DNA of 44,503 nucleotides from an uncultured Bacteroidia bacterium. Lineage in GTDB: Bacteria; Bacteroidota; Bacteroidia; Bacteroidales; UBA932. The stretch covers positions 1 through 44,503 of the forward strand of contig CADBAY010000005.1 in assembly GCA_902792815.1 (NCBI GenBank), read 5' to 3'. Below, in pieces: positions 1 to 44,503 of this stretch; position 1 is the stretch's first letter, and each line of letters starts with the position of its first letter. The translations under genes were made by a program, and so were the position numbers. The notes beneath the pieces were generated by a model. The model was not told the DNA's origin and searched no databases. It saw only the letters and a list, made by a program, of their open reading frames with translations.

Positions 1-96
1 CTTGTTCTTACAGGAGTTGACCGACAGTGCGGTAACCCCCAGCGCCACGACTGCTATCGCTGTCATGACACTGGTTATCAATCTGTTGCGAGTCAT
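1..96 (-). CDS. lipoprotein, N-terminal fragment (cut by window edge)
   Basis: The frame starts at the ATG at 96 and runs off the left edge after 32 codons. The peptide begins MTRNRLITSVM, continues with a hydrophobic stretch, and reaches a lipobox-like VNSC with the cysteine at residue 29, so it should be a secreted lipoprotein. A well-formed promoter lies upstream on the same strand (138-168). Nothing of the mature protein except Lys-Asn-Lys is visible, so no function can be given. It is divergent from the GH3 gene. Confidence 0.6.
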   Translation of the reverse strand, partial: MTRNRLITSVMTAIAVVALGVTALSVNSCKNK

Positions 97-137
97 AGTG
101 TATGAAAATATAAAAAAGCTAATTCCCCTAATTTTAA

Positions 138-168
138 CAAAAATACATTTTTCGTTTGAATAATCAAA
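138..168 (-). promoter_or_regulatory. Bacteroidota-type promoter for the lipoprotein gene
   Basis: On the - strand, TTTG (168-165) is followed after 19 bp by TATTTTTG (145-138), matching the known Bacteroidota consensus of -33 TTTG and -7 TAnnTTTG. Transcription would start near 132, giving a leader of roughly 35 nt before the ATG at 96. Confidence 0.65.
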
Positions 169-179
169 GATTGACGGTA

Positions 180-210
180 TTGTTTTTAGATTATAGAATT
201 ATTATTTTTG
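180..210 (+). promoter_or_regulatory. promoter for the GH3 gene, apparently leaderless
   Basis: TATTTTTG at 203-210 matches the TAnnTTTG -7 element. A weaker TTG-containing -33 element lies near 180-183. Only four bases separate the -7 element from the ATG at 215, so the transcript would start at or next to the start codon. Confidence 0.5.
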
Positions 211-214
211 TCTT

Positions 215-2470
215 ATGCTGACCATTATTCTTGCCGCTGCGCTCAGCGTAGCCACCCCTGTGTTACGGGAAGATAATATCCCCCAGATAGTTTCCCTTCT
301 TACCCTCGAAGAAAAGGCCGCTATACTTGTCGGCTGCGGATCTACGGCTTTTGACGGTATAGGCCGTAATGATGTGGGAGTTAAAGGAAGCGCCGGTGCA
401 ACTCACCCTATACCGCGTCTGGGTATACCTTCTATTGTGTTTGCCGACGGCCCTGCAGGCCTCCGTATCGATCCGGTTCGCCCCGGCACTGACAAAACTT
501 ATTACTGCACCGGTTTCCCTATCGGTACCATGCTCGCCTCGACCTGGAATACCGCCATTGTGCGCTCTGTAGGTGAAGCCATGGGGAACGAGGTCCTTGA
601 GTACGGAGTTGACGTACTTCTTGCCCCGGGTATGAACATCCACCGTAACCCGCTTTGCGGCAGGAACTTTGAGTATTTTTCCGAAGATCCGTTGCTCTGC
701 GGAGAGATTGCCGCTGCTTATGTGCAGGGTGTTCAGTCGAATGGCGTGGGTACTTCGGTCAAGCATTTTGCCCTGAACAATCAGGAACTGAACCGCTTGC
801 ATAACGATGCGCGAGTGAGTGAACGTGCTGCCAGGGAGATATATTTGCGGGCTTTCGAGATTGCCGTGCGCAAGGCCCAGCCGTGGACTCTTATGAGCTC
901 GTACAATTATATAAACGGGGTACATGCTTCCGAGAACCGGTGGTTGCTTACCGACGTTCTGCGTGATGACTGGGGCTTCCGTGGAGTGGTGGTGACCGAC
1001 TGGGGCGGAGGATACGATACTGCCGCCCAGATCCACGCCGGCAACGACCTTATACAGTCGGGTTCCGATGCCCGTTACAATGCTCTGATAGAGGCGGTTA
1101 AAGATGGGCGTCTGGCGATGGAGTATGTTGACGCCTGCGTCACCAGGGCCTTGGAACTGATTGTCAAGTGCCCGGCCTTCAGGGGGTACAAGTTCTCCGA
1201 GGCTCCCGATTTGGAGGCACACGCCAAGGTATGCCGCGCCGCAGCCGATGAGGGCATTGTGCTGCTCAAAAACCACGGGGCTCTTCCTGCCGGTCCCGAT
1301 GGCGTCACGGCTCTTCTGGGAGTCACTTCCTATGCATTCATCGCAGGTGGAACCGGCTCCGGCGACGTTCACCGTCCCTATGTTGTGGACCTCCGGCAGG
1401 GCCTTTCCGATGCCGGTTTCAAGCTTGAAAGCGGGCTGGATGAATTCTATACCGCATATATGCAGGATGAGCGCTGGCGCTGCAAGATGATAGACGGAAA
1501 CAACTCCTGGGTAATCGACCGTGAACGTCCCATAGAGGTAGTCCCCGATGAATTGATAAAGCAGGCGGCTCTTACTTCCGATAGGGCGGTCGTCACCATA
1601 GGGAGAGTGTTCGGCGAGGGTAAAGACCGCGACCTGTATTACTCTTACATGTTGCAGGAGAGGGAAGTGGAGCTTCTGCGCAAAACCGCTGATGCATTTC
1701 ACGCCCAGGGCAAAAAGGTCACCGTCATACTTAATGTAGGCGGCGTGGTTGAAATGGCAAGCTGGCAGGACCTTGCCGATGCCATACTGCTTTGCTGGCA
1801 GCCCGGCGAGGAGGGCGGCCACAGCGTGGCTTCCGCCCTGAGCGGCGAGGTAAACCCCTCGGGAAGGCTCCCCATGACCATATCGCGCCGTTACGAGGAC
1901 GAGCCTTCTGCCGCCAACTTCCCCCGGGTATTCGAGGATAAGCCTTTCAATTATTCTTTCTACCGCCGTCTTGAGGGCAATAAGAAAGATTATGTGGTCA
2001 AAGACATCGACTATACCGATTATGCCGAGGATATCTATGTAGGTTACCGCTACTTCGGAACCAAGGCCCGCGGCGCTGTCGCATATCCTTTCGGATACGG
2101 CCTTAGCTATACTTCTTTCCGCTGGTCGGATTTGAAGATAGAAAAGACCGGCTCCTTAAGCGAAGATAGTAAGTGCCTCAAAGTCAGCCTGACAGTTACC
2201 AACACCGGCAAAAGAGCCGGAAAAGATGTAGTAGAACTCTACGTCAAGGCCCCCGGCCGCAGCATCGATAAGCCGGAGCGCGAACTCAAGGCCTTTGCCA
2301 AGACTCCGCTCCTGGAGCCCGGGCAGAGCTGTACGGTACAGATGACGGTTCCCGTCGAGTCGCTTGCATCATGGGAGAACGGGGCCTGGAGCCTGGAGAA
2401 AGGCCGCTACCGCATAATAGCTGCCAGGAACGCTTCAGATAAGGGGCTTCGTAAGGCCTTGCGCCTTTAG
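215..2470 (+). CDS. glycoside hydrolase family 3 beta-glucosidase-like enzyme
   Basis: This is a 751-residue GH3 enzyme, expected to release sugars from the non-reducing end of beta-linked glycans by a retaining mechanism. The visible layout is a short hydrophobic N-terminus (residues 1-16, probably a signal peptide), a catalytic barrel to about 330, an alpha/beta sandwich to about 590, and a fibronectin III-like GH3 C-terminal domain at about 665-740. The nucleophile is Asp262 in GVVVTDWGG, and the substrate-binding KHF motif is at 183-185. Length and domain order are normal for Bacteroidota GH3 proteins. No partner glycan genes are adjacent, so the substrate cannot be inferred. The ATG at 215 sits directly after a -7 element. 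The last four bases overlap the stop of the convergent gene at 2467. Confidence 0.9.
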   Translation: MLTIILAAALSVATPVLREDNIPQIVSLLTLEEKAAILVGCGSTAFDGIGRNDVGVKGSAGATHPIPRLGIPSIVFADGPAGLRIDPVRPGTDKTYYCTGFPIGTMLASTWNTAIVRSVGEAMGNEVLEYGVDVLLAPGMNIHRNPLCGRNFEYFSEDPLLCGEIAAAYVQGVQSNGVGTSVKHFALNNQELNRLHNDARVSERAAREIYLRAFEIAVRKAQPWTLMSSYNYINGVHASENRWLLTDVLRDDWGFRGVVVTDWGGGYDTAAQIHAGNDLIQSGSDARYNALIEAVKDGRLAMEYVDACVTRALELIVKCPAFRGYKFSEAPDLEAHAKVCRAAADEGIVLLKNHGALPAGPDGVTALLGVTSYAFIAGGTGSGDVHRPYVVDLRQGLSDAGFKLESGLDEFYTAYMQDERWRCKMIDGNNSWVIDRERPIEVVPDELIKQAALTSDRAVVTIGRVFGEGKDRDLYYSYMLQEREVELLRKTADAFHAQGKKVTVILNVGGVVEMASWQDLADAILLCWQPGEEGGHSVASALSGEVNPSGRLPMTISRRYEDEPSAANFPRVFEDKPFNYSFYRRLEGNKKDYVVKDIDYTDYAEDIYVGYRYFGTKARGAVAYPFGYGLSYTSFRWSDLKIEKTGSLSEDSKCLKVSLTVTNTGKRAGKDVVELYVKAPGRSIDKPERELKAFAKTPLLEPGQSCTVQMTVPVESLASWENGAWSLEKGRYRIIAARNASDKGLRKALRL

Positions 2471-2742
2471 AGTCCAAGCAGCCGGGCGCATTCCGGGTTG
2501 GAAAGGGTGTCGGGGCCAAGGCGCACGATCTTGCTTTGTCCCGTGATCTCGCTCATGACGACAATGTCTCTCAAGGCTTCCTCTTCTATGACCTTGAAGC
2601 GGGAAGGAGAGTCGGCTTGTATGTCGTGTATGCTTGCTCCTATCTTGTGCTCGATGTACTGGTAGAGGTCAATCGGGGAAGCCTCGGGGTGAAGGGCCGA
2701 GACCGGGGCTGCATCTTCTTGGTATGCAATAGGATATACCAT
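2467..2742 (-). CDS. hypothetical protein, 91 aa
   Basis: I do not recognise this protein. Codon use (many C-ending codons) resembles neighbouring genes, so it is probably translated. It has no signal peptide or membrane segment. The C-terminal half is polar and looks like a small folded domain. The ATG at 2742 is 8 bp after the stop of the 230-residue gene upstream on the same strand, suggesting an operon. Without a frameshift it is a separate gene. A -1 slip on the AAAA at 2756-2759 would join both into one protein. Its TAA shares the tetranucleotide TTAG (2467-2470) with the TAG of the convergent GH3 gene. Confidence 0.55.
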   Translation of the reverse strand: MVYPIAYQEDAAPVSALHPEASPIDLYQYIEHKIGASIHDIQADSPSRFKVIEEEALRDIVVMSEITGQSKIVRLGPDTLSNPECARLLGL

Positions 2743-2750
2743 AACTGCGA

Positions 2751-3443
2751 TCAGCTTTTGCTATAAGAGTAAAGACAGTAGTCCCTGGTGTCGAAGGTGA
2801 GTTTGTGGCGGGGCTTCGATGAGGTGGTGCCGTCGGGGCTTATGAGTATCTGTACGGCCGAATCGGGCAGCTGGCCGGAGAATACCCTTCTGGCCTCGTC
2901 GGGAGCGGAGTAAACTTTCACGCCGCGCGGCACTCCCCGTGCAATGGCTTTGAGGCCGGAGTAAGCTGCGGTTTCGGAGTCCATGGCAGCCTCGGTATAG
3001 TCTTGGATAATGCTTATAAACGCAGGCATGTAAATCAACTCCTGCCCCGAGGGGTCGTTTTCGCCGGCAATAGGTAATGAAATGATTTCCAGGGGCCTTT
3101 TGAGTGCATTAGGGTCGTCGCTCCTGCCTCCCTTCGAGAGAGTGAGGAACACTATCCCGCGGCTTTTTTCGATGCAGAGGAAACAAATGTCAGGGTTGTT
3201 TTTCTGCTTTTCGTACTGCGCGGGAGTGCAGAATTCATAAGGCGATATAGTCCAGAGCGAAGTTACCTCCTGACGCAGCGAAGCGTTTAAGGCATCGTTG
3301 CCTGAAAGCACCACTTTCGTGGTCTTGCTTTTGAAATCTTGCAGGCGGTAGCTCTTGGTGTAAATGCGTTTCTGCCCCCAGAGAGAGAGTGGCAGCAAAA
3401 GCACGGCCAAAAGCAAGAATATTTTCCCAAGAGGGTGTTTCAT
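2751..3443 (-). CDS. exported hypothetical protein, 230 aa
   Basis: The start at 3443 is chosen because it begins a clear signal peptide (MKHPLGKIFLLLAVLLLPLS, probable cleavage after LWG) and lies just downstream of a promoter. The open frame upstream of it is antisense to dnaX. The mature part of about 205 residues has no motif I recognise. It contains alternating beta-strand-like segments such as GIVFLTLSKGG and QELIYMPAFISIIQDY. It probably faces the periplasm. It precedes the 91-residue gene by 8 bp and is divergent from dnaX. Confidence 0.7.
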   Translation of the reverse strand: MKHPLGKIFLLLAVLLLPLSLWGQKRIYTKSYRLQDFKSKTTKVVLSGNDALNASLRQEVTSLWTISPYEFCTPAQYEKQKNNPDICFLCIEKSRGIVFLTLSKGGRSDDPNALKRPLEIISLPIAGENDPSGQELIYMPAFISIIQDYTEAAMDSETAAYSGLKAIARGVPRGVKVYSAPDEARRVFSGQLPDSAVQILISPDGTTSSKPRHKLTFDTRDYCLYSYSKS

Positions 3444-3448
3444 AGCAG

Positions 3449-3456
3449 CAAAGTTA
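3449..3456 (-). promoter_or_regulatory. -7 promoter element for the 230-aa exported protein
   Basis: The - strand reads TAACTTTG, an exact TAnnTTTG match. It ends only five bases before the ATG at 3443, so initiation would be leaderless or nearly so. No convincing TTTG -33 element is visible. Confidence 0.45.
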
Positions 3457-3469
3457 TAAAATAATTCAC

Positions 3470-3477
3470 TACATTTG
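3470..3477 (+). promoter_or_regulatory. -7 promoter element for dnaX
   Basis: TACATTTG is an exact TAnnTTTG match, 20 bp before the dnaX ATG at 3498. It would start the run dnaX-lptB-atp, since no other promoter of this type is obvious before the atp genes. The -33 region is weak. Confidence 0.5.
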
Positions 3478-3497
3478 TAAAGTAAAGTAGTATAAAT

Positions 3498-5260
3498 ATG
3501 GCCCAGTATATAGTATCGGCGCGCAAATATCGTCCGGATTCTTTCGAAGCCCTTATAGGCCAGGACAATATTGCCCGTACCCTCAAAAACTCCATTCTCC
3601 GCGGTCAGCTTGCGCACGCATACTTGTTCTGCGGCCCTAGAGGTGTAGGCAAAACGAGTGCCGCGCGTATTTTTGCCAAGACAATCAACTGCTCTCACCC
3701 TTCTGCCGATATGGAGCCTTGCGGCGAGTGCGAGTCTTGCGTTTCGTTCCGCGAGGGCCGTTCGTACTGCATTCACGAGCTGGACGCCGCCTCCAACAAC
3801 GGCGTTGAAGATATCAAGGCCCTGATGGAGCAGGTGCAGATTCCGCCGCAGGTGGGACGCTACAGCGTGTATATCATAGACGAGGTGCACATGCTTACCC
3901 AGTCGGCTTTCAATGCGTTCTTGAAAACTCTTGAGGAGCCGCCCGCACATGCGATTTTTATACTTGCCACTACCGAGAAGCACAAGATAATACCCACCAT
4001 TCTCAGCCGCTGCCAGACTTACGATTTCAACCGTATCAGTATTCCCGATATTGTGCGTAACCTGCGCGATATCGCCGGCAAGGAGGGTGTGAAGGTGGAT
4101 GACGAGTCGCTTCACGTGATCGCCCATAAGGCGGACGGGGCTATGAGGGATGCCCTTACCATATTCGACCAGACAGTGGCGTTCTGCGGTACGGATATTC
4201 ATTACGAGGATGTGATCCGCAATCTTAATGTGCTTGATTACGAGTACAGTTTCCGCCTTGTGGATGCTTTCCTGGCCAAGGATTATGCTACTGCGCTGCT
4301 GACTTTTGATGAGATTCTTTCAAAGGGTTTTAATTCTTTGCATTTTATTTCGGCGCTTGGTTCTCACTTGCGTGATTTGTTGGTCAGCCGTACGGGTGGG
4401 CTGGAGTCGTTGCTTGATTTGCCAGATTCGCTTAGGGAGCGTTATCGTGAGCAGGCGGGGAGGTGTTCGGTTAAGTTTCTTTATGAGGCTTTGGGTGTGA
4501 TTGCGCAGTGTGAGGGTGGTTATAAGGCGGCGACTAATCAGCGTTTGCATATTGAGTTTGCTCTTATGCGGCTCTCGTTCCTTGGGGGCGTGCCGGCAGT
4601 TCCCGCTCCGGTAGTTTCCGCTCCGGCAGCTGGTGCCGGCCAGCCTCCCAAAGACTTGGGAGAAGGTCGTCTGCCCGGCACAGCAGCCGTCGCTCCCGAG
4701 CCTGAAAAGCCAGTCGCTGCCGCTCCGGCTGTCATTCTGAGCGAGCAAAGCGAGCCGAAGAATCTCCCTGAGGCTCCCAAGCCGCGGGCAAGGCGGCGGG
4801 CGTCGGGCCTTTCTCTGGCGTCGCTGATCGAGGGAGAGGAAATTACGGTGGAGCTGGCTCCGGAGGAGTCTTCGGCCGCTGCTGCATCTCTGCCGGATGC
4901 CGCCACGCTTGAGTCCAAGTGGCAGGAGCTTTCCGCTACATATACAACTTCGCAGCCTCGTCTTGCCAATGCCCTTTCCGGCGCCAAGGTTACCGTCGAA
5001 GAGGCTGACGGGGGCATTATCCTTTCGTTCGCCCTTGTCAACGAGGCGCAGAAGAACTGGATTGCCGAGAAGAAGCTCCGTGAGCTGGAGGAGCGTTTCC
5101 GCAAGATTTGCGACTGCCCGAAGATCCGTCTGGAACCCTGCGTGGTGCCGGAGGAGGAGCAGGAAGATAAGATATATATGCCCCAGGAAAAGGCCCGTGA
5201 CCTTATGTCCAAGAATGCCGAGGTGGGGCAGTTGGTTAAAGATTTAGCACTTGACATACG

Positions 5261-5264
<4 letters not shown>
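3498..5264 (+). CDS. dnaX: DNA polymerase III subunit gamma/tau
   Basis: This is the 588-residue AAA+ clamp-loader subunit, which with HolA/HolB homologues loads the sliding clamp in replication. Visible motifs are the Walker A GPRGVGKT (46-53), the zinc-binding cysteines C65, C75, C78 and C81, the Walker B IIDEVH (126-131) and the SRC motif in [10 protein letters not shown] low-complexity Ala/Pro linker (about 370-430) leads to a tau-type C-terminal region. The linker contains two repeat-like inserts (4634-4681 and 4731-4775). Codons 262-358 have a very different third-position composition from the rest of the gene. The stop overlaps the lptB start in ATGA (5261-5264). Confidence 0.97.
4634..4681 (+). 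repeat. palindromic insert in the dnaX linker
   Basis: CTCCCAA-AGAC-TTGGGAG (4643-4660) is a perfect 7-bp stem with a 4-base loop. It lies between outer arms GTGCCGG and CCGGCAC. It encodes in-frame residues including [13 protein letters not shown] within the Ala/Pro linker. Its short arms make it weaker evidence than the atpG, tsaB and phosphatase palindromes. Confidence 0.4.
4731..4775 (+). repeat. dispersed-repeat-like sequence read in frame within dnaX
   Basis: The segment starts GTCATTCTGAGCGAGCAAAG and continues to GAAGAATCTC, a sequence type familiar from dispersed repeats found between genes in many bacteria. Here it is translated as [12 protein letters not shown] (residues 412-423) inside the flexible linker, where an insertion is tolerated. 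It has partial dyad symmetry (ATTCT at one end, AGAAT at the other). Recognition is from memory of the motif; no second copy is present in this window. Confidence 0.5.
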
Positions 5265-7815
<2,551 letters not shown>

Positions 7816-7834
<19 letters not shown>

Positions 7835-8940
7835 TAGCTATTGTCGCTTTGTTACTTCTGGCTTCGGAGGCGCTTTGCGCCGACCGAGGGGTTAGCTGCG
7901 AAGCAGCGCAAGGGGATCCTTCCCCTTGTCCCCCGGGGGTGCAGGGGGATAGTTCTTCCATGTCCGGCGATGAGCCGCTGGACATGGAAGAGTATATATT
8001 CGGACACATCTCCGACGCATACGAGTGGCACATAGCTACGGTGCGCGGCAAGCACATATCGATTCCGCTGCCCTGCATCATCATCGATAACGGGGTGCAT
8101 GTGTTCAGCAGCAGCCGCCTCGCTCACGGAGCTTCGTACGAGGGCTATTGCATAGCTCCCAAAGGCCAGGCTCACGAGGGCAAGATAGTGCGCGCCTCCG
8201 ACGGCAAGCGGCCGTTTGATATCTCCATCACCAAAAATGTCTGCGGCCTGATAATCGACAGCATCATCCTGGTGGTGCTGATTCTGCTGTGCGCACGCTG
8301 GTACCGCAAGCACGACGTGCTTAAAGAGGCCCCTACTGGCCTTGCCGCCCTTTTGGAGCCCGTCATCATGACCATAGAGAACGATGTAATCAAAGATGCC
8401 GTAGGGCCCGATTACAAGCGCTTTTCGCCGTATCTACTGACGGCGTTCTTCTTTATCCTTATCAATAACCTTATGGGCATCTTCCCGGTATTCCCGGGCG
8501 GTGCCAATATTACCGGCAACATTGCCGTAACTTTCGTGCTTGCCATGTTTACCTTCCTTATGGTGAACCTCTTCGGCAACAAGCACTACTGGAAAGACAT
8601 ACTCTGGCCCGACGTGCCGGTATTCCTGAAAGCGATACCTCTTATGCCCGCCATCGAGATCCTGGGTATGTTCACCAAGCCGTTCTCGCTGATGATAAGG
8701 CTCTTTGCCAACATGCTGGCAGGTCATATCATGCTCCTGAGTACGGTGGCCCTCATATTCCTCACCGCCAAGATGGGTGCGGTGCTCAACGGCTCGCTGA
8801 GCTTCGTGGCTGTAGTACTGGGAATCTTCCTCGACTGCCTCGAAGTGCTCGTGGCGTTTATCCAGGCTTATGTATTTACCATGCTCTCGTCGGTCTTCAT
8901 AGGGCTGGCGCATCAGCATCCCGAAGGAGAAACTCATTAA
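7816..8940 (+). CDS. atpB: ATP synthase F0 subunit a
   Basis: The start at 7816 overlaps the end of atpC by 19 bp. It is preferred to the upstream in-frame ATG at 7738 because it begins a clear signal peptide (MRAGRIIAIVALLLLASEAL). The protein has 374 residues: signal peptide, a periplasmic N-terminal extension, and the membrane helices of subunit a. The essential arginine lies in the RLFANMLAGH motif, which faces the c-ring carboxylate in the proton channel. Residues about 23-55 come from a hairpin-rich, G/C-rich stretch (7869-7992) that looks inserted between the signal peptide and the DEPLDMEEYIFGHISDAYEW segment. Confidence 0.93.
7869..7992 (+). repeat. stack of hairpins in the 5' coding part of atpB
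   Basis: Perfect or near-perfect inverted repeats follow one another: GGCGC-TTT-GCGCC (7869-7881), GCTGC-GAA-GCAGC (7895-7907), AAGGGGA-TCCT-TCCCCTT (7910-7927), CCCCCGGGGG (7930-7939), and CTTCCATGTCC/GGACATGGAAG (7955-7965 with 7980-7990). The frame stays open. The GCTGC-hairpin and CCCCCGGGGG modules recur in the gene-free region at 40496-40524. Confidence 0.6.
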
Positions 8941-8952
8941 AATCTTAATATT

Positions 8953-9198
8953 ATGATCGGAACAATTCTTCAAGCGGCAGCTCTTGCCAAGGTCGGTGGC
9001 GCAATCGGCGCCGGAATCGTTGCTATCGGTGCAGGATTCGGTATAGGCAAACTTGCACAGTCAACAATGGAAGCGTCGGCCCGTCAGCCCGAGATTGCAG
9101 GCGGCCTGCGTACTACTGCTATTATTATCGGCGCTCTGCTGGAAGGTATCTGCCTTATCGGCGTTATCGCCTGCCTGCTCGCTGTCCTTCTGAGCTAG
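8953..9198 (+). CDS. atpE: ATP synthase F0 subunit c
   Basis: This 81-residue proteolipid forms the rotating ring. Helix 1 is glycine/alanine-rich (GAIGAGIVAIGAGFGIG). A polar loop with the conserved ARQPE follows, and helix 2 carries the ion-binding carboxylate Glu64 in GALLEGICLIG. The residue after Glu64 is glycine rather than Ser/Thr, so proton rather than sodium coupling is more likely (inference). It lies 12 bp after atpB and 3 bp before atpF. Confidence 0.96.
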   Translation: MIGTILQAAALAKVGGAIGAGIVAIGAGFGIGKLAQSTMEASARQPEIAGGLRTTAIIIGALLEGICLIGVIACLLAVLLS

Positions 9199-9201
9199 TA
9201 T

Positions 9202-9705
9202 ATGTCGCTGGTTACTCCGGATATAGGCCTGGTATTCTGGATGGTCGTCATCTTCGGCGTGGTGTTTTTCCTCCTCGCCAAGTTCGGCTTTCCGGTTATT
9301 ACCAAGGCAGTGCGGAAGCGTACCGAGCACATCGAAGACTCTCTCAAGGCGGCTCAGCAGGCGCGTCTCAGCCTCGAGCAGGTAGAACTTCAGAGTGCTC
9401 AGATGCTGGAGCAGACCCGAAGCGAGCAAGGGCGTATACTCCAGGAGGCGTCCCGCACCCGTGAAGAGATACTTTCCTCGGCCCGGGAGCAGGCGCAGAC
9501 CGAGGCTGCCGAGATACTCTGCAGCGCACGCGAGGAGATAAAGGCTGAGAAGGAATCGGCCCTGCAGGAGATCCGTTCTGAGGTCTCGTCGCTGTCGGTG
9601 GCCGTGGCGGAAAAGATTTTACGTAAAGAACTGGACAGCACCCCGGAGCAGATTTCCCTGCTTGAGAGGTTTGCCGAAGAGGCGTCCAATGCACCTATAA
9701 GCTGA
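9202..9705 (+). CDS. atpF: ATP synthase F0 subunit b
   Basis: This 167-residue peripheral-stalk subunit has one N-terminal membrane helix (about residues 8-28, FWMVVIFGVVFFLLAKFGF). A long charged heptad-like region rich in Glu, Gln, Arg and Ala follows and forms the dimeric stator. Position between atpE and atpH, length and architecture all fit. There is no second b-type gene in the cluster. Confidence 0.93.
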   Translation: MSLVTPDIGLVFWMVVIFGVVFFLLAKFGFPVITKAVRKRTEHIEDSLKAAQQARLSLEQVELQSAQMLEQTRSEQGRILQEASRTREEILSSAREQAQTEAAEILCSAREEIKAEKESALQEIRSEVSSLSVAVAEKILRKELDSTPEQISLLERFAEEASNAPIS

Positions 9706-9709
9706 TAAT

Positions 9710-10186
9710 ATGAACTCGGGAGCGATTACCAAGCGTTATGCCACCGCGCTGCTGCGTCTGACCAAAGACAACGGCAGCGGTGAGCGGGTGTGCCGTCAGG
9801 TGGTCGCAATGCTCAGGCGTCCATTCCGTATGCCTGCTGCTCTTGAGAGCGACCTGCAGAACTTTATATCTCTCCTGGCAAAAAACGGGCGCATCGATTA
9901 TCTGCGGCGGATACTCCGCACTTACGTGGATCTGTACTGCCGCGACGCAGGGCTCGCCCACGTGCGGCTTACCACTACCGTACCCTCGGCCGAACTGTCC
10001 GAGAGGGTCTCGCGGGAGCTGGAGGCCCGCAGCGGCCGGAAGGTGCTGCTCGAAACCGAGGTGGATCCGTCGCTTATCGGCGGCTACCGTGTTGAATATG
10101 ACGGTCTTATGCTGGATGCCAGCGTGCGGCGCCAACTTGAGATACTGCAGCGTCAATTTGTAGAAAAGAACAACCGTATTGTGTAA
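9710..10186 (+). CDS. atpH: ATP synthase F1 subunit delta
   Basis: This 158-residue stator protein joins the b stalk to the top of F1. The typical OSCP/delta start ([12 protein letters not shown]) is visible, as is the C-terminal [27 protein letters not shown] segment. It is shorter than E. coli delta (177 residues) but normal for the phylum. It starts 4 bp after atpF and ends 2 bp before atpA. Confidence 0.93.
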
Positions 10187-10188
10187 GG

Positions 10189-11775
10189 ATGGCACAAAAC
10201 ACTATTAAAGCAAGCGAGATTTCGGAGATACTGTACAGGCAGCTGAAGGGTATCGACACTTCTCTTAAATACGAAGAAGTGGGCAACGTGCTCACCGTCA
10301 GCGACGGCGTGGCCCGTATCTACGGCCTGTCGAAGGCCGAAGCGGGCGAACTCCTTGAGTTCGACTGCGGTGTGAAAGCCGTGGTGATGAACCTCGAGGA
10401 AGACAGCGTCGGAGCCGTGCTTCTCGGTCCCACCGACCAGGTGAAGGAAGACATGAGGGTGAGGCGTCTGGGGCGCATCGCGGGTATCGATGTAGGCGAG
10501 GGCCTGGTAGGCCGTGTCGTGGACCCCATCGGTACGCCTCTGGACGGACTTGGCAAGGTGCAGGGCGAGACTGTGCGCATGCCTCTGGAGCGTAAGGCTC
10601 CCGGGGTAATATTCCGCGAGCCTGTGCACGAGCCTCTCCAGACCGGCCTTAAGGCCATAGACTCCATGATTCCCATCGGACGGGGTCAGCGTGAGCTGAT
10701 CATCGGCGACCGCCAGACCGGAAAGACCGCCATTGCCATCGACACGATCATCAACCAGCGTCAGGGCTGGCTTGACGGCGACCCTGTGTACTGTATCTAC
10801 GTGGCCGTGGGCCAGAAGGGCTCCACCGTGGCCTCTATCGTGCAGACGCTCAGGGAGAAGGGAGCGATGGACTATACCATAGTGGTGGCTGCTACGGCCG
10901 CCGATCCCGCCGCTCTCCAGTATTACGCTCCTTTTGCAGGAGCCGCCATCGGCGAGTATTTCCGCGATACAGGCCGTCATGCCCTTGTGGTGTTCGACGA
11001 CTTGAGCAAGCAGGCCGTCGCTTACCGTGAGGTATCGCTCATCCTTCGCCGTCCTTCGGGACGCGAGGCGTATCCGGGCGACGTGTTCTACCTGCATTCC
11101 CGCTTGCTGGAGCGCGCTGCCAAGATTATATCCCAGCAGGAGGTGGCCGAGCAGATGAACGACCTTCCCGAGTCGCTCCGCGGCAAGGTTCGCGCAGGCG
11201 GTTCGCTGACGGCTCTTCCCATCATCGAAACCCAGGCCGGCGACGTCTCGGCCTACATCCCGACCAATGTAATTTCCATCACCGACGGCCAGATTTACCT
11301 CGAGAGCTCCCTGTTCAACGCCGGCTTCCGTCCTGCGGTTAACGTGGGTATCTCGGTGTCCCGTGTGGGCGGCTCGGCTCAGGTGAAGAGTATGAAGAAG
11401 GTGGCCGGCACGCTCAAGATCGACCAGGCCCAGTTCGGCGAACTGGAATCGTTCTCGAAGTTCTCTTCGGATCTTGACAAGGTCACCGAGATGGCGCTCG
11501 ACAAGGGGCGCAAAAACAACCAGCTGCTGATTCAGCCGCAGTATTCTCCTATGCCGGTAGGGGAGCAGGTGGCGGTGCTGTATTGCGGCACAAGGGCTCT
11601 GATGGCCGATATCCGGGTGGAGGATGTGCTTGATTTCCAGCGGCTTTTCCTGGAAAGGATGCGGGCTTCGCATCCTGATATCCTGGATGAGCTCGGGCGC
11701 GGAATCGTCTCTGACAGGGCCGAGGATATTATCAAGAAAGTTGCTTCTGAGGTATGTCTTCACTTAGGGAAGTAA
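10189..11775 (+). CDS. atpA: ATP synthase F1 subunit alpha
   Basis: This 528-residue non-catalytic nucleotide-binding subunit of F1 shows the P-loop [13 protein letters not shown], the VYVAVGQK-type segment, and the conserved [18 protein letters not shown] region. The last 22 bases overlap the atpG start, so the two should be translationally coupled. Confidence 0.98.
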
Positions 11776-12668
11776 AGGACCGTATCGCTTCGGTCCGCAG
11801 TACTTTGAAGATCACTTCTGCGATGAAGCTGGTGGCTTCGTCGAAGCTACGCCGTGCGCAGAAGGCCATCGAGACGCTGCGGCCCTACGAGGAGACCCTC
11901 AGCTCGATTCTCGCATCCCTGACTGCCTCTGACCGTGCCTCTCAGGAGCTGGGGGTGTGGGTTCAGGGGTCCTTTGTCCTAAGTTTATGGACCCCTGAAC
12001 CCACACCCCACAGCCCCGAAGAATCTGACGCGCAAGGGAGGACGGTAGTGGTGGCGTTCTCGAGCAACAGCTCGATGTGCGGAGCGTTCAACAATAACGT
12101 CTCTAAGAAGGCGCTGGAAGTGCTGTCGGGAGTCAAGGGGCCCGTGGAGGTATGGACATTCGGCAAAAAGGCCGCCGAGGCCGTCAGGAAGGCAGGCTTC
12201 CCTCCGGCAAAGGATTTTATGGACGTGGTAGCGCATCCCGGTTTCGAAGCCGTAGCCGCAGCCTCGTCGGAGCTTCGCAAGCTTTACTCCGAAGGCGAAG
12301 TCTCCTCCGTCGTGCTCGTATATAACCATTTCGTCAGCACCGGCCGCCAGCAGGTGGTTGTCGAGCCTTTCCTTCCTTTCGAAGCGCCGCAGACGGAAGT
12401 AAAAGAAGACCCCGAAGAGCATTTCATCCTCGAACCGTCCCGCGAAGAACTGCTCCGGAGCCTTATCCCGCAAGTGCTGGACCTCAAGCTATATGCGGCC
12501 CTGCTTGACTCGTCGGCCGCCGAGCACGCTGCCCGTATGATAGCGATGCAGGCCGCCACCGACAATGGTGAGGGCCTGCTTTCGGAGCTTACGCTCGAGT
12601 ATAACAAGGGCCGCCAGCAGAAAATCACCTCCGAGATTCTCGACCTCGCAGGCGGAGCGGCTCATTAA
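11754..12668 (+). CDS. atpG: ATP synthase F1 subunit gamma with an in-frame palindromic insert
   Basis: This is the 304-residue rotor shaft subunit. Its N-terminal helix ([22 protein letters not shown]) and the C-terminal helix containing the [12 protein letters not shown] motif are intact. Residues about 65-87, between the first long helix and the [18 protein letters not shown] strand, are encoded by a 21-bp perfect palindrome with a 16-base loop (11952-12009). Family members have a short variable segment here, so the insert is probably tolerated at the surface. It ends the atp cluster and converges on the PorV/PorQ-like gene with only 2 bp between stops. Confidence 0.95.
11948..12014 (+). 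repeat. coding palindromic element in atpG
   Basis: Arm 11952-11972 (starting GGGGTGTGGGTTCAGG) is the exact reverse complement of arm 11989-12009: 21 bp without mismatch. The loop is TTTGTCCTAAGTTTAT. With one bulged base (12010), GCTG/CAGC extends the stem to 11948 and 12014. The frame stays open through both arms. Confidence 0.85.
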
Positions 12669-12670
12669 TC

Positions 12671-13516
12671 TTAGAATTCGTAGCCGAGGCTCACGAGGAA
12701 GGTGTTTCCGAGGGTCTCCGAGAGCAGCAGGAAGGTGCCGTCGAGGCGGAATCCCGCGTATTTGCCGCCGATACCCAGCGACAGGAAGGCAGGTAGGGCC
12801 TTTGCCGGGTCGCCGTAGTGGAAACCGGCGCGCGCGAAAGCAATGTCCTTGAATCCGTATTCAGCTCCGACGCCGGCCATAATCGCTCCGCTGAAGAGAT
12901 AGTCGGCTTCGCCGGCCACGGTCAGGCCCTCCAGGGGCTTGTAGAATCCGTCCACGCCCACCAGCGAAGGAATCGCATAGGAGTCGGATCCGTAACTGAT
13001 CTTGGTGCCGATATTGCGTCCGGCGAGTTCAACGCCCCATTTCTCTCCGCCGTAACGAACGAAAATGTCGCCGCAGAAAGAGCTGCCCTTGTTTTTCTCC
13101 GCCAGGGCGGAAGTCACGCTGCGAAGCGTCAGGCCGGCGCTCAGGGCGTCGGTGATGTAGTATTCTGCTCCCAGTCCTATGATAAGGTCGTAGGGCTTGA
13201 ATGAGCCTTTGAAAGCGCCTTGTTCTGAATAGATGTCGTAGGGTTTGTCGAGAAAAGTCTTTGCATCTAAAGTCAGGGCGAATTTATCCCCGGCCCTCAC
13301 AAATACATCTCCTGACACTACCGTATTATTTGCCGTCAGCGGCGCCCAATTGCCGTAGGAAACAGTAGCGGACAGTCCCGCAGCTTGATGGCGCAAAGCC
13401 GCTCCTCCCATTGCCAATGAGCGGCTGTCTGCGGGAATCAGGAGCGAAGACAAGGATTGTGCACACAAAAAAGGCCCGGAAGTTGCCAAAAATATGAGTA
13501 AGAAGAGTTTTCTCAT
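12671..13516 (-). CDS. PorV/PorQ-family outer-membrane barrel protein
   Basis: This 281-residue protein has a signal peptide (MRKLFLLIFLATSGPFLCAQ), the PADSRSLAMGGA motif typical of the PorV/PorQ family, and regular amphipathic beta-strands ending in an aromatic residue (SLGYEF). In T9SS organisms PorV shuttles cargo to the attachment complex, and PorQ belongs to the same machinery. It is shorter than classical PorV and closer to PorQ. It lies 5 bp downstream of a gene whose product carries a T9SS sorting domain, which supports a role in secretion or surface attachment of that protease. A generic barrel protein of the same family remains possible. Confidence 0.7.
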   Translation of the reverse strand: MRKLFLLIFLATSGPFLCAQSLSSLLIPADSRSLAMGGAALRHQAAGLSATVSYGNWAPLTANNTVVSGDVFVRAGDKFALTLDAKTFLDKPYDIYSEQGAFKGSFKPYDLIIGLGAEYYITDALSAGLTLRSVTSALAEKNKGSSFCGDIFVRYGGEKWGVELAGRNIGTKISYGSDSYAIPSLVGVDGFYKPLEGLTVAGEADYLFSGAIMAGVGAEYGFKDIAFARAGFHYGDPAKALPAFLSLGIGGKYAGFRLDGTFLLLSETLGNTFLVSLGYEF

Positions 13517-13521
13517 AGCGC

Positions 13522-16122
13522 TCAGATTTTAACTATTTCGTAAGTTTTGTCTATGCCCGCTCCGCTTATGCTGACATAATAAGTCCCGGCCGCGGCACTG
13601 CCCAGATCGATTGTGATAGGTTCGAAGACCGACCTCAGTTCATAATTGCCCGAGAATATCGTGGCCCCGGCTTTGTTGCTTATGCTTATTGCGACCGGTC
13701 CTGTCTTGGCGGATTTAATGTTCAGCTCCTTTTTCACAGGATTTGGATACAGATCAACCTCCCTGCTGTTGTCCGGGACAAGTATCATAAATGTCGCGCT
13801 ACACTTTTCGGACCTTGCATCGCTTGCCGTTATGGAGGCCTCAGTGAGCCCGTAGCCGAGCGAGGAGATGCTCAGCACGCTTCCGTTAGGTGCCATATGC
13901 GCCACTCCTGATACCGAGAAATTGATATCATAATGCAGATCTTCTCCGTCCGGATCGGAGAAATAGTCGCTTAAATCAATGGTGGCGCTTTCTCCTATGC
14001 CGCCCAGCATAATATTGTCCATTTGGCGGCTCAGAGCGGGAGCGTGGTTGTCAAGGACGACATAATGGATGGGATAGTCTGTTGACATCTTGTATTTATC
14101 GGTTGCCCTTATCGTGGCCGTGTATTCTCCCGGTTCCCCCTTCAGGGCGTTAAATGAGAGCCTTAGGCCTGAGGCTGTCTGTTGATAATTTAAAAACGCT
14201 TGTTCATCCGACTCAACCGTTATTTCGACAGCGTGGTTGTCAGGATCATAGATATTGAATTCCAGTGAAAGGAATTCGTGGGATTTTAACCTGTAATCGC
14301 CCGAATACTCGGTGCTTATCACAGGCGCGTGGTTCGGGCCTGTGGTAAGTTCCATAATGTTTGACATCTCCGAGCGGTTCTGCCAATAATCCTCGCTGAT
14401 GATACTGACGAAATACTTGCTTTCAAACTCAGGGACCTCGAGAGTGCCGTATATCGTTTCTCCCACTTCGGCCCTGTCAACTTCAACTGTCTTGCTTGTT
14501 ACCGAAGACGGTATGTTCTTGGGGTCGAGATTTTCCAATACGGACCTGTCGCGGGAAGCCAGCAGCAGATATGAATATGCTTTGACATCATCTGCATCCG
14601 CAGTAACTTTCCAGGCAAGGTTTATGAAATTGGACTTGACTTCCGCTGACTCGAAAGCCTCCACCTTTTCGGGAGCCTCTGTCCCGCCCATTGAGAATGA
14701 GCCATAGGCATCTACAAGAGGCCCTATGTTGGAATATTTTGGGGCTCCGTCCTTGTTGGCACCCTTAAGCAATCTTTCGAGCAACATTTCGTTGGTGAAG
14801 CCGGGGCCCCCGAAGTGAGACACGATGAGGGCGGCGACACCCGATACGTGGGGACAAGCCATAGATGTGCCCTGCATATTTCCATAGCGGCTGTCTGCGA
14901 TGCAACTTAAAATCGACGAACCTGCCTTGACATCGCCTCCCGGTGCACATATATCCACCCAGTCGCCGTAATTGGAGTAGTAAGCCCTGGTGCGCTTGGC
15001 CGATACGGAACCGACCGCCACGACGGCCTCATACTCGGCAGGCCAGGCGTGGCGCCAGGTTTCGTTGCCGGCTGCGAAAATCACCACGCCCCCTTTCATA
15101 GGACTGTCGGGCCTCTGCTCGCCGTTTTTGTCGCATCCTGCGTATTTTATGAAATAATCTATCCCTGCTTTTGAAGAGCGCGGACTGCCTGAGGCCGCTT
15201 CAGCCTCTGTCTCGTAAACGAAACCCCAGCTGTTGCTGGCTATGACCGCGCCGTTGTCGGCAGCCCACACAAAAGCTCCTGCGTCATCACCGTTCAATGT
15301 CTTCGGGAGGTCCGGATCATCAGGGTTTGGCACGATGCGCAGCATTTCGCAGGACATAATCCTGACGCCGCCTTTGCCGTCTTTGCCTCCAGCGATGCCG
15401 CAAATCCCCGTCCCGTTATTGTTGATGGCGGCTATGACTCCGGCGCAGTGCGTGCCGTGGTTGCCAGGCTCTATCTTGAAGCCTGCATTGCCGCTGATGA
15501 AGCACTTGCTTCCTCCCGGGCTTGCTTCGAGTGTGACGCCTGCAAGGTCGGGATGGTCGAGCTGGACTCCTTCATCGAGGACCGCCACTATCACCGAAGG
15601 GTCGCCGGCTCCATAACGCTCCCATACCGGCACCACATTAATGTCGCATCCTTTGTCGTAGGATGCACCTCTCGAGCCGTCGTTGTACAGTCCCCACTGC
15701 TTGTCGAACATAGGGTCATTGAAAAATCCGCAGGCCTTTTTCTTTCGTACGGGGCCTGCATAACAGACTCCTTGCAAGTCAGATATCCCCGCTGCGGCCT
15801 TCGTCAGGCTCAGGGACTCGTCATATTCGATTCTGTACCAGCGGTGCAATCCTGCCTCGCGGTGCCTGTCCTCCCATTCTTCATCGAAAGGGAAAATCCT
15901 CTCCATCGATTTGATGCCGGGATATACAAGTCCCTGACCGTTCTCTACTTTGGAGGCCATTTCTTCTGTCAACTCGACTTCGAGTAAGCCGCTCACCAGA
16001 TTCTTCTCTCCCAATGCTTCTTTGCTCTCCAATGCAGAGATGCTCTCTTGTTCAGGCCTGCAGGACAGGACGGAAATCAAGCTGACGGCAAGTATTGATA
16101 GCGCTGATAGGTGGAATCTCAT
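13522..16122 (-). CDS. subtilisin-like serine protease (S8) with T9SS sorting domain
   Basis: This 866-residue protease has the triad Asp183 (VLDEGVQLDH), His222 (NHGTHCAG) and Ser420 (GTSMACPHVSG), with the oxyanion Asn353. A fibronectin-like segment (about 490-590) and two Ig/cadherin-like repeats (about 595-790) follow. The end (from LYPNPVKKELNI, about 795) is a type A T9SS C-terminal sorting domain. The N-terminus ends in VLSC with Cys21, a possible lipobox, which is unusual in a T9SS cargo. The region 22-130 resembles a propeptide. It is preceded by a small exported protein and followed by a PorV/PorQ-like gene. Confidence 0.92.
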   Translation of the reverse strand: MRFHLSALSILAVSLISVLSCRPEQESISALESKEALGEKNLVSGLLEVELTEEMASKVENGQGLVYPGIKSMERIFPFDEEWEDRHREAGLHRWYRIEYDESLSLTKAAAGISDLQGVCYAGPVRKKKACGFFNDPMFDKQWGLYNDGSRGASYDKGCDINVVPVWERYGAGDPSVIVAVLDEGVQLDHPDLAGVTLEASPGGSKCFISGNAGFKIEPGNHGTHCAGVIAAINNNGTGICGIAGGKDGKGGVRIMSCEMLRIVPNPDDPDLPKTLNGDDAGAFVWAADNGAVIASNSWGFVYETEAEAASGSPRSSKAGIDYFIKYAGCDKNGEQRPDSPMKGGVVIFAAGNETWRHAWPAEYEAVVAVGSVSAKRTRAYYSNYGDWVDICAPGGDVKAGSSILSCIADSRYGNMQGTSMACPHVSGVAALIVSHFGGPGFTNEMLLERLLKGANKDGAPKYSNIGPLVDAYGSFSMGGTEAPEKVEAFESAEVKSNFINLAWKVTADADDVKAYSYLLLASRDRSVLENLDPKNIPSSVTSKTVEVDRAEVGETIYGTLEVPEFESKYFVSIISEDYWQNRSEMSNIMELTTGPNHAPVISTEYSGDYRLKSHEFLSLEFNIYDPDNHAVEITVESDEQAFLNYQQTASGLRLSFNALKGEPGEYTATIRATDKYKMSTDYPIHYVVLDNHAPALSRQMDNIMLGGIGESATIDLSDYFSDPDGEDLHYDINFSVSGVAHMAPNGSVLSISSLGYGLTEASITASDARSEKCSATFMILVPDNSREVDLYPNPVKKELNIKSAKTGPVAISISNKAGATIFSGNYELRSVFEPITIDLGSAAAGTYYVSISGAGIDKTYEIVKI

Positions 16123-16131
16123 ACGTGTAAA

Positions 16132-16827
16132 TTATTCCTTGTTAAACTGTCCGTAAAGAAAGACCACGATTTTCTCAAGGGAATCGGTCTCTTTCCATTT
16201 AATTTTTTCGGTCTTGAAAAAATCCTTGGCCTGTTTCTTGTCCACTCCTTCACAGGACATAATATTGCTTTTTGTGGCCGGGATAAGGCGATGGTCCACA
16301 TAGATATAGCGGGTGGTTTTTACCGGTATGGCGTTTGAAAAATATTTGTCTTTTTCTCCGGCTTCAAGGCTTTTGTTTATAAGGTCCATCCTTCCGTCCA
16401 GAAGGAGCGTAAGGTTCATCGACGAGCCCGTGGAGGACGATACTCCATAGCCTATGTCCACCTTGGATGCTTTGTCTTTGTCGAAAAGCACCTGCGAAAG
16501 GACGCATCCGAGATTCAACTCGGAAAGCACCTTGTACATTTTCCCTCCCACGTTGAGGTAGAGGTCGTCTCCGATAAGTGCCGTATAGACCTTTGACATA
16601 TCGGAGTTCATAATCTTATTGTCCTTATTGACATACAGCAATGCTCCATCCATTACCGAGACGTTGAACTGAGCATCGCTTATAAGGACTCCTGTCACGG
16701 TCCTGGCTGCGCCTTTCTGGAAATTCTCGTACACCAGCGGCCAAGTCTCCCTGGGTTCGAACTCCTGGGCTGCAACTGCCTGGCAGGCAAGGACAAATGT
16801 CAAGAACGAAATAATTATTTTTTTCAT
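16132..16827 (-). CDS. exported hypothetical protein, 231 aa
   Basis: The start at 16827 (MKKIIISFLTFVLACQAVAA) gives a standard signal peptide; an in-frame ATG four codons upstream (16839) is also possible. The mature protein alternates short strands and has paired positions such as VLISDAQFNVSV and ALLYVNKDNKIM. I do not recognise the family. It ends 9 bp before the subtilase start, so co-expression with the protease is likely. A terminator-like hairpin (16848-16869) separates it from the Sus block. Confidence 0.65.
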   Translation of the reverse strand: MKKIIISFLTFVLACQAVAAQEFEPRETWPLVYENFQKGAARTVTGVLISDAQFNVSVMDGALLYVNKDNKIMNSDMSKVYTALIGDDLYLNVGGKMYKVLSELNLGCVLSQVLFDKDKASKVDIGYGVSSSTGSSMNLTLLLDGRMDLINKSLEAGEKDKYFSNAIPVKTTRYIYVDHRLIPATKSNIMSCEGVDKKQAKDFFKTEKIKWKETDSLEKIVVFLYGQFNKE

Positions 16828-16847
16828 ACCTTGTTTCATACAAAGAA

Positions 16848-16869
16848 ACCCGCCCGGTTAAGGGCGGGT
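16848..16869 (-). terminator. hairpin between the Sus block and the protease genes
   Basis: Read on the - strand, ACCCGCCC-TTAACC-GGGCGGGT is followed by TTCTTTG, a strong 8-bp GC-rich stem with a partial U tract. It can end the susC-susD-lipoprotein transcript or act as a leaky attenuator upstream of the three protease-associated genes. Confidence 0.7.
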
Positions 16870-16888
16870 CCTCTGATTGTTCTCTGAC

Positions 16889-17830
16889 TTATTTCTTGAC
16901 AAATACTGTAGGATAATTTGCATTGAAAGTAGAGAATACTACGGTATAGTCGGTAAAGACAGTGTATTCTTTAATATCGCTGGGAGTACTGAATCCGTAG
17001 CAGTCGTTGGTAGTCCAGGCTTTGCTGGCCTCGTCGTAGGTGAACGTCACCTTCGCAGGCTCGGCGATATAGCCGCCTGAGGTGCCTTCGTGTGCGTAGA
17101 ACACGAAATTTTCGTTCAGGCCCCAAGGCGTTGCGGTAGATTTGCTGGTCTGAGGCGTAGAGAAGACGATGGTCTTCATATCTTCAGACACTGTACCCAC
17201 GACGCTCAGGTCATCCAGATATGATCCGTATGCGGCTGCGAATGGAGTCAGATTGTCGGCGAGTATCTTGTCGGGTTCGCCTTCTACAGCGCTCAGGGTC
17301 AAATCCCATTTAGGATAGCCAAGAGAACCTTTCTCGGCGTCTGTTATAGTGAGACCGGAGATGGTATATGTGCCGAACAGTGCCGAGAGCGGATGGTCCA
17401 GATCTTTGATCACGACTTTGCAGGCGTTCAGCGGAGCTATAGCGACTTCGTTGGTCGCATCTTTAAGCTTCACGGTGAAATCCTGGTTGCCTGTGTAAGT
17501 ACCGGGCTCGCCGATGACTTTTACCTCGATTGCAAGAGTGTCGGTGCCGGCAGGGAAATTGAGCACGCCGGAAGTGTTGGCGGGAGTGAAGTGCTTGCCG
17601 TTCTTTGCGCTTCCTTCCTCGAAAGTATAGGTCACGCTGCACTCGCCGTCCCTGTTATAGACATAGACCGGAATCTGTATGAGCTTGCCGGCTTCTGATT
17701 CCTCAACCTCTATGCTGCGGGAGTCTATTACCGCATACGGAGCCGGTGTGTACGTTGACACCTTGTTGCAGGCAAGGATGCTGACGGCGCCGGCTGCAAC
17801 GGCTAATATTTTGACAATATTCTTGTTCAT
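16889..17830 (-). CDS. Sus-associated lipoprotein with Calx-beta-like domain
   Basis: This 313-residue lipoprotein has a signal ending in SILAC (Cys21). Residues about 35-140 resemble a Calx-beta domain (SIEVEESEAGKLIQIPVYV, then VNFPAGTDTLAIEVKVIG-like strands). The C-terminal half (from GTYTISGLTITD) resembles the beta-sheet lipoprotein domain often found third in SusCD loci. By position it is the surface ligand-binding partner (SusE/F position), but it lacks recognisable starch-binding modules. It lies 12 bp after susD. Confidence 0.7.
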   Translation of the reverse strand: MNKNIVKILAVAAGAVSILACNKVSTYTPAPYAVIDSRSIEVEESEAGKLIQIPVYVYNRDGECSVTYTFEEGSAKNGKHFTPANTSGVLNFPAGTDTLAIEVKVIGEPGTYTGNQDFTVKLKDATNEVAIAPLNACKVVIKDLDHPLSALFGTYTISGLTITDAEKGSLGYPKWDLTLSAVEGEPDKILADNLTPFAAAYGSYLDDLSVVGTVSEDMKTIVFSTPQTSKSTATPWGLNENFVFYAHEGTSGGYIAEPAKVTFTYDEASKAWTTNDCYGFSTPSDIKEYTVFTDYTVVFSTFNANYPTVFVKK

Positions 17831-17842
17831 AATCTATCTGTT

Positions 17843-19354
17843 TTAATTAATAGCATCGTATCCAGTGTTCTGCACAAGGTTGTGGTTGACCTTCAGCTCG
17901 TGTGAAGGAATGGGCCACTGGAAGAAGTAGCTGTCGGATTTGAGGCTCTTGCCGTCGAAATACTGTCCTTGCTGGACCTGGTTGATGGCGCCGGACTGGG
18001 CGGTACGGTTCTCAAATCCTTTGCCCCAGCGCTTCAGGCAGCTCATCCTGAGGCCTTCGCCGATGGTCTCTTTGAACCACTCTTTCTGCACGTTCTCTGC
18101 CGTGGCCTCAGTCTGGCTGGCGCCGCGGGCGATCTGGAGTGCATTAAGGTCGGCCTTTGCGGCGGCAGGGGAGCTGGCAAGCTCTGCTTCGGCTGCTATC
18201 AGGTACATTTCGCTGATCTTGAGAGGCTTGGGGGCCTGACGGCCGTTGCGGATCGGCGAACTGGTGAGATCGGGGTTGCCGCGGTATTTCACGAAGGTGT
18301 AGAATTTGCCGGTGTAGTAGGTACCGGACAGCAGCACCGGAGTAGTGTTGTCAAACCAGCTCAGGAACCTCAGGTCGCTCTGCTCGTAGGAGTCGATTAC
18401 GGCTTTGGTGGGGATGTAGTAAGGCCTGAAGCATTCTCCGCCTTCAACTTTGTCGTCCTTCTGGGCGAGCAGGAGGTTGGCGTAGGAGTTGCCGGTGAAC
18501 TCGGTAAGGCTGATGGCAAGCTGCATAATCGCCTCGGTGCCGGCGTCGTTCACGAAGTCCTTGTTCAGATCTTCGAGGGTGGCAGCCAGAGCGTAGGTGC
18601 CGCCGTCTATGACCTTGTGTGCATATTCGGCTGCCTTGGCGTTCTCGCCCAAATCGAGGTAGTAGCGGGCATACAGCGCGTTGACAGCATCTATCGTAGG
18701 CTTCTGCGAGCGGACAGCACCCTTTACGCCTGCCAGATAGACCGCTGCGGAATCGAGGTCGGCGCCAATCTGCTTGTACACTGCTGCGACAGTTGCCCTC
18801 GCAGGACGGTCGTTAGGGGAGTATTTGACTACGAGAGGGACGCAGAGATCTGTCTCAGGAGCGCCCTTCACGGGAATCTTGCCAAACTGACGGGCCAGAT
18901 TCAGGTAAGAACTTGCCCTGAAGAAGAAGGCCTCGCCTCTCACAACGGCTGCATCCTTTACAAGATCCTCGGGTACGACCTGCAGGTTCTCGATGCACAC
19001 ATTGAAATTCTTGATGGCGAAGTAGTTGTATGCCCAGAAGTCCTCCACATAATAATCGGCGGAGGTGAAGTTCTGGTCCGTTTTGTGTATGCCGCCGTAA
19101 TTGTTGCCGAAGTCAATGGTGGCGTTGAATCCGTCAACCATAAATTCCTGAGGCAGCACGAAGTCTCCGTTCTGTATGGAACGATATGCAGACAGGATAC
19201 CATTCTCGAGGGCGCTGAGGTTGGTCTTGGTCTGAACCAGAGGGGTACCTTCAACGACCGCGATGGCGTTGTTGGGACTCAGGTTAAGGTCGCACGATGC
19301 AACAAAAGCAATCGAAAGGCCCGTCGCAAATATTTTTAAAATGTTCTTTTTCAT
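17843..19354 (-). CDS. susD: RagB/SusD-family surface nutrient-binding lipoprotein
   Basis: This 503-residue lipoprotein has a VASC lipobox (Cys21) and the tetratricopeptide-like N-terminal half typical of SusD. The C-terminal region contains RKEW-type sequence (VQKEWFKETIGEGLRMSCLKRWGKG), the standard end of SusD proteins. It caps the SusC channel and captures the ligand. The gap to susC is 11 bp. The linked subtilase suggests peptides as ligand rather than glycans, but that is inference. Confidence 0.94.
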   Translation of the reverse strand: MKKNILKIFATGLSIAFVASCDLNLSPNNAIAVVEGTPLVQTKTNLSALENGILSAYRSIQNGDFVLPQEFMVDGFNATIDFGNNYGGIHKTDQNFTSADYYVEDFWAYNYFAIKNFNVCIENLQVVPEDLVKDAAVVRGEAFFFRASSYLNLARQFGKIPVKGAPETDLCVPLVVKYSPNDRPARATVAAVYKQIGADLDSAAVYLAGVKGAVRSQKPTIDAVNALYARYYLDLGENAKAAEYAHKVIDGGTYALAATLEDLNKDFVNDAGTEAIMQLAISLTEFTGNSYANLLLAQKDDKVEGGECFRPYYIPTKAVIDSYEQSDLRFLSWFDNTTPVLLSGTYYTGKFYTFVKYRGNPDLTSSPIRNGRQAPKPLKISEMYLIAAEAELASSPAAAKADLNALQIARGASQTEATAENVQKEWFKETIGEGLRMSCLKRWGKGFENRTAQSGAINQVQQGQYFDGKSLKSDSYFFQWPIPSHELKVNHNLVQNTGYDAIN

Positions 19355-19365
19355 CTCTTTCCTGA

Positions 19366-22300
19366 TTAGAAGTTGAGTTCAAGACCGACAAGGTACTGTT
19401 TGGTGGTACCGGGAATACCCATTGTGAGGTTCTCGTCGATTTCAGGGTCAACACCGCCGTAATTGGTGAAGGTGAGGAGGTTGCGGCCGGTGAAGGTGAG
19501 CCGCACGGAGTCGAACAGTTTCTGGGCCTCAAGCCATTTGTTGGGCAGCGACACTCCCACCTGCAGGCTCTTCAGACGCATAAACGATGCATCCTCGATG
19601 AGGTGTGTGTCGAACTGCATCGTGTAGCCTTGGGTCCAGTCGGGATACTTGGCGTTCGGGTTCTGAGGAGTCCAGTAGTCAGCCACGTCGCGGATGTTGT
19701 TCACGCCCTGGGCGACGAACACGTTGGGATTGAGGTAGAAGTATGCGTCGTTGTTGAGCAGTTTCTTGCCCAGCACGTAGGAGAAGTCTGCGCGGAAGGA
19801 GAGAATCTTCCAGCCGCCTTCAAGGCTGAAACCGCCGTTGATGGGGGCCTCGAGCTTGAACCCGGTGTTCTGCATAAGGGCGTCTTCATCATACTTCTTG
19901 GTGACCTTGTCAGGATTCATAGTGGTCACATCGGGATCTTCGCCGGGGAGATACCACATAGGGGCTCCGTCAGCGGGATCGACGCCTGCATAGATGGCAG
20001 AGTAGAAGGAGATGGGCTGGCCTTCGACATAACCTATATTTTCAGAGGTCATAATCCAGCGGTAACGTCCGAGATCTTCGTCCCAGGCGGCGTCGAAGAG
20101 CTTTCCTATGGTCTGCTTGTTGTAGTTGAATACGTTGCTCAGGCGCAGGTAGTAGTCCTTGTTCTTGAGAATGTCGATGCCGAGGGTGATGTCAACACCG
20201 GAGTTGGTGAGGTTTCCTATATTGGAAGTAAGCTCGCTGTATCCGGAGGTGTAGGGGAAGGGTACGCTGTAGAGCATACTCGTCGTGCTCCTGTGATACC
20301 ACTCAAGTTCGAAGTCCAGGAAGTTGAAGATCCTGGTGTTGAATCCAACGGTGAGCAGGGCCTGCTTTTCCCAGGTCAGATCGGGGTTGCTGGGCTGTGC
20401 AAGCACCCAGGCGTTGGCGTCGCCGTTATAAGATTCGGTGGTGCCGATAAGTCCCAGGTGACGGTAGTCGCCGATGGCGGCGTTACCCTGGGTACCGTAG
20501 CTGACCTTTGCGCTCAGGTCGTTCAGCCAAGGGGTATTGCGGACGAATCTCTCGTTGCGGGCGTTCCACTTGAAACCGGCGGACCAGAAGGTGGCGTTGC
20601 GCACGTTGGGACCGAAGCGCGAAGATGCGTCGTTACGTACGGTCAGGTCAAGGTTGTATTTGCCTGCGTAGCTGTAGTCGGCGTGGCCGAAGAATGAGAG
20701 GAACTTGCTCTGCGACATTTCTTCTCCCAAGTCACGGCTGCTGGTGGTACCGTCGTTGAGACGGAGCAGACGGTCTTCTTTCTGGCCCGTAGTCTGTGCG
20801 TAGAAATAGTCATAGTAGTTGCTGATGCCTTCGTGGCCGGCCAGCACGGAAATCGCGTGCTCTTCAGCGATGTTGAAGCTGTATTCGATGGTGTTGGTGA
20901 TGGTGTTGTTCGAAGTCAGCTGTGAACTCTTGAGCTTGGCACCGCTGTTGCTGTTGATGGTGTAGGAAGGATAGTTGATGCTGGTGTTGAGGTAGAAGCG
21001 GGAGTCGGAACCGATCTGTGAACGGATCTTGAGGTTCTTTATGGGCTCGATCTCAATGTATGCGCCTCCGTTCAGGCCGTAGCTGTCCCTCAGACGGGGA
21101 CGGGCCTCCATCAGATGGTAGGGGTTGATGGTATTGTTGGTGAAGCGCGGGACCAAAAGATTGCCGTCCTTATCGTACGGAGTGTACATAGGGTTCAGCA
21201 GGAAGGACAGACCGCCGGAAGTGTAGTTGGCGTTGAAGGTGCTGGAGTCACCCCAGTTGGAGTTCTGCTGCCTCTGGTCGAGCGAGAGGTTGAGGTTGAT
21301 GCCGATCTTGAGCCAATCCTTGGGGTGGGCCTGGACGTTGGAACGCACGGTGTAGCGGTTGTAGAAGTTGCCGATGGTGGTACCGGTCTGATGGAACTGG
21401 GACGCTGAAACCATATACGCAACTTTCTGTCCGCCGCCTTCGATGGTGACATCGTTCTGGTACTGCGGAGTGTCAAGCTGCTGCATAATCTTGTACCACT
21501 TTGTATTGTGTGTGTGCCCGGGCTCTATGTAGTTGGCTCGGATCTGGGCGGGGGTATAGATGCCGGTGCGGAGCATAAAGTCGCGCAGTTCGTCGCCGCT
21601 CATCATAGATTCCCAGAGCCTGGTGTTGGCAAGTGTGGAAATACCGTACTGTGAACGGATGGAGACCCTTGACTCGGTGCTGTAGCTGCCGGACTTGGTG
21701 GTCACGAAGACCACGCCGTTGGCGGCGCGTGAACCGTAGATGGAAGTCGCGGATGCGTCTTTCAAGACGGAAATCGAGAGAATGTCGTTAGGGTTCATAG
21801 CCATAATGGTACGGCTGCTCGAAGGAATACCGTCGATGACGTACAGAGGGGCGGAAGAGGAGCCGAGTGAACCCACGCCGTGGATTTTCATACTCACGGA
21901 GTTGTCGCCGGCCACACCGCCGGTCGTCATTACGCTAAGACCTGCGACCTGTCCCTGGAGGTTGTCGAGGGCGGAAGCCGCGGGGGCGTTCTTGACAATG
22001 TCGGAGCGGACTGTGGAGACGGATCCGACGAGGTTGCCGACCTTCTTTGCGGAACCGTAACCGATCACCACTGCATTCTCAAGCGACTCTGCGTCAGGAC
22101 GCAGGGCGACGTTGATGGTGGTGCGTCCGCCTACTGCTACTTCCTCGGAAAGATATCCGATGGAGGAGAAGATGAGCGTTGCGTTTGACGGGGCGTAAAA
22201 ACTGAATGCTCCGTTCGCATCCGTGGCAGAGCCGGTGCTGGTGCCCTTGACCTGGATGGCCGCGAAAGGTATGCCCTCACCGGTGGATGCATCTTTGACC

Positions 22301-22386
22301 GTACCGGAGATGTTGACGTTCTGAGCGGAGAGCGTCACACCGAGTAACAGGAACAAAGCGCTGAAGAACAGTTTAGCTTTTTTCAT
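19366..22386 (-). CDS. susC: SusC/RagA-family TonB-linked outer-membrane transporter
   Basis: This 1006-residue protein has a signal peptide, an N-terminal carboxypeptidase-D-like domain (about 24-100, VNISGTVKDASTGEGIPFAA), and a plug domain with SVLKDASATSIYGSRAANGV. The rest is a 22-strand barrel ending in LVGLELNF. It imports oligomeric nutrients using TonB-derived energy together with SusD. It heads a - strand block of up to six genes. The 235-bp upstream region holds direct repeats that look like a regulator site. Confidence 0.96.
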   Translation of the reverse strand: MKKAKLFFSALFLLLGVTLSAQNVNISGTVKDASTGEGIPFAAIQVKGTSTGSATDANGAFSFYAPSNATLIFSSIGYLSEEVAVGGRTTINVALRPDAESLENAVVIGYGSAKKVGNLVGSVSTVRSDIVKNAPAASALDNLQGQVAGLSVMTTGGVAGDNSVSMKIHGVGSLGSSSAPLYVIDGIPSSSRTIMAMNPNDILSISVLKDASATSIYGSRAANGVVFVTTKSGSYSTESRVSIRSQYGISTLANTRLWESMMSGDELRDFMLRTGIYTPAQIRANYIEPGHTHNTKWYKIMQQLDTPQYQNDVTIEGGGQKVAYMVSASQFHQTGTTIGNFYNRYTVRSNVQAHPKDWLKIGINLNLSLDQRQQNSNWGDSSTFNANYTSGGLSFLLNPMYTPYDKDGNLLVPRFTNNTINPYHLMEARPRLRDSYGLNGGAYIEIEPIKNLKIRSQIGSDSRFYLNTSINYPSYTINSNSGAKLKSSQLTSNNTITNTIEYSFNIAEEHAISVLAGHEGISNYYDYFYAQTTGQKEDRLLRLNDGTTSSRDLGEEMSQSKFLSFFGHADYSYAGKYNLDLTVRNDASSRFGPNVRNATFWSAGFKWNARNERFVRNTPWLNDLSAKVSYGTQGNAAIGDYRHLGLIGTTESYNGDANAWVLAQPSNPDLTWEKQALLTVGFNTRIFNFLDFELEWYHRSTTSMLYSVPFPYTSGYSELTSNIGNLTNSGVDITLGIDILKNKDYYLRLSNVFNYNKQTIGKLFDAAWDEDLGRYRWIMTSENIGYVEGQPISFYSAIYAGVDPADGAPMWYLPGEDPDVTTMNPDKVTKKYDEDALMQNTGFKLEAPINGGFSLEGGWKILSFRADFSYVLGKKLLNNDAYFYLNPNVFVAQGVNNIRDVADYWTPQNPNAKYPDWTQGYTMQFDTHLIEDASFMRLKSLQVGVSLPNKWLEAQKLFDSVRLTFTGRNLLTFTNYGGVDPEIDENLTMGIPGTTKQYLVGLELNF

Positions 22387-22410
22387 AAGCGTTACTTTAA
22401 ATTAAACAAT

Positions 22411-22481
22411 AAAATATACTAACTAATCTTAGTTTCACTTTTAAGTCTTAGTTACGAAATTAGCTCGCAATATCGCAATAT
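22411..22481 (-). promoter_or_regulatory. susC promoter region with two sets of direct repeats
   Basis: A -7-like TATATTTT occurs at 22418-22411 (- strand). Upstream are two copies of AACTAAGA (22434-22427 and 22453-22446, spaced 19 bp) and tandem ATATTGCG ATATTGCG (22481-22466). Spaced direct repeats upstream of a weak -7 element suggest an activator site, as is common for sus-type loci. No nearby regulator gene is present. Confidence 0.45.
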
Positions 22482-22499
22482 TTTTTTTATTAAACAAAT

Positions 22500-22536
22500 T
22501 TTTTCCGCTCCAAATCGTTGATGTGGAGCGGAAAAA
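22500..22536 (-). terminator. terminator hairpin after the redox operon
   Basis: TTTTTCCGCTCCA (22500-22512) and TGGAGCGGAAAAA (22524-22536) form a 13-bp perfect stem with an 11-base loop. The A/T ends make it usable in both directions. It lies 85 bp beyond the aldo/keto reductase stop on the - strand, ahead of the susC promoter. Confidence 0.65.
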
Positions 22537-22621
22537 TAGCATTTTCAGCATCTGCCCGTATATCAATTAATAATATTTTTTGTAATGATTTAAAGTTTTT
22601 CGGGCGAATTCGATTGATTTT

Positions 22622-23959
22622 TTAAAGCAAATCTTGCTTAATTTTTTCAATATACTCGTCAATTCTTTTTAGCTCGCGCGGAATACGAATATGCTGGGGG
22701 CAAGCTTTCATACATTTTCCGCAAGAAATGCAGTGGTCTGCCTGGCGCACCGACTCTACGGCTTTGTTGTATTCCGCCAGGTAACGGCGGCGCGCTTTAG
22801 CGTATTTTTCTTGCTCGGGGCCCTTGACGTAAGTGCCTTCCACGACGCTGTTGTCGTAGAATCGGAAAACGCCCGGAATGTTGATTCCGTAGGGGCATGG
22901 CATGCAGTACTGGCAGCCCGTGCAGCCCACGAGGGGAAAGTTCGACTGCTCTTCGGCGATTTGCTCGAGGAGCTCGAATTCTTCCTCCACCAGAGGCTTG
23001 AAGTTGCAGAATGTGCGGAGGTTGTCTTCCAGGTGCTCGCGGTAGGTCATTCCGCTGAGCGCGGTGAGCACTTTAGGGAAGCTGCCTACAAAGCGGAACG
23101 CCCAGGACGCGACGCTCCTGTCGGGTTCGCGCTCTTTGAGCAGGGCGGTCTGGCTTTTTGTCAGGCTGGCCAGGCCGCCGCCCCTGAGGGGCTCCATTAT
23201 AACTACCGGAATGTCTCTGGCCGCCAGTTGTTCGTACATATGGTCCGCATTGGTGTTGCGTCCTCCGGCGTGCGTCCAGTCCAGATAGTTCATCTGTATC
23301 TGTACGAAGTCCCAGTGGTATTTCGGGTGCAGCTCCATCATCGAGTCGAAGCCTTCCTTGTGGCTGTGAATTGAGAATCCAAGGTGGCGTATGGTGCCTT
23401 TTTCTCTCTCTTTGAGCAGGAATTGCATGATTCCTGTATCCTCGAAACGCCTTTTGAAGTCTTCGGCGCTGCCTATGGAGTGCAATAGATAGTAGTCGAT
23501 GTGGTCGGTCTTGAAAGTCTCCAGCGAACGGCGGTACATCTTTACCGAGTTCTCGTAACTGGCGTCAGCAAAGTTGGACAGTTTGGTGGCGAGCAGCCAT
23601 TTTTCTCTCGGATACCGGTTCAGCGCCTCTGCTGTGGCCCTTTCCGAGTCGCCGCGCAGATATACAGGCGAAGTGTCAAAATAATTGACTCCGTGCGCCA
23701 GGGCCTCGTCCACCAGGCTGTTGACAGCTTCCTGGTCGATGACTTCATTGCCACGGTCGTCTTTTGTCATGGGCCAGCGCATGCAACCGTAGCCAAGGAC
23801 GCCAATGCCTGGATAATGCTCCAGCATTGGTCCTTCTATCTTTATTTCGCCCGCCGAAGCGGCCGGGGTGTCTTTTTTGGGGGCTCCGCAGGCTGCGAGG
23901 CCGGCAAGTGCAACGGCTGCTCCGCTGCTCTTGAGGAACGATCTTCTGTCCATACTCAT
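22622..23959 (-). CDS. aldo/keto reductase with C-terminal 4Fe-4S motifs, Tat lipoprotein
   Basis: This 445-residue protein begins with the twin-arginine motif DRRSFLK. A hydrophobic stretch and a lipobox LAAC (Cys24) follow, so it should be exported folded and lipid-anchored. Residues about 45-330 are an aldo/keto reductase barrel (YFDTSPVYLRGDSE, with YYLLHSIG later). The C-terminus has CTGCQYCMPCPYGI and CISCGKCMKACP ferredoxin-like motifs. Exported AKRs with such motifs presumably draw electrons from a membrane redox partner instead of NADPH (inference). Its ATG overlaps the stop of the polyferredoxin gene in ATGA (23959-23956). Confidence 0.9.
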   Translation of the reverse strand: MSMDRRSFLKSSGAAVALAGLAACGAPKKDTPAASAGEIKIEGPMLEHYPGIGVLGYGCMRWPMTKDDRGNEVIDQEAVNSLVDEALAHGVNYFDTSPVYLRGDSERATAEALNRYPREKWLLATKLSNFADASYENSVKMYRRSLETFKTDHIDYYLLHSIGSAEDFKRRFEDTGIMQFLLKEREKGTIRHLGFSIHSHKEGFDSMMELHPKYHWDFVQIQMNYLDWTHAGGRNTNADHMYEQLAARDIPVVIMEPLRGGGLASLTKSQTALLKEREPDRSVASWAFRFVGSFPKVLTALSGMTYREHLEDNLRTFCNFKPLVEEEFELLEQIAEEQSNFPLVGCTGCQYCMPCPYGINIPGVFRFYDNSVVEGTYVKGPEQEKYAKARRRYLAEYNKAVESVRQADHCISCGKCMKACPQHIRIPRELKRIDEYIEKIKQDLL

Positions 23960-25368
23960 TTGCTAATATGGGTTTCAAGTCCTTTGACGGTAATTGCACT
24001 TACGGGGCGCGAAGGGCAGAGGAATTCGCATTTGCCGCAGCCAATGCACTGTTCTTCGGCAACCACGGGGCGCCTTACGCCATCGACGTGTACCATAGAT
24101 ATGGCTCCTGTGGGGCAATGGCTCTCGCAGGCACCGCAGGCTTCCTTGCCGGAAGCTGCAAAGCAGAGGTAAGGATTGACGACGGCGGTACCGATGCGTA
24201 TAAGTGTCTTCTGGTCTTTGTCAACGGGACGGATGGCCCCGGCGGGACAGACCTGCGAGCAGGCGGTGCACTCCGGGCGGCAGAAGCCGTTTTCGTACCC
24301 CATCTGCGGCTGCAGCAGATGGTCCGGGTCGGTTGACGGCCTGAGAACGGCGTTGGGGCAGGCGGCGACGCAAAGCTGGCAGGCTGTGCATCTGTCATAG
24401 AACGACTTTACGCTACCTGCTCCCGGCGGCACGAGGCGGGGTTCCCTTTCGAGGGGCTGCTTGGGCTCAACATCGGCAAGGCCGCCGTCCACTTTCATAT
24501 TTTGCGCGCGCGCAATTCCGCTTCCGGCCGCTCCGGCCACAAGCAGCGCCGCGCTGTTGATAAACGCCCTGCGTCCCTTGTCTCCTTGTTCGGCCCGGGG
24601 AGCGGAAACCGCCCTGCCGAAGCTGAGCGCTCCCTTCTTGCACACTTCGATGCAGTCGAAGCAGTCGACGCAGCGGGAACGGTCGATCTTGAGGGTGCCC
24701 TCCTCGATGCAGGAAGCCTTGCACGCGTGCGAACAGGCGCCGCACTTCACGCATTTATCTTCATCGACCCTGATTCCGAGCACGGAAAAACGGCTGATGC
24801 ATCCCAGCAGTGTGCCCACAGGGCATATGGTATTACAATAGGCACGGCCCCACAGTGCGGCGCACACGGTGACGACGAGCAGGGTGGCCAGGGCGGTTAT
24901 GAGCAAGGCGACGGGCACATTCCCGGCAATGCTGCTGACGATGCGTCCGTATGCACTGTAGGGCTCGAGCAGCGCAACCACCAACTGGAGGCCGCCGATG
25001 AGGCAGCCTATAAGCAGGGCTGCGACAGGGTAGCGTACCCAGCGGCGTTCCTTGTTGAATTTGAAGCGCTTGCGCAAAGGCTTGAACCATTTGCCCAGAG
25101 TGCGGCGAATCCATAGCACCAGGTCCTGGAACACTCCGAGGGGGCATATGACTGAGCAGTAAATGCGTCCCAGAAGTAAAGTGACCAGTACAATGCCCAG
25201 CAATACGGCCACATTGCCGAGGGTCGCTCCGGCAATAACCCGGAGAGTCGTGGGCAGGGCCTGCAGTTTGGCGAGAAATCCCCACCAGTCGTGGCCTATA
25301 CCCACGAACAGCAGCGTTATCAGTATGAAGCACAGCGCTGCAAGGACTATTCTTATCTTTCTTAACAT
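23956..25368 (-). CDS. membrane polyferredoxin, NapH/YccM-like N-terminus fused to a NapG-like iron-sulfur domain
   Basis: This 470-residue protein has four or five N-terminal membrane segments with two CxxxCP motifs (Cys71-Pro76 and Cys178-Pro183), as in NapH/NosR-type proteins. Ferredoxin motifs follow: C206/209/212/216 and C233/236/239/243. A hydrophobic segment preceded by GRRAF (Arg266-Arg267) comes next, then further clusters (C327/330/333/337, C367/370/374, a motif at 411-418 and CIGCGKCEFLCP near 441). The second half would then lie across the membrane. It probably passes electrons to the Tat-exported reductase encoded next. It starts 1 bp after the phosphatase stop. Confidence 0.88.
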   Translation of the reverse strand: MLRKIRIVLAALCFILITLLFVGIGHDWWGFLAKLQALPTTLRVIAGATLGNVAVLLGIVLVTLLLGRIYCSVICPLGVFQDLVLWIRRTLGKWFKPLRKRFKFNKERRWVRYPVAALLIGCLIGGLQLVVALLEPYSAYGRIVSSIAGNVPVALLITALATLLVVTVCAALWGRAYCNTICPVGTLLGCISRFSVLGIRVDEDKCVKCGACSHACKASCIEEGTLKIDRSRCVDCFDCIEVCKKGALSFGRAVSAPRAEQGDKGRRAFINSAALLVAGAAGSGIARAQNMKVDGGLADVEPKQPLEREPRLVPPGAGSVKSFYDRCTACQLCVAACPNAVLRPSTDPDHLLQPQMGYENGFCRPECTACSQVCPAGAIRPVDKDQKTLIRIGTAVVNPYLCFAASGKEACGACESHCPTGAISMVHVDGVRRPVVAEEQCIGCGKCEFLCPSRPVSAITVKGLETHISK

Positions 25369-25369
25369 A

Positions 25370-26719
25370 TTAAGTAGTTTCTAGTATCTTGTCCGCCAGA
25401 TCAAGTCTTTTGAGGCAATGAGCCTTGAAGTCCTCCCAGCGGTAGAAATCTTTCCAGGCGCGGCTTCCGCCACGGTCGGTGTAGCAGGGGATGGGGAAGT
25501 GCTGGGGCACTTCGTCCAGGGAGCAACGCACCAGCAATTCGCCCTTTGCGTTGCGGTACAGGGCGAACAGCAGGGTTGATGCCATGGGCATATGTCCGAA
25601 GTCGTAGATACGGGAAACCTTCCCGGGATCGGCCTCGCAATGGTTCCATCCTTCGGCATCAAGAAGCACAAGGATGCCCGAAATCTTGTAGTCGTGCCCG
25701 AAGCGCAGCCGGGCGCCGACTCCGCTCCCTGCTATATCTTCATCCCAATACTTGACGAAGTCTCTGAGCAGGGCCTCTTCCAGAGCCCAGTTGCGTCCGT
25801 GGTACAGGGGAGTGGCTCCGCAGCAGCTGTACATCCTGAAGTTCTCGCATTCCCACATCTTCCAGGCGTCCTCGGCGTCCAGAAGGTACATCAGAGACTT
25901 CTCCGGGCCCAGGGTTTCGGAAAAGCAGAGGTAGAAATAGAACATGCGCGCGGCGTTGACGTAGGTCTTGAAGACCTTGAGCACCACCTGCGGCTCGGTG
26001 AAGTAGCGCCCGAAGAAGCGCTCCGGGTTGAGGTTCTTCTCCCACAGGGCATTGAAAGCGGGGTTCCACCTGGCTGTATCTGCCTCGAAGGCGCGGCTCC
26101 AGTCCCTCTCTTCCGCGCGGGGGTTGTATTTGCTGGTGGGATTCAAAACGCCCATATCGGCAGCGGAAGCATCGAACCGGATGTCAAGGCCCCTTGAGAG
26201 GCGGCGGTATTCGTCGCAGGCTGCTGCCATGGACAGGATGGTGCGGTTGGTCTGGGTGGAGCGGGCTACTATCTTGCCGGAACTGCGGAAGACGGGCCTC
26301 CAGCTCTTGAAGATGCGGCGTGCTACCACCCTGTGCTGCTCCTGCCCATAGGGGGTCAGGTCATACGCGCGCCCGCGAACTATTTCATATACCTCTTCGC
26401 TCTTGCGGAATAATTCTTCTCCCAATGGAGTAAGCTGCCCCTTGAGTGCTGCTTCCGACAGCAGTTCATGCATCTGGTCGTAGAGGCTCTCTTTGCTGTA
26501 GAGCCTGGCTCCATGGCGGGCATAGGTGCTGATATTGAAAGGCTTGAAGCCTGGCGGCGCCTTGGGGACGACGGCCTCCGAGGAATAATCGAATCCACGG
26601 AACCAATTTGCTGCCTGGCGTATGTCGGCTTTTACCTCGTCGGGCCGGAGCCCTTGGGCGAAAAGGGCGGCGCACGTGAGCAGCAGAGCTCCCGCTATGC
26701 TTGCCAGGTATTTCATCAT
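25370..26719 (-). CDS. exported histidine phosphatase, clade 2 (phytase/MINPP-like)
   Basis: This 449-residue protein has a signal peptide (MMKYLASIAGALLLTCAALF). The phosphohistidine motif is YARHGAR (Arg68-His69, Arg72) and the proton donor motif is GHD (His342-Asp343). This matches branch 2 of the histidine phosphatase superfamily: phytases, acid phosphatases and inositol polyphosphate phosphatases. Substrate cannot be fixed from sequence. A paralogue lies at 38674-40230. Its ATG overlaps the stop of the FAD oxidoreductase gene in ATGA (26719-26716). Confidence 0.88.
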   Translation of the reverse strand: MMKYLASIAGALLLTCAALFAQGLRPDEVKADIRQAANWFRGFDYSSEAVVPKAPPGFKPFNISTYARHGARLYSKESLYDQMHELLSEAALKGQLTPLGEELFRKSEEVYEIVRGRAYDLTPYGQEQHRVVARRIFKSWRPVFRSSGKIVARSTQTNRTILSMAAACDEYRRLSRGLDIRFDASAADMGVLNPTSKYNPRAEERDWSRAFEADTARWNPAFNALWEKNLNPERFFGRYFTEPQVVLKVFKTYVNAARMFYFYLCFSETLGPEKSLMYLLDAEDAWKMWECENFRMYSCCGATPLYHGRNWALEEALLRDFVKYWDEDIAGSGVGARLRFGHDYKISGILVLLDAEGWNHCEADPGKVSRIYDFGHMPMASTLLFALYRNAKGELLVRCSLDEVPQHFPIPCYTDRGGSRAWKDFYRWEDFKAHCLKRLDLADKILETT

Positions 26720-28083
26720 CTTAAATAAACTCCTTCGTCGAGCAGCGCTTTACGGAGCTTCCGGACATCGAGTTCCCGGGGCTGCACGCCGTCGCGTGCG
26801 CAGAGCGCCGCAGCTTTGCCGGCGGCCTCGCCCAGGCACATAGCAGGTCCCATTACCCTCACGGATGCAAGGGCCAGGTGGGTGGCCGAAATGTCGCGTC
26901 CGGCGCAGATCAGTCCGTCTACCTTAAGAGGAACCAGGCAGCGGTAGGGGATGTCGTAGCAGTCGGGGCACCACATGAGGGTGCAGTCTCCGCCCACCGG
27001 ATGGTGCAGGTCGACGGGATAAGCTGCCACGCCAATGGCGTCGTCGAAGCGTGCGCAGTCGAAAATATCCTGCTCGGTAAGAATGTATTCGCCTATGATG
27101 CGGCGGGTTTCGCGTATGCCCATGAAAGGGGCCACCCTGTCGACGTATGCATTTTCGAATCCGGGAATGAATGCCTTGAGGTAGCGGACAATCTCGGCGT
27201 TCTGCTTGATGCATTCCTCTTCGCCGTGCGTGTACTGCTCAGGGTCGGTGGCGTCAACTCCGTTTACCCTTGACATGTTCACCCACCACTCGTCGGGGGC
27301 CATGCCGGTCATGAAGATGGTACGCTCCACAGGCAGTTTGTAGCCCTGCTCCCGCGCGGCCTTGATCTGGTTGCGGAAACCGACCATGGTGCAATTGTCG
27401 TCGGCGCGGAAAAACTCGTTGGGTATGAAGTCGATATCGTAAATGTCCGGATGGTCGGCCACGGCGTCCCTGAGCTTGCGGGAGTCAACTCCGCGCATGG
27501 AGAACATAAGGGTCGGCGGCTGTGCAATGCCGTTTTCGTTGCCATAGGCCATGGGTGCTCCGGCCCTGAAAGCCACGTCTCCGTCGCCGGTGCAGTCTAC
27601 CACTGTCTTGGCCAGAATGGCTTCACGCCCTTTCTTGGACTCGATTATCACGCCCTTGACCTGGTCTCCTTCTTTGATGACATCGACGAACATCACGTAC
27701 ATCAGAACCTTGACTCCGCATTCTTCCATAATCTCCCACGCCAGGCGTTTGGTGCCCTCGGGGTCAATCATTGTGAGGCTTACGTGCAGGGGGCAGGCCC
27801 TGTGGTGCGTGGCCTGGCCGCGGCTGCGGAGCGTCTCGACAAAACGCAGGGGAAGACCTTTTATGATTTCGTTACCCTTACGGCCAAGGAATCCCAGAAG
27901 GGGCAGGCCTTGGGTCATATTCCCTCCCAGAGAGCCGCGGTTTTCGATAAGCATTACTTTTGTTCCCTCTACGAGGGCGGCGGCCTGGGCTGCCATCAAA
28001 CCGGCGGGGCCACCTCCCACCACAAGCACATCCACCTCGTCCCGGACGGGGATATGCCTTGACGGTTCAATTATTTCTTTCAT
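26716..28083 (-). CDS. FAD-dependent oxidoreductase (FAD_oxidored family), first copy
   Basis: The start at 28083 (MKEIIEPSRHIPVRDEVDVL) is chosen because the dinucleotide-binding motif VVGGGPAGLMAA (from residue 21) follows at the normal distance and a -7 element lies just upstream. The protein has 455 residues, a second FAD contact VDCTGDGDVAFRAG, and the C-terminal CAGRDISATHLA/GPAMCLGEAAGKAAA segment. The family is poorly characterised and often misnamed after xanthan lyase. It is cytoplasmic (no signal peptide) and heads the four-gene - strand operon. It is clearly paralogous to the product of 31688-33049. Confidence 0.9.
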   Translation of the reverse strand: MKEIIEPSRHIPVRDEVDVLVVGGGPAGLMAAQAAALVEGTKVMLIENRGSLGGNMTQGLPLLGFLGRKGNEIIKGLPLRFVETLRSRGQATHHRACPLHVSLTMIDPEGTKRLAWEIMEECGVKVLMYVMFVDVIKEGDQVKGVIIESKKGREAILAKTVVDCTGDGDVAFRAGAPMAYGNENGIAQPPTLMFSMRGVDSRKLRDAVADHPDIYDIDFIPNEFFRADDNCTMVGFRNQIKAAREQGYKLPVERTIFMTGMAPDEWWVNMSRVNGVDATDPEQYTHGEEECIKQNAEIVRYLKAFIPGFENAYVDRVAPFMGIRETRRIIGEYILTEQDIFDCARFDDAIGVAAYPVDLHHPVGGDCTLMWCPDCYDIPYRCLVPLKVDGLICAGRDISATHLALASVRVMGPAMCLGEAAGKAAALCARDGVQPRELDVRKLRKALLDEGVYLR

Positions 28084-28088
28084 ACATG

Positions 28089-28096
28089 CAAAGATA
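28089..28096 (-). promoter_or_regulatory. -7 promoter element for the FAD oxidoreductase operon
   Basis: The - strand reads TATCTTTG, an exact TAnnTTTG match that ends five bases before the ATG at 28083. This again suggests leaderless initiation. No TTTG -33 element is visible at the usual distance. Confidence 0.45.
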
Positions 28097-28116
28097 ATAA
28101 AATCAAAATTAATTTG

Positions 28117-28124
28117 TATATTTG
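28117..28124 (+). promoter_or_regulatory. -7 promoter element for the greA operon
   Basis: TATATTTG is an exact TAnnTTTG match. The predicted transcript start (about 28130) is next to the ATG of a 21-codon leader frame at 28133 and about 45 nt before greA. The promoter is divergent from that of the FAD oxidoreductase operon. Confidence 0.55.
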
Positions 28125-28132
28125 CGCAGTAT

Positions 28133-28198
28133 ATGAGTTCTGCCGGCAGGCGGGACTCCTTTTTAGTTGACTTATTATGGCAGATGTACACTATTTGA
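28133..28198 (+). CDS. possible 21-codon upstream reading frame overlapping greA
   Basis: ATG at 28133 opens a 21-residue frame (MSSAGRRDSFLVDLLWQMYT plus Ile) that ends at TGA 28196-28198, 22 nt inside greA in another frame. It begins just after the predicted transcription start. It may be a leader peptide that affects greA translation, or chance. Confidence 0.25.
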   Translation: MSSAGRRDSFLVDLLWQMYTI

Positions 28199-28647
28199 GC
28201 CAGGAAGGGCTCGAAAAACTCAAGAAAGATTTAGCGGAAGCTCTTGCCCGCAGGCCGGTCATTTCGGCTGCGATTGCGGAAGCACGTGAGAAGGGAGACT
28301 TGTCGGAAAATGCCGAGTACGAATCCGCGCGCGAGGCCCAGGGCCTGCTCGAACTTAAAATCGCAAACCTGCAGAATACCATAGCCAACGCCAAAGTGAT
28401 CGACGAGTCGATGCTGAGCGCCGACAAGGTGCAGATGCTCACCCGCGTCAAGGTCAAGAACATCACCGCCGGCAGGGATATGGAATTCACCATTGTCGGC
28501 GAGAACGAGGCTGACTTCTCGAAAGGACGTCTTGCAGCCACTACTCCTATCGCCCGTGCCCTTATGGGGCATTCCAAGGGCGATACCGTAGAGGCCAAGG
28601 TCCCCTCGGGCGTTATGAAATTCAAGATCCTGGATATTTCATTATGA
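28177..28647 (+). CDS. greA: transcription elongation factor GreA
   Basis: This 156-residue GreA stimulates cleavage of backtracked transcripts by RNA polymerase. The N-terminal coiled coil carries the acidic tip (ARE KGDLSENAEYESAREAQ, around residues 36-53). The C-terminal FKBP-like domain ends GVMKFKILDISL. It starts the + strand run and overlaps the HIT gene in ATGA (28644-28647). Confidence 0.95.
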   Translation: MADVHYLSQEGLEKLKKDLAEALARRPVISAAIAEAREKGDLSENAEYESAREAQGLLELKIANLQNTIANAKVIDESMLSADKVQMLTRVKVKNITAGRDMEFTIVGENEADFSKGRLAATTPIARALMGHSKGDTVEAKVPSGVMKFKILDISL

Positions 28648-29045
28648 CAATCTTTACCAAAATCGCGAAGGGCGAAATCCCTTCATGGAAAGTGGCGGAG
28701 AACGATGAGTTCTACGCCTTTTTGGATATTAATCCCCTCGCTGAAGGGCATACCCTTGTCATCCCCAAGAATGTTGAGGACGACTATATCTTCCACCTCG
28801 ACGAGGCCACATACAACGGCCTTTGGGCTTTTGCCCGCAAGGTCGCACTGGCCATCAAGGCGGCTGTTCCCTGCAAGCGCGTAGGTGTGGCCGTGCTGGG
28901 GATGGAAGTTCCTCATACCCACATACATCTGGTGCCTCTTCAGACTGAGGGCGATCTGGATTTCCGTAAAGAGCACGCAAAGGTCTCTCCCGAGCGCCAG
29001 GCGCAAATCGCCGCTTCAATCCTTGCCGAGTATGAGAAGCTTTAA
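28644..29045 (+). CDS. HIT-family hydrolase
   Basis: This 133-residue HIT protein has the histidine triad HTHIHLVPL with His91, His93 and His95, and the usual start (TIFTKIAKGEIPSWKV). HIT proteins hydrolyse nucleoside phosphoramidates or dinucleoside polyphosphates; the exact substrate is not inferable. It is coupled to greA by ATGA and overlaps the next gene by 14 bp. Confidence 0.93.
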   Translation: MTIFTKIAKGEIPSWKVAENDEFYAFLDINPLAEGHTLVIPKNVEDDYIFHLDEATYNGLWAFARKVALAIKAAVPCKRVGVAVLGMEVPHTHIHLVPLQTEGDLDFRKEHAKVSPERQAQIAASILAEYEKL

Positions 29046-30126
29046 ACTGCTGGCAGCAGCGGCTGTTATGCTTCTTGCCGCCTGTACTCCCAAGGCGCAG
29101 ATCGACTGCACCGTGGCCCAGGCTCCCCGCAGCGAGGTTTCGGTGCGCCTGCTGGACATGAATGTGTTCAAGGTGCTGGATACGGTCAAGACAGACGCTT
29201 CCGGGCGCCTGCGCTATAAGGTTGATGTCAAGGAAGGGGACCCTGAGTTTGTGTATCTTTATTACAAAGACACCAAAATCGCTTCTCTACTTCTGGAGAA
29301 GGGCTCCAGGGTGAGCGTGGTCGCCGATACACTTGGCAATTATTCCGTTACCGGTTCCGGGGAGTCGGAAAAGCTCCGCGAGCGCGAGAAGGCATACGCC
29401 CGTTTCCAGGCCGATATGGATTCAACCATGGAGCCTGCGGAACTGTCCCGTATCTTCATCGCCCATTACCGCGACAACGTCAAGTACGTTATGGGCAATA
29501 TGGGTTCGCTGACGGTAGTGCCCGTGCTTTTCGAGCAGCTTGACATCTACACGCCTGTGTTCAACCAGAATACGGACGCCATCCTTTTCCGTAAAGTTTG
29601 CGACAGCCTCAAGACCGTCTATCCTCTCTCCCGTTATGTCAAGGCCCTCGAGGCCGAGACGGCCCGCCGCGAGAACGCGCTTCAGGTCAAGTATATACTT
29701 GATTCCGCCGAAGAACGCGGCTATCCCGACCTTAACTTGCCCGCCATCAGCGGCGAGCGCGTTTCAATGTCGGGGCTGGGAGCCAAGGCAGTGCTGCTGC
29801 ATTTCTGGGATTCTTCCGATGCGACCCACAAGATGTTCAACCTCGACACTCTCCTCCCTATTTGGGAGAAGTGGCACGGCAAGGGCTTCGAGATCTATTC
29901 AGTGGACGTCAATCCCGACAAATCGGCCTGGGCATCAGTAGTCAAGGCGCAGAATCTTCCCTGGATCAACGTCAACGACGGACGCGGCCCGGCATCTTCG
30001 TCCTTAGCGACCTACAATGTTTCATCCGTCCCTTCTTCCTTCCTGCTTACCGATGAAGGCATGACGGTTACGGACTTGAGCGGCGGTGACGCCTTGCAGA
30101 AAGAACTTCAGCGCATACTCAAATGA
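29032..30126 (+). CDS. thioredoxin-fold lipoprotein (DUF4369 plus TlpA-like) lacking CxxC
   Basis: The start at 29032 gives a clear lipoprotein signal (MRSFKLLAAAAVMLLAAC, Cys18). Residues about 22-115 resemble the DUF4369 domain that precedes many TlpA/ResA-like proteins in this phylum. Residues about 225-355 are a thioredoxin fold (VLLHFWDSSDATHKMFNLDT, VPSSFLLTDEG with the cis-proline region). The catalytic CxxC is replaced by Asp-Ala-Thr-His, so thiol-disulfide exchange is not possible at that site. A binding or structural role is more likely. It overlaps HIT (14 bp) and araB (ATGA). Confidence 0.85.
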   Translation: MRSFKLLAAAAVMLLAACTPKAQIDCTVAQAPRSEVSVRLLDMNVFKVLDTVKTDASGRLRYKVDVKEGDPEFVYLYYKDTKIASLLLEKGSRVSVVADTLGNYSVTGSGESEKLREREKAYARFQADMDSTMEPAELSRIFIAHYRDNVKYVMGNMGSLTVVPVLFEQLDIYTPVFNQNTDAILFRKVCDSLKTVYPLSRYVKALEAETARRENALQVKYILDSAEERGYPDLNLPAISGERVSMSGLGAKAVLLHFWDSSDATHKMFNLDTLLPIWEKWHGKGFEIYSVDVNPDKSAWASVVKAQNLPWINVNDGRGPASSSLATYNVSSVPSSFLLTDEGMTVTDLSGGDALQKELQRILK

Positions 30127-31691
30127 AATGCTACACAATAGGTGTCGATTACGGCACCGATTCGGCCCGCGCCGTGCTTGTGGACGCTTCTGACGGCTCT
30201 ATCGCCGCCTCGGCAGTCAGTCCCTACGCCCGCTGGGCCGAAGGGCGCTGGTGCGACCCTCTTAGCCAGCAGTTCCGCCAGCATCCGCTCGACTACATCG
30301 AGTGTCTTGAGGCGGTTCTGCGCGAGGTGGTCGCCGCCGGCCCCGAGCCGAAGGCGATCAAAGCCATTTCGGTCGACACCACGGGAAGCACGGTATGCTT
30401 CACCGACTCTGAGGGCATGCCCCTCTCGCTTCACTCTTCGTTCGCTGACGATCCCGATGCGATGTTCATCCTCTGGAAGGACCACACCGGCACTGCCGAG
30501 GCCGAGGAATTCACCGCCGCAGGTGCCCGCTATACGCCTAACTACATCTGTCAGAGCGGGAATCACTATTCGGCCGAATGCACCTGGGCAAAGGTCCTGC
30601 ACGTCTTGCGTACCAACCCGTCGGTGCGCCGCGAGGCTTATGCATTTGTGGATGAATGCGATTTTATTACCAATCTGCTGACCGGCTGCCGCAGTTTTGC
30701 TGCCATGAAGTGGGGCCACTGTATTCCCGGTGCCAAGCAGCTCTGGAACCGCGACTGGGACGGGTATCCGCCCGAGAGCTTCTTCAGCGAGATTGACCCT
30801 CTGCTGGTTCCTGTTCTGCGGCGTATTCCGCAGGTCAATTATGCCTGCTCCGTAAAGGCCGGCACACTCTGCCCCGAATGGGCGGAAAAACTGGGGCTGA
30901 GCACGGACGTAGTCATCGGCGTGGGCAACTGCGACGCTCATTCCGGCGCCGTCGGAGCGGGGGTCCGACCCGGGGTCGCCGTCCTTAACCTCGGCACATC
31001 AGCCTGTTATATGGCGGTTATGCCGGTGGAGGAGATGAAGGGCCATTTCATAGAAGGCCTGTTCGGACAGTCCGAGGGCACGATACTCGAAGGCTATATG
31101 GGCTACGAAACAGGGCTCTCGGCGTTCGGCGATATCTTTGCGTGGTTCAAGCGGCTTACCGGCCGCAGCCTGGACGAGCTTGCCGGGCAGGCGGCTCAGA
31201 TTGCCCTGCGCGACGACTTGCCCCTTGCCACCGACTTTTTCAACGGCCGCCGGGCTCCCAATCCCAGCAATATAGTTACCGCAAGCCTCAGCGGCCTGCG
31301 CATAACTACCGGACCTGCCGACATTTACCGTGCTCTGGTTGAGGCTGCGGCATTCGGCTCCAAGGCCTGCATCGACCAGTACCTCGACGGCGGAATACGT
31401 ATCGACAAGATGATCGCCGTCGGCGGCATTGCCAAGAAGAGTCCGTTTGTGATGCAGATGCTCTGCGATGTGCTCGGCGCTCCGATTGAAGTGTCGGAAT
31501 GCAGCGACGCTTGCGCTATGGGCGCTGCAGTCCACGCCGCCGTGGCCGCAGGGCTCTATCCTACCGTGCTCGAGGCCGAAGACGCACTTTGCCCCGGAGC
31601 CTGCGCGACTTATACTCCGGACGGGGAACGGCACGCGTTCTATCTGCGCCGTTACCAAAGATACAAGGAATTAGCTCAATTCGTATTATGA
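30123..31691 (+). CDS. araB: FGGY-family kinase, ribulokinase-like
   Basis: This 522-residue sugar kinase has the ribulokinase phosphate-1 motif (GVDYGTDSARAVLVD), the SVDTTGST segment, LWKDHT, and GNCDAHSGAVGAGVRPGVAV in the second lobe. These features favour L-ribulokinase over other FGGY kinases. No isomerase, epimerase or transporter of arabinose use is nearby. It is sandwiched by ATGA overlaps between a thioredoxin-like lipoprotein and an FAD oxidoreductase, so the physiological substrate may differ. Confidence 0.85.
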   Translation: MKCYTIGVDYGTDSARAVLVDASDGSIAASAVSPYARWAEGRWCDPLSQQFRQHPLDYIECLEAVLREVVAAGPEPKAIKAISVDTTGSTVCFTDSEGMPLSLHSSFADDPDAMFILWKDHTGTAEAEEFTAAGARYTPNYICQSGNHYSAECTWAKVLHVLRTNPSVRREAYAFVDECDFITNLLTGCRSFAAMKWGHCIPGAKQLWNRDWDGYPPESFFSEIDPLLVPVLRRIPQVNYACSVKAGTLCPEWAEKLGLSTDVVIGVGNCDAHSGAVGAGVRPGVAVLNLGTSACYMAVMPVEEMKGHFIEGLFGQSEGTILEGYMGYETGLSAFGDIFAWFKRLTGRSLDELAGQAAQIALRDDLPLATDFFNGRRAPNPSNIVTASLSGLRITTGPADIYRALVEAAAFGSKACIDQYLDGGIRIDKMIAVGGIAKKSPFVMQMLCDVLGAPIEVSECSDACAMGAAVHAAVAAGLYPTVLEAEDALCPGACATYTPDGERHAFYLRRYQRYKELAQFVL

Positions 31692-33049
31692 CAATCCACG
31701 AACCCGCAAGGGACATCAAGGTCCGCGCCGAGGTTGACATCCTCGTTGTAGGCGGCGGTCCTTCCGGAATTATGGCGGCTTATGCTGCCGCCCGCACCGG
31801 AAAACACAAGGTCATGCTCCTCGAGAGCAGGGGATACCTGGGCGGCAACCTTACCATCGGCCTGCCCATCCTGGCCTTCCTTGGGCCCAAGGGCAACCAG
31901 GTCATCAAGGGAGAACCCCAGAAATTCATCGACCGCCTGCGCGCCCGCGGCGCCGCTACCGAACACTTCCCGTGCAAGCTGCACAAATCGTTTACCATTG
32001 TCGATGGTGAAGAAGTAAAGAACGTTTGCGCCGAAATGATGGAAGAGGCTGGAGTCGAGGTACTTATGTACGTTTTCTGCTGCGGCGTCCTCAAAGACGG
32101 AGAGCAGGTGAAGGGCGTCATTATCGAGTCAAAGTGCGGACGCGAGGCCATTCTGGCCAAGACGGTCATCGACTGCACCGGCGACGGCGACGTTGCCTTC
32201 CGTGCCGGCGTTGAGTGCCGCAAGGGCGATGCCGACGGCGGAATGCAGCCCCCCACCCTTATGTACCAGATGCGTGGCGTGGATGTTCAGGCCCTGCGTG
32301 ACGCCATCGTGCAGCATCCGGATATATACGATATGGACAATATGCCGCACTCGCAGTTCACGCGGCGTCATTTCATAACCGTCGGCCTTCGCAACCAGAT
32401 TCTCAAGGCCAGGGAGGCCGGGCTGGACATTCCTGTGTCACGTACCATCCTCATTACGGGACTCAAGCCCGACGAGATATGGGTGAACATGGTGCGCGTA
32501 AGCGGAACCGACAGCACCGAGCCCGCCAGTTATACCCGTTGCGAACTAACTGCGCACAAGCAGATCAAGGTGCTCAACGAGTATCTGCGCCGCTTCGTCC
32601 CCGGGTTCGAAAATGCTCACATGGAGATAGTCTCTCCCTTTACCGGCATTCGCGAGAGCCGCGTTATCGTTGGTAAATATGTGCTCACGGCCGAGGACAT
32701 AGTGTCCATGCGGAAGTTCGACGATGCCGTCGTGGTGGCAGGCTATCCCGTTGACATTCACCACTCCAAGGGTGGTGACTGCACCATGATATTTACCGAC
32801 GACGCTTACGATATCCCTTACCGCGTGCTGGTGCCTGAGAAGATTGAAGGGCTGCTCGTTGCAGGACGCTGCTCGTCCATGACCCACGAGGCCATGGCCG
32901 GCACCCGAGTGATGTCAACCTGCATGGCCCTCGGAGAGGCTGCCGGCTCGGCCGCGCGCATCGCCCTTGAAGACGGCGTGCTGCCTTCCGAGGTTGACGT
33001 GCAGAAGGTGCGCGAAGACCTGCTTGCAAACGGAGCTTATCTGGGTTAG
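31688..33049 (+). CDS. FAD-dependent oxidoreductase (FAD_oxidored family), second copy
   Basis: The start at 31688 (MTIHEPARDIKVRAEVDILV) overlaps the araB stop in ATGA. The 453-residue protein has VVGGGPSGIMAA and IDCTGDGDVAFRAG and aligns along its whole length with the product of 26716-28083 (shared blocks VKGVIIESK, GREAILAKTV, PDEIWVNM/PDEWWVNM, YPVDIHH/YPVDLHH). It is cytoplasmic. Its stop overlaps that of tsaB in TTAG. A good intrinsic terminator follows 75 bp later, inside tsaB. Confidence 0.9.
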   Translation: MTIHEPARDIKVRAEVDILVVGGGPSGIMAAYAAARTGKHKVMLLESRGYLGGNLTIGLPILAFLGPKGNQVIKGEPQKFIDRLRARGAATEHFPCKLHKSFTIVDGEEVKNVCAEMMEEAGVEVLMYVFCCGVLKDGEQVKGVIIESKCGREAILAKTVIDCTGDGDVAFRAGVECRKGDADGGMQPPTLMYQMRGVDVQALRDAIVQHPDIYDMDNMPHSQFTRRHFITVGLRNQILKAREAGLDIPVSRTILITGLKPDEIWVNMVRVSGTDSTEPASYTRCELTAHKQIKVLNEYLRRFVPGFENAHMEIVSPFTGIRESRVIVGKYVLTAEDIVSMRKFDDAVVVAGYPVDIHHSKGGDCTMIFTDDAYDIPYRVLVPEKIEGLLVAGRCSSMTHEAMAGTRVMSTCMALGEAAGSAARIALEDGVLPSEVDVQKVREDLLANGAYLG

Positions 33050-33801
33050 AAGAGCTTCTTGCTTACCGTAGCTACAAAATCTTTCAGATAGAAAGGCTCG
33101 AAATAAGCTATATCCCTGAAATTGCCGGCGTTGAATTCTTTCAGCGCCGGTTTTTTCATGCCCTCTGCCGTCGGGCACTCCTGGCGGAACCAACGCCCGG
33201 GCCCCTCCAGTACGCAGCGACACTTATCTACTCCATCCCCAATGAACAATATACCGTCTGTCGCTGGCGTGCTGATGCCCCCGGAGCGACTTTGGCCCTT
33301 ACGAACAGGAGCTCCGGGGGCATCAGCAGCCAGCAACATATCGGTAAAGCTGCTGTCGACAACCTTCGGTGCGACCTCGGTAAGGCGCTGGCCCTCAGCG
33401 GAATAGAGAGCGGAATAAACTTCCATCCGGCGGGCGTCGATCATAGGAACGATATACTCGCACCCCTCCGGCAGACCGGCCTCTATAGCCTGCGCCGCAA
33501 GCACGTCCAGCGTACCCACCGCAAGCAGCGGAATACCTCCCCCGAAACAAAGCCCCTTGGCAGTAGAAGACCCCACGCGGAGTCCGGTATAAGACCCGGG
33601 ACCCATACTCAGGCACACAGCATCGCAGTCGCTTACCTTAAGGCCCCTCTCGTCCAGAATCTCCTTTACATAAGGAGCCGTCATGGACGCATGGGCGCGC
33701 GGCTCGACGCTATGACGTACGGCGGTAATTTCATCCCCCTCCAGCAGGGCGGCGGAGCATAGCGAAGTGGAAGTCTCCAGCAGGATTATACGGACTGGCA
33801 T
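33046..33801 (-). CDS. tsaB: tRNA threonylcarbamoyladenosine biosynthesis protein TsaB, with palindromic insert
   Basis: This 251-residue ASKHA-fold partner of TsaD is needed for t6A37 in ANN-decoding tRNAs. The N-terminus (IILLETSTSLCSAALLEG) and GPGSYTGLRVG motif are typical. Residues about 156-180 (ADAPGAPVRKGQSRSGG and following) derive from a near-perfect palindrome (33263-33334). Without it the length is close to the family's usual 225-230. The start overlaps the end of cvpA by 16 bp. Confidence 0.94.
   Translation of the reverse strand: MPVRIILLETSTSLCSAALLEGDEITAVRHSVEPRAHASMTAPYVKEILDERGLKVSDCDAVCLSMGPGSYTGLRVGSSTAKGLCFGGGIPLLAVGTLDVLAAQAIEAGLPEGCEYIVPMIDARRMEVYSALYSAEGQRLTEVAPKVVDSSFTDMLLAADAPGAPVRKGQSRSGGISTPATDGILFIGDGVDKCRCVLEGPGRWFRQECPTAEGMKKPALKEFNAGNFRDIAYFEPFYLKDFVATVSKKLF
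33125..33156 (+). terminator. intrinsic terminator of the greA-araB-FAD run, inside tsaB
   Basis: CCGGCGTTGAA-TTCT-TTCAGCGCCGG (33125-33150) forms an 11-bp RNA stem with one G-U pair and a 4-base loop. Six T follow (33151-33156). It is placed 75 bp beyond the + strand stop at 33049 while also being tsaB coding sequence on the other strand. Confidence 0.75.
33263..33334 (-). repeat. coding palindromic element in tsaB
   Basis: The 25-base arm 33263-33287 pairs with the 24-base arm 33311-33334 with only one bulged base (33269). The inner part reads TGCTGATGCCCCCGGAGC. The loop is 23 bases and, on the tsaB coding strand, contains CCAAAGT (33295-33289). The span from 33263 to 33334 is 72 bp, 24 codons. 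Confidence 0.85.
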
Positions 33802-34316
33802 GCCTCTGTAGTATTGCCTGTAATGAACTGATCGATAAACACTTTGAGCTGCGGCACAAGGCCTGCGGCGAAATCTCTCAAAATGGGATAGACCTTCAGG
33901 TCCTCAAACTTTTCGGGGGCAACTATATTCCAGCTGGCATTAAGCCCCTCGAACACCGAAATGAGCAGCCCGAGCAGCAGGGCGGTTGTGAAAATTGCAA
34001 ACAAGCCACCGAGCAGGCGGTTAAGCCAGCCGAGCGTAGCCACTTTGATCAATTTGGTGATCAAATGCCCTACCAGGGCCATTACCAGCGCGCTTATCAA
34101 GAAGATAGCAATGAAACACACCACGTGCGTTACCGGCTCTTCGGTGCCGAACTGCAGCATAGCCACCTGGGTGAGGTCCGGCGAGAAGCGGCTGGCCAGT
34201 ATGGCGCCCACAATCACCGAAAGGAGCGAAACTATCTGGGTAATAATACCTTTGGCAATGCCGATGATGATTCCCGGCACAAACAGGGCGAGTAATATTA
34301 TATCAATAGTTGCCAT
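33786..34316 (-). CDS. cvpA: CvpA-family membrane protein
   Basis: This 176-residue protein has four hydrophobic segments and the family's N-terminal pattern (IDIILLALFVPGIIIGIAKGI, SLLSVIVGAILA). The NRLLGGLFAIFTTALLLG segment is also typical. CvpA proteins are inner-membrane proteins linked to envelope homeostasis and colicin V production; the molecular role is unsettled. A near-consensus -7 element (TAGCTTTT, 34331-34324) lies 7 nt upstream of the ATG. It overlaps tsaB by 16 bp. Confidence 0.88.
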   Translation of the reverse strand: MATIDIILLALFVPGIIIGIAKGIITQIVSLLSVIVGAILASRFSPDLTQVAMLQFGTEEPVTHVVCFIAIFLISALVMALVGHLITKLIKVATLGWLNRLLGGLFAIFTTALLLGLLISVFEGLNASWNIVAPEKFEDLKVYPILRDFAAGLVPQLKVFIDQFITGNTTEACQSV

Positions 34317-34347
34317 TTGATAAAAAGCTACGAAATGATTATATTTG
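34316..34347 (+). promoter_or_regulatory. promoter of the ileS-lspA operon
   Basis: TTTG (34316-34319) is followed after 20 bp by TATATTTG (34340-34347), an excellent match to the Bacteroidota consensus. The leader to the ATG at 34387 would be about 35 nt. The -33 element overlaps the cvpA start codon on the other strand. Confidence 0.7.
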
Positions 34348-34386
34348 CAAGATTAAAATTCACTAGTGCAAAAGTAACTAAAAAAT

Positions 34387-37300
34387 ATGACATTCAAAGA
34401 ATATAAAGGCCTTGACCTTGTAGCCGCCGGAAACGAGATATTGGAGCGGTGGAAGCAGAGGGGTGCGTTCGAGAAATCTCTGAACTTGCGTGAAGGTGCG
34501 CCTGAATTCATATTCTTCGAAGGCCCGCCCAGCGCCAACGGTATGCCCGGTATCCATCACGTGATGGCCCGCAGCATCAAGGACGCCGTGTGCCGTTACA
34601 AGACCCAGAGCGGTTTCAAAGTGCGCCGCAGGGCCGGCTGGGATACCCACGGCCTGCCCGTCGAGCTGGGAGTTGAAAAGAAACTCGGCATCACTAAAGA
34701 AGATATAGGCAGCAAGATAAGCGTGGCCGACTACAATGCCGCCTGCCGCCGTGAGGTCATGAAATACACCGCCGAGTGGCGCAACCTCACCGAGCGCATA
34801 GGTTACTGGGTTGATATGGACGACCCTTACATCACCTACGACAACCGCTATATCGAGACTCTCTGGTGGCTCCTTAAAGACATTTACGGCAAGGGTCTGC
34901 TTTACAAGGGCAAATCCATTCAGCCTTACAGCCCCGCTGCAGGCACCGGTCTCAGCACCCACGAGCTCAATCAGCCCGGCTGCTACCGTGATGTTAAAGA
35001 TACCACTTGCTGCGCCCAGTTCAAGGTAGTGGGTGAGGAAGATCTTTACTTCCTGGCTTGGACCACAACCCCCTGGACCCTTCCGTCCAATACCGCACTG
35101 TGCGTCGGACCGGACATCGACTACGTCAAAGTGCGCAGCGCCAATCCTTACACAGGCGCTCCGGCTACATACATCCTCGCCCAGGCTCTTGTAGGCGCCT
35201 GGTTCAACGACAAAGTGCCTTACGAAGTGCTCCCGGGCACTTTCAAGGGCCGCGAGCTGGAGGGCATGCGTTATGAACAGCTCATTCCCTGGTTCCGTCC
35301 CGACGAGGGCGCTTTCCGCGTAATCCTCGGAGATTATGTCACCACCGAAGACGGTACGGGCATTGTCCATATCGCTCCTACCTTCGGCGCCGACGATGCC
35401 AAGGTGGCGCGCCTTGCCGGAGTTCCCGGCCTGTATGTCACCGACCGTGACGGCGCTCCGCAGGCTCAGGTCGATCCCAAGGGCCGCTTCTACCGCGTCG
35501 AAGACCTCGATCCGGCCTATGTGGCCGACCGTGTTGACCCTTCTTACGGAGAATGGGCCGGACGCTACGTTAAGAACGCCTACGATTCTTCCCTGGCTCC
35601 CGACGCCCCGACTCTCGACGTTGACATCTGCGTCATGCTTAAGGCCGCAGGCAAGGCCTTCCGCATCGAGAAGCACGTTCATACTTATCCTCATTGCTGG
35701 CGCACCGACAAGCCCGTGCTGTACTACCCGCTCAACAGCTGGTTCATCCGTACCACCGCCGTGCGCGAGCAGATGATGGCCCTGAACGATACCATTGAAT
35801 GGAAGCCTGAATCGACGGGTACCGGGCGCTTCGGTAAGTGGCTGGAGAACATCCAGGACTGGAACCTCAGCCGCAGCCGCTACTGGGGAACGCCCCTTCC
35901 TATCTGGCGTACCGAAGACGGCAAGGAAGAGATATGCATCGGCAGCGCTGCCGAGCTCTATGAGCAGATAGATAAGTCGGTGGAGGCCGGTTTCATGGCC
36001 TCTAACCCCCTGAGGGACGCAGGTTTCGACCCTGCGGATATGAGCCGTGCCAACTACGACCGTATCGACCTGCACCGCCCTTACGTGGATGAGATATTCC
36101 TCGTCAGCCCCAGCGGCCGTAAGATGATTCGCGAGAAGGACCTCATTGACGTGTGGTTCGACTCGGGCGCCATGCCTTACGCCCAGACGGGTCTGCGCGG
36201 TAAGGAGACTTCCGATTTCGGATGTACCGCCGACTTCATCGCAGAAGGCGTGGACCAGACTCGCGGGTGGTTCTACACCCTGCACGCCATCCATACCATG
36301 GTAAGCGGTACGCCCGCTTTCAAGAGGGTCATCTCCAACGGCCTGGTGCTCGACAAGAAGGGAGAGAAGATGAGCAAACGCCTCGGCAACGCGGTCAATC
36401 CGTTCGAGGCCATGGACAAATACGGGCCCGACGCCCTTCGCTGGTATATGCTCACCAACGCCCAACCTTGGGACAATCTCAAGTTCGACGAGGCTGGAGT
36501 GGAAGAGGTGCGCCGCAAGTTCTTCGGTACCCTGTACAATTCCTATTCGGTGTTTGCGCTGTATGCCAACATCGACGGTTTCGATCCGTCCTCGCCCATG
36601 GTGCCCTATGCTTCGCGTCCGCTCTTCGACCGTTGGATAATAAGCAAGCTCAACACTCTGGTGAGCCGCGTCAAAGAGGCTTACGAAGACTACGATATCA
36701 CAGCTGCAGGCCGTCTGGTGCAGGATTTCGTGTGCGACGACCTGAGCAACTGGTACATTCGCCTGAATAAGAAGCGCCTTTGGGGAGCAGGTATGAACCC
36801 CGACAAGATGGCTTGCTACCAGACGCTTTACGAGATCCTCAAGGGCGTCGCCCTGCTGGGTGCGCCTATAGCTCCGTTCTTTATGGAGAGGCTCTGGCTC
36901 GACCTTGTGCCCGGCAGCGAGTCGGTGCATTTCGAACCCATGCCGAGGGCAAATTCCGTGCTGGTTGACGAGGCTCTTGAAGAGAGCATGGCCTTTGCGC
37001 AGAAGGCTTCGTCCATGGTGCTCGCACTCCGCAAGAAGGTTGGGATCAATGTCCGCAAGCCTCTTGCCAAGGTGCTCGTGCCTGTGCTCGACGACGAGGT
37101 GCGCTCCCACATCGAAAAGGTCAAGGATATCTTCCTTACCGAGGTCAACGTCAAGGAAATCGAGTTCCTGCACGATACGACCGGCATCATCACCAAGAAG
37201 ATCAAGCCCAACTTCAAGACTTTGGGCAAAATTTACGGCAAGCAGATGAAGGAGATAGCTGCAGCGTTCGCCACTCTCGGCCAGGATGTCATTGCGGGCA

Positions 37301-38139
37301 TCGAGGGCTCCGAAGAGTACGTGCTGGATCTTCCTTCCGGCCCCGTGGCTCTGCACCCCGGCGACTATGAAATCAGTTCCGAGGATATGCCCGGCTGGCT
37401 CGTCGCCACCGAGGGAAGCCTTACCGTAGCTCTTGATATTGTCCAGACTCCCGAGCTGGTGCTCGAGGGCGCTGCTCGCGAGCTCATCCATCCTATCCAG
37501 AACCTTCGTAAGGAAAGCGGCTTCGATTTGACCGACCGTATCAGTACCGAGGTTTATGCCGACGGTCCCGCCCACGAGCTTATCTCCAAGGCGCTTGAGG
37601 CTTTCGGCGAATATGTGTCAAACCAGACTCTTTCCACTTCTCTTGTCCTCAAGCCTCTTGCCGAGGCTCCTGCGGACTCGGCCGAGGTGGCCTGGGAAGA
37701 AGGAGTCATCAAAATAAAACTAAATCGTAATACAAATATGGCAGAAGAAACAAAAACTCGTTATTCCGACGAGGAACTCGCCGAATTCAAGGCTATTATC
37801 GACGAGATGCTCTCCAAGGCCAGGGCGGAGTACGATACTCTCCGTCAAGTAATCATGCACAACGGCTCCAACGACATCGAGGACACTTCGCCCTCGTTCA
37901 AGACCGTTGAGGACGACGGTGCAAACCAACTCTCCAAGGAGGAGGCAAGCCAGCTTGCCCAGCGCCAGTACAAGTTCATCCAGAACCTCGAGGCTGCTTT
38001 GGTCCGCATCGAGAACAAGACTTACGGCATTTGCCGTGAGACCGGTAAACTTATCCCTAAAGAGAGGCTCCGTCTGGTTCCGCACGCAACCCTTACGGTG
38101 GAAGCTAAAGAGAAACTCGCCAAGGCCGGCAGGAAATGA
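34387..38139 (+). CDS. ileS: isoleucyl-tRNA synthetase fused in frame to a TraR/DksA-family protein
   Basis: One uninterrupted frame of 1250 codons. Residues 1-1117 are class I IleRS. The HIGH-type motif lies in PSANGMPGIHHVM (His57-His58), the editing domain follows (LAWTTTPWTLPSNTAL), the KMSKR loop is at 661-665, and the anticodon-binding and C-terminal regions follow. Residues 1118-1250 start MAEETKTRYSDEELAEFK and form a complete TraR/DksA-type protein. These are usually two adjacent genes in this phylum. The linker IKIKLNRNTN has no stop, and an A/T-rich stretch precedes Met1118, so an internal start may still produce the small protein alone. It overlaps lspA in ATGA. Confidence 0.93.
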   Translation: MTFKEYKGLDLVAAGNEILERWKQRGAFEKSLNLREGAPEFIFFEGPPSANGMPGIHHVMARSIKDAVCRYKTQSGFKVRRRAGWDTHGLPVELGVEKKLGITKEDIGSKISVADYNAACRREVMKYTAEWRNLTERIGYWVDMDDPYITYDNRYIETLWWLLKDIYGKGLLYKGKSIQPYSPAAGTGLSTHELNQPGCYRDVKDTTCCAQFKVVGEEDLYFLAWTTTPWTLPSNTALCVGPDIDYVKVRSANPYTGAPATYILAQALVGAWFNDKVPYEVLPGTFKGRELEGMRYEQLIPWFRPDEGAFRVILGDYVTTEDGTGIVHIAPTFGADDAKVARLAGVPGLYVTDRDGAPQAQVDPKGRFYRVEDLDPAYVADRVDPSYGEWAGRYVKNAYDSSLAPDAPTLDVDICVMLKAAGKAFRIEKHVHTYPHCWRTDKPVLYYPLNSWFIRTTAVREQMMALNDTIEWKPESTGTGRFGKWLENIQDWNLSRSRYWGTPLPIWRTEDGKEEICIGSAAELYEQIDKSVEAGFMASNPLRDAGFDPADMSRANYDRIDLHRPYVDEIFLVSPSGRKMIREKDLIDVWFDSGAMPYAQTGLRGKETSDFGCTADFIAEGVDQTRGWFYTLHAIHTMVSGTPAFKRVISNGLVLDKKGEKMSKRLGNAVNPFEAMDKYGPDALRWYMLTNAQPWDNLKFDEAGVEEVRRKFFGTLYNSYSVFALYANIDGFDPSSPMVPYASRPLFDRWIISKLNTLVSRVKEAYEDYDITAAGRLVQDFVCDDLSNWYIRLNKKRLWGAGMNPDKMACYQTLYEILKGVALLGAPIAPFFMERLWLDLVPGSESVHFEPMPRANSVLVDEALEESMAFAQKASSMVLALRKKVGINVRKPLAKVLVPVLDDEVRSHIEKVKDIFLTEVNVKEIEFLHDTTGIITKKIKPNFKTLGKIYGKQMKEIAAAFATLGQDVIAGIEGSEEYVLDLPSGPVALHPGDYEISSEDMPGWLVATEGSLTVALDIVQTPELVLEGAARELIHPIQNLRKESGFDLTDRISTEVYADGPAHELISKALEAFGEYVSNQTLSTSLVLKPLAEAPADSAEVAWEEGVIKIKLNRNTNMAEETKTRYSDEELAEFKAIIDEMLSKARAEYDTLRQVIMHNGSNDIEDTSPSFKTVEDDGANQLSKEEASQLAQRQYKFIQNLEAALVRIENKTYGICRETGKLIPKERLRLVPHATLTVEAKEKLAKAGRK
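37738..38139 (+). CDS. TraR/DksA-type domain of the fusion; possible internal start
   Basis: Translation from the ATG at 37738 gives a 133-residue protein of the normal size for this family. It has a long N-terminal coiled coil (DEMLSKARAEYDTLRQVIM) and a C-terminal YGICRETGKLIPKERLRLVPHA segment. Only one of the zinc-finger cysteines is present (Cys in GICRETG). DksA-type proteins bind RNA polymerase's secondary channel; whether this version does so is untested. Upstream bases are A-rich (AAACTAAATCGTAATACAAAT is just over the usual window), as at many starts in this phylum. Confidence 0.6.
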   Translation: MAEETKTRYSDEELAEFKAIIDEMLSKARAEYDTLRQVIMHNGSNDIEDTSPSFKTVEDDGANQLSKEEASQLAQRQYKFIQNLEAALVRIENKTYGICRETGKLIPKERLRLVPHATLTVEAKEKLAKAGRK

Positions 38140-38705
38140 AAATCTCCAGAGGCGCGAGGCTGATAGCTCTCGGAGTGATACTCGTGGTCATCGACCAGGT
38201 AATCAAGTACCTGGTCAAGACCAATATGTCGCTGGGGCAGCAGATTTATGTCCTCGGCGACTGGTTCCGCCTGTGTTTTGTGGAGAACGAGGGCATGGCC
38301 TTCGGCATGAAGTTCGGCGGATCGGTGGGGAAGTTCCTCCTATCGCTTTTCCGTATCGTTTTGTGCGGCGCTTTGGTTTGGTGGATTAGTTCGCTGAACC
38401 GCAAGAAGAAGGCTCCCGTGGGAGTGCTGGTGGGTTTGACTCTCATCACTGCGGGCGCTTTTGGCAATATAATAGACTGTTTGTTCTACGGGCTTATCTG
38501 GGATTACGCTCCGTTTATGTTCGGCAGGGTGGTGGATATGTTTTATTTTCCGCTTATCCATAATGCCGCAGGCGAGGTGGTGTTCTTCAGCCCCGTATTC
38601 AATTTTGCAGATTCCTGCGTTACTGTAGGAGCATTCTACCTTGTTCTGTTCCAATGGAAATTCTTTGCCTCCGATGACAAGAAGAAGGAACAGAAGGCAG
38701 AATAG
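38136..38705 (+). CDS. lspA: lipoprotein signal peptidase (signal peptidase II)
   Basis: This 189-residue aspartic protease with four membrane segments cleaves lipoprotein signals at the lipid-modified cysteine. DQVIKYLVK near the N-terminus, NEGMAFG, GNIID (Asp114) and FNFADS (Asp159) are the conserved blocks; the two Asp form the catalytic dyad. The spacing between them is longer than in E. coli, as in other Bacteroidota. A long hairpin begins 6 bp after the stop, and the next gene's start (38674) lies inside its last codons. Confidence 0.95.
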   Translation: MKISRGARLIALGVILVVIDQVIKYLVKTNMSLGQQIYVLGDWFRLCFVENEGMAFGMKFGGSVGKFLLSLFRIVLCGALVWWISSLNRKKKAPVGVLVGLTLITAGAFGNIIDCLFYGLIWDYAPFMFGRVVDMFYFPLIHNAAGEVVFFSPVFNFADSCVTVGAFYLVLFQWKFFASDDKKKEQKAE

Positions 38706-40230
38706 CGTTTGCGGTATCGGCAGGCAGTGCCCTCCGGAAGCCTTTTCCCAAAGTATTTTGGCTTCCGGAGGGCACTGCCTGTCGATACTGCTGGTGGCTT
38801 TTCTGCTCGTGGGTGCCGTTTCGTGCCGGCCGACGGCAGGGACGGAGCTGCAAAACTTCGCGCAGAGCGCTCATCCCTCCCAACCTGACGGTTGGGCCCC
38901 TCCCGTTCACATAGCCACGGGCGGCTATGGTTTTGCTGCTCCGTCCCTGCTGTCGGCGGACGGAAAGAGGGTTACCGGATGGATGATGGGAACGAGCCGT
39001 CTGTATCCTTCGGAATTTGCCCCTCTCCCCAGTCCCCCTGCAGGCTACAAGCCCGTGTATATCACGCACTACGGGCGTCACGGGTCGAGATATCTTGTCA
39101 ATCCGGGGCAGTATGCGGCCGTCAATTCTATTCTTGAAAAGGCCGCCGCCGACAGCATGCTTACTCCGGAGGGCCAGAGGATATGGCAGACTTATTCCGA
39201 CGTTTATCCTTTGCTCGACAAGCGCGAGGGGGAGCTTACTCCGCTTGGCGCTATGCAGCACCGCGGAATCGCGCGCCGGATGGTCGGGCGCTATCCTTCG
39301 CTTTTCAAGAAGAACGCACGCATCGAGGCCAATTCGACCAATCTGGAGCGGACGATGCTCTCGATGTTTTATTTTACCCGGGAATTGCTCTCGCTCCGCC
39401 CCGGCCTGGATATTCACGCCGATGCGTCCCGAAGCTACATGGGTGTAATCAACCAGCATACGCTGGAGAATCCGCGGGCTACCGAATACGATGTGCAATG
39501 GAAGAAGGGGGATGGCCTGTGGCGTCCTGCTTTCGATGCCTATGTGGCCGATATAATCGATCCGGAACCTTTCTGCAAGCGTCTGTTTGCCGATTATGAT
39601 TATCTTCGGGGACTGTGCGACCCGCTCGATTTCGAGAGAACTTTCTTCGATGTCGCGATGAATTTTCCCAGCTGCGGATTCCCTAATATTCTTGATGCTT
39701 TCACTTCCGATGAACTCCTCCTCCTGGGACGCCTCGACAATTGTTCGTTCTATATCGGCAAGAGCCGGTTCCCCGGGGGCGATAAGCGCGGGTGCTACCT
39801 GTCGGAGGCGGTGCTGGGAGATATCATCGACAGGGTGGAGCCTGACATAGAGTCGGGTGTGAGGGTGCGCCTCCGCTTCGGGCACGACGGCTGCATGATG
39901 GCTCTTCTGGCCATGCTTAAAGTTGATGGCTGGGGCGCTGAGTTAGAGGACTTTAGCTGCTCCTGGGAAGTGTGGGACGTGTCGCAGATTCCTATGGCGG
40001 CCAACCTTCAGCTGGTGTTTTTCCGCGGGCGGAGAGGAGACCTGATTTTCCTTCCGCTGCTAAACGAGCAGCCCCTCTCACTGCCTTTGGAGAGTATTGA
40101 CGGCGCCTATTACAGCTGGGAACGGTTCGTCACTTATTGCGGGCCAATCTTGCGGGAAGCCCGCGAGGCTCTTTCCGTCCCGCCCGTACCTGTGGTAATT
40201 CCATATTTAGGCGAAACGCAGGTTAAATAG
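38674..40230 (+). CDS. histidine phosphatase (clade 2) lipoprotein, second copy, with palindrome in the signal peptide
   Basis: The start at 38674 (MTRRRNRRQNSV) supplies a basic n-region. Translation then runs through a 32-bp-stem palindrome (residues about 13-40) before the hydrophobic core and lipobox AVSC (Cys51). Removing the palindrome would join MTRRRNRRQNSV to LVAFLLVGAVSC, an ordinary lipoprotein signal. The 518-residue protein has the HYGRHGSR motif (Arg135-His136, Arg139) and a C-terminal RFGHD motif, and is paralogous to the product of 25370-26719. The substrate is probably a phosphomonoester such as inositol phosphates (family inference). It overlaps lspA by 32 bp. Confidence 0.85.
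   Translation: MTRRRNRRQNSVCGIGRQCPPEAFSQSILASGGHCLSILLVAFLLVGAVSCRPTAGTELQNFAQSAHPSQPDGWAPPVHIATGGYGFAAPSLLSADGKRVTGWMMGTSRLYPSEFAPLPSPPAGYKPVYITHYGRHGSRYLVNPGQYAAVNSILEKAAADSMLTPEGQRIWQTYSDVYPLLDKREGELTPLGAMQHRGIARRMVGRYPSLFKKNARIEANSTNLERTMLSMFYFTRELLSLRPGLDIHADASRSYMGVINQHTLENPRATEYDVQWKKGDGLWRPAFDAYVADIIDPEPFCKRLFADYDYLRGLCDPLDFERTFFDVAMNFPSCGFPNILDAFTSDELLLLGRLDNCSFYIGKSRFPGGDKRGCYLSEAVLGDIIDRVEPDIESGVRVRLRFGHDGCMMALLAMLKVDGWGAELEDFSCSWEVWDVSQIPMAANLQLVFFRGRRGDLIFLPLLNEQPLSLPLESIDGAYYSWERFVTYCGPILREAREALSVPPVPVVIPYLGETQVK
38711..38791 (+). repeat. coding palindromic element in the phosphatase signal peptide
   Basis: Arm 38711-38742 pairs with arm 38760-38791 in RNA over 32 bp with two G-U pairs and no mismatch. 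The inner 22 bp (beginning CAGGCAGTGCCCTCCGG) are perfect in DNA. The loop is TTTTCCCAAAGTATTTT. Total length is 81 bp (27 codons). It starts 6 bp after the lspA stop. Confidence 0.9.
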
Positions 40231-40232
40231 TG

Positions 40233-40262
40233 TTGGATTCCCCGATTTTTTATCTAAATTTG
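40233..40262 (+). promoter_or_regulatory. promoter of tRNA-Ser
   Basis: TAAATTTG at 40255-40262 matches TAnnTTTG. A TTG at 40233-40235 lies 19 bp upstream as a -33 element. The tRNA starts 11 bp after the -7 element. Confidence 0.65.
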
Positions 40263-40273
40263 CAGTCCCGATT

Positions 40274-40358
40274 GGAGGAATGGCCGAGTGGTCGATGGCG
40301 GCAGTCTTGAAAACTGTTGAACGGCAACGTTCCGGGGGTTCGAATCCCTCTTCCTCCG
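40274..40358 (+). tRNA. tRNA-Ser(UGA)
   Basis: The 85-base sequence folds as a class II tRNA. The acceptor arms are GGAGGAA (40274-40280) and TTCCTCC (40351-40357), with discriminator G. The anticodon stem GCAGT/ACTGT holds the loop CTTGAAA with anticodon TGA. A long variable arm follows, and the T-loop is GGTTCGAATCC. CCA is not encoded. This isoacceptor reads UCN codons. Transcription should end at the hairpin directly downstream. Confidence 0.96.
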
Positions 40359-40359
40359 C

Positions 40360-40420
40360 AAAGCGCCAACAAAAAAACCGCGTCAAGCTTGCTTGAACGC
40401 GGTTTTTTTGTTGGCGCTTT
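40360..40420 (+). terminator. very long terminator hairpin after tRNA-Ser
   Basis: Arms 40360-40388 and 40391-40420 pair over about 29 bp with one bulged base and a 2-base loop. The core CCGCGT...ACGCGG stem is followed by seven T (40403-40409), and the symmetric seven A make it usable in both directions. The outer GCGCCAAC/GTTGGCGC part goes beyond what a terminator needs. Confidence 0.85.
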
Positions 40421-40640
40421 GCATCGCCCGCCGCAGGCGGGAGGGATGCCGGCGAAGCCGGAATCCCGGAGGAAGAGGGATCCCTATGTCCCCCTCGCTG
40501 CTCCGCAGCGGTCCCCCGGGGGACACTGCCGCTTCACTTCGTTTCGCGGGCATCTTCGCTGCTCGTTTTTCTCCGAAAAACTCGCTGACGCTCCAGGAGC
40601 GGGCCTGCTGGCGCCTTGTCGGCTTTTTTGAAGGCTCCCC
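40421..40640. other. GC-rich, gene-free stretch with short palindromes
   Basis: No convincing gene is present. Several perfect short inverted repeats occur: CCCGCC-GCA-GGCGGG (40427-40441), CCGGC-GAA-GCCGG (40449-40461), CGCTGC-TCC-GCAGCG (40496-40510), GTCCCCCGGGGGAC (40511-40524) and GTTTTTC-TCC-GAAAAAC (40565-40581). Long frames are open on both strands only because stops are rare in such sequence. Confidence 0.7.
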
Positions 40641-41121
40641 GTGTGCAAAACAGGCCTCCCTGCCCCCGGGGCCTGCCCGCTGCGCCCTTTCGTGTGCAAA
40701 AAGCCCCTCTCTGCCCCCGGGAGCTGCCCGTTGCGGCCTTCCGTGTGCAAAACGGGCCTTTCTGCCCCCGGGACCTGCCATCTGCGGCCTGCCGTGTGCA
40801 AAACGGGCCTTCCTGCCCCCGGGACCTGCTCGCTGCTGCCTCCCGTGTGCAAAACGGGCCTTCCTGCCCCCGGGACCTGCCCGCTGCGGCCTGCCGTGTG
40901 CAAAACGGGCCTCTGTGCCCCCGGGACCTGCCATCTGCGGCCTGCCGTGTGCAAATCGGGCCTCTGTGCCCCCGGGACGCGGGTAATCATGCCTCCCGTG
41001 TGCAAAACAGGCCTTCCTGCCCCCGGGACCTGCCAGCTGAGGCCTGCCGTGTGCAAAACGAGCCTTCCTGCCCCCGAGACCTTCCCGCTGCGGTCTGCCG
41101 TGTGCAAATCGGGCCTTCCTG

Positions 41122-41319
41122 CCCCCCGGGAGTGGGTCGCTGGCGTTTTGCCGGGAGGCTGCCAGCAGTGGGCGGGACTCCGTTCGCTGCGCTCACTCCG
41201 GCCCCTCCCAACGTCTACAGCGTCCACGCTGCGCGAGGACTTGTATCCGTCGGGCCCCTCCCCCTGCCCGTGTCCGGGGGTGGACACGCCCGCCCGCCGC
41301 CGCATCCCGCCGTCTCCCC
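41122..41319. other. non-repeat interruption of the 51-bp array
   Basis: About 200 bp of GC-rich sequence split units 10 and 11; the distance (220 bp between unit starts) is not a multiple of 51. It contains GCCGGGAGGCTGCC-like dyads and CGTTCGCTGCGCTCACTCCGG-type sequence but no gene, transposase or clear terminal repeats. Confidence 0.6.
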
Positions 41320-41401
41320 GTGTGCAAAACGGGCCTTCCTGCCCCCGGGGCGCGGGTAATCATACCTGCCGTGTGCAAAAAGCCTCTTCCTGCCCCCGGG
41401 A

Positions 41402-41417
41402 CCGGGCGAAAGCCCGG
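41402..41417 (-). terminator. hairpin next to the MATE stop codon
   Basis: CCGGGC-GAAA-GCCCGG is a perfect 6-bp stem (the loop reads TTTC on the - strand) and directly follows the MATE stop on that strand. It lacks a U tract, so termination is uncertain. It is also part of the last 51-bp unit. Confidence 0.4.
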
Positions 41418-42740
41418 CTAGTAGCCGTATTTGTGCCGGAGGCCGAGCACGAGGGCGGTGGAGAGTAGCAGGGCCAGCACCTCGGCCACATTGACCGCCA
41501 GCCAAATACCGTCGATACCCAGGATCAGGGGCAGCGCGAACACGCAGCCGAGCTCGAAAACGAGAGTGCGGGTAAACGAGATCACTGCCGACACCGGCCC
41601 ATTGTTAAGCGCTGTGAACCAGGCCGATGCGAACATGTTAAAGCCGCAGATCAGGAACGACACCATATAGATCCGCAACGCATAAGTGGTCAGGTTGCTA
41701 AGTTCGGCATCATACCCCACAAACGCGTATGCTAACTGCGGAGCCAATAATTCTATTATCGCCGTAAAAAGCAGCCCTGCGATGGCTATCAACACACAGC
41801 TCTTCTGCAACAGGCTCCGCAATTCTTTTTTGTCCCCGGCTCCGAACTTATATGAAATTACCTGCGAGACTCCCATATTGTAGCCTATGAACACCGAACC
41901 GAATATGAATCCTATATACAGCAAAACCCCGTACGCAGATACTCCCTTCTCTCCTATATACTTCATCAACTGCAGGTTGTAGCATATTCCCACGACGTTG
42001 TAAGATATGTTCCCCACAAACTCCGAGAGTCCGTTGGAGAGCGACTTGCCGATAGCTTTCCAGTCGTCGCGGCTGTGCCGAACGAACTGGAGAGGCGTGC
42101 TGTTGTGCCTGGAAGAAAAGTAGATGACAGGGATAAGGCCGCCCAGGAAAAACGAAATCGCAGTTGCCACGGCGGCTCCGGTAAGCCCCCATCCGAATAC
42201 TGCTACGAACAAAGCATCCAGCACTATGTTGTTCACTCCGCAGATAATGCAGGTAACCGTCCCCAGGGCAGGTTTTCCTGCTGTCATGCAGAAGGGCTGT
42301 ATGGCCAGCTGCAGCATATAAACCGGAAGCGTCAGGGTAACTATCCGTCCGTAAATTACGGCGTATCGTATCATGTCGCCCTCTGCGCCGAGCGCAATCG
42401 AGGCGGGGCGCATAAACATAAAGAACACAGCACTGATGGCAAGTCCTGCGACGAAAGTAAGGCGTATGAGCATTGTAAAGATGCGGTTGCCCCGCTCAAT
42501 GTCGCCCTCGCCGTAAGTTTTGGACACCAGGGCGCTGCCTCCGGCTCCCACCATAAGTCCGAGCGCGGAGATAATGGCTATTGCCGGCCAGATTATGTTC
42601 ATGGCGGCAAAGGCGGTGCTGCCGGCATAATTGGAGATGAACCAGCCGTCTACGATGCTGTCAACGGATGTGACCAGGATCATCAATACCATCGGCCACA
42701 TCTCTTTGATTATGCGTTTATATCCGTAATGCCCGTCCAT
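41418..42740 (-). CDS. MATE-family multidrug/sodium efflux transporter
   Basis: This 440-residue membrane protein has about twelve hydrophobic segments in two homologous halves. It has MATE features such as SIVDGWFISNYAGSTAFAAMNIIWPA in the first half and AGDKKELRSLLQKS before the second. MATE proteins export cationic compounds in exchange for sodium or protons; the substrate is unknown. The start at 42740 follows a -7 element (TAGCTTTG, 42765-42758) by 17 nt. The gene is divergent from the CobW gene. Its stop codon touches the 51-bp array. Confidence 0.93.
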   Translation of the reverse strand: MDGHYGYKRIIKEMWPMVLMILVTSVDSIVDGWFISNYAGSTAFAAMNIIWPAIAIISALGLMVGAGGSALVSKTYGEGDIERGNRIFTMLIRLTFVAGLAISAVFFMFMRPASIALGAEGDMIRYAVIYGRIVTLTLPVYMLQLAIQPFCMTAGKPALGTVTCIICGVNNIVLDALFVAVFGWGLTGAAVATAISFFLGGLIPVIYFSSRHNSTPLQFVRHSRDDWKAIGKSLSNGLSEFVGNISYNVVGICYNLQLMKYIGEKGVSAYGVLLYIGFIFGSVFIGYNMGVSQVISYKFGAGDKKELRSLLQKSCVLIAIAGLLFTAIIELLAPQLAYAFVGYDAELSNLTTYALRIYMVSFLICGFNMFASAWFTALNNGPVSAVISFTRTLVFELGCVFALPLILGIDGIWLAVNVAEVLALLLSTALVLGLRHKYGY

Positions 42741-42757
42741 CTCGGCTGCTCTTCGAA

Positions 42758-42765
42758 CAAAGCTA
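42758..42765 (-). promoter_or_regulatory. -7 promoter element for the MATE gene
   Basis: The - strand reads TAGCTTTG, an exact TAnnTTTG match 17 nt before the start codon. No TTTG element is seen at the expected -33 distance. Confidence 0.45.
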
Positions 42766-42824
42766 TAAAATTAGACAATTTCTGATGCCCTTGCAAACCG
42801 GGGGTTGCATAATAGGTGGAAATA

Positions 42825-42838
42825 GTGTAATTTTACAC
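42825..42838 (+). promoter_or_regulatory. inverted repeat overlapping the cobW -7 element (candidate operator)
   Basis: GTGTAA-TT-TTACAC has perfect 6-bp arms. The -7-like TAATTTTA (42828-42835) lies exactly within it, so a bound repressor would block the promoter. The ATG follows 6 bp later (42845). A second imperfect dyad, TGCAAACC...GGGTTGCA, is just upstream (42792-42809). Confidence 0.5.
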
Positions 42839-42844
42839 TTAATT

Positions 42845-43993
42845 ATGACAATAGATATGGAAACAAGGCAGGTGCCGGTACTGCTTCTGACCGGCTATTT
42901 GGGCAGCGGTAAAACCACTTTGCTGAACCGCATTCTGTCCAACCGTAAGGGTATTAAGTTCGCAGTGATAGTCAACGACATAGGTGAGGTGAACATAGAC
43001 GCCGACCTTATCCAGAAAGGAGGCGTAGTGGGCGGTGGAGACGATTCGCTCGTGGCCCTGCAGAACGGTTGCATCTGCTGCACTCTCAAGATGGACCTTG
43101 TGGCGCAGGTAGCCGACCTGGTGTCGAGCAAAAGCTTCGACTATATAGTGATCGAGGCAAGCGGCATCTGCGAGCCGGCTCCCATAGCCAACACAATCTG
43201 CACCATGCCCACTTTCGGCACCCAGTACATGCGCGGCGGGCTGCCCTATATCGACTGTATCGTAACCGTGGTGGATGCGCTCCGGATGAAAGACGAGTTC
43301 GGCGGGGGAGAGGCCCTCGGGCGCGAGGATATAGGGGAGGATGACCTCGAAAAGTTGATTATCGAGCAGCTGGAATTCTGCAACATAGTACTTCTCAACA
43401 AAGCCTCTGAGGTGACCGCCGACGAGCTGGGGCGCCTTCGCGCCATAGTCAAGGGCATCAATCCCGGCGCCAAGGTGCTCAGCTGCAACTACGGCGACGT
43501 TGACCTCGACGAGATTATCTACACGGGCATGTTCGATTTTGACGCGGTGGCTACCTCGGCCGCCTGGATCTCCGCCATAGAGGGAGAGGAAGACGAAGAT
43601 GGCGAGCCCGAGGGAGAGGCCCTGGAATACGGTATCGAAACATTTGTCTATACTCGCCGCGAACCTCTGGATATCAACAAGTTCGACAATTTCATCTTCA
43701 AGCACTGGCCCGCCGGGATCATACGTGCCAAGGGGCTCTGCTACTTTGCCTCCGAGCCCGACCAGTGTTACCTCTTCGAGCAGGCTGGACGCGAAAAACT
43801 CATCAAGGATGCCGGACTGTGGTACGCCACAATGGATGAATACGAACTGCAGCAGCAGATGGAGCGTGACCCTCAGCTGCGCCGCGACTGGGACCCTGTG
43901 TACGGCGACAGGATGCAGAAGATAGTCTTCATCGGCCAGAAGCTCGACAAAGAGGCCATCACCCGCCTGCTTGACGGGTGCATTGCCGAATAG
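42845..43993 (+). CDS. CobW/COG0523-family GTPase (putative metallochaperone)
   Basis: The start at 42845 (MTIDMETRQVPVLLLTGYLG) is preferred to the in-frame ATG at 42785, which would precede the promoter. The 382-residue protein has Walker A GYLGSGKTT (17-25), the metal-binding CICC (Cys76, Cys78, Cys79), the EASGICEPAPIAN switch region and the CobW C-terminal domain with an acidic insert (EGEEDEDGEPEGEALE). Members deliver zinc, cobalt or other metals to client proteins. The dyad in its promoter would fit zinc-dependent repression (inference). It ends 6 bp before the convergent EEP-family gene. Confidence 0.92.
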   Translation: MTIDMETRQVPVLLLTGYLGSGKTTLLNRILSNRKGIKFAVIVNDIGEVNIDADLIQKGGVVGGGDDSLVALQNGCICCTLKMDLVAQVADLVSSKSFDYIVIEASGICEPAPIANTICTMPTFGTQYMRGGLPYIDCIVTVVDALRMKDEFGGGEALGREDIGEDDLEKLIIEQLEFCNIVLLNKASEVTADELGRLRAIVKGINPGAKVLSCNYGDVDLDEIIYTGMFDFDAVATSAAWISAIEGEEDEDGEPEGEALEYGIETFVYTRREPLDINKFDNFIFKHWPAGIIRAKGLCYFASEPDQCYLFEQAGREKLIKDAGLWYATMDEYELQQQMERDPQLRRDWDPVYGDRMQKIVFIGQKLDKEAITRLLDGCIAE

Positions 43994-43999
43994 GAGGAG

Positions 44000-44503
44000 C
44001 TATTTTTTCTCGAAGTGGTAAGTGGCCATTATGGGATAATGGTCAGAGATCCATTTGTTGCCGTAATCTCCGTCCAGCACCTTGAAAGTGAGAGGCGTAA
44101 GCCCTTCGCCGCTGAAAAAGATGTGGTCTATCTGGCTTTTGGGGTTTGAGTAACCGTTGAAAGTGAATTTGTTCCTGTCGCTTACCGGAGCTACGTCGCG
44201 GGTCGATTTCATCTTGCCCTTGATGGGGGCGAAAATGGCATCGGAGGCCACTGTGTTGAAGTCGGCCGTAAGGAATGAGGGGTAGCCGTCGGGATTGAGT
44301 TCGTCCATCTTGCGGGCAATAAGTTTCATGGATTCACTGCGCGCAGTTTTACCATTGTTGTCGAGATGGGTATTGAACATAAAGAACTTCTGCCTTGTGG
44401 CTTTATGCATGAACTGCACCCAGGTGAGGGTGCGTGCGTAAGAGGCGTCCCAGCCTTTCCCGAGTTTGTCGGGAGTTTCGGATAACCAGAACGTGCCTTT
44501 GTC
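44000..44503 (-). CDS. endonuclease/exonuclease/phosphatase-family protein, C-terminal part
   Basis: The frame enters from the right edge and covers the last 167 residues. It starts in GTFWLSETPDKLGKGWDASY, a segment typical of EEP proteins. It continues with FNTHLDNNG, ADFNT (the GDFN-type metal site), SQIDHIFFSG and the catalytic WISDHYPIMA. The family cleaves phosphodiester or phosphoester bonds; many Bacteroidota members are exported, but the N-terminus is outside the window. The substrate is unknown. Confidence 0.9.
   Translation of the reverse strand, partial: DKGTFWLSETPDKLGKGWDASYARTLTWVQFMHKATRQKFFMFNTHLDNNGKTARSESMKLIARKMDELNPDGYPSFLTADFNTVASDAIFAPIKGKMKSTRDVAPVSDRNKFTFNGYSNPKSQIDHIFFSGEGLTPLTFKVLDGDYGNKWISDHYPIMATYHFEKK

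Follow-up and report, generated by a model that had tools for sequence, protein, structure and literature searches.

Palindromic inserts with lasting loops and jointly varying arms in genes of a Bacteroidales genus

Short DNA inserts able to form hairpins occur in bacteria related to ruminant-stomach Bacteroidales, and some of them sit in essential genes. A recognisable central loop is kept in these inserts, and the two matching arms vary together. We hold with moderate confidence that template switching in replication keeps the arms of these palindromic inserts complementary and flips their loops.

The analyzed window is the whole stretch of 44,503 nucleotides of contig CADBAY010000005.1 from an uncultured Bacteroidia bacterium. 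Its palindromes represent several loop families, referred to as A (the atpG and phosphatase elements), B (the tsaB element) and C (the palindrome at 38829-38957):

2154..2174, plus strand: empty site in a glycoside hydrolase family 3 (GH3) gene, filled by a 69-nt family B palindrome in genome G070
11952..12009, plus strand: family A palindrome in atpG, in frame (56.5 bits; PF00231)
33270..33328, minus strand: family B palindrome in tsaB, in frame, APVRKGQSRSGG (PF00814)
38711..38791, plus strand: family A palindrome upstream of a histidine-phosphatase-like lipoprotein (42.3 bits; PF00328)
38829..38957, plus strand: family C palindrome in the same phosphatase gene, within the 5' portion of its coding sequence, with 28-nt arms and a 73-nt loop (38857-38929)

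The atpG palindrome has fully paired (100%) 21-bp arms, extending outward imperfectly, around a 16-nt loop at 11973-11988, TTTGTCCTAAGTTTAT. In tsaB, 18-bp arms (100%) enclose a 23-nt loop at 33288-33310, which reads TCCTGTTCGTAAGGGCCAAAGTC on the coding strand. The phosphatase element (32-nt arms, 94% paired; 17-nt loop at 38743-38759, TTTTCCCAAAGTATTTT) starts at 38711, six bases past the stop (38705) of the preceding open frame, and extends into the start of the lipoprotein's signal peptide, and is thus only partly coding. The GH3 gene was identified by a Pfam run on the G070 copy.

The palindromes at 11952-12009, 33270-33328 and 38711-38791 had been proposed in a first-pass annotation of this DNA, and all three are real. 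Its placement of CCTAAGT at 11978 and of CCAAAGT at 33295-33289 (minus strand) and 38748 was confirmed, as was the reading phase it gave for CCWAAGT in the three elements. Still, CCWAAGT had been taken as their shared, defining core, and this is rejected: the string occurs 7 times in the window vs 8.5 expected, and is present in only 6/67 family A palindrome loops. Nor do the elements form one family, as had been assumed; since those in atpG and the phosphatase locus belong to family A, while the one in tsaB belongs to family B (TCCTGTTCGTAAGGGCCAAAGTC), their sharing of CCWAAGT is a coincidence. All three had been considered coding, which is true for the in-frame atpG and tsaB elements and only in part for the phosphatase element. 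The more general proposal, a recurring core with variable yet complementary arms, describes a true genome-wide pattern.

The family A loop resembles TTTTCCCAAGTTTTAT and its variants, the median arm is 28 bp, and the units are mostly 58-81 bp long. A covariance model finds 20 family A places in the source genome (G000) at E<=0.01; its matches on C9 and C32 are both terminal on their contigs and could represent a single element. The pattern TTTTCCCAAGTTTTATGGG, with at most three mismatches, occurs in 14 genome places vs 0 for the reversed control, and 12 of the 14 lie within palindromes. The distribution of family A is patchy inside one genus, G000, G071, G128 and G218 being rich in it, and beyond the genus there is one stray match: among 197 other genomes of the phylum, a single one-mismatch match was found in one, while the reversed control yielded 6. 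The phosphatase element had no match among plasmid records. All comparisons rest on one genome per species.

Family B is defined by a separate 23-nt loop, found in nine listed places among the fetched loci, eight of them letter-identical and one with one change. At 7/7 gene-borne sites found, the loop lies in sense orientation, and at six of them it translates as PVRKGQSR.

The collected family A set comprises 67 palindromes; the arm profile was built from the 53 with a 16-18-nt loop, lying away from contig ends (loops >18 nt left out). Contig-end or weak palindromes (L140, L194, L198, L199, L201, L139, L054) were removed before the counts, and L161 and L151 also from the outer-arm 4-mer count. 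Clear family sequence is limited to the 12 arm nucleotides nearest the loop. At positions 13-26 the information content does not exceed 0.27 bits, although pairing there is 87-100%; it drops to 18-24% at positions 33-36. Watson-Crick pairs occupy 1412/1461 in-arm cells, the rest being 17 G-T, 22 A-C and 10 other, and covariation is above 500/500 shuffles on every measure. The outer arms show a faint motif, GCAG, in 14/53 arms (2.9 expected), the largest count for any 4-mer in 500 shuffles being 13. The earlier statement that the arms lack shared sequence thus applies to the outer part, while the inner 12 nt are partly common within family A. The arms of family B are mostly dissimilar, with 6/36 arm pairs alike (<=10 of 500 shuffles), including tsaB orthologs and two copies within a single gene; this shuffle test weakened our by-eye reading of family B arms as unrelated.

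Many arm differences at orthologous sites fall on both arms. For each site comparison, unpolarised counts of arm pairs unchanged / changed in one arm / changed in both arms were obtained. The AtpG sister rows L060/L067 give 20/0/10, their arm similarity being matched by 0/500 shuffles; L169/L203 give 16/5/11, L173/L202 give 21/2/5, and the 38829 palindrome compared with G070 gives 22/2/4. One-sided decay is seen in tsaB (15/3/0) and TruA (24/3/3), and a one-arm change at C15:34200. As two independent palindromes would also differ on both arms, paired differences are informative only if the arms are still alike, and apart from L060/L067 a clear likeness is lacking in most AtpG arm pairs. The AtpG elements of the window and L071 have an identical loop and 16/21 arm pairs in common although they fall in separate parts of the AtpG tree, which suggests, from sequence comparison, transfer or slow arm change there; the tree left out 28/80 AtpG loci, and the AtpG survey disregarded N runs as well as two palindromes located 3' of the gene. 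The ortholog comparisons agree with the first-pass idea that arms are rewritten.

Moreover, the loop is inverted in 6/11 ortholog pairs compared: the atpG element vs RUG392, the 38829 family C loop vs G070, L169/L203, L173/L202, TruA vs G070, and L035/L193. The inverted loops span 16-73 nt. This count was made without the tandem pair on C10 (L033/L142), the different-site elements L034/L205 and the AtpG elements of distant species.

Elements are also present in some relatives and absent from others. The 69 nt gained by the GH3 gene in G070 are the entire palindrome. The TruA linker has 40 residues vs 13 and 14 in RUG392 and G128, and is also long in the relatives G071, G218, G190 and G027. The core of the phosphatase element is absent in G070 and RUG392. 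Target-site duplication, a MITE-type criterion, was looked for, and the flanks of the empty sites have diverged so far that they give no sharp insert boundaries. In the atpG gene of the window, the continuation of the right arm repeats the left flank in inverted form, at a place where RUG392 is 30 nt shorter; this comparison was dropped as proof of outward arm growth, since a deletion in RUG392 explains the difference equally well.

We infer template switching as the cause of the arm and loop changes, insertion of whole units, and a factor acting in trans as the mover. Several loop families are distributed over intergenic and genic sites in one Bacteroidales genus and are tolerated in frame, each element probably arriving as an entire palindrome, which the trans factor would have moved. 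The arms may then form a hairpin during replication, where the polymerase would switch template between them; such a switch would copy changes of one arm into the other, and a switch between strands would invert the loop. Due to template switching between the arms, these would drift paired, with the family sequence eroded from the outside inward, and the loop and inner arm would remain recognisable while the outer arm drifts. The arms have a narrow length range, which the template-switch model leaves unaccounted for, and the family B loops, identical in eight of the nine listed places but set on mostly dissimilar arms, require that the core be constrained or that the arms arose in some other way.

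Because of these near-identical family B cores (23-nt loops in the nine listed places), the making of arms at insertion stays a candidate. The loop core alone might be mobile, neighbouring DNA being copied backwards at each insertion, so that arms made anew from the flank are unrelated between sites. We consider this rather unlikely, and it is likewise unlikely, if a candidate of some weight, that complementary arms of about 28 bp are newly written from local sequence at each landing of a mobile loop; if true, shape and loop rather than ends would define an element, and one genus would hold several unrelated loop families. The scarcity of family sequence in family A outer arms and the inverted copy of the left flank in atpG agree with such an origin, but the atpG difference may equally be a deletion in RUG392, the outer arms keep the faint GCAG motif, the six alike family B arm pairs are unfavourable to it, and the gains in GH3 and TruA correspond to a whole palindrome, not a core plus one arm. 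The first-pass suggestion of inverted copying around a core thus fares differently in different places: it suits the family B cores, and does not suit the net gain of about a whole palindrome, with both arms, at two sites. Entry of cores into pre-existing palindromes, or their swapping between palindromes, is distinctly improbable. At L297, G000 C12 has core-less 26-nt arms with a 3-nt loop, while in G070 nearly identical arms enclose a 66-nt family C core; at the phosphatase-element site G070 has a palindrome with 12-nt arms and a 3-nt loop; and the tsaB element is of family B in the source genome and G070, but of family C in RUG392. However, a core lost through template switching or slippage would look no different, a deletion between short TGCC repeats is compatible with the G070 phosphatase site, and no long core-less palindromes were found in the compared AtpG, TruA or GH3 genes.

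Covariation as strong as that of family A, together with several copies lying at most 10 nt past the end of a long open frame, could point to functional RNA structures (terminators, mRNA stabilisers) whose arm changes are selected compensatory substitutions. This is very unlikely, given the copies inside the AtpG, TruA and DnaG coding regions, the occurrence of loops in both orientations, and non-pairs that are not G-T rich; moreover, the Rfam search of four sources (the window, L173, L205, L285) at the gathering score matched only a tRNA and no family for the hairpins. That the palindromes are artefacts of metagenome assembly is highly improbable: several contigs do terminate in such palindromes, and two contig-end palindromes, with arms of 128 and 171 nt too long to be plausible, were excluded from the counts, but elements occur at the same site in different genomes (L032/L161), and in-frame copies leave long genes open.

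The inserts resemble REP/REPIN elements with RAYT in being short dispersed palindromic repeats in genomes with PF01797 proteins. REP stems are conserved. Unlike REP/REPIN, family A does not follow PF01797, which is above the cut-off in 14/25 genomes, both with and without family A; 0/3 PF01797 loci in the source genome carry a family A-C palindrome. Among 20 PF01797 loci, L274 (G128 C9; below the cut-off) lies about 1.7 kb from a family A palindrome, and L272 has a family C palindrome. A RAYT/Y1 transposase as the mover is unsupported by this distribution and these loci; the survey of 25 genomes and 20 loci showed neither movement of elements nor a transposase linked to them.

According to the first-pass annotation, Rickettsia palindromic elements conserve their arms; family sequence extending through the arms in this way is not seen at arm positions 13-26 (<=0.27 bits) in the 53 elements profiled here. 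The Rickettsia elements are described as short palindromic inserts of 105-146 bp, found intergenically as well as in frame within conserved protein genes (PMC2229807), whose repeat identity is lost over time (PMC6649704). The present inserts likewise lie between genes and in frame in conserved protein genes, with copies in AtpG, TruA, DnaG and TsaB, genes with Pfam matches. Compared with the published descriptions, they differ in the shorter family A units, the several loop families, the little family sequence in outer arms, and arms that often change in pairs. Perfect inverted repeats in coding sequence, with arms evolving in concert, are described for nematomorph mitochondria, with template switching as a possible cause (PMC6649704); our inserts are similar in both respects, but have loops common to many sites, whereas that description refers to no dispersed loop family. 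Arm homogenisation and spacer inversion are the footprints of template switching in quasi-palindromes (PMC8604942, PMC8794818). Inversion is observed here between relatives in the six pairs listed above, and differences on both arms outnumber those on one arm in four of the site comparisons, but not in TruA and tsaB. PMC8604942 describes yeast coding sequences in which template switching makes arms alike and inverts spacers of 2-5 nt, unlike the 16-73-nt loops of the dispersed insert family described here.

A lasting loop with drifting paired arms provides many natural replicates for measuring bacterial template switching, with arm conversion, loop inversion and core loss readable at orthologous sites. 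The inserts are a natural setting in which to observe the possible rewriting and flipping of hairpins by DNA copying, and strong covariation, often read as proof of selected RNA structure, may come from DNA copying alone. They are also natural peptide insertions in essential enzymes, and loops like FPKYFG may occur in other Bacteroidales proteins. Several contigs of the metagenome assemblies end in these inserts.

All three palindromes that the first-pass annotation had described are found where it placed them, and a further one belongs to family C (families A, B and C are palindromic inserts classed by the loop core, the unpaired center between two complementary arms).

11952-12009, atpG palindrome (family A), 21-bp arms, 16-nt loop; host matches ATP synthase gamma PF00231 (Pfam)
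33270-33328, minus strand, tsaB palindrome (family B), 18-bp arms, 23-nt loop; host matches the TsaD family PF00814 (Pfam), the name tsaB being taken from the first-pass annotation
38711-38791, phosphatase element (family A), 32-nt arms, 94% paired, 17-nt loop; host gene matches histidine phosphatase PF00328 (Pfam)
38829-38957, family C palindrome

CCWAAGT, proposed as the common core of one family, occurs in the window at chance level (7 versus 8.5 expected), and the family A covariance model matches the atpG and phosphatase elements and misses tsaB. The phosphatase element is a coding palindrome only in part, since it begins at 38711, past the stop of the upstream open frame at 38705, so that its 5' start lies between frames, and from there it extends into the signal-peptide region of the gene that follows.

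Further elements do exist in the genome, though their core differs from CCWAAGT. When as many as 3 mismatches are allowed, the pattern TTTTCCCAAGTTTTATGGG is found at 14 places of the 2.37-Mb genome versus 0 for the reversed control, and palindromes surround 12 of the 14 (an earlier looser pattern gave 17 places versus 10 for its own control). The covariance model, built from 12 elements, yields 21 places with a cut-off of E<=1 and 20 with E<=0.01; among the latter, two contig-end matches, in C9 and C32, have the same sequence and may be one element rather than two. In the 12-sequence alignment 89% of pairing cells are paired versus 63% after shuffling, and on every measure the observed value is reached by 0 of 500 shuffles.

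For the shape of the arms, 67 family A palindromes were gathered from loci of several genomes, and the 53 having a 16-18-nt loop and lying away from contig ends were profiled. The arms are 15-33 bp long (median 28), the palindrome threshold not forcing long arms by selection, and are perfect in 23 of the 53. Counting from the loop, positions 1-12 hold 0.4-1.8 bits of information each, and positions 13-26 never exceed 0.27 bits. Pairing is 87-100% up to position 26 and 18-24% at positions 33-36, inner pairing being partly built in because the set was chosen as palindromes. A faint outer-arm motif, GCAG, is seen in 14 of 53 arms versus 2.9 expected (the top 4-mer count over 500 shuffles being 13), and CGGCAG in 5 arms versus 0.19 expected, the top 6-mer count in shuffles likewise being 5.

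Among 200 genomes of the same genus, TTTTCCCAAGTTTTATGGG with up to 2 mismatches is present in 21. Five of them, the window's genome (G000) and the four listed here, together carry 55 matches and 0 control matches.

Genomes sharing family A with the window's genome
G070: RGIG9677, yak omasum
G071: RGIG7615, buffalo omasum
G128: RGIG9266, water deer rumen
G218: RUG11144, title gives no habitat

The remaining 16 genomes have 18 matches, the best surrounding palindrome being one with 6-bp arms, and all 11 control matches of this search fall outside the five. Elsewhere in the phylum, at up to 1 mismatch, the pattern has one match in 1 of 197 genomes (control 6). The covariance model adds 4 matches in 36 same-genus genomes, of which those of G011 and G035 alone resemble family A palindromes, 2 in RUG392, the nearest named relative by AtpG, and 0 in 24 same-order genomes. 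Contigs end at, inside or near palindromes in the window's genome (C9, C22, C31, C32) and in G071 (C42, C88, C104, C146, C166, C205), and because of such breaks per-genome palindrome counts are probably lower bounds.

Family A is inserted in frame in AtpG, TruA (AAFFPGFFAAG) and DnaG (AQNIGEKG) of the window's genome, and the cores of families A and B are each open in 5 of 6 frames. A palindrome of score >=15 lies inside atpG in 19 of 80 AtpG loci and in 0 shuffled loci (a count that excludes stretches of N and two palindromes located past the gene).

In the loci retrieved, the family B core, TCCTGTTCGTAAGGGCCAAAGTC, is listed at 9 places, with identical letters at 8, and RUG392 has one further putative occurrence. 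The arms around this core mostly lack similarity: of 36 arm pairs, 6 are alike (criterion, at most 10 of 500 shuffles), including the tsaB orthologs, two copies lying within one gene and four pairs that include one short 13-nt arm. Outside the window, 6 of the 8 copies carry 2-4 mismatched pairs. The gene-borne sites are seven: tsaB (the window's genome and G070 counted as one), GH3, GH92, altronate dehydratase, PolA and two in one long frame. All seven are read in sense, and six encode PVRKGQSR, PolA using a different frame; copy L293 lies outside any long open frame. The long frame (G070 locus L291:1071-3764, minus strand, no Pfam match) carries its two palindromes in one reading frame, and their arms resemble each other. 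Longer cores, C and E, likewise lie between palindrome arms that differ from copy to copy (24 candidates from a loose loop filter).

Eleven ortholog pairs with the same core on both sides were compared. Six of them show loop inversion (atpG versus RUG392, 38829 and TruA versus G070, L169/L203, L173/L202, L035/L193), and five keep the same loop orientation (L032/L161, tsaB and C15:34200 versus G070, and L041/L191 and L185/L198, both cut by a contig end).

Arm pairs unchanged / changed on one arm / changed on both arms
L060/L067 (AtpG): 20/0/10
L169/L203: 16/5/11
L173/L202: 21/2/5
38829: 22/2/4
TruA: 24/3/3
tsaB: 15/3/0
L032/L161: 30/0/0

Because unrelated palindromes would differ on both arms too, both-arm counts support rewriting only for arms that retain similarity; for L060/L067 equal similarity is reached in 0 of 500 shuffles. 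At C10:13497-13624 of the window's genome (L033, L142) two family A palindromes are adjacent, and G070 has there half an element, consisting of left arm plus loop, beside a whole one, with differing arms.

Template switching between arms has been described (PMC8604942) as giving homogenized arms and inverted spacers in coding DNA, and is reported (PMC8794818) to maintain hairpins via double substitutions. Arm homogenization and spacer inversion would be its footprints; here spacer inversion is seen, and arm homogenization is suggested by several of the ortholog pairs. Points against it are family B, the narrow range of arm lengths and the sites where decay is one-sided. If selection on RNA were the source of pairing, an excess of G-T would be expected among arm non-pairs, but it is absent, since the 1461 cells contain 17 G-T, 22 A-C and 10 other non-pairs. 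No mover was found: PF01797, the candidate checked, has matches in 18 of 25 genomes, 14 of which pass the cut-off, with a distribution unlinked to family A, and its three loci in the window's genome, among 20 loci read, have no palindrome of families A-C; a weak match in G128 has a family A element about 1.7 kb away. In-frame palindromic inserts are already known from Rickettsia (PMC2229807, PMC6649704), and coding palindromes with concerted arms from nematomorph mitochondria (PMC6649704); in the literature covered, which mostly excludes subscription journals, no description of similar inserts from Bacteroidales was found.

The AtpG tree (53 rows: the window, the 44 best loci and 8 hand-picked ones; built by a quick method with sparsely filled columns dropped) needs at least 3 state changes for its seven family A rows, five of which lie inside one supported clade of seven. 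Within this clade the tree favors inheritance plus arm rewriting, though a permissive protein loop may instead have received insertions repeatedly. The window and L071 are apart on the tree, have a common loop and share 16 of 21 arm pairs, which suggests transfer. The window's AtpG is 95% identical to that of RUG392 and only 64% to that of G070 (L061), but elsewhere in the window identity to G070 DNA is 85-95% (regions compared, 9000-13300 versus 22000-44000); this mixed affinity may reflect either a recombination mosaic or a chimeric assembly.

Some related sites are empty or altered. The GH3 empty site lacks exactly 69 nt, the length of the G070 palindrome. The site of the phosphatase element has a short palindrome in G070 and none in RUG392, and at C15:27298 RUG392 is 104 nt shorter, exceeding the element's size. 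The TruA linker has 40 residues in the window's genome versus 13 in RUG392 and 14 in G128, is short in most of 30 relatives, and is long with other sequence in G071, G218, G190 and G027. L297 has 26-nt arms and a 3-nt loop where G070 carries a 66-nt core, a difference that is core loss or absence; in G128, G011, G004 and G136, with both flanks in order, there is no such palindrome between the flanks.

The window contains two other repeats.

40274-40422, tRNA (40274-40358), then a perfect 26-bp palindrome (13-nt loop, stem containing an A/T run)
40588-41403, tandem repeat of a 51-nt unit (CCGTGTGCAAAACGGGCCTTCCTGCCCCCGGGACC...)

The palindrome directly after the tRNA is perhaps a two-way terminator, and sequences related to the 51-nt unit occur at several places in G070 and RUG392.
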